From NCBI GenBank assembly GCA_039696685.1, contig CP155566.1, forward strand, positions 3,286,001-3,350,000: a DNA stretch of 64,000 nt, written 5' to 3'. A program made the position numbers and the translations under genes. Below are positions 1-64,000 of this stretch, in pieces (the first letter of the stretch is position 1; each line of letters starts with the position of its first letter). This DNA comes from Vibrio sp. CDRSL-10 TSBA. Its GTDB lineage: Bacteria > Pseudomonadota > Gammaproteobacteria > Enterobacterales > Vibrionaceae. The notes beneath the pieces are model-generated. The model ran no database searches. It had not been told where the DNA came from and saw nothing but the letters and a program-made list of their open reading frames with translations.

Positions 1-251
1 TTGGGCAGAGTTAGCGGCAGCCGTCGCAGCAGACTCTTATGGGGAAAGTTAATAAAGCAGCGGCAGCGGGCACTGGACGGGCTGCTCGCGGTGGAGAGAA
101 AATTTTCCGCGATAAGACGGTAGGTCGCCCGATCCGGGTCAATATGGGTCGGAAACGCGTTATTTTCTCCGTCACGAAACAGCAGTTCAAAGCTCAGAGT
201 CTGGCGTTTACCATTTAAGATCGGCTGCCTGGCAACAAAAGTACTGTTCAT
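1..251 (-). CDS. EAL/HDOD (YuxH-like) protein, N-terminal part
   Basis: Partial gene running off the left edge; only the first 83 or so residues are present. The N-terminus MNSTFVARQPILNGK followed by ELLFRDGENNAFP and FINFPHKSLL is typical of the YuxH/YkuI-type proteins of Vibrio, which carry a degenerate EAL-like domain followed by an HDOD domain and act as signalling scaffolds rather than cyclic-di-GMP hydrolases. The start at 251 has a GGTGAGG Shine-Dalgarno. An in-frame ATG at 311 would add 20 residues but lies almost on top of a GGAGG element. That GGAGG is better spaced for a 15-codon ORF at 306..259 that ends 7 nt before this start. The C-terminal domains are outside the window, so the assignment rests on the N-terminal signature only. 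Confidence 0.75.
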   Translation of the reverse strand, partial: MNSTFVARQPILNGKRQTLSFELLFRDGENNAFPTHIDPDRATYRLIAENFLSTASSPSSARCRCFINFPHKSLLRRLPLTLP

Positions 252-391
252 CACGGCCTCACCACCCGGCATACGCTTTCTGCTCCGCCCCGGATTGTAT
301 AGCCATTGCATTTCCTCCCAACTCGCTTATTCTAACCGCAGTAAAACCCTGTTTCCGCCCACCAACCAGAAGATGTAACTGAGCAAGTGTT

Positions 392-1378
392 ATGGCCTCA
401 ACCTATACGCAAGAGTCAAACTTTGAGCATGCAATGCACCACCCTGTCGCTGACTTATGGCAAACACGCAATGAAGGTTATTACCGCTCGTTTGATAAAA
501 ACCGGCTTTTCTGGTGTTCACTGACTGATCCCGCGCACGATAAAGTTATTGTAGTCGTAAATGGACGCATTGAGTCAGCCTGGAAGTATCAGGAGCTGTT
601 TTATGATCTGTTTCAGCAGGGTTACGACATTTATGCCTATGATCATCGCGGTCAGGGGCTGTCGGACCGCCTGATTGAAGAACGGGAAATGGGCTTTGTC
701 GGCGAGTTTAATGACTATGTGCAGGATTTGTCCGGATTAGTGGAAATGTGGGACCTGAGCCGTTACCGGCAGCGTTTTCTGTTGGGGCACTCCATGGGCG
801 GCGCCGTGGTGACCCGCTATGTCCAGACGCATCCCCATCATGATTTCAGTGCCATGGCACTAAGTGCGCCGATGTTCGGGGTTAGCATGCCGTGGCAACT
901 GCGCCCGGTCGCCATGCCGCTGACCCAGTTCATGACCGCCTTTTACCGTAAGCCGACTTATGCGCCGGGCTACAGCGCCTACTATGCAAAACCTTTTGAA
1001 ATCAACCCGCTGACCCAAAGTGAAGTGCGCTATCGCTGGTTTCGCGAGCTGTACGAACAAAAACCCGAGCTCAAGCTGGGGGGGCCGAGCACGCGCTGGG
1101 TGTGGCAGGGCCTGATGGCCGCCAAACAGTGCATTCAGCTGACACGGCAGATCCGCATCCCGACCTTAGTATTGCAAGCCGAAGCAGACACCATTGTCAG
1201 CAATGCAGCGCAGGTGCGTTTTATCACCAAACTGGCGCGCACCAATCCGGCCAGCACCATTGAAGTCATCGCCGGAGCCCGGCATGAAGTGCTGTTTGAA
1301 CAAGACCAGTATCGTAATCAGGCTCTCGACGCCATGCTGGCTCATTTTGCCAGTGCCGAACAGGCTGACGCCGGCTGA
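392..1378 (+). CDS. pldB: Lysophospholipase L2 (alpha/beta hydrolase)
   Basis: A 328-residue alpha/beta hydrolase. The nucleophile elbow GHSMGG places the catalytic serine near residue 134; the Asp of EADTIV (about 266) and the His of GARHE (about 298) complete the triad. Overall sequence and length fit PldB, an inner-membrane-associated lysophospholipase that removes the remaining acyl chain from lysophospholipids. The next gene downstream is yigL, the same pairing as in E. coli (pldB-yigL), which supports the name. No signal peptide is visible. The Shine-Dalgarno before the ATG is weak (GAGCAAG). Confidence 0.88.
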   Translation: MASTYTQESNFEHAMHHPVADLWQTRNEGYYRSFDKNRLFWCSLTDPAHDKVIVVVNGRIESAWKYQELFYDLFQQGYDIYAYDHRGQGLSDRLIEEREMGFVGEFNDYVQDLSGLVEMWDLSRYRQRFLLGHSMGGAVVTRYVQTHPHHDFSAMALSAPMFGVSMPWQLRPVAMPLTQFMTAFYRKPTYAPGYSAYYAKPFEINPLTQSEVRYRWFRELYEQKPELKLGGPSTRWVWQGLMAAKQCIQLTRQIRIPTLVLQAEADTIVSNAAQVRFITKLARTNPASTIEVIAGARHEVLFEQDQYRNQALDAMLAHFASAEQADAG

Positions 1379-1516
1379 GTGACGCCACAGCGGACAAATA
1401 GAGGAAATTTTGTCCGCTGAGTTTTACCCTCTTTTTCCTCTTTCGCATCGCGTAAACTGGACAACCAGAAGCGTGCACCGTCTTCGACCTGTTTCCACTG
1501 TGACCAAGAGAGTTAT

Positions 1517-2345
1517 ATGACTACTGAACGTAATGTATCCCCGTTTCGCATCGTCGCTTCCGATCTGGATGGCACGCTGCTGGCGCCGAAACCACCAGCT
1601 GAGCCCGTTTTCCAAGCAGACCCTGCAGCAGCTTCATCAGCAAGGCTACACGTTCATTTTTGCCACTGGTCGTCACCACATTGATGTCGCCGGAATCCGC
1701 GAGATCGCCGGTATCCCGGCCTATATGATTACTTCCAACGGTGCCCGGGTACACGACCAGGACAACCGTGAAATGTACAGCAAAAACGTACCGGAGCACC
1801 GGGTGCAGGCGATCATTGACCTGGTGAAAGATCAGCCGGGTCTGTATATTCATCTGTACCGCAACGATGAGTGGCTGCTGAGTCGTGAGAATGAACTGCT
1901 GCGTCAGTTTCACGAAGAATCGGGCTTTGCGTCGCAACAGTTTGATGCCGATAACGCTCCAACCGACGGCATCGCCAAAATCTTCTTCACCCATGAAGAG
2001 CGCGATCATGACCTGCTGACCCGCTTCGAAACGCTCATCAATCAGCAGTTTGGTGATGAGCTCAATGTGGCCTTTTCGACGCCGTGGTGCCTGGAAGTGA
2101 TGTCCGCTGGTGTCTCTAAAGGCCATGCACTGCAAGCCGTGGCTGAATCTCTGGGGCTGACGCTGGACCACTGTATCGCATTCGGCGACGGTATGAATGA
2201 TGCCGAGATGCTGTCCATGGCGGGTAAAGGTCTGGTCATGGGTACGGCGCACGAAAAAGTGTTCCGCGCCCTGCCTGACAATGAAGTGATTGGCAGCCAT
2301 GCCGATGATGCCGTGGCGCACTACCTGCAGCAGCACCTACTGTAA
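1517..2345 (+). CDS. yigL: Pyridoxal phosphate phosphatase, HAD family (frameshifted in this sequence)
   Basis: Cof-type HAD phosphatase of about 275 residues. The N-terminal DLDGTLL motif supplies the nucleophilic Asp. FATGRHH, TSNGARVHD and the C-terminal GDGMNDAEMLSMAGKG motif are close to E. coli YigL, and it follows pldB as there. The reading frame breaks at 1589-1591: upstream the frame reads DGTLLAPK, downstream LSPFSKQTL. Removing one A (GAAAC to GAAC) gives the continuous DGTLLAPNHQLSPFSKQTL expected of the family. A later ATG at 1533 opens the downstream frame but would lack the catalytic Asp, so the start is 1517, 7 nt after a GAGAG element. The lesion is probably a sequencing error. 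Confidence 0.87.
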
Positions 2346-2396
2346 CAAAGGCCGCTGAACCCAAGGCGGTATGACACGCGACCAGTTATTCCGCAT

Positions 2397-2422
2397 CAAC
2401 AGGCAGCCCGGGCTGCCTGTTG
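2397..2422. terminator. Perfect palindrome between convergent genes
   Basis: A 26-bp perfect inverted repeat (13+13, centre CCCGGG) between the convergent yigL and EVE genes. It would form a strong GC hairpin in either transcript, but the only T-rich tail is weak (CTTTAA on the plus strand). It most likely acts as a bidirectional terminator. Confidence 0.6.
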
Positions 2423-2448
2423 TGCTTTAACGGCGTCACTTAACGGGG

Positions 2449-2919
2449 CTATTCCTTTTTGCGCAAGGTCTCTTTGGTTAAAATCGCCTGCCATTCAGGC
2501 TCACTGACCGGCATCACCGATAAGCGGTTGCCACGCTTAACCAGCGCCAGTTCGCTCAGTTGCGGCAACGCCTTAAGCACTGCCAGCGGGATAAGGCGCT
2601 CTGTTTTACGCACAAACTCAATATCCACCATCACCCAGCGCGGGTTATCTGGTGAAGATTTGGGATCAAAACAGTCACTCTCCGGGTCAAATGCAAAATG
2701 ATCCGGATAAGCTTCACGCACCACTCTGGCTATTCCGGCGACGCCGACATTCTTGCACGATGAATGATAAATCAGCACCAAATCACCGATTTTAACCTCA
2801 TCACGCAACATATTCCGCGCCTGGTAGTTACGCACACCTTCCCAGCAGGAAACCTTTTGTGTCCGCAGAGTGTCAATAGAAAAGGTGTCTGGTTCTGTTT
2901 TGAATAGCCAGTATGCCAT
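2449..2919 (-). CDS. EVE domain protein (thymocyte nuclear protein 1 type)
   Basis: A single-domain protein of 156 residues. The opening MAYWLFKTEPDTFSID and the block WEGVRNYQARNMLRDEVKIGDLVLIYHS are the hallmark of the EVE family, a PUA-like fold. Family members are thought to bind modified bases in RNA or DNA, because EVE folds resemble YTH and SRA readers and are found fused to modification-dependent restriction domains. No nuclease domain is present here, so this is the small conserved housekeeping type. It is transcribed alone, divergently from the lipoprotein gene at 2961. Substrate not known. Confidence 0.85.
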   Translation of the reverse strand: MAYWLFKTEPDTFSIDTLRTQKVSCWEGVRNYQARNMLRDEVKIGDLVLIYHSSCKNVGVAGIARVVREAYPDHFAFDPESDCFDPKSSPDNPRWVMVDIEFVRKTERLIPLAVLKALPQLSELALVKRGNRLSVMPVSEPEWQAILTKETLRKKE

Positions 2920-2960
2920 AATGAAACCCGTTTAATGTTCTGTCACGAGGAAGATATAAC

Positions 2961-4491
2961 ATGAAGGCGCTGAGAATCCCAGCCGCAATCCTGACCGCCG
3001 CCCTGCTGCAAGCCTGTGCCGGCACACCTTCCGGGCAACCGGCTGACAAGCCGGCACCACAGGCCAGCGTGACCCGGCCCGACTCTATTCATCCGCAGCG
3101 TTTTGTGCTGCGCGGCCAGGTCGTACTGGGCCATCAGGTGCGCTCCTTCACCCCTTGTGGCAGCCAGCAACAACTGTGGCTTGATCTGCCCGAGGAGCGG
3201 AGTCAGCAGGCCATGGCGCTCAATCAGTCACCGTATCAGATCATGTATGGTGAAATGATTGGTTACCTGGCACCTCCCAGCCAGACCGGTTACAACGGCG
3301 ATTACACCGCACGCTTTGTGGTGCAGCAGATAAACCGCCTCAGTGCAGAGAACCCGGATCGCTGCGATTTGGTCACCACCCCGACCCGCGCCTTTGGCAC
3401 AGAACCTTTCTGGTCGATGAGTTTCAGCAATCAGGGGCTGACCTTCCAGCCTGTCGGCGGTGAAAAACAGACCTTTGCGATTGAAGAGCGTGAGATCAGC
3501 GAACAATCTCGTCACTACCAGTTTGACGGTGGTGAGCTCAGTCTGACCCGGGGTACCTGTTCAGATAATATGAGCGATACCCTGTATGGCTGGCAGGCCG
3601 AAACTGGAGCTGAACGGCGGCGAGTACCGTGGCTGCGCCACGCTCGGCAACCAGGATGCCACATTGGGCTGGACCGGCACCTACTTTGCCAGCGCAACGC
3701 ACAGTAACGGATTCAGTGTGACACTCAACCTCAATGGCGACCACAGTGCCACCACGCGCTACCACTACTCCGACGGCAGTGCCGATACGGTTGAAAGCGG
3801 CTACTGGCAGCAGTTGAACGACCAGCAGGTCCAGGTCGTGATGACCCGTCACCAGCAGCAGTATCTGTTGTCACAACGAATTTTCACCCGCGAGGGCAAC
3901 CGTCTCACCGCCACCCATGAACAAGTCGGCACTCTGGTTTATCCGATCAACGATGGCGGCCTGGTGCTGTACTCCGCGGATAACGCTTCACTGCAGTCCG
4001 ATAAGCACAGCACTGACCACACCACTCAGCTGGTATCCAGTGACCGCTTTGAAGAGGACGTTGATCAGGCCGTAAGACGCTACTTTGCCCTGCATGACAC
4101 CGCGACCGAAGGCAGTCACTATCGCTGGCTGAAATACGACTTAAACGGTGATGCCAAGCCCGAACTGCTGGTTCAGCTCGACTGGTGCGGCTCCGGCGGT
4201 TGTACCCTGCTGGTATTCCAGCACCAACAGCAGGAATGGCGTTTTAACAGCCGTATTACCCTGATTAATACCCCGTTCCAGGTCGCCGACAGCAGTTCTC
4301 ATGGCTGGCAGGATCTGTTGCTGCCGGTACGCGGTGGCGGCGCTAACGCCGCAGTGCACCGCCTGCAGTACAATGGCATCAGCTATCCGCTCAACCCGAG
4401 TTCCGCCAAGCCGGCCAGCAGCAAAGACAGCAGCAGTGTCACCCTGTTTGCTGACGGCTTGTCACCACATCAGTCCGGTGTGGCGTTGTGA
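2961..4491 (+). CDS. Composite COG3650-type lipoprotein (frameshifted in this sequence)
   Basis: About 509 residues once one frame is restored. The start has a lipoprotein signal (MKALRIPAAILTAALLQACAG; lipobox LQAC, Cys 19). A COG3650-like domain follows (FGTEPFWSMSF, TFQPVGGEK, about residues 140-250). Next comes a segment resembling NlpE/META-type beta barrels (GYWQQLNDQQVQV, about 230-310), and last a C-terminal domain with YDLNGDAKPELLVQLDWCG-like calcium-loop or VCBS-like sequence. The frame breaks at 3601-3603; removing one A (GAAAC to GAAC) joins LYGWQAE directly to LELNGGEYRGCA. Probably an outer-membrane lipoprotein of unknown function. The stop overlaps the tapT start by 4 nt (GTGA), so the two genes are translationally coupled. 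Confidence 0.7.
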
Positions 4492-5093
4492 GCGGTGCCT
4501 GCACCAACTGCGGCCTGCAGCATCAATGTCTCTGCGATCGCATTCCGCAGCTTCGCAGCCAGTTGCAGCTGTCGCTACTGATGCACGAGAATGAGTACCA
4601 GCGTGACACCAATACCGGACGTTGGTTGCAAGCCGCCGTTCCCGGCTGTCAGGACTTTGGCTGGAGCCGGGTTGAACCTTCGCCCGGCCTGCAGCAAAGA
4701 ATCGCTGATCCGAACCTGTATTCAGTACTGGTTTATCCGGATGAACAGAGTCTGAGCCCGCAGCAGGTATTGCATCAGGCGCGCCACGCCGCACAGCAGC
4801 CACATTTTATTGTGCTGGACGGAACCTGGCAGGAAGCGAAAAAAATGGTGCGTAAAAGTCCGTGGCTGGATACTCTGCCGCGCATGCAGCTGCTGCCGCA
4901 GCACCAGTCGGCTTATCAGCTGCGCCGCAATCAAAGTGACGGACATCTGTGTACACTGGAAGTGGGATGTGAACTGCTGCAACTGCTGGATGAAGCGGAC
5001 AATGCCACTCAGCTGATGCGTTTTTTCACTGAGTTTATGCAGGTGTTTCAGGCCGATAAAAGCGGCCATCGCTGGTCAGGCAGCGGACATTAA
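4488..5093 (+). CDS. tapT: tRNA-uridine aminocarboxypropyltransferase (DTW domain)
   Basis: A 201-residue DTW-domain protein. The N-terminus carries a zinc-type cluster of cysteines (CTNCGLQHQCLCDRIP) and the core carries VLDGTWQEAKKM, the DTW signature, followed by LRRNQSDGHLCTLE. This matches TapT (YfiP), which makes acp3U47 in tRNA from S-adenosylmethionine. It starts with GTG inside the last codons of the upstream lipoprotein gene, so it is likely translated by coupling. An alternative family member is TuaA/DTWD2-like, but the length and Cys pattern fit TapT. Confidence 0.83.
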   Translation: MSGACTNCGLQHQCLCDRIPQLRSQLQLSLLMHENEYQRDTNTGRWLQAAVPGCQDFGWSRVEPSPGLQQRIADPNLYSVLVYPDEQSLSPQQVLHQARHAAQQPHFIVLDGTWQEAKKMVRKSPWLDTLPRMQLLPQHQSAYQLRRNQSDGHLCTLEVGCELLQLLDEADNATQLMRFFTEFMQVFQADKSGHRWSGSGH

Positions 5094-5173
5094 TCCAGGG
5101 TTTAATCACCGGATGTTTTGCCCCAGGGCCAGCCCTCTTGCGCCCAGGTCAGCAGAAAATGCCGCTCAGGCAC

Positions 5174-7670
5174 CTATTTCAGCCGCTCAGGCGCCCCCAG
5201 ATAGAACCCCTGCAGAAAGTCAACGCCCATCTCTTCACTGATACGACACACGTCCTGGTTATGGACAAACTCGGCCACGGTTTTGGCATTCAGCACCTGG
5301 CACAGCTTAACCAGCTGCTGGGCGATACGACGCTGTTTCACATCCTGGTCGATGTTGCGGATCAGGCTGCCGTCGAGCTTAATCACCTGCGGCTCAAGCT
5401 TAACGATTTCATCAATATTGGAATAACCGGAACCGAAATCATCGACAATGATACTGGCGCCCAGGGCACGGAACTGATTGCAGACATCAATCATATGACC
5501 GTAATCGGTAATCTGTTCGGTTTCGAGCACTTCCAGCCCTACCCGCTGTGGATTGGGCAGTGATTTGATTGCCTCTTCGAGATGGATAAGGGTGCGTTCA
5601 CTCATAAAGTCCTGCGGTGACAGGTTAATCGAAAACCCTTCACTGCGCTGGCGCATCAGCTCGAAAGTGCGGCTGATCATCTGCCGGCTGAGACGGTTGT
5701 AGAGGTGAGTGCCCTCGATAATCGGTAAAAAGCGCCCCGGTACAATCACTTCACCTTCATCTTCAATCCGCACCAGACACTCATAGGAAGCCAGCTGGTG
5801 ACTGTGAGCATGGTAAAGTGGCTGCGCATACACCAGCACATTGTCATTCAACACTGCGCGGCTGACACAGGACAGCCAGCCCAGCCGCTCCTGGCGCACT
5901 TCATCCTGCGCCCGCAGGCGATTGGCATTACAGAAATGGCGATTGTGTTTGTGCGCATCGCGGCGAGCTTCTATCGCGCGCAGCAGCAGATCATCAGCGG
6001 TTTTGTCGGCAAAATCGCGCCGGCTGACCAGCCCACCGCACAGGGATACGGAAACATAATCCACTTCCGGCAGACCGAAAGGTTCGAAGTTGACATGCTC
6101 AAGCTGGTCAACAAACTTTGAAAAAGTCAGATGAATAAAGTCGGCATCGGCCGCACTGGCGAATATCGTGGCCCACTCGCCGACCCCGATCGCAAACAGC
6201 TCGCTGCGCCCTGGCAGATGCTGCTGCAAATAATGCTGAAAGTGACCGCTCAGATCCTGCAGCAGTTTGTCACCAACCCGGTAACCATACTTCTCGTTGA
6301 TCTGATTAAAGTTGGTCAGTTTGAGCACCAGCAGATGATCGCCGTCGCTCATACGCAGCAATTTCTCACGCAAGACCACCCGGTTTCGGCAAGCCGGTAC
6401 GCGGATCCATCCGGTAGCTGGCGGTCATCATGGTCGCCTGACTCTGGATTTTTTGCGATAAGTTGTGGTTAATCTCATCCAAATCGCTGAGCGAATTACG
6501 GATCAGACTGAACAGCGGCGCAACCACATCATGATGGCCGAAACTGAACGGTTCAGGCTCGGCCGCGGGCTTAGCCCCTTCCCGCAGCGCGATGTAAGTC
6601 AGACTGTGACTCATCGAACGCAGCAGTTCACCATCATGCCACAACTCACCCATGCAGTAACTGCCATGAGTGTCAGCCACCGCCTGCAGTGGTAACAACT
6701 CCTGATTATCCTCGATAAAGTCGAGCCGTGAGATACAGTTGTAAACCCAGATTTGCTGCGGCTGGAAACTGCGTAACTGCTGGGCGCCGAGATATACCTG
6801 CTCCAGCGTCATGGACGGGTGATCGAAACTAAACCGCACTTCATCCCCAACCGCAAGCGGCTTACTGAACACCAGTCCCGAGTCCTGTTCATAGAGCGGA
6901 ACGTACACATCCTGCTGCTCAAGATCGCCTTTAATCAACGGAAAATTGTGCAGCATTTCCAGAGGTACTGACTGACCATCACCAAGATAGCGGTTGTAGA
7001 TCTCCTGGATTGGCTGGTCGTTAAGACGATAGACGGTATTCCCCTGTGCTTCGGTGACGCGGAAATGACGCCCGATCGGGTTCCATTCGATGTAAGCCTG
7101 TGTGGTCAGCTCCAGCTGCGAACTGTGCAGCGCCACTGCCACCATACTGTCCTGATAAGTCTGCGTATCGAGTAACACCCAACGCCCGCGTTCGGTTTCA
7201 CTGGCCGCACCACCAGCGACAGTGAGGCCCGGCGCCAGATGATTAAATGCGCGTACCCGCTCAGAGCGCTGCCCGAGTTCCAGGTAAGCGCCGAAACAGA
7301 GAATGGCGCGCGTATCCGCTGCAAGCGCGATGCGCTCCAGCAGTAGTTGCGTATCGCCGGAGGGATTATCGGAATAACGTGTCAGGGCGCAGCTGAGGCG
7401 GGTGGAATGGAAATCGGTGAACAGAAGCAAGGTGCCCTGGTGATGAATGTCACCCTGTTCGATCACCTGGCCACTGCTGAAGCCAATCACGGTGGCGTGA
7501 GGAAACTTCTGCTTGAGCTGCTGCGCCAGGCGCTCAACCTGGGCCGGGCTCTCGCAGGAAAACAGCTGGATAAGTAATGAACCTTGCGCCGAAAATGAAA
7601 AATCAGTCAGTATCTGATCCGGAGACTGATCTAAGGGGATAAAAAGCGAAGCGGTTAACATATCATCCAA
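5174..7670 (-). CDS. FIST-GGDEF-EAL signalling protein (frameshifted in this sequence)
   Basis: About 831 residues after correction. Residues about 30-375 form FIST N and C sensor domains ([26 protein letters not shown], and the C-terminal [17 protein letters not shown]). A degenerate GGDEF domain follows: the active motif reads GVGEW, so cyclase activity is unlikely. The EAL domain keeps most catalytic residues: YECLVR in place of [36 protein letters not shown] and QGFYLG. It is therefore probably a cyclic-di-GMP phosphodiesterase controlled by a FIST small-molecule sensor. The frame breaks at 6384-6386; removing one base (GTTTC to GTTC on plus) gives [16 protein letters not shown], the usual entry into a GGDEF domain. 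The organisation matches a V. cholerae homologue next to yigB/xerC. Confidence 0.85.
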
Positions 7671-7769
7671 CTAACTCATCACGAGAACAAAGGTGAGCCA
7701 ACAAACCCATAACAATAATCGATACTGCTAAATAAGTTAATTACCACACTTACAAAAAACAATGTTTAT

Positions 7770-8489
7770 TCAGATAATTAACTGTTTTAGTTGAGACAAA
7801 GCATGGATTTCGACATCCGGTAACAGTTTTGTTTTCGGCGTTACACGCGGGTTGAGACCTTGATCGTTGTACCAACAGGCCTGAAAACCATTAAGACGCG
7901 CGCCCTGCACATCCGTTACCGGATGGTCACCGACGTGCAAAATCGCTCCGGCCGGTAAATCCAGACACTCTCGTGCCTGATTAAACATATCCGCATGCGG
8001 TTTAGCATATCCGTCAGGACCGGCACGCAGCACTTGTTTAAAATAGTCGCTCAAACCGATTTTTTCCGCATCCACGTTACCATTGGTGATCGCCACCAGC
8101 GGCATGCGTGCGGCAAGTTCGCTCAGCACCTGGTGAGTCTCAGCCGGTACATCAACCAGATTGCGCAGCCGCAATACCTCAACCATCGCGGCTTCAGCAG
8201 CCTGCTGCGCGGCTGGGCGCTCATAGCCCAGTTCCATCAGCGCAGTGCGGATCTGCACCAAACGCCATAATGACACATCATTTTTCAGCCAGGCATCCTG
8301 CTCAACCACTTTACGCTTCACAGCCTGCCACCAGTCGGCGCTGCGTGTTGCCGTGACCGGATGTTCACGCTCTAACCACAAAGTCACCTGCTGCTCCAGA
8401 TGGCGGATAACCGGACGGTTATCATACAGCGTATCATCGAGGTCAAAAGTCATTGCCTGAATCGGCGACAGTTTGCGGTAAATCAGCAT
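7770..8489 (-). CDS. yigB: FMN phosphatase, HAD family
   Basis: A 239-residue HAD hydrolase. The motifs are FDLDDTLYDN (catalytic Asp), TNGN (motif II), the Lys of YAKPHADMF (motif III) and HVGDHPVTDVQGA (motif IV). It matches YigB, which dephosphorylates FMN to riboflavin. It is the last gene of the lysA-dapF-DUF484-xerC-yigB operon, starting 3 nt after xerC stops, the same order as in E. coli. Confidence 0.87.
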   Translation of the reverse strand: MLIYRKLSPIQAMTFDLDDTLYDNRPVIRHLEQQVTLWLEREHPVTATRSADWWQAVKRKVVEQDAWLKNDVSLWRLVQIRTALMELGYERPAAQQAAEAAMVEVLRLRNLVDVPAETHQVLSELAARMPLVAITNGNVDAEKIGLSDYFKQVLRAGPDGYAKPHADMFNQARECLDLPAGAILHVGDHPVTDVQGARLNGFQACWYNDQGLNPRVTPKTKLLPDVEIHALSQLKQLII

Positions 8490-8492
8490 CCG

Positions 8493-9423
8493 TTACTCCT
8501 TGGATTTTTTGTGGGCGCGCGGGTGGGCCTGATCGTATACCTGAGCCAGATGTTGAAAGTCGAGGTGGGTATAGATCTGGGTGGTGGAAATATTTTCGTG
8601 GCCGAGCAACTCCTGCACGGCGCGCAGATTATTACTCGATTCGAGCATATGAGTGGCAAACGAGTGGCGCAGTTTATGCGGACTGATATGACTGGCAACC
8701 GATTGTTTTTGTCCCCACTCCGCCATCCTTTTTTGCACACTGCGATGGGAAATCCGCACGCCGAGTTTGGAGATAAACAGGGCCGGTTTCCGGGCCTTTG
8801 AGCAGCGCACTGCGTACTTTAAGCCACTTGCCAACCCACTCTTTTGCCTGACCGGAAAACGGCGCTTTGCGCTCTTTGTTACCTTTACCAAGCACACGGA
8901 TTTCACCGCTGCGCAGGCTGATGTCACGCACATCAATCGCCACCAGCTCCGCCAGACGCAAGCCAGCGCCGTACATCAGCTCCATCATGGCCCGATCGCG
9001 GATGGACAGCGGGTCATCTTCGTCGACCTCAAGCAACTGCGCCATTTCATCCACATCAAGATTTTTCGGCAACGGACGCTGCTTACGCGGTGCCGATACG
9101 CCTTTGGCCGGATTGGCACTCAGCTCGCCACGCAGGATGAGAAAATCGAAAAAACTGCGCAAAGACGAGAGCCGCGTCGCCAGACTGTTGGCTTTCATGC
9201 CATCACGCATGCCTTTACTGGCCAGCTGGCGTACCCAGCCGGCATCGACCTGCTGCCAGTGACTGACACCAAGCTGGCACAAATGCTCAGCCATGGCACC
9301 CAGTTGCTGTTTGTAATTGCGCTGCGTGTGCAGACTGAGGCCTTTTTCACTGCGCAAATATTCGTAAAATCGTTCCAGCGGCCTGTTCAGACTATCAGGC
9401 AGTGGGGTGACTGATTCGCTCAT
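8493..9423 (-). CDS. xerC: Tyrosine recombinase XerC (frameshifted in this sequence)
   Basis: Site-specific recombinase of about 309 residues that, with XerD, resolves chromosome dimers at dif. An N-terminal SAM-like core-binding domain is followed by the catalytic domain with GAGLRLAEL (Arg), GKGNKERK (Lys), [10 protein letters not shown] (His-x-x-Arg), [14 protein letters not shown] (His and the nucleophilic Tyr). The frame breaks at 8787-8789; dropping one base (GTTTC to GTTC on plus) turns [10 protein letters not shown] into [15 protein letters not shown], restoring the family sequence. Both halves carry essential catalytic residues, so neither fragment could work alone. It overlaps the DUF484 gene by 29 nt. 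Confidence 0.9.
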
Positions 9424-10099
9424 TCTCGTTCACCTGCCAGGGTAAAATTTCGATCAGATGGGACAGCACCAGCGCCAGATGACGCAGGAACAAGGTATCC
9501 ATACATGGCTGGAAATGGCCGCCATCTTCGCTGGCAAACGCCAGTACACCCTGTGCGCTGCGCTGCACCAAAGGTAACACGACATATGAGCCCATCTCGG
9601 GCGCGGAAGTGTCTTCACCAAACAGCAGCTGGCGGTCAGCCTGACGCAAGCGGCCCAGATAGGCACTTTTACCGTTGAAATGGTTGGTAGAGAAACGCTG
9701 CCACTGCTCTTTCGCTAAAGTATAGCGCGGATGAGGGTGATCCAGCAGGCGGACATAGGCTTTCAGCCCCAGCAGCTGGGCTTTGGTTTCTATTGCCCGG
9801 CATACCGCATGCAGGTGAGAACATTGCAGAATCTGCTCCTGCAGGTCCATAAATTCATGAAATGTGCGATCATTATTCGCAGCCAGCGACATCAGAGTGG
9901 TGATCTCCTCCTCCAGCTCTTCAATCCGCTGGCGCTGACGCGCCAGCTGGACGTGAACCAGAGACACTGACCCGAGCTGCTGATGCGGCAGGGCCATTTG
10001 ATCAACCAGCTCAGGACGCTGCTGGAAAAAATCGGGGTGGTCTTTCAGATACTCAGCAACGACTTCAGCCGTCAGTGCATCGGCTTGCAGTTGTGACAA
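9395..10099 (-). CDS. DUF484 family protein (YigA)
   Basis: A 234-residue DUF484 protein: N-terminal EVVAEYLKDHPDFFQQRPEL, a short coiled coil (about residues 50-75), then a GAF-like domain (residues about 85-220). Function unknown. It lies between dapF and xerC, overlapping xerC, as yigA does in enteric bacteria. The name is by position and family. Confidence 0.85.
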   Translation of the reverse strand: MSQLQADALTAEVVAEYLKDHPDFFQQRPELVDQMALPHQQLGSVSLVHVQLARQRQRIEELEEEITTLMSLAANNDRTFHEFMDLQEQILQCSHLHAVCRAIETKAQLLGLKAYVRLLDHPHPRYTLAKEQWQRFSTNHFNGKSAYLGRLRQADRQLLFGEDTSAPEMGSYVVLPLVQRSAQGVLAFASEDGGHFQPCMDTLFLRHLALVLSHLIEILPWQVNENERISHPTA

Positions 10100-10111
10100 A
10101 ACAAATCCTCG

Positions 10112-10942
10112 TTAGCAAGACAGCTGGCCGTCAAAAACATGCGTTGCAGGGCCGGTCATAAACAGCGGTTTACCCGGTCCTTTCCAGCTGATCACCAGAG
10201 AGCCGCCCGGTAAACTGACCGTGACGGTTTCATCCAGTAAGCCCTGAACAATACCGACCGCAACCGCGCCACAAGCGCCGCTGCCACAGGCCTGGGTTTC
10301 CCCGGCACCACGTTCATAGACACGCAGGTTGACCGCATTACGGTTTACGACCTGCATAAAGCCGGCATTAACCCGCTCAGGGAAACGCTCATGCGACTCC
10401 AGCAACGGACCCAGGGTTTCCACATTCGCGGTTTTGACATCGTCGACCACGGTCACCACGTGCGGGTTACCCATGCTGACTGCCCCACAGAACAGAGTCT
10501 GCTCACCAACGCGCATGATGTAGGTCTTTTCGGTCTGCTTGGCGCGGAACGGAATCTTATTCGGTTCGAACTCCGGCACTCCCATGTTAACGGTGATCTG
10601 ATCATCGTCTTCGACATTGAGCACCATTTTGCCTTTCTTGGTGCTGACGCTGATGCTGTACTTGTTGGTCAGCCCTTTCATGCGCACGAAACGGGCAAAG
10701 CAACGCGCACCATTACCACACTGTTCGACTTCGCTGCCATCGGCATTGAAAATTCGATAGTGAAAATCCGTTTCCGGATCATAAGGTGCTTCAACCACCA
10801 ACAGCTGGTCAAAACCCACCCCGGTATGACGATCCGCCAGACGGCGGATCAGGTCAGGGGAGAAGAAAACGTTCTGGGTAATGCAGTCCACGACCATAAA
10901 GTCATTACCCAAACCGTGCATTTTAGAAAAATGGAAATGCAT
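10112..10942 (-). CDS. dapF: Diaminopimelate epimerase
   Basis: A 276-residue PLP-independent epimerase that converts LL- to meso-diaminopimelate for lysine and peptidoglycan. The two catalytic cysteines are visible in the duplicated domains: [10 protein letters not shown] (about Cys75) and [11 protein letters not shown] (about Cys219). N-terminal [15 protein letters not shown] is typical. It follows lysA by 11 nt and precedes the DUF484 gene by 12 nt, so the two lysine-pathway genes share an operon. Confidence 0.95.
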
Positions 10943-10953
10943 AATGCGTCACT

Positions 10954-12208
10954 TTACTCCGGCAGAAGACTCTCAAGTGCCCACAGACTAGACAGCTCTT
11001 CACGCTGGCGCACTAAATGGGTTTTATCACCATCCACCATCACTTCAGCCGCACGCGTACGGGTGTTGTAGTTAGACGACATCACAAAACCATACGCACC
11101 GGCAGAAACGTACTGCCAGCAGATCACCCTGCTCGAGGACCAGCGCACGATCTTTACCCAGGAAGTCACCGGTTTCGCACACAGGACCCACCAGGTCATA
11201 AGTCAGCGCAGAGCCTTCACGCGGTGCAACCGGCACGATATCCTGCCACGCCTGGTACAGCGCCGGACGCATCAGATCGTTCATGGCCGCATCGATGATA
11301 GCGAAGTTTTTGTGCTCAGTATGCTTGAGGAATTCCACGCGGGTCAGCAGCACACCGGCGTTGGCCGCAATCGCCCGGCCCGGTTCAAAAATCAGTTCCA
11401 GATCCTGATGATTTTGCAGACGTGCCAGCAGAGCTTTAGCGTATTCCGATGGCTGAGGTGGCAGTTCGTTACGGTACACGACGCCAAGACCACCGCCGAC
11501 ATCCAGGTGTTTAATATGGATACCTTCCGCTTTCAGGCTGTCGATCAGCGCCAGCAGGCGATCCGTCGCATCAATAAACGGGTCGATTTCAGTCAGCTGT
11601 GAACCGATATGGCAGTCAATGCCGTGCACACTGATGTTATCCATACCCTGAGCAAGACGGTACACGTCCGCAGCGCGATCAAAAGTGATACCAAATTTGT
11701 TATCACGCAGACCGGTAGAGATGTAAGGGTGAGTTTTGGCATCCACGTCCGGGTTAATACGCAGTGACACCGGCGCTTTTACGCCCAGTTCAGCGGCAAC
11801 CGCGTTCAGACGAACCAGTTCCGGCTCCGACTCAACGTTAAAGCACTTAATGTTAAGCTCCAGCGCACGCTTCATTTCTGCCGCGGTTTTACCCACGCCG
11901 GAAAAAACCACTTTAGCCGGATCGCCACCTGCTGCAACCACGCGTTCCAGTTCACCGCCGGATACGATATCAAAGCCTGAACCAAGACGAGCCAGAGTGT
12001 TGAGCACCCCAAGGTTCGAGTTGGCTTTCACTGCGTAGCAGACCAGATGCGGATGATCGCCGACCGACTTGTCAAAGGCGTGCCAGTGACGCTCCAGAGT
12101 CGCGCGAGAATACACATACAGAGGTGTACCGTAGTTCTCAGCCAATTGAGACAGTGAAACGTTTTCCGCCCAAAGTTGGCCATCATCCTGATAATTGAAG
12201 TAATCCAA
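10954..12208 (-). CDS. lysA: Diaminopimelate decarboxylase (frameshifted in this sequence)
   Basis: PLP-dependent enzyme of about 417 residues that makes L-lysine from meso-diaminopimelate. [12 protein letters not shown] holds the PLP lysine; [31 protein letters not shown] and [14 protein letters not shown] are the fold III motifs. The frame breaks at 11106-11108; taking out one A (GAAAC to GAAC on plus) joins EQGDLLAVR to [16 protein letters not shown] and the normal C-terminus ending in LLPE. The downstream frame supplies active-site residues of the dimer partner, so truncation would inactivate it. Transcribed from upstream of lptM. Confidence 0.92.
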
Positions 12209-12238
12209 AATACTTTCCCTTAATATAATTGTTTGAAT

Positions 12239-12355
12239 TTACTGACTTTGTTCGCTCTTTTGAGCATCATCAGGCATGTACAGCGGGCCTGTTTGACCGC
12301 AGCCTGCCAGCGTCATAACGGACAACAAAAACAGTGCGGTGATGGACTTTTTCAT
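12239..12355 (-). CDS. lptM: LPS assembly lipoprotein LptM (YifL)
   Basis: A 38-residue lipoprotein: signal MKKSITALFLLSVMTLAGCGQ with the lipobox LAGC, then the conserved GQTGPLYMPDD. This is LptM (formerly YifL/LppL), which assists maturation of the LPS translocon LptDE. It sits directly upstream of lysA-dapF as in enterobacteria. A longer reading frame extends to 12568 but the lipoprotein signal fixes the start at 12355. Confidence 0.88.
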   Translation of the reverse strand: MKKSITALFLLSVMTLAGCGQTGPLYMPDDAQKSEQSQ

Positions 12356-12430
12356 TTTGCATATCGTGCTTATTGAATCAATGCCCCCTATAATCGCACC
12401 ACAATCAGGAAAAGCAATAGGATAGACAGG

Positions 12431-12746
12431 ATGAACGAGACTGAATTTCATCAACTGGTGGACAGCCAGATGCAAATCATTGAAGAAGCCATTGATGATT
12501 CCGGCGCGGACATCGACTACGAGACCAGTGGCAACGTGATGACACTGGAATTTGAAGACCGCAGCCAAATCATCATCAACCGTCAGGAAACCGATGAAAG
12601 AAATCTGGCTGGCCTCAAAATCCGGCGGTTTTCATTTTCAGTGGCACGATGAACAGTGGATCTGCTCCAAAACCGGCACTGAATTTTTCACCATGGTCAA
12701 ACAAGAGTGTGAAAAACACGCCGGCGAAAGTATCGACTGGGAATAA
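12431..12746 (+). CDS. cyaY: Frataxin homologue CyaY (frameshifted in this sequence)
   Basis: About 104 residues after correction. CyaY is the bacterial frataxin, an acidic iron-binding regulator of Fe-S cluster assembly. The start [14 protein letters not shown] and the acidic helix [14 protein letters not shown] are seen, then [20 protein letters not shown]. The frame breaks at 12588-12590. Removing one A (GAAAC to GAAC) gives [20 protein letters not shown], the most conserved frataxin sheet. Convergent with cyaA, with which it shares a bidirectional terminator. Confidence 0.9.
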
Positions 12747-12754
12747 AACGCAAA

Positions 12755-12780
12755 AAGAGCACCTGAGGTGCTCTTTTTTT
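12755..12780. terminator. Bidirectional terminator cyaY/cyaA
   Basis: Hairpin AGAGCACCTGAGGTGCTCT with a run of A on the left and of T on the right, so it works for cyaY on plus and cyaA on minus. Confidence 0.85.
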
Positions 12781-12803
12781 ATCGCTCATTTTCCGCGCTG
12801 CGT

Positions 12804-15332
12804 TCAGACATTGACCGCTTTGGAAGGTCTGGAATAGACCGCCGAATCGTTGCGGTACGGAGCCACGTAACTGGCACCCTCTTCCGGATGCACTATCTGA
12901 TAATACTGCGGCAGGTTGAAGTTAATCAGTTTCGCGGCCAGTTGGTTATCATCCCGCACCGAGGTATAGAAGCTGTTCACACTGGCAATCATGTCATCTT
13001 TCTCGCCGCTGAACTGGTGGTATATCTCCACCCGGTTGGTTTCATCCAGCACATAGATGTTGAAGCCTTTTTCAGTGTCTTCAAAGAAGAACTGCACCAG
13101 ACCCTCACTGGCAAAACCGTCAACCACATCCGGCAACTGATAATCCTGATCTCGATCCAGCATCAGCAGCGGTGAACCTTTGAGCTTATTGGTGGAAATA
13201 CTGCGGTAGAAATCGACCGAGTTTTCCAGACGTTGCACCGACACGCCGCGCCGTTCAAAGAACAAGCCGTACATCTGAGCCCCGATACGCAGCGCTTTGA
13301 AGCGGCGGCGTTTTTCCTGCTCGACCGGTTTGAGACGCAGATCGATGCACTCCGCCAACAGCTGATAAACCAGATTACGCATTACACCACGCAGGTTCTT
13401 GCTGTAACAGAACACATCGACCGACTCCGGCGGCAAGGCATCCTGGTGCATTTTGCCGAGCACAGTTTTCAGTGCATCCAGCATCGCGGTCTCGCCTTTA
13501 AAATGCAGGGTACGCACTTCCTGCCACGAGTTACGGTAGACCAGATCAACACTGCCCACCAGGCACTGCTGCTCGCGGCCAAAACTGAAGATGTCGGCGT
13601 TTTTCAAATCCACTTTGAGCGACTTGCCGCTCAGCTCCACTGTCGGGTCATTCTCGAAGTTAATGAACATCGCCAGCTGGCTGATTTCACACGGACTCGC
13701 CAGCGCTGCCATAGTCGGACGGCGTTTGTGCAGCGAGAAGGTGTTACGCAAGTCACTCATCATCTGATAGAACTTGTCGATATCGAGATGCGCTTCACGC
13801 ACCACAGAGTGCAAACGGGTCGACTCCGTGATCAGGCCGTTGAAAAACGCCCACGCGACCAGCTTGCTGAGATATTCATTGTGCTCCAGGTAAGGCTGAC
13901 CAATGATTTGATGCGCCACCAGCGGCTGTTTATACAGATACCAGCCCGCCTTGTTGGTCCGGCCCGGGCAGACTTCGATAAAGGTCAGGTCCGGCTCATG
14001 TAAGTCCGGTGAAATCTGCGGGTTGAGCAAGGTCACTTTACCCGGCAACACCTCAAAGGCAGCATACAGCTTACGCGCCAGAATCGAGATGTCCTGCGGA
14101 CTGATCGCCGAGGTAATATCATTGCGCCGTGCAAACTGAATCAGGTTACGGTAGCTGACCATCAGTGCATCCAGCAACGCGTGGTGCACCCCTTTAACCT
14201 GTTCCACTTTCCAGTTACGGCGATTATCGAGCTCTTCGATCGTCGCTTTATCCCAGTGCCAGTGCTGCACCATCTCGGTCAGCGCTTCACGGCGCCAGGC
14301 TACCGAACCGACACCCGGTTCACGGGACAGCTTTTCGTGGGTTTTAAGATAGAAACAGCGCCGCACTAAATCGAGACGGGCATGATCACCGATCCGCTCC
14401 AGGTAACAGGTCACCTTGGCCAGCATCAGATAATAGGCATCCATACTGTACAGGTCCGGTTCATGGGCGAAGAAACGGCGCTTGGTATCAATACTGAGCA
14501 GTTGGGTATGCGGGTACTCCCACGAATACGCCTCAAGCAACGTCGCTTTCAGCACCGATTTATACGGCGAATCGATACTCTTATACAGCTGCCATAAATT
14601 GGCACCAAAGTACTCTTCGGCCGGAATCCGGTTAAGGCGGCCAAAGTCAATCCATTCGCTGCAATCGATATAATCGTTGCTGCACAGCTGCTTAACGTAT
14701 TCGTCGTAGCACTCTTCCATTTCCGGTGGCACGATTTGCCACAACAGGCGTTTACCGGCCAGACGTACCGCCGAGCGGTAGAATTCATCCAGCAGCAGTA
14801 AGTGCTGGGACGAACCGCAGTTTTCGCCGGTCATCTCATCGGACTGATTATGACGGAAGCGTTCCTCATCCATGATAAAGAAGTTGGCTTCCACACCCTG
14901 ACTTTTCGCCCAGTCGGTGATCAGTAAACATTTATTGCTCAGGCAGTCACGTGCGTCGCAATCCATGTCCGCTTCCACACACACCCAGATATCGAGATCG
15001 CTCGAGGTACTCTGACCGATCGATGAAGTACTGCCCATTGTATAGAGACCTAAAATCTCAGGTTGGGCGGCACTGAGCAGCGGCAGGCCAAGGGTCAGTT
15101 CGGTATCGTCAACAAACTGTTGCTGAATGTCATTCAGGGAAAACTGGTGAATACCGTACGGTACCTGGTCAGCGTAATAGCCGGGGATCAGAGGATGGTT
15201 GTAGTGCAGCAGGGCCGGGATCAGATGAAAAACACGCTGACCTTGTAAATCCATAAGCGCCAGCGCCCGCTCAGTGCGTTGCCGGTTCAGCTTATCTAAT
15301 CTCTGTAATAAGGTCTTGGTGTAAGCCTGCAA
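12804..15332 (-). CDS. cyaA: Class I adenylate cyclase
   Basis: Class I (enterobacterial) adenylate cyclase of about 842 residues. The catalytic N-terminal domain shows TMGSTSSIGQSTSSDLDIWVC (nucleotidyltransferase motif, near residue 100), EEYFGANLWQLYKSIDSPYK and LLEAYSWEYP. The C-terminal half is the regulatory region sensing PTS EIIA-Glc. I prefer a TTG start at 15332 because AAGGGA lies 7 nt upstream and E. coli cyaA also uses TTG. An ATG at 15356 lacks a Shine-Dalgarno. It makes the cAMP that the CRP sites in the ara region and spf need. Divergent from hemC, with a 350-bp shared regulatory region. Confidence 0.93.
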   Translation of the reverse strand: MQAYTKTLLQRLDKLNRQRTERALALMDLQGQRVFHLIPALLHYNHPLIPGYYADQVPYGIHQFSLNDIQQQFVDDTELTLGLPLLSAAQPEILGLYTMGSTSSIGQSTSSDLDIWVCVEADMDCDARDCLSNKCLLITDWAKSQGVEANFFIMDEERFRHNQSDEMTGENCGSSQHLLLLDEFYRSAVRLAGKRLLWQIVPPEMEECYDEYVKQLCSNDYIDCSEWIDFGRLNRIPAEEYFGANLWQLYKSIDSPYKSVLKATLLEAYSWEYPHTQLLSIDTKRRFFAHEPDLYSMDAYYLMLAKVTCYLERIGDHARLDLVRRCFYLKTHEKLSREPGVGSVAWRREALTEMVQHWHWDKATIEELDNRRNWKVEQVKGVHHALLDALMVSYRNLIQFARRNDITSAISPQDISILARKLYAAFEVLPGKVTLLNPQISPDLHEPDLTFIEVCPGRTNKAGWYLYKQPLVAHQIIGQPYLEHNEYLSKLVAWAFFNGLITESTRLHSVVREAHLDIDKFYQMMSDLRNTFSLHKRRPTMAALASPCEISQLAMFINFENDPTVELSGKSLKVDLKNADIFSFGREQQCLVGSVDLVYRNSWQEVRTLHFKGETAMLDALKTVLGKMHQDALPPESVDVFCYSKNLRGVMRNLVYQLLAECIDLRLKPVEQEKRRRFKALRIGAQMYGLFFERRGVSVQRLENSVDFYRSISTNKLKGSPLLMLDRDQDYQLPDVVDGFASEGLVQFFFEDTEKGFNIYVLDETNRVEIYHQFSGEKDDMIASVNSFYTSVRDDNQLAAKLINFNLPQYYQIVHPEEGASYVAPYRNDSAVYSRPSKAVNV

Positions 15333-15400
15333 GGTCAGTTCCCTTGATTGAAACATAAATGCACAATTTGACTGCGTTTTGCGCAAAACAGCCAACAAAA

Positions 15401-15416
15401 CGTGATCAATTTAACA
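15401..15416. promoter_or_regulatory. Possible CRP site in the cyaA-hemC intergenic region
   Basis: CGTGATCAATTTAACA: one good half-site (GTGA) and one poor half (TAACA) with the 6-bp spacer of CRP. E. coli cyaA is repressed by CRP-cAMP, so a site upstream of cyaA is plausible. The rest of the 15357-15684 gap has AT-rich stretches suited to divergent promoters, but I see no other clear motif. Confidence 0.35.
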
Positions 15417-15684
15417 CTTTAATTTGTGTTGGTAAAGCGTCTGCTCTGCGGTTAACACTAAAGTCGTATTAATCACGATACGCCAAATTCAGAGTCGGCA
15501 TAGTGTCCACGCTAAGCAGCACTTTTTAATAATAGCTCAGTTTATAAACGAGAGCCTAATCACACAATTTTGTACTGCTGTTACAGCGGCGCGCAGCAAA
15601 ACGGCCGGGCGGTGATCTTGTAGTGAGAAATTTCTGTCCGAAATGGTAGGATGAAGCCATTGTTGACTGTCAAACGGGAATATC

Positions 15685-16624
15685 ATGACCTCTACCACCC
15701 CAATCCGAATCGCGACGCGCCAGAGTCCACTCGCCCTGTGGCAAGCCCATTACGTCAAAGATGCACTGCAGGCGGCCCACCCCGGTCTGGAAGTGGAACT
15801 GGTCACCATGGTGACCCGCGGCGACATTATTCTGGATACCCCACTGGCCAAAGTCGGGGGGAAAGGGTTGTTCGTTAAAGAGCTGGAAGTGGCCATGCTG
15901 GAAGGACGTGCCGATCTCGCCGTGCACTCAATGAAAGATGTTCCGGTCGACTTCCCCGAAGGCCTCGGCCTGGTCACCATTTGTGAACGTGAAGACCCGC
16001 GTGATGCCTTCGTGTCAAACCAATACACGTCACTTGATGAGCTGCCACAAGGCGCTGTGGTCGGTACCTGCAGCCTGCGCCGCCAGTGTCAGCTCAAAGA
16101 AGCGCGGCCGGATCTGGTGATCAAAGAGCTGCGCGGCAATGTCGGCACCCGCCTTGGCAAACTCGATGCCGGTGAATATGACGCGATTATTCTCGCCGCA
16201 GCCGGTCTGAAACGTCTCAAACTGGAACAGCGTATCCGCAGCCTGATTGAGCCGGAACAATCCCTGCCGGCAGTCGGCCAGGGCGCGGTCGGTATCGAAT
16301 GTCGTCTCGACGATGAACGCCTGCGTAACCTGCTGGCACCACTCAGTCACGCCGACACAACTGACCGTGTATTGTGTGAGCGCGCCATGAACCTGACCCT
16401 GGAAGGCGGCTGTCAGGTGCCAATCGGCAGCTATGCTCTGCTTGACGGCGATAACCTGTGGCTGCGTGCCCTGGTCGGTGAACCGGATGGCTCACTGATT
16501 GTGCGCGGTGAAATCCGCGGTCCGCGTCAGGATGCAGAAACGCCTCGGGGTCGAGCTCGCCAACCAGCTGCTTGACGACGGCGCGCGCGATATTCTGACC
16601 AAGCTGTACGCCGAGCACGAGTAA
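15685..16624 (+). CDS. hemC: Porphobilinogen deaminase (frameshifted in this sequence)
   Basis: Hydroxymethylbilane synthase of about 312 residues, third step of heme synthesis. N-terminal [23 protein letters not shown], the arginine-rich [11 protein letters not shown], and the dipyrromethane-binding Cys in [10 protein letters not shown] (about residue 243) are all present. The frame breaks at 16538-16540; removing one A (GAAAC to GAAC) turns QDAETPRG into [19 protein letters not shown] and the protein then runs to the TAA at 16622, 4 nt before hemD. First gene of hemCDXY. Confidence 0.93.
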
Positions 16625-16628
16625 CGCG

Positions 16629-17357
16629 ATGGCGGTACTGGTGACACGCCCGGACATCCAGGGCAAGGAGCTGTGTCAGCAACTGATCGCGATCGGTATC
16701 CCTGCCCTGCACCAGCCCCTGATCGGGATCGAAGCCGGTGCCGATTTACCTCAACTGCCACAGGCCCTGCAGCACTGTGATTACGTGCTGGCCGTCAGCC
16801 AGCACGCGGTGTTACTGAGCCAGCAATTTCTCCGCGCTCAGCAGCTGAAATGGCCCGCCTCCCCCCGATACCTTGCCGTTGGTCAAAAAACTGCACAGCT
16901 TTTAAGCAAAGTCTGTGAGCAACCAGTACACTACCCGGACATCAGCGACAGCGAACATCTGCTCGCCCTGCCGGAATTGCATCATGTACAAGGTCAACGG
17001 ATCGAAATTCTGCGCGGCAACGGTGGCCGGGAATTGATTTACGACACTCTGTGTGCTCGTGGCGCCATGGTACGTTACCGTGAAGTGTATCAGCGTGTAG
17101 ACTTGCCGTTCAGCGCGCCAACCAGTGTGGCTCGCTGGCAACAGGCGCAGGTTGACACGCTGGTCATCACCAGCAGTCATCAGCTGATGTTTTTTGTTTC
17201 GCAACTGACCGGGGCAGACCTGAACTGGGCCCTGAGTCTGAAATTACTGGTTCCCAGTGACCGAATCGCCCACGACGCCCAGCGCCTGGGATTCAGCCAT
17301 GTCGTGACCACAGGAAGTGCGGCGAACCAAGATTTAGTGGCGGCTCTCCAGCCTTAA
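16629..17357 (+). CDS. hemD: Uroporphyrinogen-III synthase
   Basis: A 242-residue HemD, which closes and inverts ring D of hydroxymethylbilane. N-terminal MAVLVTRPDIQGKELCQQL and the C-terminal VTTGSAANQDLVAAL are typical; the family is weakly conserved overall. It begins 4 nt after hemC stops and precedes hemX, the standard gamma-proteobacterial hemCDXY order. Confidence 0.9.
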   Translation: MAVLVTRPDIQGKELCQQLIAIGIPALHQPLIGIEAGADLPQLPQALQHCDYVLAVSQHAVLLSQQFLRAQQLKWPASPRYLAVGQKTAQLLSKVCEQPVHYPDISDSEHLLALPELHHVQGQRIEILRGNGGRELIYDTLCARGAMVRYREVYQRVDLPFSAPTSVARWQQAQVDTLVITSSHQLMFFVSQLTGADLNWALSLKLLVPSDRIAHDAQRLGFSHVVTTGSAANQDLVAALQP

Positions 17358-17375
17358 CACACAGGACTCTTAGCA

Positions 17376-18578
17376 ATGACAAGTAAAAAAGATAATCCAC
17401 AGCAGGAACCTGAACAGTCATCCGTACCTGCTGCTGATTCCAGCGTGCAAACCTCAGCCCGGGACGCAAACGACGCCAGCACAGCCAACGCTGGCAGCGA
17501 AACTGCCGCGGCAAAGCCGGCGGACAGCGAGGCAAGCGTGACCGAGAAACAGGCCAAACGCGGTGTCAAACTGGGCACGATTGCGATTGTACTGGCGATT
17601 CTTTTTGGTGGCGGCCTGACCCTGCACAGCCAGCAGCAACAGGCGCAGTACCAGGCGCAAATTAAAGCGCTGCAAACCGAACTGACCCAGACCCGCGCCA
17701 GCATCGATCAGAAGCTGGCCGATGCGAAGCAGCAAGCTGTCGAGCACGCCAACCAAGTCACCCACCGCGCGGAAGTGGTGCTGACCCAGCAGCAGAAAAC
17801 CATCGAAAGCCTGCAGGTGGCCGTCGCCGACATGAAAGGCCGTCGTCCCAATGACTGGCTGCTGGCCGAAGCCGACTATCTGGTCAAACTGGCCGGAAGG
17901 AAACTGTTCCTTGAACACGATGTGGAAAGCGCCACTCAGCTGATGGAAAGTGCCGACCAGCGTATCGCGGCCCTTAACGATCCGAGTCTGACCCCGCTGC
18001 GTAAAGCGATGGCAAACGACATCACCAAATTAAAAACCATTCCGCTGCTTGACCGTGACGGTCTGGTGCTGCGCCTGATCAGTCTGCAACAGCAGGTTGA
18101 CCATCTGCCGCTCGCCAACGCGATTCTGCCGCAAGCGGCACAGCAAGAGCAGCAAACCGTCTCAGAAGACATCAACAACTGGCAGCAGAACCTGATGACA
18201 TCGCTGAAAGATTTCGCCGATAACTTCATCACTTTCCGCACCCGCGATGGCAATGTGGTGCCCCTGCTGTCACCGGAGCAACACTTTTACCTCCAGGAGA
18301 ATCTGAAAGCCAAGCTCGAGACCGCCATCAAAGCGGTATACGCAGAAAACCAGGAGATGTACACCACCGCTCTGTCCACCGCTGCCCAGTGGTCCGGCTC
18401 ATTCTTTAACCTTGATGACAGCCAGGTGACGGCGTTCAGTGGCACGCTTGAGCAACTGGGCAAGCAGAAGGTCCAGGTCGAATATCCGGTTAAACTGGAA
18501 ACGCAGAAACAACTCAGTGACGTGATCAGTGAACGTCTGCGCCGCTCCATCAGCTCGATGACGACGGAGGAGAAATAA
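17376..18578 (+). CDS. hemX: HemX (uroporphyrinogen-III C-methyltransferase-like membrane protein)
   Basis: A 400-residue protein: an Ala/Ser/Asp-rich disordered N-terminus (about 1-60), one transmembrane helix (IAIVLAILFGGGLTL, about 65-85), a coiled coil (about 85-150) and the HemX domain (NDWLLAEADYLVKLAGRKLFLEHD). Despite the database name, HemX has no shown methyltransferase motif; the role in heme synthesis is unclear. It overlaps hemY by one base (TAATG). Confidence 0.88.
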   Translation: MTSKKDNPQQEPEQSSVPAADSSVQTSARDANDASTANAGSETAAAKPADSEASVTEKQAKRGVKLGTIAIVLAILFGGGLTLHSQQQQAQYQAQIKALQTELTQTRASIDQKLADAKQQAVEHANQVTHRAEVVLTQQQKTIESLQVAVADMKGRRPNDWLLAEADYLVKLAGRKLFLEHDVESATQLMESADQRIAALNDPSLTPLRKAMANDITKLKTIPLLDRDGLVLRLISLQQQVDHLPLANAILPQAAQQEQQTVSEDINNWQQNLMTSLKDFADNFITFRTRDGNVVPLLSPEQHFYLQENLKAKLETAIKAVYAENQEMYTTALSTAAQWSGSFFNLDDSQVTAFSGTLEQLGKQKVQVEYPVKLETQKQLSDVISERLRRSISSMTTEEK

Positions 18579-19760
18579 TGGTCAGATTACTGTTTCTGTT
18601 CATTGTACTCGGCGCCGGCCTGTTTGCCGGCACCCAGTATGCCGGTCAGCAGGGTTACGTGCTGATTTCAGTGGCTGAACACACGATCGAAATGAGCGTC
18701 ACCACCCTGGTTATCTTTGTGATTGCCGCTCTGGCCGGTCTGTTTGCTCTGGAGTATGTGGTCAAGAAGCTGATTTACGCCAGCTCATCGACCTGGAACT
18801 GGTTCAGTGTGCGCAAGATGAAGCGCTCCCGTCGTTATACCAACGAAGCCATCATCAAGCTGCTGGAAGGCGACTGGAAACAGGCCGAGAAAAAGGTCAC
18901 CCGCTGGGCCAACCATCATGACATGCCTCTGCTGTGCTACCTGGTGGCCTCCGAGGCCGCAAACGGCATGGGTGATCGCAGCAAACGTGACCACTATCTG
19001 GAGCTGGCCGCTCAACAGGACAATGCCACTCTGGCGGTCGAGCTGACCCGCGCCAAGCAACAGATCAGTGACGGTGAATTGCAGGCGGCACAAAGCACGC
19101 TGAGTGCGCTGCAAAAACAATATCCGGATAATACAGTGCTGCTCAACCTGCTCAAGCAGACCTATCTGCAGCGTAAGGAGTGGCAAGCGCTGCTTGATCT
19201 GCTGCCGAAACTGGTCAAGACCAAACATGTCAACCAGCAGGAAGCTGATGCGCTGACCACCACCGCTCAGCAGGGATTACTGGAAAGCATTGCCAGCCAG
19301 CAAGGCAGCGAAGGGCTGATCAGCCACTGGAACGGACTCAGCCGCAAACAGCAGGCAGAGCCGCAACTGGTGCTGGCGTTTATTCAGCAGCTGATTAAGC
19401 GCAAAGCAGACCATGAAGCCTTCACCCTGATTAAGGAAAACCTGCATAAGCACCGCTCAGCGGAGCTGTACAGCCTGCTGGCAGAAACTCAACCTCGCGG
19501 ACCGCCATCCGGCGATTATTCTGCTGCAAGAAGCCTTGCAGCGTGACGGTAACAATGCCGAAGCGCACAGCGCACTTGGCCAGCTCTATCTGCGTGAGCA
19601 ACAGTGGCAACTGGCGCAGCAGCATCTGGAAACGGCGCTGTCACAACGCTCAAGTATTTCCGATTACGCTTATCTGGCCGATGCCCTGGAAAAACAGCAT
19701 CTGACCAAGGCGGCGCATGAAGTGACCCGCAAAGCGCTGACGCTGCTTGAATCGGCCTGA
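18578..19760 (+). CDS. hemY: HemY, TPR membrane protein (frameshifted in this sequence)
   Basis: About 393 residues after correction: two N-terminal transmembrane helices (LLFLFIVLGAGLFAG and TTLVIFVIAALAGLFALEYVV) then a cytoplasmic TPR-like domain with LKQTYLQRKEWQALLDLLPKL. The frame breaks at 19485-19487; removing one A (GAAAC to GAAC) converts LLAETQPRG into LLAELNLADRHPAIILLQEAL and joins the C-terminal TPR units. Co-transcribed with hemX. This is the enterobacterial-type HemY of unknown role, not the protoporphyrinogen oxidase of Gram-positives. Confidence 0.88.
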
Positions 19761-19805
19761 TTAGCCGCCAGGTGGCAACCCGCCCGCGCGACAGTACAAA
19801 CAAAA

Positions 19806-19832
19806 AACCAGCGTATCAACGCTGGTTTTTTT
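19806..19832. terminator. Bidirectional terminator hemY/hemN
   Basis: AAACCAGCGT-ATCA-ACGCTGGTTT hairpin flanked by A and T runs, between the convergent hemCDXY operon and hemN. Confidence 0.85.
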
Positions 19833-19879
19833 ATCGGCTTGCGCTTTTAGCGCACCACACTTTGAGCATGGTGAAGTCG

Positions 19880-21268
19880 TTAAATCACACGCGAGAACTG
19901 CTGCTGACGAGCGCGGCTGCGCAGGTATTTATCAAAGCACATACAGATATTGCGAATCAGTAAGCGGCCACGCGGTGTCACCTCAATAAAACGCTCATCA
20001 ACACGGACCAGCTCATCATCAATAAAAGTTTGCAGCAGAGCCAGATCTTCACGGAAATAATCGCCAAAGCGCACCTTAAAGCCTCGCTCAATCGCCTGCT
20101 TATCCAGGCTGAAATTACAGATCAGCTGCTTAATTACTTCACGGCGCAGTAAGTCGTCACTATCCAGTGCCACCCCTTTCCACAGCGCATGACGCATGTC
20201 ATTGACCTGCTCATAGTATGTTTTCAGCTCTTTCTGGTTCTGAGCATAAGCATCGCCAATCATCGAGATCGCCGAGACGCCAAAACCAACCAGGTCACAT
20301 TCGCCCTGCGTGGTATAACCCTGGAAATTACGATGCAGTACGCCGTTGCGCTGTGCGACCGCCAGTTCGTCATCCGGCAGCGCAAAGTGGTCCATACCGA
20401 TGAACTGATAACCGGCGTCGGTCAACGTATTGATGGTGTACTGCAGAATCGCCATCTTCTCTTCTGCCGACGGCAAATCCGCGTCTTTAATCTTACGCTG
20501 CGCGGCGAACAGTTGCGGCATATGGGCGTAGTTAAACACCGACAAACGGCCCGGCTGCATCGCCAGCACCTGCTCCAGCGTGGCACTGAAGCTGGCCAGG
20601 GTCTGCTTAGGCAAACCGTAAATCAAATCCAGATTGGTGGAGCGGAAACCGAGCTGTTTGGCACGCGCCACCAGATCAACAATAAACTGCTCATCCTGCT
20701 CGCGGTTGACCAGCTTCTGCACTTCTTTATTGAAATCCTGCACCCCGATGCTGACCCGGTTGAAGCCTTCCTCACGCAGATGGTCGAGGACATCCAGCTC
20801 AATTTCACGCGGGTCAATCTCAATGCTGATTTCCGCATCCGCTGTAAAATCAAACTCTTCGCGCAGCAGAGTCATCAGCCGGCTGATCTGTTTTTTGCTC
20901 AGGAAAGTAGGCGTGCCGCCACCGAAATGGAGCTGAGTGACGTGACGGCCACCGAGCAGCGAAGCACGCTGGCGGATTTCATGCTCAAGCACGTCCAGGT
21001 ACTCGTCCGCTTTATGAGCATGACGGGTAATCACCTTGTTACAGCCGCAGTAGTAACAAAGCTTATGACAAAACGGAATATGGACATAAAGCGACAACGG
21101 GCGGTCCGGATACTGGGTACACGCCATGTCGTAGTCAGCAATAGTAAACGCTTCATGAAACTCGACCGCGGTCGGGTATGAGGTGTAGCGCGGCCCTGAA
21201 TAGTTGTACTTATCTAAACTGGCTTGATCCCAAACGATCTGCTGGCTGGGTGCGACATGCGACGACAT
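19880..21268 (-). CDS. hemN: Oxygen-independent coproporphyrinogen III oxidase
   Basis: Radical-SAM enzyme of 462 residues that forms protoporphyrinogen IX without oxygen. The 4Fe-4S motif CHKLCYYCGC (CxxxCxxCxC) lies near residues 67-76. GGGTPTFLS and SIEIDPREI support SAM binding, and the N-terminal trip-wire SGPRYTSYPTAVEF is the HemN type, not the HemW type. Transcribed alone; no FNR box was identified with confidence upstream. Confidence 0.95.
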   Translation of the reverse strand: MSSHVAPSQQIVWDQASLDKYNYSGPRYTSYPTAVEFHEAFTIADYDMACTQYPDRPLSLYVHIPFCHKLCYYCGCNKVITRHAHKADEYLDVLEHEIRQRASLLGGRHVTQLHFGGGTPTFLSKKQISRLMTLLREEFDFTADAEISIEIDPREIELDVLDHLREEGFNRVSIGVQDFNKEVQKLVNREQDEQFIVDLVARAKQLGFRSTNLDLIYGLPKQTLASFSATLEQVLAMQPGRLSVFNYAHMPQLFAAQRKIKDADLPSAEEKMAILQYTINTLTDAGYQFIGMDHFALPDDELAVAQRNGVLHRNFQGYTTQGECDLVGFGVSAISMIGDAYAQNQKELKTYYEQVNDMRHALWKGVALDSDDLLRREVIKQLICNFSLDKQAIERGFKVRFGDYFREDLALLQTFIDDELVRVDERFIEVTPRGRLLIRNICMCFDKYLRSRARQQQFSRVI

Positions 21269-21382
21269 ATAGTGACTCTTTCCGTTTTCTGCTGTGACGA
21301 GCTATTTTGCCACACGACAGCAGAGTGCAGCGTGGCAAACGTAGAATTTGTGAACAAAATATTCGAAACTGCTAGCATGATC

Positions 21383-21402
21383 ACTCACTCTTTCGAGTGA
21401 GT
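21383..21402. terminator. Stem-loop after the DUF2489 gene
   Basis: ACTCACTC-TTTC-GAGTGAGT, an 8-bp perfect stem with a 4-nt loop 5 nt beyond the DUF2489 stop. It lacks a clear T run, so it may be a weak terminator or an RNA-stabilising 3' hairpin. Confidence 0.5.
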
Positions 21403-21407
21403 ATCAT

Positions 21408-21896
21408 TTATACCATCTGAATCGCGATTTGATTATTCAGCGGCTGAACACGTTTTTGCAGTGCCTTCAGCTCTTCAACAATGGCATCGTTGAGACGGGT
21501 TTCGGCTTTCTGGCGAATCAGGTTGTGCTGCATGCGCTCCTTCTTCACCATCTGCTGGCGGGCTTCACCACGCGGCATATCTTTTACCGTATGGTACAGC
21601 TCAGCGATCGCCGGAAATTCGCGGTCGAAGTCGACCCGGTTGTCACCCTGGACATAATCCATAATGCAATACACCCGGATACTTATTTCCGACAGATCAC
21701 ACTGACCCTGAATCCCTGCCATACAGAGAATATTGACGTTATCGAAAATATTCGCGTTGCGCTTTTCGATCGCCAGAGCCTGGTGCTGCTGCTGCAACTC
21801 CTTTTGCTTTTTCAGTTGCAACAAAAGGTAACCCGCGTAGGCCGCAAGGCCCAGAATAATCACAGCGCCAGCTATCGCTAGTAGGGTTACGTTCAT
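21408..21896 (-). CDS. DUF2489 membrane-anchored protein
   Basis: A 162-residue protein with one N-terminal transmembrane helix (LLAIAGAVIILGLAAYAGYLLL), a basic coiled-coil linker (KKQKELQQQHQALAIEKR) and a conserved C-terminal domain (DNVNILCMAGIQGQCDLSEISIRVY). It fits DUF2489, common in Vibrio. Function unknown. It starts 9 nt after yihI ends and is probably co-transcribed with yihI. Confidence 0.8.
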   Translation of the reverse strand: MNVTLLAIAGAVIILGLAAYAGYLLLQLKKQKELQQQHQALAIEKRNANIFDNVNILCMAGIQGQCDLSEISIRVYCIMDYVQGDNRVDFDREFPAIAELYHTVKDMPRGEARQQMVKKERMQHNLIRQKAETRLNDAIVEELKALQKRVQPLNNQIAIQMV

Positions 21897-21905
21897 GGTG
21901 CCACC

Positions 21906-22476
21906 TTAGTCTTTGTAATCATCCAGATCGAGATTTTCGAACTGCGACAGCAGATCGTCGTCCGTTTTGGCCTTCGCTTTAGTCTTGGCTTTCGCGGCAG
22001 GCTCAACAGGCTGTTCTTCTTCCAGCTCTTCGCTGTCATCAAACAGACCGAGCTGCTTCATCAGGATTTCAATCCGATCCAGCTTCTCGTCCACGTATTT
22101 CTGCAGACCGGCACCCAGCTTCTCGCCGTTGTCGATACGGTCCAGCAATACGTTCAGTTGCGCATCGTTTTCCAGCATCGCCAGTTTCCTGCTCGGCAGA
22201 GGCGCGACGCTCCTGCTTGTTCAGTTTCTTCGGCGCTTCGGCAATCAGCGGAATTTTTTTCTTGCTGCCCAGACGCGGATCGTTCTGCTGCGCCGCTTTA
22301 CGCTGCGCTGCCTGCGAACCTTCTGAATGGCGGCTGCCGGTTTTCAGGCCTTTACGCTTTTTGAGCTTTTTACGCAGACGACCTTCCAGTTCACCAGAGG
22401 TACGGTTATGTTTACGAGCAAAAACCAGATCGCCATTGATACCGGTTTTGCTGATTGATTCTTTTTGTCGAGTCAT
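21906..22476 (-). CDS. yihI: Der GTPase-activating protein YihI (frameshifted in this sequence)
   Basis: About 189 residues after correction. YihI stimulates GTP hydrolysis by the ribosome-assembly GTPase Der. The very basic N-terminus (KKLKKRKGLKTGSR, DPRLGSKKKIPL) and the acidic C-terminal helices (LLDRIDNGEKLGAGLQKYVDEK, LDRIEILMKQLGL) fit the family. The frame breaks at 22185-22187; dropping one base (GTTTC to GTTC on plus) gives SAEQELAMLENDAQLNVLL. A Lys/Ala/Asp tail follows. The ATG overlaps the methyltransferase stop by one base (TAATG on minus). Confidence 0.88.
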
Positions 22477-23114
22477 TACTGGGGTTTCCTCAGTAAAATT
22501 ACATCATTGCCTATAAATTCAAGTTCGAGCTGATCCCGCTCTGCCAGAAATTCAAACGTGTGGCGGCTAAAAAAGATCACATGGGTCAGATCATTTTTAT
22601 AGTGCCATGTCGCGAATGCGTCCACATTTTTGACCATCTTGGTCATCAGACCAATCCAGCCACCTGGCTTAACTAAATTTAACCATTGCTGCCAAATCTG
22701 GGCCGGATCGTGCAGATGCTCGATCACTTCAGTGGCAGTCATAAAATCATAGGTGGTCTCCAGCACCTGGCGTTCCGGATGATAAAACACATCATACAGC
22801 GCCACCTGATGGCCGGCTTCTTCCAGCATCAGAGACAGCGTCGGTCCGGGACCACAACCAAAATCTAACCCCTTAGATTGAGGCGCCAGCCTGGCCAGTA
22901 TCGGATCACAGACACGGGATAAAAAGCGACGATAACCAGCATCAGCCGGGTCATTTTCATGTAAATCGTAAAAGGCTTTTTCACGCTCGGCGTCCAGGCG
23001 GTGCTCAGGATTCACAAACACCAGCTGACACGGCTGGCACTGCAGGTACGCACGGTGCTGGTCTTCATAGTAAGCGTGTGTGTCGTTACTGTGACATAAA
23101 GGGCATGGGTGCAT
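22476..23114 (-). CDS. Class I SAM-dependent methyltransferase with zinc-ribbon N-terminus
   Basis: 212 residues from the start at 23114, which has AAGGA 7 nt upstream. The N-terminus MHPCPLCHSNDT plus a second pair CQPCQ forms a zinc ribbon. The methyltransferase core shows LDFGCGPGPTLSLML (motif I), DFMTATEVIEHLHDP (motif IV) and WLNLVKPGGWIGLMT. Substrate not deducible. A longer reading frame reaches 23336 but the extension overlaps the CsrB/C-type RNA and has no family support. Probably co-transcribed with yihI. Confidence 0.83.
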   Translation of the reverse strand: MHPCPLCHSNDTHAYYEDQHRAYLQCQPCQLVFVNPEHRLDAEREKAFYDLHENDPADAGYRRFLSRVCDPILARLAPQSKGLDFGCGPGPTLSLMLEEAGHQVALYDVFYHPERQVLETTYDFMTATEVIEHLHDPAQIWQQWLNLVKPGGWIGLMTKMVKNVDAFATWHYKNDLTHVIFFSRHTFEFLAERDQLELEFIGNDVILLRKPQ

Positions 23115-23217
23115 ACGGACATCCTTCAAACGGGGGATGCGAAACATACCAGAAACTGGCTGTAGAGTGGAGAGTGATCGTACAAAATCGCGGCAATTTT
23201 GTAAAAAAAGCCAGCGC

Positions 23218-23636
23218 AAATAAAAAAAGCGACAGGTTTCCCTATCGCTTTCCAAATCGTCACCTGAAGTGACTAAATCGGGTCGCACCAGCTGGTGCAC
23301 CAAATGTCCGTTTGTTTTTCGGGCTTTCCGTGCCAAAAAGTGTGGTTTGTCATCATCCTGATGAGTTATGGCAATCCCTGGTTACTTCCTGTATCCGGGC
23401 GCTTCCTGCGCCTGATTCCTTGTCACTGTCTTTACCTTAAGACCAGTTAACCATCCTTGTTGCGCTTCACTCCTGTAAAGCGTTTCCCTGTCCTTTTGCC
23501 GGCATTCCTCGCCAGCTCCGTGGAGACCTGCCTGGTTTGAATTCCCTGTTCAGCCTCATGCCGATGACTCTACTTTACCCGCTTCGCACTCCGGCACAAT
23601 GTGCGCCAGCGCAAACTTTGCTAACTTCACTCGGCT
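23218..23636 (-). ncRNA. csrC: CsrB/CsrC-type regulatory RNA that sequesters CsrA
   Basis: Roughly 420-nt RNA on the minus strand. Read 5' to 3' it holds 18 GGA motifs, including CAGGATG, CAGGAAG (twice), AAGGATG, AGGGAA and ACGGA types, many in hairpin contexts such as CATCAGGATGATG, which also occurs in E. coli CsrB. This density is the mark of CsrA-titrating RNAs. It ends in a hairpin GCGATAGG-GAAA-CCTGTCGC followed by seven T. A -10-like GATAAT (23643-23648) with TTAATT upstream suggests a start near 23636. A TGTAAG half-site near 23710 could bind the VarA/UvrY response regulator. In E. coli csrC lies between yihI and engB, exactly as here. The 5' end is estimated. Confidence 0.82.
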
Positions 23637-23823
23637 GTAAAAATTATCATCTTTTAAATCAGACAATTAACCTAAAACCCATCCCGATAAAAATGACAAC
23701 TATAGCCAATGTCTTACACACGGCATGGCAAACTCAACCTATCCCGGAATCAGCATCCAAACCAGGCCAACCTGCCCGACAGAAACAGCACCTGTTCGTC
23801 TCAAACCGATCCCGCCTTAAACG

Positions 23824-23850
23824 AAATAACCCCGCCAGGCGGGGTTATTT
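23824..23850. terminator. Terminator of cytochrome c4 gene
   Basis: AAATAACCCCGCC-AGGCGGGGTTATTT hairpin, symmetric, 37 nt beyond the cytochrome c4 stop. It separates that gene from the csrC promoter region. Confidence 0.8.
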
Positions 23851-23886
23851 CAACAGCAATGCTCGAACAGGTGTAGGACAAAAAGG

Positions 23887-24505
23887 TTAGTGCAGGCCGC
23901 CGACATATTTGGACAGGGTTTCGATATCAGCATCGGTCAGTTTCTTCGCTACATCACGCATCATAGCGTTCATGTCGTTACCGCGCTGATCATCACGGAA
24001 TTTTTGCAGCTGGGCTTTGACGTAATCCGCATGCTGCCCCGAAATTTTCGGGAAACCGGACAGTTCGGTGCCGTTACCACGCGGGCCGTGACAGGCAATA
24101 CATGCCGTCAGTCCGCGAGACACGTCACCGGCGGTATACAGTACTTTGCCCTGCGCTACCACGTCTTCCGGAGTAGAGTTTCGGTGACGTCGGCAACGAC
24201 GCATAATAAGCAGCCAGATCGGTCATATCTTCTTCGCTCAATGGCATCGCCATCGCGCTCATCACCGGATCATAACGGCCTTGTGCACCACCGCTCGACA
24301 TACCAAGTTTGAGATCTTTCAGCTGCTTCTCAATATACTTAGCGTGTTGACCGGCCAGTTTAGGGTAAGTGGTAATTTGACTGTTGCCATCTGCACCATG
24401 GCAGGCAACACACGTTTGGGATTTTGCTTTACCAGCTTCAATGCTGCCTTGGGCCCATGCAGAGCAGCTGGCTAAAAGACTTAAGATTAGCGCTAATTTC
24501 TTCAT
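23887..24505 (-). CDS. Di-heme cytochrome c4 (frameshifted in this sequence)
   Basis: About 205 residues. Sec signal peptide MKKLALILSLLASCSAWAQ, then two class I cytochrome c domains with CVACH (about residue 35) and CIACH (about 135), each followed by a distal Met region (VMSAMAMPL; NDMNAMMRDV). This is the periplasmic cytochrome c4 that feeds electrons to terminal oxidases. The frame breaks across 24179-24181; removing one base (GTTTC to GTTC on plus) gives YYASLPTSPNSTPEDVVAQGKVLY, the usual linker between the two heme domains. Confidence 0.9.
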
Positions 24506-24651
24506 GACATTCCATTTATAATTATCAAGCTTCCAGTACCAGAAGGTACCACTCATGGTACAATAAGCGACCTTATGCCGAGCACGGTTATATTACACAA
24601 TTTCACCAAAAAGTAATCAATCGACAACTCAAAGTCGAGATGGAGTTAACA

Positions 24652-25314
24652 GTGAGCGTAAAAATTCATTATCAAAACACGCATTTCATCACCAGTGCGC
24701 CAGACATTCGCCATCTTCCCGCTGATGAAGGTATCGAAATTGCGTTTGCAGGACGCTCAAACGCTGGAAAATCCAGTTCTCTCAATAAGTTAACTAACCA
24801 AAAAAACTTAGCGAAGACCAGTAAAACTCCCGGCCGTACTCAGCTGATCAACCTGTTTAAGGTGACCGAAGGCTGTCATATTGTCGATCTGCCTGGCTAC
24901 GGATTTGCCCAGGTCCCGCTGGAAATGAAGAAAAAGTGGCAACAGTCACTGGGGGAATATCTGCAAAAGCGTACCTGCCTGAAAGGTCTGGTGGTGCTGA
25001 TGGATATTCGCCATCCGATGAAAGATCTCGATCAGCAGCTGATTGTCTGGGCAGTGGAATGCAACATTCCGGTCCAGGTACTGCTGACCAAAGCCGATAA
25101 ACTGAAAAGCGGTGCGCGTAAAGCTCAGTTACTGAAGGTGCGTCAGGATGCGCTGGAGCTGGGCGGCGATGTCAAAGTGGATGCGTTTTCGTCCCACAAT
25201 GGTATCGGTGTCGATGTATTACGTCACAAACTCGATAGCTGGTTTGCGCCGATGCTGGAACAGCTGGCAGCCGAGGAAGCCGCAGCCGAGCAGTTTGATG
25301 ACCCACAGCAGTAA
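24652..25314 (+). CDS. engB: Ribosome biogenesis GTP-binding protein EngB (YsxC/YihA)
   Basis: GTPase of 220 residues required for 50S assembly. G1 [10 protein letters not shown]2 GRTQLIN, G3 DLPGYG, G4 TKAD are all seen. I choose the GTG at 24652 ([12 protein letters not shown]) because GGAG lies 6 nt upstream; an ATG at 24640 would precede the Shine-Dalgarno. Gene order csrC-engB-spf-polA is the same as in E. coli. Confidence 0.94.
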
Positions 25315-25355
25315 ACACTAACCAGCTGCGATTTACGCCCACTTATTATTTGATT

Positions 25356-25380
25356 GCCCTACAACCGCAGGGCTTTTTTT
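25356..25380 (+). terminator. Terminator of engB
   Basis: GCCCT-ACAACCGC-AGGGC hairpin followed by seven T, 42 nt after the engB stop. Confidence 0.85.
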
Positions 25381-25421
25381 CGCCCGTCAATCACTGCGTG
25401 GCAGCCTTTGCACAGGACACA

Positions 25422-25505
25422 AATAAAAATCCCCACCATCCTGGTGGGGCAACGGGAGAGAAATAGGAGGTAATTATTGTTATGGCACTAGGATTGATTA
25501 ATTCA
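25422..25505 (-). ncRNA. Candidate small RNA downstream of spf
   Basis: On the minus strand a strong hairpin (CCCCACC-AGGAT-GGTGGGG at 25431-25449) is followed by ATTTTTATTT, a good terminator with no protein gene upstream of it. Just before the hairpin is a single-stranded C/U-rich stretch containing ACCTCCTATTTCTC, complementary to Shine-Dalgarno sequences, as in many Hfq-dependent sRNA seeds. A weak -10-like element (TATTGT) near 25515 gives an estimated 84-nt RNA. I recall that in Aliivibrio a conserved sRNA (VSsrna24) lies a few hundred nucleotides downstream of spf; this may be its homologue. The 5' end is a guess. Confidence 0.5.
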
Positions 25506-25797
25506 GGCCAGATTACAATATGACCGGATCACGAAACTTACTCGCCCTTGCTCACATCAAAAAAGAAAAAATAAATTTAAAATCAAACATTTAAGAAAAA
25601 AACATGTGTACATCGGCTTAGTTTACTCTCAGAAATAACCAAAAGTGTGAATGACGATGAATTACAGAAATGGTCACTGGCTTTCGCCGTCTTCGAAGAG
25701 TGACAGAGCGTGAGAATGGGCTTGGCTAGGCAGACCGGCGCAGAGAGAGTCAGTGCAGAGAGTAGCAAACGGGCAGCTTTAGATTAAACGCGGCCCA

Positions 25798-25905
25798 ATA
25801 AAAAACGCCCCAGTCAAAAGTGTGACTGGGGCGGCTGAATCAGCCTAATCCAATAACGTGAAACAAAAGGTCTGAAAGATAGAACATCTTACCTCTGTAC
25901 CCTAC
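25798..25905 (-). ncRNA. spf: Spot 42 RNA
   Basis: The minus strand begins GTAGGGTACAGAGGTAAGA, identical to the 5' end of E. coli Spot 42, continues with the conserved TTCTATCTTTCAGACCTTTT, and ends in the terminator CGCCCCAGTCA...TGACTGGGGCG followed by T residues. Spot 42 is an Hfq-binding sRNA that represses galactose, TCA and other secondary carbon genes when glucose is present. It sits between engB and polA as in all gamma-proteobacteria. In E. coli it is repressed by CRP-cAMP; a TGTGA half-site lies just upstream (25925-25937). Confidence 0.96.
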
Positions 25906-25910
25906 GGAAG

Positions 25911-25937
25911 TTAATGTACAACAATTGGTCACAAATG
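25911..25937 (-). promoter_or_regulatory. spf promoter with CRP half-site
   Basis: Reading minus strand, TTTGTGACCAATT (CRP-like left half) precedes CATTAA at the -10 position for a start at 25905. The -35 is poor. CRP-cAMP repression of spf is established in E. coli; its presence here is inferred from one half-site. Confidence 0.45.
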
Positions 25938-26080
25938 GGAACTCCTTTTGTAGTTTTTTTTCATTAAATTTTTATTAAGCAACATAAACTTCTGAAATAC
26001 ACTTACTTTTTTATCGATACAAAAAAGCCAGCGACTGTGCGCTGGCTCATGATATTTCAGTATATTAGGCGATATTCTGT

Positions 26081-28883
26081 CTAGTGTGCCTCATCCCAGT
26101 TGTTACCATGACCAGATTCAGCCACTAAAGGCACGGCCAGAGACGCGGCAGATTCCATCAGATTTTGTACTTTACTTTCAATTTCGGACAAAGCTGACTC
26201 TTCGACTTCAAACACCAGTTCATCGTGGACCTGCATCAGCAGTTTCACCCGACCAGCCCCTTCCGCTTCGATCCATTCATCGACCAGCAGCATGGCTTTC
26301 TTGATGATGTCCGCTGCCGTGCCCTGCATCGGCGCGTTGATTGCCGCACGCTCAGCGGCTTTACGACGCATACCGTTGCGCGACTGAATTTCCGGCAGAT
26401 GGAGACGACGTCCGAAGATGGTTTCCACATACCCCTGCTCGGCTGCCGTACTGCGGGTATCTTCCATGTACTGCATCACGCCCGGATAACGCTCGAAGTA
26501 AGTATCCATGTACTGCTGCGCTTCACCACGCGGAATACCGAGTTGCTTGGCCAGGCCGAAAGCACTCATGCCATAAATCAGACCGAAGTTAACCGCCTTG
26601 GCCCGGCGGCGCTGTTCGCTGCTGACCTGATCAATACTGACTCCGAGAATTTCCGCTGCGGTCGCGGCGTGGATATCTTTCCCCTGTTGGAACGCTTCCA
26701 GCAGCGCTTTATCACCGGACAGATGCGCCATAATCCGCAGCTCAATCTGCGAGTAGTCGACCGCCATGATTTTCCAGCCATGCGGTGCAACAAATGCCTG
26801 ACGGATACGACGCCCTTCCTCATTACGGATTGGGATATTCTGCAGGTTAGGATCGGTCGAGGACAAACGCCCGGTCGCCGTCACAGCCTGATGATAAGAA
26901 GTGTGTACCCGGCCGGTGGTCGGGTTAATCATCTTCGGCAGTTTGTCGGTGTACGTCGACTTCAGTTTGGCCAGGCCGCGGTATTGCAGAATCACGGCCG
27001 GCAGCGGGTAGTCCAGAGCCAGCTCCTGCAGCACTTCTTCGTTGGTCGACGGAGTACCGGACGGCGTCTTCTTCACCACCGGCAATTGCATCTGCTCAAA
27101 CAAAATGGTCTGCAGCTGTTTTGGCGAGCTGAGGTTAAATTCCTGACCGGCGATATCAAACGCTTTCTGCTCCAGTTCATCCAGACGCTGGGCGATCTCC
27201 TGCGACTGCGCGCTGAGCAGCATGTCATCAATCAGCACACCGGTACGCTCAATGCGCGACAGCACAGGCACCAGCGGCATTTCAATGTCACGGTAGATGC
27301 GCTGCAGGGACTCATCCTGCTCAATAAGCGGCTGCAGACGATGATGCAGACGCAGCGTCACATCGGCATCTTCCGCCGCGTATGGCGCGGCCTGCTCAAG
27401 ATCGATCTGGTTAAAGGTCAGCTGGTTTTTGCCTTTGCCGGCCACCTGCTCAAACGAAATGCAGCTGTGCTGCAAGAAACGCAGTGCCAGGCTGTCCATA
27501 TCGTGCTTACCGCCGACGCTGTTATAAACGTAAGAGGCCAGCATGGTATCGTGCTTAATACCGCGCAGTTCGATGTCGTAACGGGCCAGCACACTGGCGT
27601 CGTATTTGAGGTTTCTGGCCTACTTTGGCCTGCTGCGCATCCTGCAGGATTGGCTTGAGCTGGGCCAAGACCCAGTCGCGATCCAGTTGCTGCGGCGCAT
27701 CGAGATAATCATGGGCGACCGGCACATAAGCCGCTTCACCTTCCGCTACCGCGAAAGAGACACCAACCAGATTGGCCACCATGTAGTCCAGGCTGTCCGT
27801 TTCAGTATCAAACGCAAACACCTCGGCCGCTTGCAGCTTATCCAGCCAGCGGGCAAACGCCGCTTCATCAACAATGGTTTCGTACTGGCTGCGATCAATC
27901 GTTACCGCTGAGGTATCCGCCGCAGGCGCTGAAGAGGTTTTCGCCCCGCCAGTCGCTGCGCTGGCGCCGGTTTTTTCCGCCGCTTCCACCACACCGTTAC
28001 CGCCTTCCAGCAGTTCGGTCAGCCAGGATTTAAACGCCAGCTTGCCGTACAGTTCTATCAATGCATCACGGTCCGGAGTCTCTTTAAGCAGAGTCTCAGG
28101 TGTGCAGTCCAGCTCAACATCGAGTTTGATGGTGGCGAGCTGGTAGGACAGCAGCGCGTTGTCGCGGTTATCCTGCAGCTTTTTCGCCATGGTTTTCGAG
28201 CCACGGAAACCGAGCGCGGCAATATCATCCAGCTTGTCATACAGATCATTCAAACCACCGATACCCTGCAGCAGCGCCGTCGCGGTTTTATCACCCACTC
28301 CGGGCACACCCGGAATGTTATCGACTTTATCGCCCATCAACGCCAGATAATCGATGATCAGCTCCGGCGGGATGCCGAATTTTTCGATCACGCCTTCGCG
28401 ATCCATCACCACGTTGGTCATGGTGTTGATCAAAGTAACGTTATCATCCACCAGTTGCGCCATATCTTTATCACCGGTACTGATCAGCACTGGCATACCG
28501 GCTTGCGACGCCTGGTGAGCCAGGGTACCGATCACATCATCCGCTTCGACACCTTCAATCGACAGCAGCGGCAGACCCATGGCACGAATCACCTGATGCA
28601 GCGGCTCTATCTGACAACGCAGATCATCCGGCATGGGCGGACGGTGCGCCTTGTACTCGGCATACATATCGTCACGGAAGGTTTTGCCTTTGGCGTCGAA
28701 CACCACCGCAATACGCTCACTGGCAAACTGGCGCATCATGGCTCGCACCATGTTAACCACGCCATAGACGGCGTTAGTCGGGATTTCACCATTACTCATG
28801 GTGCCCGGGTAGGCGTGAAAAGCGCGGTATAAATAAGAAGAACCATCAATAAGAATTAACGGGTTATCAGGGATGCGGGCCAT
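26081..28883 (-). CDS. polA: DNA polymerase I (frameshifted in this sequence)
   Basis: About 933 residues after correction. Domains: 5'-nuclease (residues 1-290: [38 protein letters not shown]), 3'-5' proofreading exonuclease ([12 protein letters not shown] and [13 protein letters not shown] keep the metal ligands) and polymerase (motif [18 protein letters not shown], motif [16 protein letters not shown], motif [11 protein letters not shown]). The frame breaks at 27612-27614 within the exonuclease domain; removing one base (GTTTC to GTTC on plus) gives [20 protein letters not shown], restoring the exonuclease II motif. The start at 28883 gives the known N-terminus. Two DnaA boxes lie upstream. 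Confidence 0.95.
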
Positions 28884-29018
28884 AGATTTGCTATCCAACA
28901 AGAAACAATGCCGCTTAGGATGCCATGACTGCTGTCCGGTTTCCATGTTCAAGCGCCAAAGCGCGCGCTCTGTGGCAGCAATTATTCCCCCAGGTCTTGT
29001 CCGCCCTGGCCGGCCTCC

Positions 29019-29051
29019 TGTGGATAACTCTGTTTATAGATTTTATCCACT
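29019..29051. promoter_or_regulatory. Two DnaA boxes upstream of polA
   Basis: TGTGGATAA (29019-29027), the exact complement of the consensus TTATCCACA, and TTATCCACT (29043-29051), one mismatch, in inverted orientation 15 bp apart. They lie about 140-170 bp upstream of the polA start. In E. coli DnaA protein acts on boxes near the polA promoter, so DnaA control of polA is plausible here. Confidence 0.6.
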
Positions 29052-29293
29052 GGTTATTAAATGGTACACAAACCGCGAGGCAATCATTTTAAGTGTATAT
29101 TTTTAAATGACTTTTACAAAGATCGATCAATCCCGTCACGATCCTTTTCCGATCATGCAATGTGGAAAAGACACTCGCTGTCCTTTTACTCAACCACCCC
29201 GCTGCTGGTAGCCAGAGTGCTGGCGAATCATTCGGATCAGGCATGAAAGTTAAACATTACGCTGCAAAGCTGCACCCGCGCGGATTACAGGCA

Positions 29294-29494
29294 TAAAAAA
29301 AGCGACATCCGAGAATGTCGCCTAGCAATATAAGGTGAAAGTCCGTTAGCTGTCCTTTCCCATAAAGCTTAAAATATTACACTGGAAGCAATGTGAGCAA
29401 TGTCGTGTCAAAAAGAATGTGTCCGGCCAAACTTCTGTGTTTTGTCACCAGTGGTGTGCCGCACTGTCTGGCTGGTCACTTATTCCCTAAGACA
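29294..29494 (-). ncRNA. ryhB: RyhB iron-responsive small RNA
   Basis: On the minus strand the block ACACGACATTGCTCACATTG and the following CTTCCAGTGTAATATT (29375-29410 region) reproduce the conserved core of E. coli RyhB that pairs with sodB and other iron-protein mRNAs. The RNA ends at a hairpin GGCGACATTCTCGGATGTCGC plus seven T (29294-29322). The promoter with a Fur box gives a start near 29494 and a length near 200 nt, like the long RyhB of V. cholerae (longer than the 90-nt E. coli RNA). It would lower expression of iron-using proteins during iron starvation. Confidence 0.92.
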
Positions 29495-29500
29495 GGTTTA

Positions 29501-29528
29501 ATAATAATGATTCTCATTTCGCAGTCAA
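29501..29528 (-). promoter_or_regulatory. ryhB promoter overlapped by a Fur box
   Basis: Minus strand: -35 TTGACT (29528-29523), 16-bp spacer, -10 TATTAT (29506-29501). The spacer and -10 read GAAATGAGAATCATTATTAT, a good match to the Fur consensus built of GATAAT repeats. Fur-Fe would cover the promoter. The -35 lies 31 nt beyond the GNAT stop. Confidence 0.85.
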
Positions 29529-29558
29529 GAGCTAAATGAGAAAAAATCTCATTTATTT

Positions 29559-29987
29559 TTAAAAATATTTAATCAAGTACAGCCGGCTCTCAATCAAAGG
29601 ATCTACTTTTTCAAAATTTTCAATAAGATAACCATTTCTCAGCAGTAAACGTAACATGCCCGGAAACTGATTGCGGGATTTAACCGTTAACGCCTGATAC
29701 CCCTGCTCCGTTACCCATCGCTCCTGAGCCTCAAGCAGTTGCTGCGCCACGCCATGATTGCGCGCTGCCGCCGTCACACCGCCAAACCAGCTGTAGAAGG
29801 TGGTGGAATCGACCTGATAGCCAATTTTAAACCCCAGCAGTTGCTGGTCATCTTCCGCCACCAGAATAAGATGCCGCTTTCCTGCTAAACGCAGTGCCAT
29901 GCTGGCGCGATTCTCGCTGCGGCTGAACTCACCGATTTGCGCAGCAACCTTCTCCGCCTCTTGCAGGGTTCCGATCCGAATTTGCAT
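29559..29987 (-). CDS. GNAT family acetyltransferase
   Basis: 142 residues from the ATG at 29987, preceded by GAGGAG 7 nt upstream; a longer reading frame to 30077 overlaps hemB and is less likely. The GNAT core shows LGFKIGYQ (beta4), NHGVAQQLLEAQERWV (acetyl-CoA pyrophosphate loop, R/Q-x-x-G-x-A-like) and LLLRNGYLIENFEKV (beta6-beta7). Substrate unknown. It follows hemB and may be co-transcribed with it. Confidence 0.8.
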   Translation of the reverse strand: MQIRIGTLQEAEKVAAQIGEFSRSENRASMALRLAGKRHLILVAEDDQQLLGFKIGYQVDSTTFYSWFGGVTAAARNHGVAQQLLEAQERWVTEQGYQALTVKSRNQFPGMLRLLLRNGYLIENFEKVDPLIESRLYLIKYF

Positions 29988-30061
29988 CCCGTTTCTCCTC
30001 GTCATTCTGGTACAAAAAAGGCTGGCACTCCGGCCAGCCTGGATAATCGCTACGGACTCGT

Positions 30062-31186
<1,125 letters not shown>

Positions 31187-31335
31187 TCACCAAATGTGGT
31201 GATAGTCGCGACTGGTGGCGAAATGATATCACTCCTACTTCACGGCGCTAGGATCTGGCGGGAAAAATGCAAAAAATGACCCCAAGCTCACACTCACGTA
31301 TACTGGGATTTTTCGACAGCCAACGAGAGTGCGCA

Positions 31336-32098
31336 ATGATTGACAGCCATGCCCATATTTATGCCAGTGAATTTGACCAGGATCGTGACGAGGTGGTCAG
31401 CCGGGCACTGGCTCAGGGAATCGATCAGATCCTGCTGCCGAATATCGATCTCGACTCCATCGCGCCGATGCTGGCAACCGAAGCGGCTTACCCGCAGGTG
31501 TGCCGCTCGATGATGGGTCTGCATCCCTGTTATGTCGACAACAACATCACCCAAACGCTGGCCGAGATTGAAGCCTGGTTTGACCGGCATAATTTCATTG
31601 CCGTGGGTGAAATCGGTATCGACTTATACTGGGATAAAACCTATCGCGCACAACAAGAAATGGCATTCGTGACCCAGCTTAACTGGGCCAAACAACGCGA
31701 TCTGCCTGTGGTGATCCACACCCGGGATTCGATTGAAGAGACCCTGACTTTGCTGCGTCAAGAGCAGAAACGGTCAGCTGCGCGGTGTGTTCCACTGTTT
31801 TGGTGGCAGCGTGGCAGAAGCGAAAGCGATTAATGACCTCGGTTTTCACCTTGGCCTGGGCGGCGTATCAACCTTTAAGAATGGCGGAATGGATCAGGTC
31901 ATCCCGCATCTGGATATGAACTACGTTATTCTGGAAACCGACTGCCCTTATCTGGCGCCGGTGCCGCATCGCGGCAAGCGTAATGAACCGGCCTATACCC
32001 AGCTGGTCGCGCAGCGTGTCGCTGAGCTGCGCGCGACCGACGTGGCCGACATTGATCGCATCACCACCCACAACGCAAAAACACTGTTTCAGCTCTGA
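31336..32098 (+). CDS. tatD: TatD-family metal-dependent hydrolase (frameshifted in this sequence)
   Basis: About 253 residues after correction. N-terminal MIDSHAHIYASEFDQDRD holds the H-x-H metal site; VGEIGIDLYW, VVIHTRDS and ETDCPYLAP give the other ligands of the TIM-barrel 3'-5' DNase family. The frame breaks at 31768-31770; removing one A (GAAAC to GAAC) gives LRQEQNGQLRGVFHCFGGSVAEA, the family's HCF motif. In E. coli tatD follows tatABC; here it is convergent with tatC. A start further upstream (31267) would add a non-conserved leader. Confidence 0.88.
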
Positions 32099-32167
32099 TC
32101 AGCGCAAAGCGACCATCAGACCAGATAACGCCTGATCTCAGGTCAATCCTGTAGCGCACAAACAACA

Positions 32168-32195
32168 AGAGCGGCCCGCAGGCCGCTCTTGGTTA
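32168..32195. terminator. Terminator between tatD and tatC
   Basis: AGAGCGGCC-CGCA-GGCCGCTCT hairpin followed by TGGTTATTTT, between convergent tatD and tatABC. Confidence 0.75.
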
Positions 32196-32243
32196 TTTTA
32201 CCGTTTATCGCTTTATCGACTTCCGTTGTGGTGACAGGCTCAA

Positions 32244-32996
32244 TTACTCCTGCTCCGCATCCTCTTGCTGGTCATCTTTGCGGGTGTAAAAACGAGCAAA
32301 GAACAGACCGATTTCAAACAACAGACACATCGGAATCGCGAGCAACGTCTGCGATACCATATCCGGCGGCGTCAGCAGCATGCCGACAATGAATGCCGCC
32401 ACAATAATATACGGACGCTTCTCACCCAGCTCTTTTGGCGTGGTGACACCCGTCCAGCACAGCAAAATAATCGCCACCGGCACCTCAAACGCGACCCCGA
32501 ACGCCATAAACAGCGCCAGAACGAAGTCAAGATAGCTGGCGATATCGGTCGCAAACTCGACCCCGCCCAGCGAGATGGCGGTAAAGAAACCGAACACCAG
32601 CGGAAAAACCACGAAATAGGCAAACGCCACACCACAGTAAAACAGCAGCGAGCTGGACAGCAGCAGCGGGAAAATCAGGCGGCGTTCGTGCTTATACAGG
32701 CCCGGCGCAACAAATGCCCATACCTGGTACAGAATAAACGGTACCGAAATAAAGACCGCGACGATCAACGTTAGCTTGAGCGGAGTAAAAAACGGCGACG
32801 CCACATCAGTGGCGATCATGGTCGCCCCTTCCGGCAAACGATCCACCAGCGGTCGCGAGACAAATTCGTAAATCGTATTCGAAAAATAAATCAGCCCGAC
32901 AAACACCACGATCACCGCTGCGATACAACGCAGCAGGCGATCACGAAGTTCCAACAAATGGCTGATCAACGGTTGAGTCTGTTCGACTGAAGACAT
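32244..32996 (-). CDS. tatC: Sec-independent protein translocase TatC
   Basis: 250 residues, six predicted membrane helices. N-terminal [19 protein letters not shown] and the invariant [24 protein letters not shown] are TatC signatures; this subunit recognises the twin-arginine signal. A charged C-tail ([15 protein letters not shown]) follows. It is last in the ubiE-ubiJ-ubiB-tatABC cluster, 57 nt after tatB. Confidence 0.96.
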
Positions 32997-33053
32997 TGAA
33001 ACCTCATGTAACCGGACCTGACAACTGCCGTGGGCAGTGCTTGGCCGGAGTAA

Positions 33054-33446
33054 TTAGTCGGCTTTCTTTTCTGCCGTGTTGGACGGCTCGGCTGAAGCAG
33101 TGCTGCTCACTGCAGGCTCGGCATCCGCTGACACCGTTTCACTCTGCGACTGCGCCGCATAAGGACGCTGCACATCGCGCGCGGCCTGCTTAAGCGTATC
33201 CACCGATTCCTGCAACTCAGGCGACAGATTTTTCATGTTCATCTGTTCCGCCTTGCGCAGGTTTTCCTGCAGCTCCTGCACCTTGAGTTCATGGGCCAGT
33301 TCATCTTTGACACTGTTGGCCATGTTCTTGGCGGACGAAACGAATTTCGCCACGCTGCGAATAGCTGTCGGCAGACGTTCCGGACCTAACACCACCAGAG
33401 CCACGACAGAAATTAATACCAGTTCCCAAAAACCGATATCAAACAC
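33054..33446 (-). CDS. tatB: Sec-independent protein translocase TatB
   Basis: 130 residues: N-terminal membrane helix MFDIGFWELVLISVVALVVL, the G-P hinge (GPERLP), an amphipathic helix and a variable acidic/Ala tail. TatB forms the receptor complex with TatC. Begins 4 nt after tatA stops. Confidence 0.95.
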   Translation of the reverse strand: MFDIGFWELVLISVVALVVLGPERLPTAIRSVAKFVSSAKNMANSVKDELAHELKVQELQENLRKAEQMNMKNLSPELQESVDTLKQAARDVQRPYAAQSQSETVSADAEPAVSSTASAEPSNTAEKKAD

Positions 33447-33449
33447 GAT

Positions 33450-33695
33450 TTAGGCCTGCTCTTTGTCTTTCTTTGTCTCAGCAGAAGCGGCTTCGCTTTT
33501 CTGCTGTTCCAGATTTTTTGGTTCAAAGTCGGCATCTTTCTTCGCCGCTGTCTGGTCATCTTCCGACATGGCTTTCTTAAAGCCTTTCACCGCACCACCC
33601 AGATCGCCACCGATACCACGCAGTTTCTTCGTACCAAACAGCAATACCACGATAACGGCAATGATAAGAAGTTGCCAAATACTGATCCCACCCAT
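33450..33695 (-). CDS. tatA: Sec-independent protein translocase TatA
   Basis: 81 residues: [26 protein letters not shown] is the short membrane helix and FG hinge of TatA, followed by [16 protein letters not shown] amphipathic helix and a Lys/Glu-rich tail. TatA multimers form the passage for folded proteins. Confidence 0.96.
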
Positions 33696-33745
33696 TTTCT
33701 TTACCTCGGGTTATTAGTTACACAATTATTTCAAGAGTTTAACGT

Positions 33746-35381
33746 CTACTGACGATAAGCTCGCCAACTAAACAGCCAAAATGTGACGCCGGCAATCGCA
33801 CTGCCTGCCGCCCATTGCTCGTAGTGGCTGGACACCAATATTGCCGAGCATACGACTAAAGTGGCGCCAACACCAAATAAAAACTTACCCGTCGCCTGCT
33901 GGCGCTTACTGTCACGGTAGCCCTGATAAAACTGCTCCATGCGGGTATTCAAATTTTTGCCCTGCTTGAGACTGTCATACAGTAACTCAGGCAATTCAGG
34001 CAGTTTTTCTGCCCAGAAACGGCGCTTTTTCTTTGATGGCATTCACCACCGCCTGCGGGCCGACCTGGTTCATCATCCATTTTTCCAGAAACGGCTTAGC
34101 GGTTTGCCAAAGGTCGAGCTGCGGATACAACTGACGCCCTAAACCTTCTACGTAGAGCAGCGTTTTCTGGAGCAGTACCAGCTGCGGCTGCACTTCCATA
34201 TTGAAGCGACGCGCGGTGTTGAACAGATTGAGCAATACATGGCCAAACGAAATATCGCACAGCGGTTTAGCAAAAATCGGTTCGCACACAATACGGATCG
34301 CCACTTCGAATTCATCGATATTGGTATCCTGCGGAACCCAACCGGAGTCAACATGCAACTGAGCGACTTTGCGGTAGTCGCGGTTGAAAAACGCCAGAAA
34401 GTTTTCGGCCAGGTAACGTTTATCTTCTGCATTCAAGGTACCAACAATACCGCAATCAAGACCAATCCACATCGGGTTGTCCGGATGTTCAGGGCTGACA
34501 AACACATTGCCCGGATGCATATCGGCATGAAAAAAACTGTCGCGGAAAACCTGAGTGAAAAACACCGTCACACCCCGTTCAGCCAACAGTTTCATATTGG
34601 TACCATTGGCTTGCAGACGAGCAACGTCTGAAACCTGGATGCCGTATATTCGCTCAGAAACCATGACAGTTTTATTACTGAGGTCAGTAATAATTTCCGG
34701 TACGTACAGTTCATCACTGCCTTCGAAATTGCGCCGCAGCTGGATGGCATTGGCGGCTTCGCGGCGCAGGTCGAGTTCATCGAGCAGGGTTTTCTCGTAC
34801 TCACGTACCACTTCCACCGGCTTGAGGCGACGGGCTTCCGGGGTAACCCGGGCCAGGATGCGCGCCAGACGGTACATCAGTTTCAGATCGGCATTGATGA
34901 CCGGACGAATATCCGGACGAATCACTTTCAGCACCACTTCACGGCCATTGGACTTGAGCTTAGCAGTGTGTACCTGAGCAATAGAAGCCGACGCGAGCGG
35001 CTCAATATCAAACTCATCAAACCAGGTTTCCAGCGGCCCGCCGAGGGCTTTTTCCATCTGCTGCTTGGCCAGTGCGCCATCAAACGGCGCGACTTTATCC
35101 TGCAGCAGGGCCAGCTGATCGGCAATATGCGGCGGAAACAGGTCACGTCGGGTCGACATCATCTGACCGAACTTGATCCACACCGGGCCAAGCGCCTGCA
35201 GCGCCAGGCGCAGCCGTTCACCCAGCGGTTTATCCGCATGCTGGTTACGAATCCAGAAAATTGATTTGCGCGCCAGACGCGGCACCCGTGCCAGCTGATG
35301 ATCCGGCAGGAACTCGTCGAGACCATACTCAAGCTGGACTTTGATAATCCGGTATAAACGTTTTACTTCGGCCAGGGTCAT
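33746..35381 (-). CDS. ubiB: Ubiquinone biosynthesis accessory factor UbiB (frameshifted in this sequence)
   Basis: About 544 residues: atypical protein-kinase-like fold with the family's KxGQ motif ([16 protein letters not shown]), [19 protein letters not shown] and GLDCGIVG, then two C-terminal membrane helices ([18 protein letters not shown] and [13 protein letters not shown]). UbiB is a membrane ATPase needed for coenzyme Q synthesis. The frame breaks at 34017-34019; removing one A on plus (GAAAC to GAAC) gives [21 protein letters not shown] and joins the membrane anchor. It overlaps ubiJ by 4 nt. Confidence 0.92.
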
Positions 35382-35983
35382 ACTCGTTCCAACAACTGGG
35401 CTAAACGGGCTTCAACGCGTGCAGCCTGGCTTTTGACATCATCAACCTGATCACAGAAATGGGCGATCTCGAGCGGAGCCGGAGCAACACGCCACTCTTC
35501 GGTCAGTACCTGGCCGAGGTGATTCTGATGTTTGCTCAGCTGGGCATGCAATACAGCGCCGACATTTTTCACCCCTTGTACCAGACTGTGGGCAACCACA
35601 TCACCGGTAACACGAGACAGCCACTCTTCAATATCCGGCTTGCAGTCGGTCATCAGCTGGGAGAATTTCTGCGCCAGCTGAATGTCCCCTTCCAGCACCA
35701 GTTTATCCTGTTTGATCAGACGGGTAATGTTGGCCTGCTCACGCAGCTCAGGCAATACCGAGAGGTGGAGCGACAGATAGCAGTCCGGCTCACCTTCATA
35801 GTGAGCCAGCACATCAATCTGCTGGCTAAAGATAAAGGTCAGGGTTTTATTCAGCTCTTTGAGATGAACCTGGATCACCTGCCCCTTAAGGCGGGCCAGG
35901 CGGCGTTCGAGTTCAGGATCATCATGAATCAGGGTATTGAGCGATGATTCTATCACCGCCGTAACTAAAGGTTCAAACGGCAT
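35378..35983 (-). CDS. ubiJ: Ubiquinone biosynthesis accessory factor UbiJ
   Basis: 201 residues with an SCP2-type lipid-binding domain (residues about 15-115), lacking catalytic motifs. UbiJ and UbiK bind and present ubiquinone intermediates in the Ubi complex. It lies between ubiE and ubiB as in E. coli and its stop overlaps the ubiB ATG (ATGA). Confidence 0.9.
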
Positions 35984-35992
35984 AAGCGGTCC

Positions 35993-36773
35993 TTAGAATT
36001 TGTAACCGCGGTGCAGAGCCACAATGCCGCCAGTCAGGTTGTAGTAGCTGGCATTCTCGAAACCGGCCTCTTCCATCATTCCTTTCAGGGTTTCCTGATC
36101 CGGGTGCATACGAATCGACTCCGCCAGATAACGGTAGCTGTCGGCGTCGTTGGCGATCAGCTGGCCCATCTTTGGCAGAATGTGGAATGAGTAAGCATCA
36201 TAAACTTTCGACAGCGGATCAAGCAGCGGTTTGGAGAACTCCAGTACCAGCAGACGACCGCCCGGCTTCAGTACGCGGTACATAGAACGCAACGCTTTGT
36301 CTTTGTCAGTCACGTTACGCAGACAAAAACTGATGGTGATACAGTCAAAATAGTTGTCCGGGAAACGGCAGTTCTTCTGCATTGGCCTGCACATAGTGCA
36401 CGTTGCCGACAATACCGCGATCACGCAGCTTATCGCGGCCGACATTGAGCATCGAGTTGTTGATGTCGGCCAGGATCACATGACCTTTTTCGCCCACGAT
36501 ACGGGAGAATTTTGCGGTCAGGTCACCGGTACCGCCGCCTAGATCCAGAATACGCTGCCCCGGACGTGCGCCGGAACAATCGATGGTGAAACGCTTCCAC
36601 AGACGGTGAATCCCCCCCGACATCATGTCATTCATCATGTCGTATTTGGCTGCCACTGAGTGGAACACCTGGGCCACTTTGGTCGCTTTTTCTGCGGTCT
36701 TTACTGTCTCAAAACCGAAATGGGTGGTTTCTTGATTCTCTGCTGTATTGGTTTGCACTCTGGTATCCGTCAT
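35993..36773 (-). CDS. ubiE: Ubiquinone/menaquinone C-methyltransferase (frameshifted in this sequence)
   Basis: About 259 residues from the ATG at 36773, which has GAGGAAA 5 nt upstream. Motifs: [41 protein letters not shown] (SAM binding), and near the C-terminus [16 protein letters not shown] and [14 protein letters not shown]. The frame breaks at 36363-36365; removing one A on plus (GAAAC to GAAC) gives [24 protein letters not shown]. First gene of the ubi-tat cluster. Confidence 0.94.
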
Positions 36774-36821
36774 TGTGTTTCCTCTTGAGCCGTTTTCACG
36801 ACTAAACTGCAACTGCGGCGA

Positions 36822-38345
36822 TTAGTTTACTTTATCCTCAGCTTGATGTCTTTCTTCTAACCCGAAATCTGTTTCATGCTGAGCCTTTTCGACCCACTGC
36901 TGGCCGATAGAACGTTTGACTTCTACCCCAAGCTGTTTAAATCCTTCCGCCTGACGAATCGCGTTACCACGACCGCTGGCCAGTTTGTTCATCGCGCCCT
37001 GATAACTCTGGTTGGCTTTATCCAACGCGCCGCCCAGCCCTTCCATATCATCGACAAACAGACGCAGCTTGTCATACAGGCGGCTGGCCCGCTCGGCGAT
37101 GAGCTTAGCGTTCTGGTTCTGGCGGTCGTTACGCCACAGGTTGTCGATAGTGCGCAGCGCCACCAGCAAGGTGGTCGGGCTGACCAGAATAATGTTGTGC
37201 TCCATCGCATCTTTGACCAGGCTCGGGTCAGCCTGAATCGCCACCTGGAACGCCGGTTCAACCGGAATGAACATTAATACGTAATCCAGGCTCTGAATGC
37301 CTTTAAGCTGATGATAATCCTTCTGCCCCAGCCCTTTGATGTGACTGCGCAGTGCCAGCAGGTGATCGCGCAGCGCCACATCACGCTCGGCATCTGTCTC
37401 GGCATGGAAGTAACGCTCGTAGGCCACCAACGCCATTTTCGAGTCAATCACCACCTGTTTGTCATGGGGAAGATGGACAATCACATCCGGCTGATAGCGT
37501 TTACCCGCCTCGTTTTGCAGACTGACCTGGGTCTGGTATTCGTGCCCTTCACGCAGGCCGGACTCGGCCAGTACCCGCGCCAGCACCACTTCTCCCCAGT
37601 TGCCCTGCTGTTTATTGTCACCTTTCAGCGCCTGAGTCAGGTTAAGCGCTTCTTTCGCCATCTGTTCATTGAGGCGCTGCAGATTACGCAGTTCATGCAC
37701 CAGCGTATGGCGCTCTTTCGCTTCCTGGTTAAAACTGTCATTGACCTGACGCTTAAAGCCGTCCAGCTGCTCGCGCAGGGGTGACAACAAACCATCCAGA
37801 CTCTGCCGGTTCTGCTGATCCACCTTGGCGGTTTTAGCTTCAAACACCTGATTGGCCAGCTGTTCAAACTGCTGCTTGAGGCGCTCTTCGGCGCGCTCCA
37901 GCAGCTGCAGTTTTTCCTGGCTCGATTCCAGTTGCTGCTGATGACGGGCCTGCTGCTCATGCAGCTGCACTTCAAGCTGCGCTTTTTCCTCACGCAACCG
38001 GCCCAGTTCATCGCTGTATTGCTGCCGCTCCTGCTTAATCGCCTCGAAATAACGCAATTTTTCCAGCACCGCCATCATTTTGCCGTGTGACTGGCGCAAT
38101 TCGAATTCCGCTTTATCACGCTCCTGATCGAGCTGTTCCAGCTCCTGCTGGGCACTGCTCAGTGATTGTTGTAACTGGGTGGTTTGCTGTTCATGCCAGC
38201 GCGCTTCGCTGCTCAGTTGCTGCTGCAGCAACTGCGCCTGAACCTGATACTTTTGCTTTACCCACCAGCCCACAGCCACCCCGGAAGCAGCAGCGCCACC
38301 CAGGGCGGCTAAACAGGTTTCCAGATTGTCGAGAATCCATTGCAT
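36822..38345 (-). CDS. rmuC: DNA recombination protein RmuC
   Basis: 507 residues: N-terminal membrane helix (LAALGGAAASGVAVGWWV), a long coiled coil (about 30-190) and a RmuC nuclease-like domain (NWGEVVLARVLAESGLREGHEY, VIDSKMALVAYERY, DYVLMFIPVEPAF). RmuC limits inversions at short repeats. It stops 49 nt before ubiE begins, in the same order as E. coli rmuC-ubiE. Confidence 0.93.
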   Translation of the reverse strand: MQWILDNLETCLAALGGAAASGVAVGWWVKQKYQVQAQLLQQQLSSEARWHEQQTTQLQQSLSSAQQELEQLDQERDKAEFELRQSHGKMMAVLEKLRYFEAIKQERQQYSDELGRLREEKAQLEVQLHEQQARHQQQLESSQEKLQLLERAEERLKQQFEQLANQVFEAKTAKVDQQNRQSLDGLLSPLREQLDGFKRQVNDSFNQEAKERHTLVHELRNLQRLNEQMAKEALNLTQALKGDNKQQGNWGEVVLARVLAESGLREGHEYQTQVSLQNEAGKRYQPDVIVHLPHDKQVVIDSKMALVAYERYFHAETDAERDVALRDHLLALRSHIKGLGQKDYHQLKGIQSLDYVLMFIPVEPAFQVAIQADPSLVKDAMEHNIILVSPTTLLVALRTIDNLWRNDRQNQNAKLIAERASRLYDKLRLFVDDMEGLGGALDKANQSYQGAMNKLASGRGNAIRQAEGFKQLGVEVKRSIGQQWVEKAQHETDFGLEERHQAEDKVN

Positions 38346-38460
38346 AATAACGGTTTACTTACTTTTGATTGTTGATAAAAAGAGTATTTCGATACTGGAT
38401 AAATGTCCAGTTTGTCGACACATTATTCCGCGATTAGACTAGCGGCTGATCAACCATGGA

Positions 38461-39378
38461 ATGGAAAATTGTATGAATGAAGGTCGTGCCCTGGGATTAG
38501 GGCTGAGTGCTGTATTACTCTGGTCTACCGTCGCCACCGCGTTTAAACTGACTCTGGCCCAGTTCACGCCAATCCAGATGCTGACCGTGGCCTGTATCGT
38601 CTCGGCTCTGGCGCTGCTCGCCATCTGCTGCTGGCAGGGTAAGCGTCACCAGATCATCCCGACTCTGATTGCCAATCCCGGTTATTACCTGCTGCTTGGC
38701 CTGATCAATCCGCTCGCCTACTATCTGATTTTGTTCAAAGCCTACGACCTGCTGCCGGCCTCTCAGGCTCAGGCGATCAACTACAGCTGGGCCATCACCC
38801 TGACCTTGATGGCGGCGCTGTTTCTCGGCCAGAAAATCCGTGTTCAGGACTGGATTGCCTGCGTACTGAGTTATTTCGGCGTGGTGGTGATCGCCACGAA
38901 AGGCGATGTGCTGGGTTTGCAGTTCGACAGTCCGCTCGGCGTCGGACTGGCCCTGCTCTCTACCTTGCTGTGGGCCGGTTACTGGATTCTGAATACCAAA
39001 AACAAAGCTGACCCTGTGGTCGGCGTACTGCTCGGCTTTGTTATCGCCATCCCGTTTGCAATTGCGATCAGCCTCTATGAAGGAGCCGCCTGGAGCCACA
39101 TCACCGCAAGCGGCTGGGCAGCGGTCACTTACGTCGGCCTGTTTGAAATGGGCATTACCTTTGTGCTGTGGCTGAGCGCACTGAAAAGCACCAACAACAC
39201 CGCCCGCATCAGCAATCTGATTTTTGTTTCTCCGTTTGTATCGCTGATTTTACTTGCCACCATCATCGGCGAACAGATTCACCCGACCACACTGATCGGG
39301 CTGGTGCTGATCATCACCGGTCTGGTTATTCAGCAGTTCAAACGTAAACGCAGTAAACTGGCGGCAGAAAAAGCCTAG
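38461..39378 (+). CDS. EamA/DMT family permease
   Basis: 305 residues, ten hydrophobic segments in two EamA repeats (about 10-140 and 155-290; YSWAITLTLMAALFLGQ and VGLFEMGITFVLWLSALK). Substrate unknown; members export amino acids, nucleosides or metabolites. An in-frame ATG at 38473 with GGAA 8 nt upstream is an equally likely start. Its TAG stop is interlocked with the stop of the opposite HDOD gene on the palindrome CTAG (39375-39378). Confidence 0.8.
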   Translation: MENCMNEGRALGLGLSAVLLWSTVATAFKLTLAQFTPIQMLTVACIVSALALLAICCWQGKRHQIIPTLIANPGYYLLLGLINPLAYYLILFKAYDLLPASQAQAINYSWAITLTLMAALFLGQKIRVQDWIACVLSYFGVVVIATKGDVLGLQFDSPLGVGLALLSTLLWAGYWILNTKNKADPVVGVLLGFVIAIPFAIAISLYEGAAWSHITASGWAAVTYVGLFEMGITFVLWLSALKSTNNTARISNLIFVSPFVSLILLATIIGEQIHPTTLIGLVLIITGLVIQQFKRKRSKLAAEKA

Positions 39379-40206
39379 AACAACTGATGGGCCAGTTTCG
39401 GCACCCTGACCGCGCATCTGGTCGATGACGACATAGTGCTGCGGGTCAAGCTTGAGTGCTTTCGCCGCCGGATGACGCGCAAGAAACGCCTGCTTTTCCT
39501 GCGCATCAAACAGTGAATCCCAGCGGCGGTGAACATCACGCGCCAGGTAAAGCACACACGCCAGGCGTTTCGATTGCTCCGCCTGGCCGGGATGATTGAC
39601 ATGCTCGATGGCATCCGCCATCTCGGGCGGAAAATTCCACTCTTTCGCCAGCTGAGCCCCCAGCTGTTGTGAATCGACGCCCAGCAACTCCTGCTGCACC
39701 TCACTGGCTTTTTCCCCCTGGCGGACACGCTGTTCAATCTGTTCAGCCATGGTCGGTTCCAGCGCGTGAATCATCAGCTCACCGATATTATGCAAAACCC
39801 CGGTGGTAAAGGCCTCATTTGGATCCAGCTTGAGCGGTTTGGCCAGCTTGCTGGCGATCATGGCGATTTCAAATGTGTTCGACCAGTAGTCTTTGATATT
39901 GAGCGTTTTCAGCGCCGGAAACACCCCAGACACCACAGAAGAAGAGATCAGGGTGCGCACCGCACCACTGCCGACGCGGACAATGGCATCGCTGATGGTC
40001 GATACCCCTTTGCTTGCAGTGCTGCCAAACTGAGCCGAATTAGCCATACGCAGCACTCTGGCGCTGAGTACCTGATCCATCGACATCTTGCGCGATAAAT
40101 CACTGAAATCGACATTGTCACGATTAACCATATTGAGCAGCTCCTGCTGGATACTCTCGATACGGGGCAATTCATTGAGGCGGGAGATCAGGGCTTCTTG
40201 ATTCAT
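39375..40206 (-). CDS. HDOD domain signalling protein (frameshifted in this sequence)
   Basis: About 276 residues from the ATG at 40206, preceded by AAGGAG 7 nt upstream. A single HDOD domain covers most of the protein (LNELPRIESIQQELLNMV, VLRMANSAQFG, TFEIAMIASKLA, FTTGVLHNIGELM). HDOD proteins resemble HD phosphohydrolases but lack the HD metal site and act in signalling. The frame breaks at 39396-39398; dropping one base (GTTTC to GTTC on plus) replaces a long foreign tail by AELAHQLF and a stop, so the present frame run-through is artificial. Confidence 0.85.
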
Positions 40207-40286
40207 TCTTGCACTCCTTGTAGCAGCCAACAGAAATACTATAGGACAGATTTCAGCGCGGCAGCAGTGCAATAATGAGAGATTTA

Positions 40287-41126
40287 TCAGGTAATTTGCT
40301 CGCGGTACATTTTCGGGCTTACCCCGGCTTTACGCTTGAACACCCGTGAAAAATAGAGCGGGTCGGAATAACCGACAATCCGGCCAATATGGTTCACTGA
40401 ATAGTGAGTAGTCACTAACAGTTGCTTGGCACGGCTGATACGCTGATCATCCCGCCACTGAGTGATGGTCATCTTCATCTCATCACGAAACAGATGACCG
40501 AGCCGAGACGGCGACAGGCAAGTATGAGCTGCGATCTCCTCCAGAGTGAAATCCTGGTTGAGATTCTGGGTCATATAGTTAATGGCCTGGATAATACGCG
40601 GGTCGAGCGGTTTACTGACCACATCCGGTTGCACGGTTTTACAGCGGATCAGTAGCTGCTCCAGCAGGTTAATCGCCAAATCATCACGATACGGCATATC
40701 CGACTTGGCGGTATACTCAATATCGACAAACAGGTTTTCGATATGCTCTATCGTCTGCGCATCCAGCCCCTGAGTCAGGAACACGCCGTTACGCTCTTCC
40801 TGCCAGCTCAACCAGTCATTCCAGAATGCTCGCGGACGGAAATAAACCCAGCGATGGAACCAGGATGCACTGTCGGTTTTACGATGATAGAAATGGTTGG
40901 CGCTGGGTGGAAACAGCAGCAGATCGCCCGGTTTCACGTGAAACATCTGTTCACCGCAAAAGATGGTACCTTCGCCTTTGCTGGTGATGTTAATAATGTA
41001 GCCCTTCATCCCGCCGGGACGGTCTATGGTGTAGTCCAGTTCATCGCCTTCAATGATCGGCGTCAGCCCGGCCACCAGGTGCGCATCGAAATTGTAGCCA
41101 GGTTTGAGAGGATCGGTTGTTTGCAT
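40287..41126 (-). CDS. araC: Arabinose operon regulator AraC
   Basis: 279 residues. N-terminal arm and cupin: DPLKPGYNFDAHLVAGLTPI, DRPGGMKGYIINI, PGDLLLFPPSANHFYHR, WVYFRPRAFWNDWLSW, closely following E. coli AraC. C-terminal double helix-turn-helix: CLSPSRLGHLFRDEM and VGYSDPLYFSRVFKRKAGVSP. It senses L-arabinose and binds paired half-sites; three such pairs are visible upstream of araB, araF and ytfQ. Unlike E. coli, araC is not divergent from araBAD but last in an araBDA-x-araC series. The start at 41126 has a weak Shine-Dalgarno. Confidence 0.93.
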   Translation of the reverse strand: MQTTDPLKPGYNFDAHLVAGLTPIIEGDELDYTIDRPGGMKGYIINITSKGEGTIFCGEQMFHVKPGDLLLFPPSANHFYHRKTDSASWFHRWVYFRPRAFWNDWLSWQEERNGVFLTQGLDAQTIEHIENLFVDIEYTAKSDMPYRDDLAINLLEQLLIRCKTVQPDVVSKPLDPRIIQAINYMTQNLNQDFTLEEIAAHTCLSPSRLGHLFRDEMKMTITQWRDDQRISRAKQLLVTTHYSVNHIGRIVGYSDPLYFSRVFKRKAGVSPKMYREQIT

Positions 41127-41191
41127 AGACCAACAGTCGCTGAATTTTTCCCTAGTGTAGGGGCTGCCTGTTAGCTTGGCGATTTTTGAGT

Positions 41192-41737
41192 TCACACTTT
41201 TTCCAATACAATCCACTGGGTGGCAGAAAATGCCTCACGAAACAAATCGGTTTTGGCCGCCTGGCGGATAAAATCACTCGGCAGACCATGTCGCGCACGC
41301 TGCCAGTGATGGGAAGACGCAGCCGGCAGCTCACGGCTGGCCGTCGCGGTTGGCGCTGGCTGCGCCGTGACAGGCTGGATGACATGGCGGATATCAAGCC
41401 GGGTCGGAATGCTGTTACGCGCCAGATACTCAATCACCACCGCCGGCTGTTCCGATTGCTGATGAAAGAAGTAATTCATGTTGAGTGACAAACGGTCACT
41501 ATGATGCCACTGGCACCACTGCTCGATACGCTCGGCACGATGACGAAATTTCCACTCCGCCGCGGACAGATCGAGCAGCTCACCATTATTGGTCAGTTCC
41601 AATCGTCCCTGATAAAGCATCTGCCCGGCGTGATACAACTGAAATTCGATCGGACGGGCTATCGACACCGTCAGCGTCCACAACTGATGATGAATATCAA
41701 AGCTGCGTTGGCTACAAGACTCGTCTGCGGTCACCAT
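41192..41737 (-). CDS. Protein of unknown function inside the ara operon
   Basis: 181 residues, not recognised. No signal peptide or membrane helix. The N-terminal two thirds are rich in beta-type sequence (FDIHHQLWTLTVSIARPIEFQLYH, LYQGRLELTNNGELLDLSAAEW), suggesting a small beta-barrel or sandwich. A Pro/Thr/Ala linker (about 120-140) leads to a conserved-looking tail with several aromatic residues. It lies 54 nt after araA and 65 nt before araC on the same strand, so it is probably co-expressed with arabinose catabolism. It could be an accessory sugar epimerase-like or regulatory protein, but nothing proves this. Confidence 0.6.
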   Translation of the reverse strand: MVTADESCSQRSFDIHHQLWTLTVSIARPIEFQLYHAGQMLYQGRLELTNNGELLDLSAAEWKFRHRAERIEQWCQWHHSDRLSLNMNYFFHQQSEQPAVVIEYLARNSIPTRLDIRHVIQPVTAQPAPTATASRELPAASSHHWQRARHGLPSDFIRQAAKTDLFREAFSATQWIVLEKV

Positions 41738-41791
41738 GCATTACCTCTTTGTGCTTATGCGTCCCCTCTGCACGCAGAGGGGACAGACTAC

Positions 41792-43295
41792 TTAAACGCC
41801 GGAAGCCAAGCGATAGTAAACACTTTGCATTTTAAGCTCCGACTTGAATTGACGCAGATTGGTCTGCTGGTCGATAAGCACCATTTCCATGCCCAGCATA
41901 TCCGCGTAATCACTCAGCATCTCAACGCTGACTGCTTGGCTGTAAGCACTGTGGTGCGCGCCGCCGCCATGAATCCAGGCCGCTGCCGCGGTTTGCAGAT
42001 CCGGCAGAGGCTGCCACAGGGCATGCGCGACCGGCAGATGCGGCAGGCTTTGTGGCGGCTCAACCGTGTTGAGACAATTAACCAGCATGCGGAAGCGATT
42101 ACCGAGGTCAATCACTGAAACATTGAGTGCAGGTCCCTGTTCACCGCTGAACAACAAGCGGGGTACATCGCAACGCAGACCGATGGTGTGCGGATGGATT
42201 TCCAGCTTAGGCTTCGCCGCAGCAATGCTCGGGCACACTTCCAGCATGTGTGCGCCCAGCACCTGATCGGTCGCGCCAAAATGGTAAGTGTAATCTTCCA
42301 TAAATGAAGTGCCGCCAGCGCGGCCTTTACCCATCTGCTTCATGATGTGCACCATGGCAGAGGTTTTCCAGTCGCCTTCGCCACCATAACCGAAGCCTTT
42401 CGCCATCAGGCGCTGTGTTGCCAGGCCCGGCAACGATCCCAGTCCGGTCAGGTTTCTCGAAGGTATTGGTGAATGCACTGGCGCCGACTGAAGTGAGAAA
42501 GCGTTCCATGCCGATTTCCAGCCGGGCTTCACGCTGCATAATCTTGCGCAGATCACTGTCATTGATCAGCGCCGCATCCATTTCATAGCTGGAGGCGTAT
42601 TCGTCCAGCATACGTGCTACATCCGCCTCGGAGACGGCATCCACGACTTCGGTCAGTTCGCCCAGGCCGTAAGCATTGACTTCATAGCCAAACTTAATCT
42701 GCGCTGAAACTTTGTTGCCTTCCGTTACTGCCACCTGACGCATATTATCACCAAAGCGCGCTACTTTCAGGCTTTGACCGACCGCGATACCCACCGCAGC
42801 GCGGCACCAGTCATCAATCTGCTCATGCACCTGCGGATTCTGCCAGTGACCAACCACGACTTTACGGTCGATATCCATCCGGGTACCGATAAACCCGAAC
42901 TCACGACAACCATGCGCACTCTGGTTAAGGTTCATAAAGTTCATATCGATCGAATCCCACGGCAACGCGGCATTGAACTGAGTATGCAGGTGTAAAAACG
43001 GCTTGTTGAGCTGGCTCAGGCCGGCAATCCACATTTTGGCCGGTGAGAAGGTATGCATCCACAGCACCAGGCCCAGACAGTCCGGATCGTTATTGGCTGC
43101 GCGGCACACAGCGAGGATTTCGTCCGGCGTTTTCACCGTACCTTTATCCACCATAGGCACCGAAATCGCGGCAGATTCATTCAGCCCCGCCACGATGTGA
43201 GCACTGTCCTGCGCCACTTGCTGCAAAACTTTCGGGCCATACAGATGCTGAGAGCCGGTTACAAACCATACTTGCTTATCGTTAAATACTTTCAT
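41792..43295 (-). CDS. araA: L-arabinose isomerase (frameshifted in this sequence)
   Basis: About 500 residues after correction, the same length as E. coli AraA; converts L-arabinose to L-ribulose. [36 protein letters not shown], the metal-site region FMEDYTYHF and EVCPSIAA are typical. The frame breaks at 42453-42455; removing one base (GTTTC to GTTC on plus) gives [23 protein letters not shown]. The start at 43295 follows AGGGAAA. It is the third gene of araBDA. Confidence 0.94.
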
Positions 43296-43308
43296 TCTAT
43301 TTCCCTGC

Positions 43309-44058
43309 TTATTTTTTATGACTGTCGGCCTGGCCGTAATAGGCATTAGCGCCGTGTTTGCGTAGGTAATGTTTGTCGAGCAATGCCTGATTGATGTATT
43401 CCACCGCCGGATTGATCTGCAGTGTCTGCAGCGCCATTGACGCCACCACTTCCATCACCACAGCGTTATGCACCGCCTGGTGGGCATCTTTACCCCAGCT
43501 GAACGGGCCATGCTCTTTGACGATCATGCCCGGTGTCGCCATCGGATCCTGATCGGCCAGTGTTTCCACCATCACCAGGCCGGTATTGAGTTCGTAATCG
43601 CTGGCAATTTCTGCGTTCGACAGCGCGCGGGTACATGGAATACTGCCGTAGAAGTAATCCGCATGCGTGGTGCCCAGAGCCGGAATGGCCTTACCGGCCT
43701 GAGCCCAGGCCGTGGCATGTGGTGAATGGGTGTGCACCACCCCGCCGATGTGGGCATAGGTGCGGTACAGCACCAGATGCGTGGCAGTGTCGGAAGACGG
43801 ATTCAATTCTCCCTCGACAATGTCACCAGCCAGGTTGACCACCACCATGTTGTCAGCGCTGAGATCTTCATAAGCCACACCGCTCGGCTTAATCACCACC
43901 AGCCCGGATTCGCGGTCAATCGCGGACACATTGCCCCAGGTGAATGTCACCAGGTTGTGGCGCTGCAGATCCAGATTGGCCTGCCACACCTCGTGGCGCA
44001 GTTTACGCAGACGCTCAGCCTGCGGACGCACCGAATTGAGAGTTGCCTGTTGAGTCAT
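43309..44058 (-). CDS. araD: L-ribulose-5-phosphate 4-epimerase
   Basis: 249-residue class II aldolase-fold enzyme producing D-xylulose 5-phosphate. [26 protein letters not shown], the zinc ligands in [14 protein letters not shown] and the late His of [12 protein letters not shown] are present. One base separates it from araB upstream; 13 nt separate it from araA. Confidence 0.95.
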
Positions 44059-44059
44059 G

Positions 44060-45755
44060 TTATTGCTCCTGCGCTTGATGAAATTCCGCCAGCTGCTCCA
44101 GATGCTGACCTAACTGACGATACCCCTGATAACGACGGGCGCGCAGCGCCTGCAACTCAGGGTTTGGCTGATACACAGCACTGATTGGGCTCGCCATGAC
44201 CTGCTGTGCCTGCTGCGCGTCGGCGTATACCCCGGCCGCTACCGCGGCAAATATCGCCGCACCCAGCGCGCAGCACTGCTCTGAACGCACCACGGCAATC
44301 TCACGTCCGATCACATCGGCACACATCTGCATCACATAGGGTGATTTTTGCGAGATACCGCCAATGGCAATCACCCGCTCCACGTCCACACCCTGATCAA
44401 CAAAACAATCCACGATGGCTTTGGCACCGTGCGCGGTGGATTCAACCAGCGCAGCAAACAAAGCCGGCACTTCCGAGCCGAGATTAAGGTCAGCCAGCGC
44501 ACCTTTGAGGCGCTGGTTGGCATAAGGAGTGCGGCGACCGTTGTGCCAGTCCATTGCCAGTGGAGAATGCGGATTAAACTGATACTGCGCCGCCGCATCA
44601 GACAGCATAGGGATCAGCGCTTTTTCCAGCTCATCCAGGGTTTGCTGCGCATCGGGGTGCTGAGCCGCGAAGCTCTGCAGTGGCCACAACAGGACCCGCT
44701 TCAGCCAGGCATAAATGTCTCCAAAGGCCGACTGACCGGCCTCAAGTGCCATCAGCGCGGGCAGCGCACTGCCTTTGACCTGACCGCAGATGCCGTGAAT
44801 CGTGCGATCGCCGACATCTCCGGCATCGACCATTAAAATGTCGCAGGTTGAGGTACCAATCACCTTGACCAAATCATTCGCGCCCGCGCCGGCGCCAACC
44901 GCGCCCATGTGACAGTCAAACTCACCGACGGCCACTGCAATCCCGGCCGGCAGGCCCAGCATTTGCGCCCATTGCGTACTCAGTTGCCCGGCCTGCTGCT
45001 CAGCGGTGTAGACCTGACTGAACATGCGGGCACGCATACCATCCAGCGTGGGCGAAATCGCCGACAAAAATGCCTGATCAGGCAGACCGCCCCAGCTGTC
45101 GTGCCACATCGCCTTGTGTCCGGCAGCACAAATACCGCGCCGCAGCGTATCCGGATGCTGGTTACCGCTCAGCAAGGCAGGAATCCAGTCACACAGTTCA
45201 ACCCAGCTGTGCGCGCGCGCTGCAACCGCCGCATCCTGCTCACTGACCCAGGCCGCTTTGGCCCAGAAACCATTCCGAGGAGTAGATGCCGCCGATGTAT
45301 TTGGTGTAATCGGTAAAATCACCGCTGTGTGCCAGCTGGTTGATCCGCTCCGCCTTGGCCACCGAAGTGTGGTCTTTCCACAAAATAAACATCGCATGCG
45401 GGTTATGCTCAAACTCCGGCAGCAGTGCCAGCACATTGCCATCCGCATCAATCGGCGCCGGCGTGGAACCTGTGGTGTCGACGCCGATACCAACGACCGC
45501 CTGAACCACAGCAGCCGGCTGTCCGGTTAAGGCGTCCTTAACTGCCGCCGTCATCGCTTCAATGTAATCTCGCGGGTGATGGCGAAACTGAGACTGTTCC
45601 GGCTGGTTATACAGGCCCTGCATCCAGCGCGGATAATAAGTGACACCGGAGGCCACCTCTTCGCCACTGGTCGCATTAACCAGTAAGGCACGTACCGAGT
45701 CCGAACCGAAATCAAGACCGATGACATACGCAGGCTGAGTAGCAAAATGCTCCAT
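44060..45755 (-). CDS. araB: Ribulokinase (frameshifted in this sequence)
   Basis: FGGY kinase of about 564 residues that phosphorylates L-ribulose. N-terminal [39 protein letters not shown], then [20 protein letters not shown] and a C-terminal [20 protein letters not shown]. The frame breaks at 45267-45269; removing one A on plus (GAAAC to GAAC) gives [20 protein letters not shown]. First gene of araBDA, with GGAG 6 nt before the ATG and an AraC-dependent promoter upstream. Confidence 0.94.
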
Positions 45756-45787
45756 AACAACTCCATGTAGGGTGGGATTTTTATTTT

Positions 45788-45852
45788 GTTATAACTCCGC
45801 CACGCTCCGGCAACCATGACCACGACCGCTACATATATGGATAAAAACGCCA
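45788..45852 (-). promoter_or_regulatory. araB promoter with paired AraC half-sites (I1-I2 type)
   Basis: Minus strand: half-site TGGCGTTTTTATCCATA (45852-45836) differs from E. coli araI1 (TAGCATTTTTATCCATA) at two bases. A second half-site TAGCGGTCGTGGTCATG (45831-45815) starts exactly 21 bp further, the E. coli I1-I2 spacing, and abuts the -35 region. A -10 TATAAC lies at 45793-45788. This is the arrangement in which arabinose-bound AraC activates araBAD. Confidence 0.88.
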
Positions 45853-45985
45853 CATAGACAAAAGCGTGCTGTTGTTTAAAAAAAGGGCAAGCGATAAAAA
45901 GCTCACCAATAGTGCGCAAATACCGCGATTTTCAGCCTATCAACACGCCAAGTTCGCACCAAGAGCTGGCAACTGAGATCCGCAT

Positions 45986-46023
45986 CATGTTCCCTCCCGC
46001 TAAATGAATGGACAAAATCGCTA
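45986..46023 (-). promoter_or_regulatory. Second paired AraC site, upstream of araF
   Basis: Minus-strand half-sites TAGCGATTTTGTCCATT (46023-46007) and TAGCGGGAGGGAACATG (46002-45986), again 21 bp apart start to start and in the same orientation as the araB pair. They lie just upstream of a CRP site and the araF promoter, pointing away from araF as reported for E. coli araFGH. They could also act as a looping operator for araB, 171 bp away. Confidence 0.78.
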
Positions 46024-46034
46024 CAATCTTTAGG

Positions 46035-46050
46035 TGTGATTTTGGTCACT
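46035..46050 (+). promoter_or_regulatory. CRP site of the araFGH promoter
   Basis: TGTGATTTTGGTCACT: both half-sites of the CRP consensus TGTGA-N6-TCACA with one mismatch. A -10-like TATGGA at 46075-46080 places CRP near -44, close to the class II position. The AraC pair lies 12 bp upstream. Confidence 0.82.
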
Positions 46051-46116
46051 TCAACCTGGCGCGGAATCTTCAACTATGGATAGCGAAACAAACCCCTACC
46101 AGCGGATGGAATAACA

Positions 46117-47116
46117 ATGAAACTAAAAACCCTACTCTCTACCGCAGTCCTCAGTGGATTGACCTTGTTAAGTGCTTCTGCCAATGCGTTCTTCGGTTCG
46201 GATGATGAATTGCGGCTTGGTTATCTGGTTAAACAGCCGGAAGAAACCTTGGTTCCAGACTGAATGGTCGTTCGCCGAACAAGCGGGCAAAGATCTCGGT
46301 TTTGAAGTGGTCAAAATGGCGGTGCCGGATGGTGAGAAAACCCTTAACGCCATCGATACCCTGGCCGCACAAGGCGCGAAAGGCTTTGTAATTTGCACGC
46401 CGGATCCAAAATTGGGGCCGGCCATCATGGCTAAAGCGAAAAGCTATGACCTTAAAGTGGTCACAGTCGACGACCAGTTTCTTAACGCGAAAGGCCAGCC
46501 GATGACCGACGTGCCGCTGGTGATGATGGCGGCGACCGCCATCGGTGAACGCCAGGGTCAGGAGCTGTATAACGAAATGACCAAACGTGGCTGGGATGCC
46601 GCCACGACTGGTGTAATGGCCATTACTGCCGATGAACTCGATACCGCGCGCCGTCGCGTGGATGGCTCGATTTCCGCACTGAAAGCGGCTGGTTTCCCGG
46701 CCGGACAAATCTACCGCGTACCAACCAAAACCAATGACATTCCTGGTGCACTGGATGCGGCCAACTCACTGCTGGTGCAATACCCGAACGTGAAACAGTG
46801 GCTGGTGGTCGGCATGAACGACAACACAGTCCTGGGTGGCATTCGCGCCACTGAAGGTCAGGGCTTTGGCGCTGACAACGTGATCGGCATCGGTATCAAC
46901 GGTGTGGATGCCGTCAACGAACTGGCTAAATCTCAGCCAACCGGCTTCTATGGCTCTCTGCTGCCAAGCCCGGACGTACACGGCTATCAAAGTATTGAAT
47001 CGCTGTACAAGTGGGTCAAAGACGGTGTTGAACCGAATAAATTCGTCGAAGTCACCGATGTGGTACTGATCACGCGCGATAACTTCCGTGACGAACTGGC
47101 GAAGAAAGGCCTGTAA
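46117..47116 (+). CDS. araF: L-arabinose periplasmic binding protein (frameshifted in this sequence)
   Basis: About 332 residues after correction; Sec signal peptide [19 protein letters not shown] ending near SANA, then the mature protein starting [62 protein letters not shown] and the C-terminal [13 protein letters not shown] match E. coli AraF. The frame breaks at 46244-46246, only about 42 codons in; removing one A (GAAAC to GAAC) restores PEEPWFQTEW. Without this correction the signal peptide would be lost from the main frame. Confidence 0.94.
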
Positions 47117-47192
47117 GTCCCTGCAGGGTGGCGACCGCCTTTCGGTCGCCACCGGATTCCACGGAGAGAAAGGATTAAACGGAGAGAACGTT

Positions 47193-48708
47193 ATGGCGAA
47201 GTCCCCCTCTTATCTCGAATTTCGTAACATTTCCAAGCATTTCCCCGGAGTTAAGGCTCTGAGTAATATCAGCTTCCGCGCCAATGCCGGCAGCGTGCAT
47301 GCTCTGATGGGTGAAAACGGTGCCGGAAAATCGACGTTACTGAAAACCTTGAGCGGGTTCCATAAACCAACCGACGGTCACCTGGCGATCGACGGCAAGG
47401 AGCACCTGTTTGACTCCACCAATGATGCGCTGGAACAAGGCATCGCAATTATTTATCAGGAACTCAACCTGGTGCCGGAACTGAGTGTGGCGGAAAACAT
47501 CTACCTCGGTCAGCTGCCGACCAAAAACGGCCGGGTGGATAACGACACTCTCAACCGCAACGCGCGGGTGCAACTGGAACGTCTGGGTGAAACCTTTGAC
47601 CCGTCGCGGCCGCTGAAAGAGTTTTCGATTGGTCAGTGGCAGATGGTTGAGATTGCCAAAGCGCTGAGTCGCAACGCGCAAATCATCGCCTTTGACGAGC
47701 CGACCAGCAGCCTGTCACAACGGGAAATTAAAAACCTGTTTAAGGTGATTCGCGAACTGCGTGATGACGGCAAAATCATTTTATATGTCTCGCACCGCAT
47801 GGAAGAGATCTTTGATCTGTGCGATGCGATCACCATTTTTAAAGACGGCACTCACGTGCAGACCTTTGATGATCTCAGCGAAACTGAGCCACGATCGCCT
47901 GGTTGAGCTGATGGTCGGACGGGAAATCAACGACATTTATAACTACCGCGGACGCCAGCATGGCCAGAGCGGATTGCGCATCGAAAACTTCCAGGGGCCG
48001 GGGCTAAGCGCGCCGGTCTCGCTCGACATCAAACAGGGGGAAATCCTCGGTCTGTTTGGTCTGGTCGGTGCCGGCCGTACCGAACTGACCCGGCTGATTT
48101 TCGGCGCTGAACGCGCAACAGGCGGCGATCTCTACCTGCATGATGTCAAAATCGGTATCAAAACCCCGCAGGATGCGATTCGTGCCGGTATCACCCTGTG
48201 CTCGGAAGACCGAAAAGCTGACGGCATCGTACCCATCATGTCAGTGCAGGAAAACACAAACATCAGTGCCCGCCCCTGGTACCTGAAATTCAACAGCCTG
48301 ATCGACTTTGAATGGGAAAAGCGCAACGCCCAGACCCAGAAAGAGGCACTCAATGTCAAAGCCTCTTCCCTGGAACAACCGATCGGCAAGCTGTCGGGTG
48401 GCAACCAGCAAAAAGTGATTCTCGGCCGCTGGTTATCGACGGCAATGAGCGTGATCCTGCTCGATGAACCGACCCGTGGTATCGATGTCGGCGCCAAATC
48501 GGAAATTTATGAACTGATTTTTAAGCTGGCTGAAAACGGCGTGACCGTGCTGGTCGTTTCCAGCGACTTACCGGAAGTACTTGGTATTTCTGACCGCCTG
48601 CTGGTGATGAAAGATGGTGCCGTGAGCGGTGAACTGCAGCGGGACGAGTTTAATGAACAAGCGGCCCTGCGTCTGGCGATGCTGGGCAATGAAGCTGTCG
48701 CAGCTTAA
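47193..48708 (+). CDS. araG: L-arabinose ABC transporter ATPase (frameshifted in this sequence)
   Basis: About 504 residues, two fused ABC ATPase domains. Domain 1 (about 8-240): Walker [11 protein letters not shown]-loop YQELNLVPE, signature [14 protein letters not shown], Walker [13 protein letters not shown]. Domain 2 (about 255-500): [10 protein letters not shown] in place of a full Walker A, signature [15 protein letters not shown], Walker [15 protein letters not shown]. The frame breaks at 47881-47883; removing one A (GAAAC to GAAC) gives [21 protein letters not shown], joining the domains. Follows araF, precedes araH by 17 nt. Confidence 0.94.
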
Positions 48709-48725
48709 CCCTGAGGAAGAATGTT

Positions 48726-49712
48726 ATGTCTTTATCCAACCCTACCAAAGTGATCGATAGCGAGCCTGGCCGCTCAAGTTTTAACTTCGCCAAGATCTGG
48801 GACAAATTCGGCATGCTGATCGTGTTTGCCGGCCTGTTTCTGCTCTGCGCGCTGTTTGTGCCCTACTTTGCTACCTTCATCAATATGAAAGGCCTTGGCC
48901 TGGCTATCTCCATGAGCGGGATGGTGGCCTGTGCGATGCTGTTTTGTCTCGCCTGTGGCGATCTCGATCTGTCCGTGGCTTCGGTCATTGCCTGCTCCGG
49001 CGTGGTGACAGCAGTCGCGATCAACGCCACCAGCAGCGTGGTGCTCGGCGTCGGGGCAGGTCTGTTGTCCGGCGTAATGTTTGGTCTGCTGAACGGCTTT
49101 GTGATCGCCAAACTGCAGATTAACGCGCTGATCACTACCCTGGCGACGATGCAAATCGCGCGCGGTCTGGGCTACATCATTTCCGACGGTAAAGCGGTCG
49201 GCATTACCGAAGAGAGCTTTTTTGCGCTGGGGAACTCATCCCTGCTCGGCATCCCGACCCCGATCTGGCTGACCATAGTGACTTTCGCGGTGTTTGCTTT
49301 CCTGCTCAACCGCACCGTGTATGGCCGTAACACCCTGGCCATTGGTGGTAACGAAGAAGCAGCCCGTCTGGCCGGCGTCAACGTCGTCAAAACCAAGATG
49401 ATCATCTTCACCGTGTCCGGCTTTATCTCAGCGCTGGCCGGGGTGATTCTGGCGGCGCGCATGACCAGCGGTCAGCCGATGACCTCGGTCGGTTTCGAAC
49501 TGGTCGTAATTTCAGCCTGTGTTCTGGGTGGTGTATCGCTCAAAGGCGGCATAGGTAAAGTCTCTTATGTGATTGCCGGGGTGCTGATCCTAGGCACCGT
49601 TGAAAATGCGATGAACCTGCTGAACATGTCACCGTTTGCCCAATATGTCGTGCGCGGCGCAATTCTGCTGGCAGCCGTTATTTTTGACCGCTACAAACAG
49701 AAATCGCAGTAA
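48726..49712 (+). CDS. araH: L-arabinose ABC transporter permease
   Basis: 328 residues, about ten membrane segments, with the sugar ABC permease signature (CGDLDLSVASVIACSGVV, GRNTLAIGGNEEAARLAGVNV, ISACVLGGVSLKGGIGKVSYVIAGVLILG). It forms the membrane channel of AraFGH. Confidence 0.93.
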   Translation: MSLSNPTKVIDSEPGRSSFNFAKIWDKFGMLIVFAGLFLLCALFVPYFATFINMKGLGLAISMSGMVACAMLFCLACGDLDLSVASVIACSGVVTAVAINATSSVVLGVGAGLLSGVMFGLLNGFVIAKLQINALITTLATMQIARGLGYIISDGKAVGITEESFFALGNSSLLGIPTPIWLTIVTFAVFAFLLNRTVYGRNTLAIGGNEEAARLAGVNVVKTKMIIFTVSGFISALAGVILAARMTSGQPMTSVGFELVVISACVLGGVSLKGGIGKVSYVIAGVLILGTVENAMNLLNMSPFAQYVVRGAILLAAVIFDRYKQKSQ

Positions 49713-49734
49713 GTGGGGAACTTTCTGCTGTTTT

Positions 49735-49768
49735 GCCTCCTTATTGCCTGCAATAAGGAGGCTTTTTT
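49735..49768 (+). terminator. Terminator of araFGH
   Basis: GCCTCCTTATTG-CCTG-CAATAAGGAGGC, a 12-bp perfect stem, followed by TTTTTTAT, 22 nt past the araH stop. Confidence 0.9.
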
Positions 49769-49847
49769 ATGCGCCGCTTTTCATTCACACCATTCAGCCT
49801 GCCCCATTATCACGACTCGCGGCGAAATGGCGGCGAATAACAGCAAA

Positions 49848-49902
49848 ACTGCGCAATAATGCTAATAAAATGGACATATTTGCTGGCAAAACCTTTCTGT
49901 GA
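49848..49902. promoter_or_regulatory. Third paired AraC site plus CRP half-site, upstream of ytfQ
   Basis: Minus-strand half-sites CAGCAAATATGTCCATT (49885-49869) and TAGCATTATTGCGCAGT (49864-49848), once more 21 bp apart, in the same orientation as the araF pair. TGTGA begins at 49898, 13 bp past the pair, as the araF CRP site lies 12 bp past its pair. The right CRP half is poor (TCTAT). The shared layout suggests ytfQRT-yjfF belongs to the AraC regulon. The rest of the 349-bp gap is AT-rich with no other clear element. Confidence 0.65.
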
Positions 49903-50061
49903 CCGAGCTCTATCTGATTAACAATTGATCAACCTATTATTAACTCACTCTCATATCTGACCCGCTGATAACACATTCTAAAACCCCAGCGCCAGATAAC
50001 TAAAAACCATACGTCTACTCCGAGAGTGAAACAAAAAAATCAACAAGATAGGGAATAAATC

Positions 50062-51021
50062 ATGTTAAAAAAACTCTCTTTAGCTGCCTCCGTCAGTGCG
50101 GTACTGATGTCCGGTTCACTGCTGGCCAACACCCTTACCGTCGGCTTTTCGCAAATCGGTTCTGAATCCGGTTGGCGCGCCGCCGAAACCGCCGTTTCCA
50201 AAGCAGAAGCAGAAAAACGCGGGATTAACCTCAAAATTGCTGATGCACAGCAAAAACAGGAAAACCAAATCAAAGCGGTCCGTTCGTTCATCGCCCAGGG
50301 CGTGGATGCCATTTTTATCGCCCCTGTGGTACAGACTGGCTGGGGGCCGGTTCTGGAAGAGGCCCGTGACTATGACATTCCGGTCTTCCTGCTCGACCGC
50401 GGTATCAGCGTAGAAGATGACTCGCTCTATACCACCGCCATCACCGCTGACAACGTACTGGAAGGTAAAGTCGCCGGTCAGTGGCTGATTGATAAAGTCG
50501 GCACCAAAGCCTGTAACGTGGTTGAGCTGCAGGGTACCGTCGGTGCCAGCGTGGCGATTGACCGTAAGCAGGGCTTTGCCGACGCGCTGAAACAGGCTGA
50601 CAACGTGCAGATAGTCCGTACCCAGTCTGGTGAATTTACCCGTAGCAAGGGCAAAGAAGTGATGGAGAGTTTCATCAAAGCGGAAAATAACGGCAAGAAT
50701 ATCTGCGCGGTGTTTGCTCACAATGACGACATGGCGATCGGCGCTATTCAGGCAATTAAAGAAGCCGGCCTCAAACCGGGCAGCGATATCGTCATTGTCT
50801 CTATTGATGCGGTGCCGGATATTTTTAAGGCCATGCTTAACGGCGAGGCCAACGCCACCGTCGAGCTGACGCCGAACATGGCCGGTCCTGCCTTTGATGC
50901 CCTGATTGCGCTGAAAGACCAAGGCACCGTCCCTCCCAAAAAAATCGTGACCGAATCCAAGCTGTATCTGCCGGATGACGCCCAGTCGCAACTGGAGCTG
51001 AAACAAAACCTGGGTTACTGA
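50062..51021 (+). CDS. ytfQ: Furanose-sugar periplasmic binding protein YtfQ
   Basis: 319 residues; signal peptide MLKKLSLAASVSAVLMSGSLLAN, then TLTVGFSQIGSESGWRAAET, KIADAQQKQENQIKAVRSFIAQGVDAIFIAPVV, VVELQGTVGASVAIDRKQGF and FTRSKGKEVMESFIKAENNGKNIC, almost identical in these blocks to E. coli YtfQ. The E. coli protein binds galactofuranose and, less well, other furanoses including arabinose. With paired AraC sites upstream, the physiological ligand here may be L-arabinofuranose. Confidence 0.92.
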   Translation: MLKKLSLAASVSAVLMSGSLLANTLTVGFSQIGSESGWRAAETAVSKAEAEKRGINLKIADAQQKQENQIKAVRSFIAQGVDAIFIAPVVQTGWGPVLEEARDYDIPVFLLDRGISVEDDSLYTTAITADNVLEGKVAGQWLIDKVGTKACNVVELQGTVGASVAIDRKQGFADALKQADNVQIVRTQSGEFTRSKGKEVMESFIKAENNGKNICAVFAHNDDMAIGAIQAIKEAGLKPGSDIVIVSIDAVPDIFKAMLNGEANATVELTPNMAGPAFDALIALKDQGTVPPKKIVTESKLYLPDDAQSQLELKQNLGY

Positions 51022-51132
51022 TGTGATGTGGTCATCACAGATCTGAATAACTGGCTTATCCAAGTCACTCACGGTCAGCGTGAGTGACAGATTCAGCGGT
51101 GCCCGGCCCAACGGGCACCTTCGGGAGCGATT

Positions 51133-52639
51133 ATGTCTTTAGCACACCAATCACCAACGCTGCTCAGTGCGCGCGGGATATGCAAATATTTTCCCGGAGT
51201 GAAAGCACTGGATAAGGTTGATTTCACCCTGCAGCGAGGCGAAATCATGGCGTTACTGGGTGAGAAACGGCGCCGGTAAATCGACCCTGGTGAAAACTCT
51301 GACCGGGGTTTATCAGCGCGACGGCGGCACAGTGGAACTCGACGGCGAGACCATCACGCCGCACAACACGGCTCACGCCCAGCAACTGGGGATCGGCACC
51401 GTGTATCAGGAGGTCAACCTGCTACCTAATATGACGGTGATGGACAACCTGTTTATCGGCAATGAACCACGTAAATGGGGCCTGGTCGATCGCCGCACTA
51501 TGGCCAGAGAAGCCCACGATATCGTTCGCAGTTACGGACTCGATATTGATGTCAGCCAGCCGCTCAATCATTTTTCGGTCGCGATACAGCAGGTCATTGC
51601 CATCGCACGCGCCATTTCGCTGTCAGCCAAGATACTCATCCTCGATGAGCCGACCGCCAGCCTCGACAGCAACGAAGTCGCCATGCTGTTTACCATCATG
51701 CGCCAGCTGAAACAACGTGGTATCAGCCTAGTGTTTATTACCCATTTTCTCGATCAGGTGTATGAAATCAGCGACCGTATTACCGTGCTGCGTAACGGTC
51801 AGCTTATCGGCACCCGTGACACCGCTCAGCTGCCCCAGCTGGAGCTGGTGAAAATGATGCTGGGGCGCGAGCTCGACCAGAGTGCTCTGCAACGGGCCGG
51901 TAAAACCCGCCTCAGTGATGAACCTGTGGTGGAATTTCATCAGTTTGGCAAACAGGGCTGTATCGCCCCGTTTGACCTCAAAGTACATGCCGGTGAAATC
52001 GTCGGCCTGGCCGGCTTACTCGGTTCAGGCCGCACTGAAACCGCGCAGGTCATTTTTGGAATCGAGCGCAGCGACAGCGGCGAATGTCGCCTGAAAGGAC
52101 AGCCGGTTGCCATCCGCTCAGCCCGTCACGCCGCGCAACTCGGTTTCGGCTACTGTCCGGAGGATCGCAAAACCGATGGCATCATAGGTGCCGCCTCCGT
52201 GCGTGAAAACATCATTCTCGCCCTGCAGGCGCAGCGTGGCTGGTTCAAGCCGGTGCCGCGTAAGGAGCAGGACGCTATCGCACAACGTTTTGTGCGCCAG
52301 CTTGAGATTAAAACGCCGGATATTGAACAACCGATTGAGTTTCTCTCCGGCGGCAACCAGCAAAAAGTGCTGCTGGCACGCTGGCTGCTGACCAAACCCA
52401 AATTTCTCATTCTGGATGAGCCGACCCGCGGCATCGATGTCGGTGCCCACGCCGAAATCATCCATCTGATTGAAAGTCTGTGTGCCAACGGCCTCGCCCT
52501 GCTGGTGATCTCCTCTGAGCTGGAAGAGCTGGTCGGTTACGCCGATCGGGTACTAGTGCTGAAAGACCGGCGTCAGGTGGCGGAAATCACCACTGGGGAT
52601 CTCTCTGTACCGGCCATCATGCAAGCTATCGCGATGTAA
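51133..52639 (+). CDS. ytfR: Furanose ABC transporter ATPase YtfR (frameshifted in this sequence)
   Basis: About 501 residues from the ATG at 51133 (GGGAG 7 nt upstream). Two ABC domains: domain 1 has [18 protein letters not shown] only after correction, [15 protein letters not shown] and [11 protein letters not shown]; domain 2 has [27 protein letters not shown] and [17 protein letters not shown]. The frame breaks at 51265-51267, inside the Walker A motif; removing one A (GAAAC to GAAC) restores GENGAGKS. As read, translation would stop at TAA a few codons later. Confidence 0.92.
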
Positions 52640-52649
52640 GGAAGACGTT

Positions 52650-53666
52650 ATGACCATTCTCAACACCCCGGTGCTGGGCAAGCAGCACCACCGCTCCGGA
52701 TCGCTGCCCAAAGGCACACCGCAATTGGCCGCGCTGGTCCTGCTGTTTGTTATCAATGCCCTGATCGCCGATAACTTTTTCTCCATTCATATTCAGGATG
52801 GCCGCCTGTTTGGCAGCGTGATCGATATTTTTAATCGCGGAGCCCCGGTCGCTTTGCTGGCTCTGGGCATGACCCTGGTCATCGCCACTGGCGGGATTGA
52901 TCTCTCGGTCGGTGCGGTGATGGCGATCAGCGGCGCTGTGCTGGCCAGTATGGCGCAACAAGGCTACGCGCCGGGCACCATTCTGCTCTGTGCCCTGCTG
53001 TCCGGCGTGCTGTGCGGACTATGGAACGGCTTTCTGGTCGCGATCTGTAAAATCCAGCCGATTGTCGCCACGCTGATCCTTATGGTGGCCGGACGCGGCG
53101 TCGCCCAGCTGATCACCGAAGGCCAGATTGTCACCTTCAGTAACACCAGCCTGGCTTGGTTTGGCAGCGGCTCGCTGCTCTATCTGCCAACGCCGATTGT
53201 ACTGCTGCTGCTCAGTGCCCTGGCATTGTGGGCTCTGACCAAAAAAACCGCGCTCGGTCTGTTTATTGAATCAGTGGGTATCAATATCCGGGCGGCCAAA
53301 AACGCCGGTATCCATACCCCGGCGATCGTGATGTCTGTCTATATGCTGAGCGGCGTCATGGCTGCTGTGGCCGGCATTATCGTCGCGGCGGACATTCGTG
53401 GTGCAGACGCCAATAACGCCGGACTGTGGCTGGAAATGGATGCCATTCTGGCGGTCGTCATTGGCGGCACAGCGCTGATGGGCGGCCGTTTCAACCTGCT
53501 GCTGACCCTGGTTGGCGCCTTCATTATCCAGAGTATTAATACCGGGATTCTGCTGTCCGGTTATCAGCCGCAATGGAATCACATTGTCAAAGCCATGGTG
53601 GTACTCACCGTACTGATTCTGCAATCACCGGCGGTGTTGCAGCTGCTGAAGAGGAAATCATCATGA
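52650..53666 (+). CDS. ytfT: Furanose ABC transporter permease YtfT
   Basis: 338 residues, about nine to ten membrane helices; LALGMTLVIATGGIDLSVGAVMAISG, GRGVAQLITEGQ, and DAILAVVIGGTALMGGRFNLLLTLVGAF are the family signatures. Paired with YjfF to form a heterodimeric channel. Its stop overlaps the yjfF start (ATGA at 53663-53666). Confidence 0.9.
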   Translation: MTILNTPVLGKQHHRSGSLPKGTPQLAALVLLFVINALIADNFFSIHIQDGRLFGSVIDIFNRGAPVALLALGMTLVIATGGIDLSVGAVMAISGAVLASMAQQGYAPGTILLCALLSGVLCGLWNGFLVAICKIQPIVATLILMVAGRGVAQLITEGQIVTFSNTSLAWFGSGSLLYLPTPIVLLLLSALALWALTKKTALGLFIESVGINIRAAKNAGIHTPAIVMSVYMLSGVMAAVAGIIVAADIRGADANNAGLWLEMDAILAVVIGGTALMGGRFNLLLTLVGAFIIQSINTGILLSGYQPQWNHIVKAMVVLTVLILQSPAVLQLLKRKSS

Positions 53667-54652
53667 TGCAACGTCATTTTCCGCTGTTAATCACCATCGG
53701 CGTGTTTCTGCTCGGTTACCTGTACTGCATGGTGGAATTTCCGGCCTTTTTGTCCACCAGGGTCATCTGTAACATTCTGACTGACAACGCCTTTCTCGGT
53801 ATTCTTGCCGTCGGCATGACCTTTGTGATCTTATCCGGCGGTATCGATTTATCGGTTGGCTCAGTGGTGGCCTTCAGCGGGGTATTTCTCGCCACTGTGA
53901 TCGGAGACTGGGGCCTGCATCCGTATCTGGCCATGGGGCTGGTACTTATCATGGGCGCACTGTTTGGCGGCCTGATGGGCTGGGTGATCGATGCTCTCAA
54001 GATCCCGGCGTTTATTGTCACTCTGGCCGGGATGTTTTTCCTGCGCGGGGTCAGTTTCCTGATTTCCGAGCAGTCACTGCCGATTGAGCACCCGGTGTAC
54101 CGCGAGTTATCACGCAGTGCCTGGCATATTGCCGGCGGCGGCCGTCTCAGTCTGATGGCGGTGGTAATGCTGGTGATAGTGGTTGCCGGTATCCTGCTGG
54201 CGCACCGCACCCGCTTTGGCAACAACGTCTATGCCGTCGGTGGTAATGCCGCGTCTGCCGCCCTGATGGGGGTGCCGGTCAAACGCACAACTGTCGGTAT
54301 TTATATGCTGTCGACCTTTCTCGCCACCTGCGCCGGAATCGTGTTTTCCATCTATACCTCAGCGGGTTACCCGCTGGCAGCGGTCGGTGTGGAACTGGAT
54401 GCGATTGCTGCCGTGGTGATTGGCGGCACACTGCTGTCAGGCGGAGTGGGCACTGTGTTTGGTTCGCTGTTTGGCGTGTTGATTCAGGGCCTGATTCAGA
54501 CCTACATTACCTTCGATGGCACCTTAAGCTCGTGGTGGACCAAAATCATTGTCGGGATTCTGCTGTTCAGCTTTATTGCCCTGCAACGCCTGCTGCTGGT
54601 AATGAGCGAGCGGCGCCGTCACCTCAGCAGCGCAGCGCTCAGCGGCGGATAA
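53663..54652 (+). CDS. yjfF: Furanose ABC transporter permease YjfF
   Basis: 329 residues; MMQRHFPLLITIGVFLLGYL, LAVGMTFVILSGGIDLSVGSVVAFSG, NNVYAVGGNAASAALMGVPV and IAAVVIGGTLLSGGVGTVFGSLFG. Second permease subunit of YtfQRT-YjfF. Start chosen at the ATG overlapping the ytfT stop; the second ATG three bases on is possible. A longer frame to 53573 lies wholly inside ytfT. Confidence 0.9.
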   Translation: MMQRHFPLLITIGVFLLGYLYCMVEFPAFLSTRVICNILTDNAFLGILAVGMTFVILSGGIDLSVGSVVAFSGVFLATVIGDWGLHPYLAMGLVLIMGALFGGLMGWVIDALKIPAFIVTLAGMFFLRGVSFLISEQSLPIEHPVYRELSRSAWHIAGGGRLSLMAVVMLVIVVAGILLAHRTRFGNNVYAVGGNAASAALMGVPVKRTTVGIYMLSTFLATCAGIVFSIYTSAGYPLAAVGVELDAIAAVVIGGTLLSGGVGTVFGSLFGVLIQGLIQTYITFDGTLSSWWTKIIVGILLFSFIALQRLLLVMSERRRHLSSAALSGG

Positions 54653-54690
54653 AAACAAAGCCGCCGGAGATCATCAATCCCGGCGGCACA
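54651..54690 (-). terminator. Terminator of the HI0933-family flavoprotein gene
   Basis: GCCGCCGG...CCGGCGGC stem (54660-54687) followed on the minus strand by TTTGTTTTT. It may also slow plus-strand readthrough from yjfF, but there is no T run on that side. Confidence 0.7.
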
Positions 54691-54735
54691 TAGCAAGCAG
54701 TCGTCTTTCTGGCAATGACTCTTGTGTCTAGACAG

Positions 54736-55923
54736 TTACACCCATTGTCCGGCGACGTGACCGCTCGACCAGGCCCACTGGAAGTTGTAGCCGCCCAGCC
54801 AGCCGGTGACATCCATCACTTCGCCGACAAAATAGAGCCCAGGCACGCTGATACACTGCATGGTTTTGGAGGAAATCGCATCGGTATCCACCCCGCCCAG
54901 GGTCACTTCTGCGGTGCGGTAACCTTCCGTGCCGTTCGGCACAATACGCCACTGCTCAAGTGTGGTGGTGATCTGTGCCAGTTCTTTGGGGTTAAACTGT
55001 TTAAGCGGTTTGTCGCTCAGTAGCTGACGCTCAATCAGCACTTCCACCAGCCGTTTTGGCAACACTCGTGCCAGAGTATTTTTCAGACTCTGGTTCGGAT
55101 GCTTGTCACGTGAGCGGGTCAGCAGCTCTTCCACATCCACGTCCGGCACCAGATTAATGGTGACAGCCTGCCCCGGCTTCCAGTACGAGGAGATCTGCAG
55201 CACTGCCGGTCCCGACAGACCACGGTGGGTAAACAACAGCGCTTCTTTAAATACCTGACCGCATTCAGCGCGGATTTCTGCCGGTACCGCAATGCCCGAT
55301 AACTCGGCCAGAGCGTCTTTGTCTTCGACATGCAGGGTAAACGGCACCAGGCCGGCTGTAGTGGTGTGGACCGCCAAACCAAACTGCTCAGCCACCTTGT
55401 AACCAAACGGAGTCGCCCCCAGTTTCGGCATCGATAAACCACCGGTCGCCACCACCAGTGACTCACACTCAATGTCACCCGCCGAAGTATGCAGGCTAAA
55501 GCCGCTCTCCGTCCTGGCAATTTCGAGCGTTTCAACCTGATAACGCTGACTGATGGTCGGCTGATCACATTCGGCCAACAGCATATTGACGATATCTTTG
55601 GCTGAATCGAGGCAGAACAGCTGACCGTGATCGCGCTCTTCAAAGTCGATGCCGTACTTGCTCACCATGGCGATAAAATCCCAGTTGGTGTACTGCGACA
55701 GCGCCGATTTAACAAAATGCGGATTGCGGCACAGGTAGTTCGCCGCCGAGACATCGTAGTTGGTGAAATTACAGCGCCCGCCACCAGAGATAAGAATTTT
55801 GCGTCCCGGTTTTTTGGCGTGATCGATGACCTGCACCCGACGGCCCCGTTTACCGGCTTCGGCCGCACACATCAGCCCGGCAGCACCGGCTCCAATGACC
55901 ACCACATCGACTTTTTCACTCAT
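54736..55923 (-). CDS. HI0933/BaiN-family FAD-dependent oxidoreductase
   Basis: 395 residues from MSEKVDVVV. FAD-binding VVVIGAGAAGLMCAAEAGKRG at the N-terminus, then PGRKILISGGGRCNFTN, VVATGGLSMPKLGATPFGY, FTHRGLSGPAVLQIS and the C-terminal VPGLYFVGEVMDVTGWLGGYNFQWAWSSG. This is the YhiN/HI0933 family, often annotated as aminoacetone oxidase-like or BaiN; the true substrate is unknown. An upstream in-frame ATG (55968) adds an unconserved leader. Confidence 0.88.
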   Translation of the reverse strand: MSEKVDVVVIGAGAAGLMCAAEAGKRGRRVQVIDHAKKPGRKILISGGGRCNFTNYDVSAANYLCRNPHFVKSALSQYTNWDFIAMVSKYGIDFEERDHGQLFCLDSAKDIVNMLLAECDQPTISQRYQVETLEIARTESGFSLHTSAGDIECESLVVATGGLSMPKLGATPFGYKVAEQFGLAVHTTTAGLVPFTLHVEDKDALAELSGIAVPAEIRAECGQVFKEALLFTHRGLSGPAVLQISSYWKPGQAVTINLVPDVDVEELLTRSRDKHPNQSLKNTLARVLPKRLVEVLIERQLLSDKPLKQFNPKELAQITTTLEQWRIVPNGTEGYRTAEVTLGGVDTDAISSKTMQCISVPGLYFVGEVMDVTGWLGGYNFQWAWSSGHVAGQWV

Positions 55924-56026
55924 AATTTCCACACTCAACTGCAATAAAAAAGGATGTGCAGCGCACATCCTTACTCACTCGGGGCGGTATTCTAACGGCA
56001 AAAACCCCGCTTGCCAATTGACCGTT

Positions 56027-56350
56027 TTACAGCATAAATGACGCGACTGTCGTCACGACCACCAAGGTGGTGGAGAGGATAAACAGCTCACGCACCCGGT
56101 CACATTTGCCGGTGAAAACCGGATCATGGTGATGGTGATACTCTTTACTTTTCAGATAGTGGTACAAACGCACCTGTTTGGTCACATTACCATGCGTGGT
56201 AAAGAAACCGCCGCCATCCACTTGCTGATAAAGCAACGGATGGGCTTCGCGCATGATATAAATGAGTGAGCGTAACGCGGTGAGGTAACGTAACACGTTG
56301 ACTCCGGTTACTATCATTAGCGCTAATAGAAGAATATCTCCACTGATCAT
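56027..56350 (-). CDS. uspB: Universal stress protein B
   Basis: 107 residues with membrane helices at both ends ([17 protein letters not shown] and [19 protein letters not shown]). The central block DPLLYQ-like [30 protein letters not shown] and [17 protein letters not shown] corresponds to E. coli UspB ([19 protein letters not shown]). Stationary-phase and ethanol tolerance in E. coli. It lies downstream of ftnA and close to a uspA gene, which is divergent. Confidence 0.87.
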
Positions 56351-56427
56351 CTTTTCCTCCCTACACCTCGAGTAAGTATGCCCAGAGAAAAAGACGATCG
56401 CTTCAATTGGTCTTTTTGCTGAGATGA

Positions 56428-56955
56428 TTACCCAGCGGGGGCATCCATTACCGAAGATGAGCCTGCTTTTGCCAATGCTGCCAGGTCCTTGTCAATGAAG
56501 AACAACGCCTTACCATCTTCACCAACCAGATCCAGCTTATCTACAATCCCTTTAAACAACTTCTCTTCTTCGTGTTGTTCCGCCACGTACCACTGAAGGA
56601 AGTTAAACGTTGAGTAATCTTGAGATGTGAACGCCACATGTGCCAGTTTATTGATTTTCTGTGTAATCATTAGCTCATGTTCCAGAGTTTCACGAAATAC
56701 GTCACCCAGACTCGCGAAATCATGTTTTGGCGCTGCGATCGCACCCAGGATAGGCATTGCACCGGTTTCACTCACGTAAGTGAACAGACGTTGCATGTGC
56801 TGCATCTCTTCTACGGCATGGACGCGTAAAAATTCAGCGGCACCATCAAATCCTTTGTCCTCACACCAAGCACTCATTTGTAAGTATAGATTGGATGAAA
56901 AAAATTCGAGATTAATTTGATCATTGAGTTGATCAACCATAGCTTGCGATAACAT
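56428..56955 (-). CDS. ftnA: Non-heme ferritin
   Basis: 175-residue four-helix ferritin. Ferroxidase ligands are seen: [12 protein letters not shown] (Glu17 region), [14 protein letters not shown] (E-x-x-H), [10 protein letters not shown] and [13 protein letters not shown]. No heme-binding Met of bacterioferritin. Stores iron in the cytoplasm. In Vibrio it sits next to uspB and uspA as here. RyhB, encoded in the same window, is expected to influence iron-storage proteins. Confidence 0.94.
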
Positions 56956-57118
56956 CGGGGGCTCCTAATACGTTATAAATCACTGACCTGACTATAACAT
57001 GTTCAGTCGCTATTGTGAGGTGACCTACACCAATGGCGAAGGATATTTGATCCGGATGGCAAAAATTTCCGTGACGAGGTGCTAATCTGTAGTGGATTAC
57101 TGACTAGGAGCGAGCATT

Positions 57119-57545
57119 ATGAGCTATCAACACATTTTAGTTGCTATCGATCTTTCAGAAGACAGCAAACACCTGATCGACAAAGCGGTTGCACTGGCTA
57201 CGCCTCTCAATGCTGAGATCTCTTTTGTTCATATCGACGTCAATTACGCCGAACTGTACACCGGCCTTATCGATATCAATCTGGCGGAAACCCAGCATCA
57301 CTCGATGGAAACCTCACAAAAGCAGTTACAGGAAACTGGCTCAGTACGCTAATTTCCCGATCAAACACACCCTGGTCGGCAGCGGTGACCTCAACAACGA
57401 ACTGTGCGATACCATCAAAGAGTTCCAGATTGACCTGGTTGTCTGCGGCCATCATCAGGATTTCTGGAGCAAACTGCTCTCCTCGACCCGTCAGCTTATT
57501 AATTGCTCACCTGTCGACCTGCTGGTAGTGCCACTCAAAGACTGA
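57119..57545 (+). CDS. uspA: Universal stress protein A family (frameshifted in this sequence)
   Basis: About 141 residues. N-terminal [24 protein letters not shown] and C-terminal [35 protein letters not shown] match UspA. In place of the ATP-binding G-x-x-G-x-x-x-x-x-x-x-x-x-G-S motif it has [16 protein letters not shown], so like E. coli UspA it probably does not bind ATP. The frame breaks at 57333-57335; removing one A (GAAAC to GAAC) gives [30 protein letters not shown] Shine-Dalgarno precedes the start. Confidence 0.92.
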
Positions 57546-57602
57546 CGCTGATTTAAAACTCAGTTACACTGCAGGCACTTTTTCGATTGAAACGTTTTAA
57601 TC

Positions 57603-58488
57603 ATGATTTATTTGTCTGCAGTGACCCTTCTTTGGGCCTTTTCGTTCAGCCTGATCGGTGTTTACCTCGCTGGTCAGGTAGACGCTTGGTTTTCGGTCTG
57701 GATCCGGATTGCACTGGCCAGTGTCGTCTTTCTACCTTTCCTCAAATTTAAGCAGGTGCCGGGCAAACTGGCGCTGAAACTGATGGCAGCCGGTGGTTTT
57801 CAGCTCGGCCTGATGTACTGTTTCTACTACCCGTCGTTCGAGCTGCTCTCGGTACCGGAAGTGCTGCTGTTTACCGTTTTCACGCCGATTTATGTCACCC
57901 TGATTTATGATTTGCTCAAAGGGCGCTTTTCACCCTGGTATCTGGTGACGGCTGCGATTGCTGTGGCCGGTGCGGCAGTAATTAAATTTGCCGGTGTGAA
58001 TGAAAACTTTTTCCTCGGCTTTATGGTGGTTCAGGGCTCTAACATCTGTTTTGCCATCGGCCAGGTGCTGTACAAATATGTGATGGAAAAAGAACAGGTT
58101 GAGCTGCCACAACGCACCATTTTTGGTTACTTCTACCTTGGCGCGTTTCGTGGTCGCCAGTGTGGCCTTCCTGCTGCTCGGTAACCCGGAGCGACTGCCG
58201 ACCACCCATCTGCAGTGGGGCATTCTGCTTTACCTGGGTGTGATTGCTTCCGGTTTCGGTTATTTTGCCTGGAACCGCGGCGCCTGCCTGGTTAATGCCG
58301 GCGCGCTGGCAATTATGAATAACGCCCTGGTGCCAGCCGGTCTGCTGGTCAATATTCTGATCTGGAACCGGGATGTCGATTTGCCGCGCCTGTTGATTGG
58401 CGGCGCCATCATCCTGCTGTCGCTGTGGGTCAATGAAACCTGGGTCAAACGCCGTGCCGAACTCAGCTACCAGCGCGCCAGCCGTTAA
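57603..58488 (+). CDS. EamA/DMT family permease (frameshifted in this sequence)
   Basis: About 294 residues with two EamA repeats and ten hydrophobic segments (VTLLWAFSFSLIGVYLAGQ, VPEVLLFTVFTPIYVTLIYD, GILLYLGVIASGFGYFAWNRGA). It resembles the carboxylate/amino acid transporter type of DMT exporters. The frame breaks at 58146-58148; removing one T (GTTTC to GTTC) gives FYLGAFVVASVAFLLLGN, a continuous membrane helix. Substrate unknown. Confidence 0.83.
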
Positions 58489-58544
58489 ATCGCAGCCCGC
58501 CGCGTGCCCATGATTCAACCATGACTCGCGCGACCGGGACAAAC

Positions 58545-58580
58545 AAAAAGGCCCACTGCATCAGCAGCGGGCCTTTTTTT
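58545..58580. terminator. Bidirectional terminator
   Basis: AAAAAGGCCC-gene-free loop-GGGCCTTTTTTT between the EamA permease (plus) and the Cys/Lys-rich gene (minus); stem GGCCC-ACTGC...GCAGC-GGGCC. Confidence 0.85.
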
Positions 58581-58597
58581 GATGGTGAGACAGACAA

Positions 58598-59026
58598 TTA
58601 ATGCATCTGCGCACTGAAACCTGCATCGAGCGCCGGAGTGACGTTCAAATCGGACCCCGCCCCCTGTAATACACTGAATTTAGACTGCAACGCCTGCTGC
58701 TTTCGCATCAGTTTACGCTGCTTTTTAAGCACCTTCTCCAGCTTTTTATGGTACTTTTTCTGCTTTTTAAGCGTTTTCTTCGCCAGCTTTAACGCCGCCT
58801 TATTGGCCGCTTTGGCTGGTTTACTGTCGACATTGACCACCGGCAGCAGTGACGCTGGCTGAGTGTGCTGCTTGGCCAGCGCCTGGGGTTTGCACAACGC
58901 CGACTTATCCGCACAGGAACGGGCACAAGAGCGGCACATGTAACCAGGCTGTGCAACCATAGCCTGAATGTCATCCAGTGAGGCGGCAATATCGCGACGA
59001 TTTAATTTACACAGACGTGTGGCCAT
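58598..59026 (-). CDS. Small Cys-rich and Lys-rich protein of unknown function
   Basis: 142 residues, not recognised. N-terminal third has paired cysteines (MCRSCARSCADKSALC, about residues 30-45), which could bind zinc, iron or copper. The middle is an extreme Lys-rich coiled coil (KKTLKKQKKYHKKLEKVLKK, about 85-115). No signal peptide. The basic coil suggests nucleic-acid or ribosome contact. The upstream region 59045-59065 has AAGAATAA repeats and the palindrome AAGAATAATTCTT, a possible operator. Conserved context within Vibrio is my recollection only. Confidence 0.6.
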   Translation of the reverse strand: MATRLCKLNRRDIAASLDDIQAMVAQPGYMCRSCARSCADKSALCKPQALAKQHTQPASLLPVVNVDSKPAKAANKAALKLAKKTLKKQKKYHKKLEKVLKKQRKLMRKQQALQSKFSVLQGAGSDLNVTPALDAGFSAQMH

Positions 59027-59199
59027 AAGGTGGCGCTCCGGTAAGAATAAGAATAATTCTTAGTTAGATATAACGCCGGGCGCGACCAAACGCAAGCTCT
59101 GATTGTCAAGAATGTTAATAACTGCGGCGGGTGAATCCATGTCGATAAAGACTGAGGGCCTTAAAAGACGGAGGACAGCAGGCAAATAGGCTCAGCCGA

Positions 59200-59982
59200 T
59201 CATTCACCCATCGCCGCCAGGACATACACATCAAAGCGGTTTTTCTTGGTTTCAATCGCCATACTCGGTTTCTGCCCGGCCAGCCAGTCAGCATAATCCG
59301 GACGTTTGACCACCACCCGCTTGCTCGCCAATTGCAACGCCGGTGCCAGCAAGCCATCGGCGTCGTGGTCGGCGCCCACCAGCGACTGGAACACACGCAT
59401 CTCTTTCTTGACCAGAGCCGATTTTTTCTTGTTCTCCGGATGGGGATACATAGGGTCAAGATAGACTACATCCGGACGCTGGAAGCTGGCATCGTCAGCC
59501 AGTTTATCCAGCGCGTCATGACTGGAAGCATGCAGCAGACTGACCCGCTCTGAAACCCAGGGACCGATCTCCGCATCCTCTCGGGCACGGGCCAGACCAT
59601 CATCGAGCAGCGCCGCCACTACCGGATGACGCTCCACCATCTGCACCTTGCAGCCCAGCGAAGCCAGCACAAAAGCATCGCGGCCCAATCCGGCTGTGCC
59701 ATCCAGCACTGTCGGAGTTGCGCCTTTATTCAGCCCGGCCGCTTTCGCAATCGCCTGCCCTTTACCACCGCCGAATTTACGCCGGTGCGCCACGGCACCA
59801 CTCACCCAGTCGACGTAAATCGCGCCCAGTTTCGGTTCATCGGTTTTACGCAGCTCAAGACGCTCTTCGGTCAGAACCAGCGCAAACGCACTGCTGGCAT
59901 CGTGGATTAACTGCCAGCGCTGCGCGATATCCTGCAATTGCAGGGCACGGTGCGGGGCTTCACAAATCAGTTGTAGCTGCAA
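59200..59982 (-). CDS. rsmJ: 16S rRNA (guanine(1516)-N(2))-methyltransferase
   Basis: 260 residues; SAM motif [20 protein letters not shown], catalytic [25 protein letters not shown] and the C-terminal [28 protein letters not shown] all match RsmJ (YhiQ). It methylates G1516 of 16S rRNA. Single gene, divergent from asnC. Confidence 0.93.
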
Positions 59983-60211
59983 GGTCTTACTCCAGCAAAG
60001 AGAAAGTTAGATTGGGCGCCAGTTTAGCCGATTTTGTCCGGCGCGGCTAAAGGTTTCTGCAGGGCCTGGAAGTGCCGGACAGAGCGCGAAAAAACATCTC
60101 AGGTCGCGGCATCGCTTGGCACAATCAGCAATTAATGATATCACTCAGAATAATATCTGCTCTCCTCAGCCAGGGTAATACTCAACCGTTGAACAACCGC
60201 CAGGATTTTAT

Positions 60212-60676
60212 ATGCAAGTAGCTTCAACCAAACTGGATGAATTGGATCGTGCGATTCTGAAGATTTTGATGGATGACGCACGCACTCCCTACGCGGAGAT
60301 GGCGAAACAATTTAATGTCAGTCCTGCCACCATCCATGTTCGGATAGAAAAGATGAAAGCCGCCGACATCATTCAGGGCACCGAGGTGGTGGTCAACACC
60401 AAAAAGCTCGGTTACGACGTGTGCTGCTTTATTGGTATCAACCTGAACGCTGCGCGCGATTACCACTCGGCGCTGGCCAAGCTCAATGCGCTGGATGAAG
60501 TGGTCGAAGCGTATTACACCACCGGGGCGTACAATATTTTCGTCAAACTAATGTGCCGGTCAATTGAAGAGCTGCAGTATGTCCTGATCGATAAACTGCA
60601 GGCGATTGACGAAGTGCAGTCAACCGAAACTCTGATTTCGCTGCAGAACCCGATCAACCGCAACGTCAATCCCTGA
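60212..60676 (+). CDS. asnC: Lrp/AsnC family regulator AsnC
   Basis: 154 residues: helix-turn-helix LDELDRAILKILMDDARTPYAEMAKQFNVSPATIHVRIEKM, then RAM domain with LGYDVCCFIGINLNAARDYHSALAKL, EAYYTTGAYNIFVKLMCRSIEEL and STETLISLQNPI, close to E. coli AsnC throughout. AsnC activates asnA in response to asparagine; asnA is not next to it here. The 230-bp upstream gap holds an AT-rich promoter region. Confidence 0.92.
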   Translation: MQVASTKLDELDRAILKILMDDARTPYAEMAKQFNVSPATIHVRIEKMKAADIIQGTEVVVNTKKLGYDVCCFIGINLNAARDYHSALAKLNALDEVVEAYYTTGAYNIFVKLMCRSIEELQYVLIDKLQAIDEVQSTETLISLQNPINRNVNP

Positions 60677-60762
60677 AACAGCCAAACTCACCACATATAC
60701 TGGCAGGATGTACGCCAGGCACGACTTACCCGTCGTCATTCCTCTTATCAGCCAGAATGCAA

Positions 60763-60786
60763 AAAGCCCGGAGCAATGCCCGGGCT
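60763..60786. terminator. Terminator between asnC and tsrA
   Basis: AAGCCCGG-AGCAATGC-CCGGGCTT hairpin; A run on the left serves the minus-strand gene, weaker T content on the right. Confidence 0.7.
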
Positions 60787-60830
60787 TATCATTTCAGCTC
60801 TATTGCGGACCAGCAAAGTCCCGAGAGCGA

Positions 60831-61112
60831 TTACTTATTCAGGTAGCTGAGCAACTCGTCGGCGGAGATGCCCTGTTTAGCCAGCTCTTTTGCCAGCAGA
60901 TCAACCTGTTCATGCTTGCGCGAATCGATCACTTGCTGAAACTGGTAAACCAGATCACGCAGTACCGGCAGCGGAACTTGTTTCGCTGCGCTGCGAATGC
61001 GCTCGCTACTTTGATTGCCCAACTCCGCAAGCAATTTACCAAACATGACTTTTTCTGGTGAATCATCAAGCTGTTCCCAGATGCGAGCCATTTCGTAGGT
61101 CGTCATAGACAT
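60831..61112 (-). CDS. tsrA: TsrA-like H-NS-related regulator
   Basis: 93 residues from the ATG at 61112 (MSMTTYEMARIWEQL). Mostly helical, with a C-terminal segment DLLAKELAKQGISADELLSYL resembling the oligomerisation part of H-NS but no H-NS DNA-binding motif. Size, sequence character and position near asnC and the usp-ftnA genes fit TsrA of V. cholerae, a global repressor with distant H-NS similarity that controls type VI secretion and virulence genes. The identity rests partly on remembered synteny. Confidence 0.62.
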   Translation of the reverse strand: MSMTTYEMARIWEQLDDSPEKVMFGKLLAELGNQSSERIRSAAKQVPLPVLRDLVYQFQQVIDSRKHEQVDLLAKELAKQGISADELLSYLNK

Positions 61113-61231
61113 CGTATAGAGATTCCAAAGAGTTATTCTAAAGAACGAAAGAAAACACAATATACACGCGTTGTGTCGTTTAGAAAATAGCCCTTAGGGT
61201 GAATTTACCCAAGCTTACACTGCAACTCAGG

Positions 61232-62432
61232 CTAAGAGTCCAGGGCCCACCGATGCCAGGCGCGCCCGACTTTCGAAAACAGAACCAACAACGCCGGCGC
61301 GATCAGCCACATATGTAAACCAATCAGCATCTGCGGTTGCAAGTCTAACCGCTGCAACAGACCGACCACCAGACCCGAACCACTCATTTGGAACAGACCT
61401 AACAAAGCGGCCGCTGTACCGGCCTTATCACCAAACGGCGCCAGTGCTTTACCGGCAGCCGCACCCAGCACCCAGGCAAAACCCATTGAAGAGATAAAAA
61501 TTGGCAGCATGAACGCGAATGGAGTCGCCACCTGAGCCAGCAGCAACATGGTCACCCCGGCCACCAGCAGAGCCACAATACCCATCACCAGCGTAGTATG
61601 GGTGCCAAAGCGGTCCATAATGCGCGGCGCCGTCAGACAAGCGGCAATATTGATCACCGCGTTGATACCAAACCAGAAGGTAAACTGGTTCATGTCCAGC
61701 CCCAGGTTGGTCATCAGCACCACGGGAGCCGAGGTGACATAGGCCAGAATGACCGCCATCGCTAACAGACACAAGCTGGCATGAAACAGGAAAGACGGTG
61801 TTTTAACCACTGACCAGTAGCGGCTGAGTTTAAACACTGCCTGCTTGTCTGTGGTCGGGTTGGTTTCACGCATAGTGACCAGCATCAGCAGTCCGACCAC
61901 AATCGCAAACGCGGCCATAAAGCTGAAATTGCTACGCCAGCCAAACTGCTGGGTCAGCCAGCTGCCGAGAATCGGCGCCAGAGCAGGAATAAAGCAGATC
62001 GCCCCGTTGAGGTAGCTGATCATTTTACCGCTGCGATGCGGGCCAAAAATATCGCGAACTGTTGCAAAGGCTGCTACCGATGTTGCACATGCACCTAAGC
62101 CTTGTAGCAGACGGGCCGTCAGCATCCACTCGATGTTTTGAGCACTCCACGCCAATAAAGCGCTCAACGCGTAGATACCTATCCCTCCTAATGCAACAGT
62201 TTCGACGACCGAGCTTGTCCGCTAACGGTCCGGCAAACAACTGGCCGATACCCATAGCAAACAGAAACCAGGTGATCGTATCCTGGGCCAGAGCGTGTTC
62301 CACGTGAAACGTCTGCGAAATCTGCGGTAAGGCGGGCAGATAAATATCAATGGCCAAAGGGCTGAAAAGAACCAGCAGGGTCAGCAGCACCATTTGTAGT
62401 TTGCCGGGACCAGCAGATTGCGTCACGCTCAC
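61232..62432 (-). CDS. Bcr/CflA-type drug-resistance MFS exporter (frameshifted in this sequence)
   Basis: About 399 residues, 12 membrane helices. LLVLFSPLAIDIYLPALPQI in helix 1 and GPLADKLGRRTVALGG (MFS motif A) plus LLQGLGACATSVAAFATVRD are signatures of the Bcr/CflA/EmrD group of drug/H+ antiporters. The frame breaks at 62200-62202; dropping one base (GTTTC to GTTC on plus) turns LGRRNCCIRRD into LGRRTVALGGIGIYALSALLAW. Divergent from a LysR gene 109 bp away, which may regulate it. Confidence 0.88.
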
Positions 62433-62540
62433 GTTTACTCCAACTTCAGTGATTAAGATCTCGCAGCGAACTATAAATCAAGCATGATATGAGTAAAAAT
62501 GGCTTATAATCATCCCTATTATTCCATTTGGGAAAATCAG

Positions 62541-63491
62541 ATGAAGATTGAAAAGCTAGCCCGCATCGATCTCAACCTACTGGTGTGCCTGAAAGTGCTC
62601 AGTGAAGAACTCAATGTCACCCGCGCTGCCCATCGGTTATGTCTGAGCCAGTCAGCGGTCAGTAAATCACTGGCTAAACTGCGTGAGCAGTTCAACGACC
62701 CACTTTTCGTACGTACTTCACACGGCCTCAAACCGACGCCAAAGGTAGTATTTCTGCAGCCCAAGCTGGATATTCTGGTCAATCAGCTTGAGCTGATCAC
62801 CCAGCCGGAGCAGTTCTGTCCCAAATCGAGCGAATACCGCTTTCACATTGCCGCGGTGGAAAGCGTCTACTCACTGATCCTGCCCCACTTTTTGCCGGCC
62901 ATTTTCAACCAGGGACCGAACATCAACATCAGCACTCACACCTGGAGCGAGCAGACCTTTAAAAAACTGCAACTAGGTGAGCTGGATTTAGGCCTGACCG
63001 GCAAAGATATCGATATTAATGATGCCCGTCTGACCATGTTGCCGCCGGGCGATATCTGCGAGCAGGAAATTTATCGCGATACCCAGATGTGTGTGGTGCG
63101 CCGTGACCATCCGGTCCTGCAGCAACCGTGGAATCTGCAGCAATATCTGGCACTGCGTCATGTCCAGGTGCGCTGTGACGGCAACGATCGCTGGCTGCTC
63201 GACTACCGCCTCGCCGATCAGGGACTGGAACGTGACATTGCCATTACTGTGCCGGACTTTAACAGCGCCGCCAGTCTGTGCACCTATACCGACTTTGTCT
63301 TCACTGCGCCAAGCCATTTCACCCAGTTGGTGGCACAACAGATGGGCCTGGCCGTACTGCCCCTGCCGCTGGAATTCCCGCCGATGGCGTATACTTTATT
63401 CTGGCACCGCGACCGTGATAACGACCCGGCTCTGAGCTGGCTGCGCCAGATCATTTACAGCAAAACGTTGCACCTGCGCCAAAGTCAGTAA
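62541..63491 (+). CDS. LysR family transcriptional regulator
   Basis: 316 residues: N-terminal winged helix DLNLLVCLKVLSEELNVTRAAHRLCLSQSAVSKSLAKLRE, then an effector-binding domain (YRFHIAAVESVYSLILPHFLP, LTGKDIDINDARL, FTAPSHFTQLVAQQMGLAVLPLP). LeuO/NodD-like branch by the DLNLL start. The effector is unknown. A longer frame opens at 62499 but the ATG at 62541 has better family support. Probably autoregulated and controlling the divergent exporter. Confidence 0.85.
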   Translation: MKIEKLARIDLNLLVCLKVLSEELNVTRAAHRLCLSQSAVSKSLAKLREQFNDPLFVRTSHGLKPTPKVVFLQPKLDILVNQLELITQPEQFCPKSSEYRFHIAAVESVYSLILPHFLPAIFNQGPNINISTHTWSEQTFKKLQLGELDLGLTGKDIDINDARLTMLPPGDICEQEIYRDTQMCVVRRDHPVLQQPWNLQQYLALRHVQVRCDGNDRWLLDYRLADQGLERDIAITVPDFNSAASLCTYTDFVFTAPSHFTQLVAQQMGLAVLPLPLEFPPMAYTLFWHRDRDNDPALSWLRQIIYSKTLHLRQSQ

Positions 63492-63627
63492 CCCGGCAGA
63501 TATTTCATTAAACACGCCGCATGGCGTACATTTGCACAGCCAGAATAAAAGGAGTAGCTTATTTCGCTCCGTCCCGGACGTGTAATCCATGCACCGTAAG
63601 TAAGGATATTAATAAGGATAATCACAG

Positions 63628-64000
63628 ATGCCCGATTCTATTTCCCAACGTGTCACCGCCCTGCGTGACTGGCTGACCCAGCAAGGTCTGGACGCTCTGA
63701 TCGTACCTCACGAAGATGAATACCTCGGCGAATATGTGCCGGCTCACAATGAACGCCTGCACTGGCTGACCGGCTTCACTGGTTCGGCAGGTGCCGCCGT
63801 GATCACCCGGGATAAAGCGGCAATTTTCGTTGATGGCCGTTATACCGTTCAGGTACGCAAACAGGTTCCGGCACAATGGTTTGAATACCGTCACCTGATT
63901 GAAGAACCATATCTGGCCTGGCTGAAACAGAGCTTGCCGGCAGGCAGTAAAATCGGCTATGACCCGCGCATGCACCGCGCCAGCTGGCTGAAAGCGGCGC
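63628..64000 (+). CDS. Xaa-Pro aminopeptidase (M24B), N-terminal part
   Basis: Partial gene running off the right edge, 124 residues visible. ISQRVTALRDWLTQQGLDALIVPHEDEYLGEY, RLHWLTGFTGSAGAAVITRDKAAIFVDGRYTVQ and IGYDPRMH are the creatinase/prolidase N-terminal domain of the cytosolic aminopeptidase P family (YpdF/XPNPEP1 type rather than E. coli PepP). The metal-binding C-terminal domain is outside the window. An AAGGATAA Shine-Dalgarno precedes the ATG. Confidence 0.85.
   Translation, partial: MPDSISQRVTALRDWLTQQGLDALIVPHEDEYLGEYVPAHNERLHWLTGFTGSAGAAVITRDKAAIFVDGRYTVQVRKQVPAQWFEYRHLIEEPYLAWLKQSLPAGSKIGYDPRMHRASWLKAA

Follow-up and report, generated by a model that had tools for sequence, protein, structure and literature searches.

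Frame breaks at GAAC/GTTC in a Vibrio genome are probably sequencing scars of a predicted Dnd phosphorothioate mark

Results

The 23 frame breaks in a 64,000-nucleotide stretch of the Vibrio sp. CDRSL-10 TSBA genome (contig CP155566.1, positions 3,286,001 to 3,350,000; hereafter the window) are very probably scars of native-DNA sequencing, in which a phosphorothioate predicted at GAAC/GTTC, the product of the strain's own Dnd system, was misread. The sequencing platform was probably nanopore, and the genes of the cell are likely to be intact. The genome itself encodes Dnd, a defence system that adds sulfur to DNA; its predicted target is the broken word, and the breaks are therefore likely to be misreads of sulfur-modified DNA. 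The original prediction had proposed a systematic, motif-specific error over an intact genome and left the cause open. We add to it the dnd locus, a flank preference, a second affected genome and a spacing rule.

Frame breaks in the window

The prediction listed 23 genes, each carrying one +1 frameshift at GAAAC/GTTTC (hereafter the pentamer). Frameshift-aware protein-to-DNA alignment to the closest two relatives, G046 and G056, recovered all of them, with a +1 event at 23/23 sites against the coding-strand ORFs of each relative. Both orientations are hit, as claimed: the + strand reads GAAAC at 14 sites and GTTTC at 9. The sites are given below in window coordinates. Each is a +1 break seen by protein alignment to relatives, and the gene names are the labels of the original prediction.

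yigL, 1588..1592, + strand, GAAAC
lipoprotein gene, 3600..3604, + strand, GAAAC
FIST-EAL gene, 6383..6387, - strand, GTTTC on the + strand
xerC, 8786..8790, - strand, GTTTC on the + strand; 309-aa orthologues, 89-90% identity
lysA, 11105..11109, + strand, GAAAC
cyaY, 12587..12591, + strand, GAAAC; 104-aa orthologues, 89-90% identity
hemC, 16537..16541, + strand, GAAAC
hemY, 19484..19488, + strand, GAAAC
yihI, 22184..22188, - strand, GTTTC on the + strand
cytochrome c4, 24178..24182, - strand, GTTTC on the + strand
polA, 27611..27615, - strand, GTTTC on the + strand
tatD, 31767..31771, + strand, GAAAC
ubiB, 34016..34020, + strand, GAAAC
ubiE, 36362..36366, + strand, GAAAC
HDOD gene, 39395..39399, - strand, GTTTC on the + strand
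araA, 42452..42456, - strand, GTTTC on the + strand
araB, 45266..45270, + strand, GAAAC
araF, 46243..46247, + strand, GAAAC
araG, 47880..47884, + strand, GAAAC
ytfR-like, 51264..51268, + strand, GAAAC; of the two relatives compared, close orthologue in G056 only
uspA, 57332..57336, + strand, GAAAC
EamA, 58145..58149, - strand, GTTTC on the + strand
MFS, 62199..62203, - strand, GTTTC on the + strand

In the first alignment the ORFs of the two relatives were picked by length, and for this reason the sites at 8786 and 12587 were covered only by antisense ORFs. The 23 sites were rechecked with ORFs restricted to the HMM-called coding strand; the rest of the 734 kb analysed below uses length-chosen ORFs, and antisense reference ORFs leave the frame count in principle unaffected. 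At 51264 the G046 match is 42% identical and the G056 match 84%. Of the few other events in the first window alignment, those at 21266, 21295 and 38445 fall upstream of likely starts, and the one at 31304 falls in an antisense ORF. A V. furnissii locus was also compared with the window at the nucleotide level, but intergenic divergence was too high and many spurious indels resulted, and protein alignment was used instead.

The same places are unbroken in G046 and G056, which fits an intact true genome, and the reading of the window as systematic error is supported. The window contains 380 intact GAAC/GTTC words and 185 GAAAC/GTTTC words altogether, which puts the breaks at about 23 of 403 motif places. 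A random 24-nt coding stretch contains the pentamer at a frequency of only 0.056, and the coincidence with the motif is therefore not due to chance. A motif-blind HMM made 22 '+1' calls in the window (19 at the pentamer, 3 elsewhere) and two '-1' calls, and missed 4 of the 23 sites.

The same lesion beyond the window

Across 734 kb of the genome (567 alignments), 220 of 228 internal frame events were +1 at the pentamer, and 232 of the 567 aligned ORFs were broken. The remaining eight events comprise seven off the pentamer and one '-1' near a pentamer. Thus, among the window's aligned genes no other kind of frameshift occurs, as claimed, and the larger region has rare exceptions. Two of the seven off-motif events fit a GTAC context, a minor Dnd motif (PMC9521924, excerpt), and one fits a double excess at GTTC, on our reading of the frames; these are too few to serve as evidence. 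A caller based on coding potential at the pentamer only gave many false calls and was replaced by the motif-blind HMM, which placed 200 of 217 '+1' events at the pentamer against a background of 14.7%. Three other settings placed 199-214 of 235-252 there, and over 100 kb of contig C1 all 20 of 20 '+1' events lay at the pentamer. The 245 aligned scars represent 5.8% of 4,243 motif sites, with a mean gap of 2,918 nt.

Real frameshift mutation in a decaying or hypermutable genome would account for the broken deposited frames. However, the breaks affect two fifths of the aligned ORFs, polA among them, at a single motif, other decay is scarce (the seven events above), and dndD, needed for the mark, is broken too. 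We consider real mutation extremely unlikely. Programmed frameshifting at GAAAC has nothing in its favour beyond the common pentamer; many different genes are hit in either orientation (128 of 245 scars read GAAAC on the strand of the aligned ORF) and the orthologues of relatives are unbroken there, which makes this account scarcely credible.

Long-read consensus sequences commonly carry one-base indels in A/T runs, and a fault of this sort at short runs, in basecaller or assembler, would involve no DNA modification. The prediction that longer homopolymers are unaffected was borne out, in that coding sequence contains 849 AAAAA starts, yet only 17 of the 217 HMM '+1' events fall off the pentamer. 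The lesion moreover requires a G before and a C after the run, depends on the flanks, is spaced, and is absent from G046. Such a fault is thus very improbable as the cause.

One gene, which we take to be infB-like, is broken three times in the Vibrio sp. CDRSL-10 TSBA genome. Its protein is found in Vibrio relatives with an E value of 0, except in G079 (1.6e-76); every relative among the matches listed covers residues 1-901, and G057 has an internal stop. As a marker over 227 Vibrio genomes, this gene flagged its own genome and the weak G079 match and missed the second affected genome (G140, below). Thus, one gene is too small as a probe.

A Dnd locus predicted to be of the GAAC/GTTC type

The genome encodes dndBCDE with dptFGH. 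The sulfurtransferase DndC is a 560-aa open frame (TIGR03183, 550.3 bits against a cut-off of 290.4) with 67.7% identity over 92% to the dndC of E. coli B7A, whose marks are reported at GpsAAC/GpsTTC (PMC9069010). DndB (TIGR03233, 481.1 against 328) and DndE (TIGR03184, 87 against 71.85) also score above their cut-offs. The ATPase DndD lies in two pieces (TIGR03185), one of 246.7 bits, above the cut-off of 245.85, and one of 234.7, alone below it. The split point is the pentamer, and the dndC of G140 is likewise broken at the pentamer. The break thus falls even in dndD, without which the proposed mark would not be made. The restriction partners that often accompany dndBCDE, DptF (475.7 against 50 bits), DptG (312.2 against 20) and DptH (1284.5 against 620.65), are all present. 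The DptH frame spans 1-1418 of a 1678-position PADLOC model; an overlapping 271-aa frame follows it, one frame off, and is probably the end of DptH. A plasmid search gave two weak matches of no use.

Flanks and rate of the scarred sites

We compared the flanks of the 245 hit and 3,998 unhit GAAC/GTTC sites. T at -1 occurs in 2.0% of hit and 38.7% of unhit sites, A at -1 in 52.7% and 19.4%, A at +1 in 9.0% and 31.9%, and G at +2 in 52.7% and 39.2%. Flanks alone predict the scar sites with a cross-validated AUC of 0.867. This bias matches the published preference of Dnd-marked sites for A/C at -1, T/G at +1, C at -2 and G at +2 (PMC9521924, excerpt). In wild-type Salmonella Cerro 87, nanopore error flags 4.4%/3.9% of GAAC/GTTC (PMC9069010); the scar rate in G140 is 2.8%.

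A second affected genome and controls

Of 196 Vibrio genomes, 29 have a DndC match over the cut-off, and both affected genomes are among them. The second, G140, has 45 scar places with the same lesion and flanks, and T at -1 in 0/45. G046 and G056 have no DndC match. No motif event was seen in 80 named loci of relatives (682,255 aligned nt) or in V. furnissii (66,902 aligned nt). The HMM placed 7 of 40 events near a pentamer in G046, which is background, and 207 of 237 at the same setting in the affected genome. Two observations speak against our reading: among 19 other dndC-positive Vibrio genomes, 18 showed no scar in one 14-20 kb region each, and in four dnd loci of E. coli the dnd genes shown are free of frameshift notes, such notes being on IS3 transposases only. 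Short-read polishing could explain such scar-free dnd genomes. Of 394 genomes of the order, 22 were positive for dndC, and in each of these the gene lay in a single frame.

Spacing of the scars

Aligned scars keep a minimum distance. Gaps below 684 nt number 0 of 244, against 58.5 expected and a minimum of 37 in 2,000 relabellings. The ratio of observed to expected rises over successive 200-nt bins as 0, 0, 0, 0.27, 0.50 and 0.91. The deficit appears within and between genes alike, with 0 pairs in different genes closer than 650 nt against 13.5 expected. As an aligner control, two close artificial insertions were both recovered in 60/60 tests. In G140 the smallest gap between aligned sites is 1312 nt, with 0 below 684 nt against 5.0 expected. 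Among looser HMM sites, gaps of 345 and 574 nt appear in the first genome under three of the four settings, and G140 has 3 gaps below 684 nt against 9.4 expected; close scars may therefore be strongly depleted without being wholly excluded. The looser settings also yield gaps of 9-46 nt, taken as one event assigned twice.

We see an even chance that this deficit reflects a spacing law in how Dnd chooses its targets, each mark laterally inhibiting new ones on its molecule over about 0.65-1 kb. Some marked plasmid sites were inferred to be closely clustered (PMC8053081, excerpt), which argues against a universal exclusion zone.

Polishers work in windows, and the phosphorothioate misreads could be real with the minimum spacing made by consensus software instead of the enzyme. 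Fixed windows, however, would permit close pairs across their borders, and none is seen below 684 nt among aligned sites; nor do the gradual recovery with distance, the deficit both within and between genes and its recurrence in the aligned sites of G140 favour software. We judge this origin of the spacing possible but unlikely.

A DNA methyltransferase with a GAAC-like target, rather than Dnd, could also underlie a basecalling error. Methylation-linked nanopore assembly errors that hit only some occurrences of a motif are known (PMC12392509, excerpt), and the flank preference, taken by itself, could stem from a k-mer effect in the basecaller. Against this, a genome profile search for PF01555, PF02384 and PF07669 gave no PF01555 match; PF02384 (21.6 bits) and PF07669 (25.9 bits) match barely above their cut-offs in one 316-aa frame, and a second PF07669 match (23.8 bits) is under the cut-off. 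Methylases usually modify almost every copy of their target (PMC12707154, excerpt), and a 0.7 kb exclusion is therefore not expected from one. Both affected genomes are dndC-positive, a property of a minority of Vibrio genomes. A methyltransferase is thus an improbable cause.

Discussion

We propose that a phosphorothioate mark underlies the breaks. DndBCDE, whose genes are present, would replace an oxygen of the backbone by sulfur between G and A, or between G and T, in GAAC/GTTC. Where most molecules carry the mark, one additional A or T would be called and then retained in the consensus, and the scars would chart the sites with the heaviest marking. In the simplest account of the spacing, one mark would suppress others over about 0.65-1 kb of its own molecule, and two neighbours could therefore not both be marked on the majority of molecules. 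In E. coli B7A, all sites were partly marked, none of 8 assayed exceeding 50%, and the 360 strongest sites were without a flank consensus (PMC6459556, excerpt). Both findings count against our reading; a majority consensus error should require more than such partial marking.

Hundreds of genes in the deposited genome, and dozens seen in the second, read as broken although likely intact, and assessments of gene content, completeness and pseudogene number can thus be wrong for strains that carry dnd. For gene content the breaks are an artefact, but they would also locate, at base resolution and at no cost, Dnd sites with heavy marking. The choice of Dnd sites has been called a mystery by the EcoWI-seq authors (PMC9521924, excerpt). 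If true, the spacing law and a two-base flank code would explain why strong marking is confined to a small share of GAAC/GTTC sites, and unpolished public assemblies of dnd-bearing bacteria would be ready base-resolution maps of phosphorothioate. The spacing and flank rules are checkable in existing site maps and nanopore runs.

In the known GpsAAC/GpsTTC Dnd systems (Salmonella Cerro 87, E. coli B7A), as here, dndBCDE adjoins dptFGH, and a small share of GAAC/GTTC, marked there and scarred here, is affected, with a preference for A/C at -1, T/G at +1 and G at +2 (PMC9521924, excerpt). They differ in that the sulfur here is predicted from genes, and in that aligned scars in this genome lie at least 684 nt apart; our literature search found no minimum-spacing rule for Dnd marks. 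ELIGOS nanopore detection (PMC9069010) likewise finds error at GAAC/GTTC in native DNA of a dnd strain at a similar share of sites. A point against our reading is that a term search of its main text gave no insertion error ('insertion' appears once, for cloning, and 'indel' never), though nanopore errors are reported there. ELIGOS compares read-level errors with amplified DNA, whereas here a one-base excess is fixed in a public consensus and breaks hundreds of genes. The methylation-linked consensus errors of PMC12392509 (excerpt) similarly affect some occurrences of a modified motif, the modification here being inferred. There, 42 differences (6.5%) were counted over all strains, whereas here the proposed modification lies in the backbone and would account for nearly all frame breaks, with a scar on average every 3 kb or so.

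Frameshifts in the window

The genome that bears the window (C2:3286001-3350000) spans 4.90 Mb in two contigs (completeness 95.9, contamination 4.55), and its closest named relative is Vibrio furnissii CIP 102972 (93% identity over the best segment, with the CyaA-like protein of the window as query). The nearest relatives found, G046 and G056, are each 84% identical over a segment of the window's polA gene. ORFs from both were aligned to the window by a program that permits a frame change at any base. The original prediction had listed 23 frameshifts, all representing one lesion in which GAAC or GTTC (the motif) is written as GAAAC or GTTTC (the pentamer). A +1 break was found at 23 of 23 places, and the pentamer is read at every one. 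Since places 8786 and 12587 were caught in this first alignment solely via opposite-strand ORFs, we rechecked using the coding strand called by a motif-blind gene model (HMM), and recovered +1 at 23/23 places in G046 and in G056 alike, which strengthens the observation. The claim that no other kind of frameshift is present also held for the aligned genes of the window; the leftover alignment events lie upstream of likely starts or within an antisense ORF. The window contains a single Rfam match reaching the gathering score:
window 25799-25915, - strand, Spot 42 RNA

The lesion beyond the window

A 734-kb stretch around the window (C2:2646001-3380000) was compared with 780 G046 ORFs; filtering at 65% identity gave 571 alignments, and 567 of these passed (559,660 nt). 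These contain 276 frame events, 246 of them +1 at the pentamer. Removal of 48 events close to ORF ends left 228 internal events, comprising 220 that are +1 at the pentamer, one -1 near a pentamer and seven elsewhere. The 246 pentamer events mark 245 distinct places (scars), with a second pentamer within reach at four. The set includes 21 of the 23 window places: the ORF at 8786 is antisense and, at 56%, below the identity cut, and 51264 lacks a close G046 match. Some ORFs in the set outside the window may be antisense too. On the + strand, scars read GAAAC 146 times and GTTTC 99 times, versus 2061 and 1937 for unhit sites (p 0.013), a weak strand imbalance.

The HMM, trained on 319 unbroken aligned genes, needs no relative when calling events. 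It called 217 +1 events, 200 of them within 30 nt of a pentamer against a background of 14.7%, and 22 -1 events, none near a pentamer. Three further settings placed 214/252, 207/237 and 199/235 +1 events at the pentamer, and all 20 +1 events called on 100 kb of contig C1 lie there too.

A Dnd system in the same genome

PMC9069010 gives GAAC/GTTC as the motif at which the Dnd systems of Salmonella Cerro 87 and E. coli B7A place phosphorothioates. The genome encodes:
C2:1196009-1211314, dndB, dndC, dndD (in two frames), dndE, dptF, dptG and dptH
C2:1205035-1206186 (L003), a DGQHR-domain protein

The dndC gene aligns with that of E. coli B7A at 67.7% over 92%. The DGQHR protein, encoded inside the dnd island, passes the general DGQHR cut-off and falls under that of the phosphorothioation-associated DGQHR family 1. 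The dndD gene is itself broken at a pentamer, as is dndC in G140, a second Vibrio. Because the predicted mark-making genes carry the scar themselves, real mutations make little sense. We propose that native long reads left unpolished underlie the sequence, that the DNA would carry sulfur, and that the basecaller would add the extra base. A methylase could be the cause instead of Dnd; a profile search of the genome covering three methylase families argues against this, with no match to PF01555 and marginal matches to PF02384 and PF07669. For Dnd marking, published occupancy in E. coli B7A did not exceed 50% at any of 8 assayed sites (PMC6459556), which is below what a consensus error should need. 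Our strain may be more heavily marked, or a lower occupancy may be enough for nanopore reads to fail.

Phosphorothioate detection by nanopore is already known, as are assembly errors linked to methylation. No description of assemblies with phosphorothioate scars came up in the passages of open-licence full texts that we examined.

A second genome and controls

DndC matches occur in 56 of 196 Vibrio genomes, G046 and G056 not among them. One 14-20 kb region from each of 19 other dndC-positive Vibrio genomes gave no pentamer events in 18 and one in G140. G140 was singled out because its dndC is in several pieces. Over 820 kb (217 alignments, 237,454 nt), 41 of its 47 internal frame events are +1 at the pentamer, two are -1 near a pentamer and four lie elsewhere; with ORF-end events included there are 45 scars. 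With the HMM, 138 +1 events were called in G140, 105 of which sit at a pentamer.

The same aligner found 0 pentamer events and 19 others in 80 named Vibrio loci (634 alignments, 682,255 nt; at least one alignment in each and at least five in 65), taken without regard to dnd status, and 0 and 1, respectively, in 66,902 nt of G056 (V. furnissii). At the 207/237 setting, the HMM called 40 +1 events in 869 kb of G046; 7 lie close to a pentamer, a background level. Among named relatives, the locus from Vibrio breoganii FF50 (L086) had the most non-pentamer frame events (ten in 24 alignments). A dndC-positive Vibrio assembly of about 160 contigs (L180, G038) has several -1 events off the pentamer, possibly reflecting assembly quality. 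The infB-like match in G079 is weak (E 1.6e-76, versus E 0 in other relatives).

Spacing of the scars

The 245 scars have a mean gap of 2,918 nt and a minimum of 684 nt. When all motif places were relabelled 2,000 times, weighted by the flank model, 58.5 gaps below 684 nt were expected on average (lowest relabelling 37), versus 0 of 244 observed. Pairs per 200-nt bin to 1,200 nt numbered 0, 0, 0, 5, 10 and 18, against 22.0, 19.0, 18.6, 18.6, 20.1 and 19.8 expected; past 1,200 nt the two agree within about 25%. No pair in different ORFs lies within 650 nt, where 13.5 would be expected. When two artificial insertions were placed 60-500 nt apart, the aligner recovered both in 60/60 trials and therefore does not hide close pairs. 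The two closest pairs of the window, 45266-46247 (977 nt) and 57332-58149 (813 nt), lie just over the minimum.

Once HMM-only sites are included, three of the four settings yield gaps of 345 and 574 nt, which counts against a strict limit, as well as gaps of 9-46 nt, which we take for single events assigned to two pentamers. In G140, the smallest gap of the aligned set is 1,312 nt (0 below 684 nt versus 5.0 expected, P 0.004), and a looser HMM set has 3 such gaps versus 9.4 expected.

The spacing would be due to Dnd rather than software. If marks were mutually exclusive on one molecule, at most one of two neighbours would be marked on a majority of molecules, and a sharp limit would then be expected in a majority consensus; such an inferred exclusion fits the shape of the distribution. 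Allowing for the HMM-only gaps, we consider the chances evenly balanced that the spacing is a rule of Dnd marking. By optical mapping (PMC8053081), marks were mostly 1.5-10 kb apart, at positions varying from molecule to molecule, and some of those on a plasmid were inferred to cluster. A minimum spacing of marks is likewise not reported in the passages of open-licence full texts that we examined.

Flank preference and comparison with known systems

Comparison of the 245 hit with 3,998 unhit motif places in coding sequence revealed the largest differences at -3 to +2. T at -1 occurs in 2.0% of hit versus 38.7% of unhit places (p 1.5e-45), A at +1 in 9.0% versus 31.9% (p 6e-14), and G at +2 in 52.7% versus 39.2%. 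The hit rate ranges from 5/1,552 for TGAAC to 50/200 for AGAACG. In G140, T at -1 is found in 0/45 scars and A at +1 in 2/45. The Dnd preference given in PMC9521924 is C at -2, A/C at -1, T/G at +1 and G at +2; PMC6459556 describes the 360 strongest B7A sites as lacking a flank consensus. Overall, 5.8% of motif places are hit in our genome; in wild-type Salmonella, nanopore error flags similar shares, given as 4.4% of GAAC and 3.9% of GTTC (PMC9069010).
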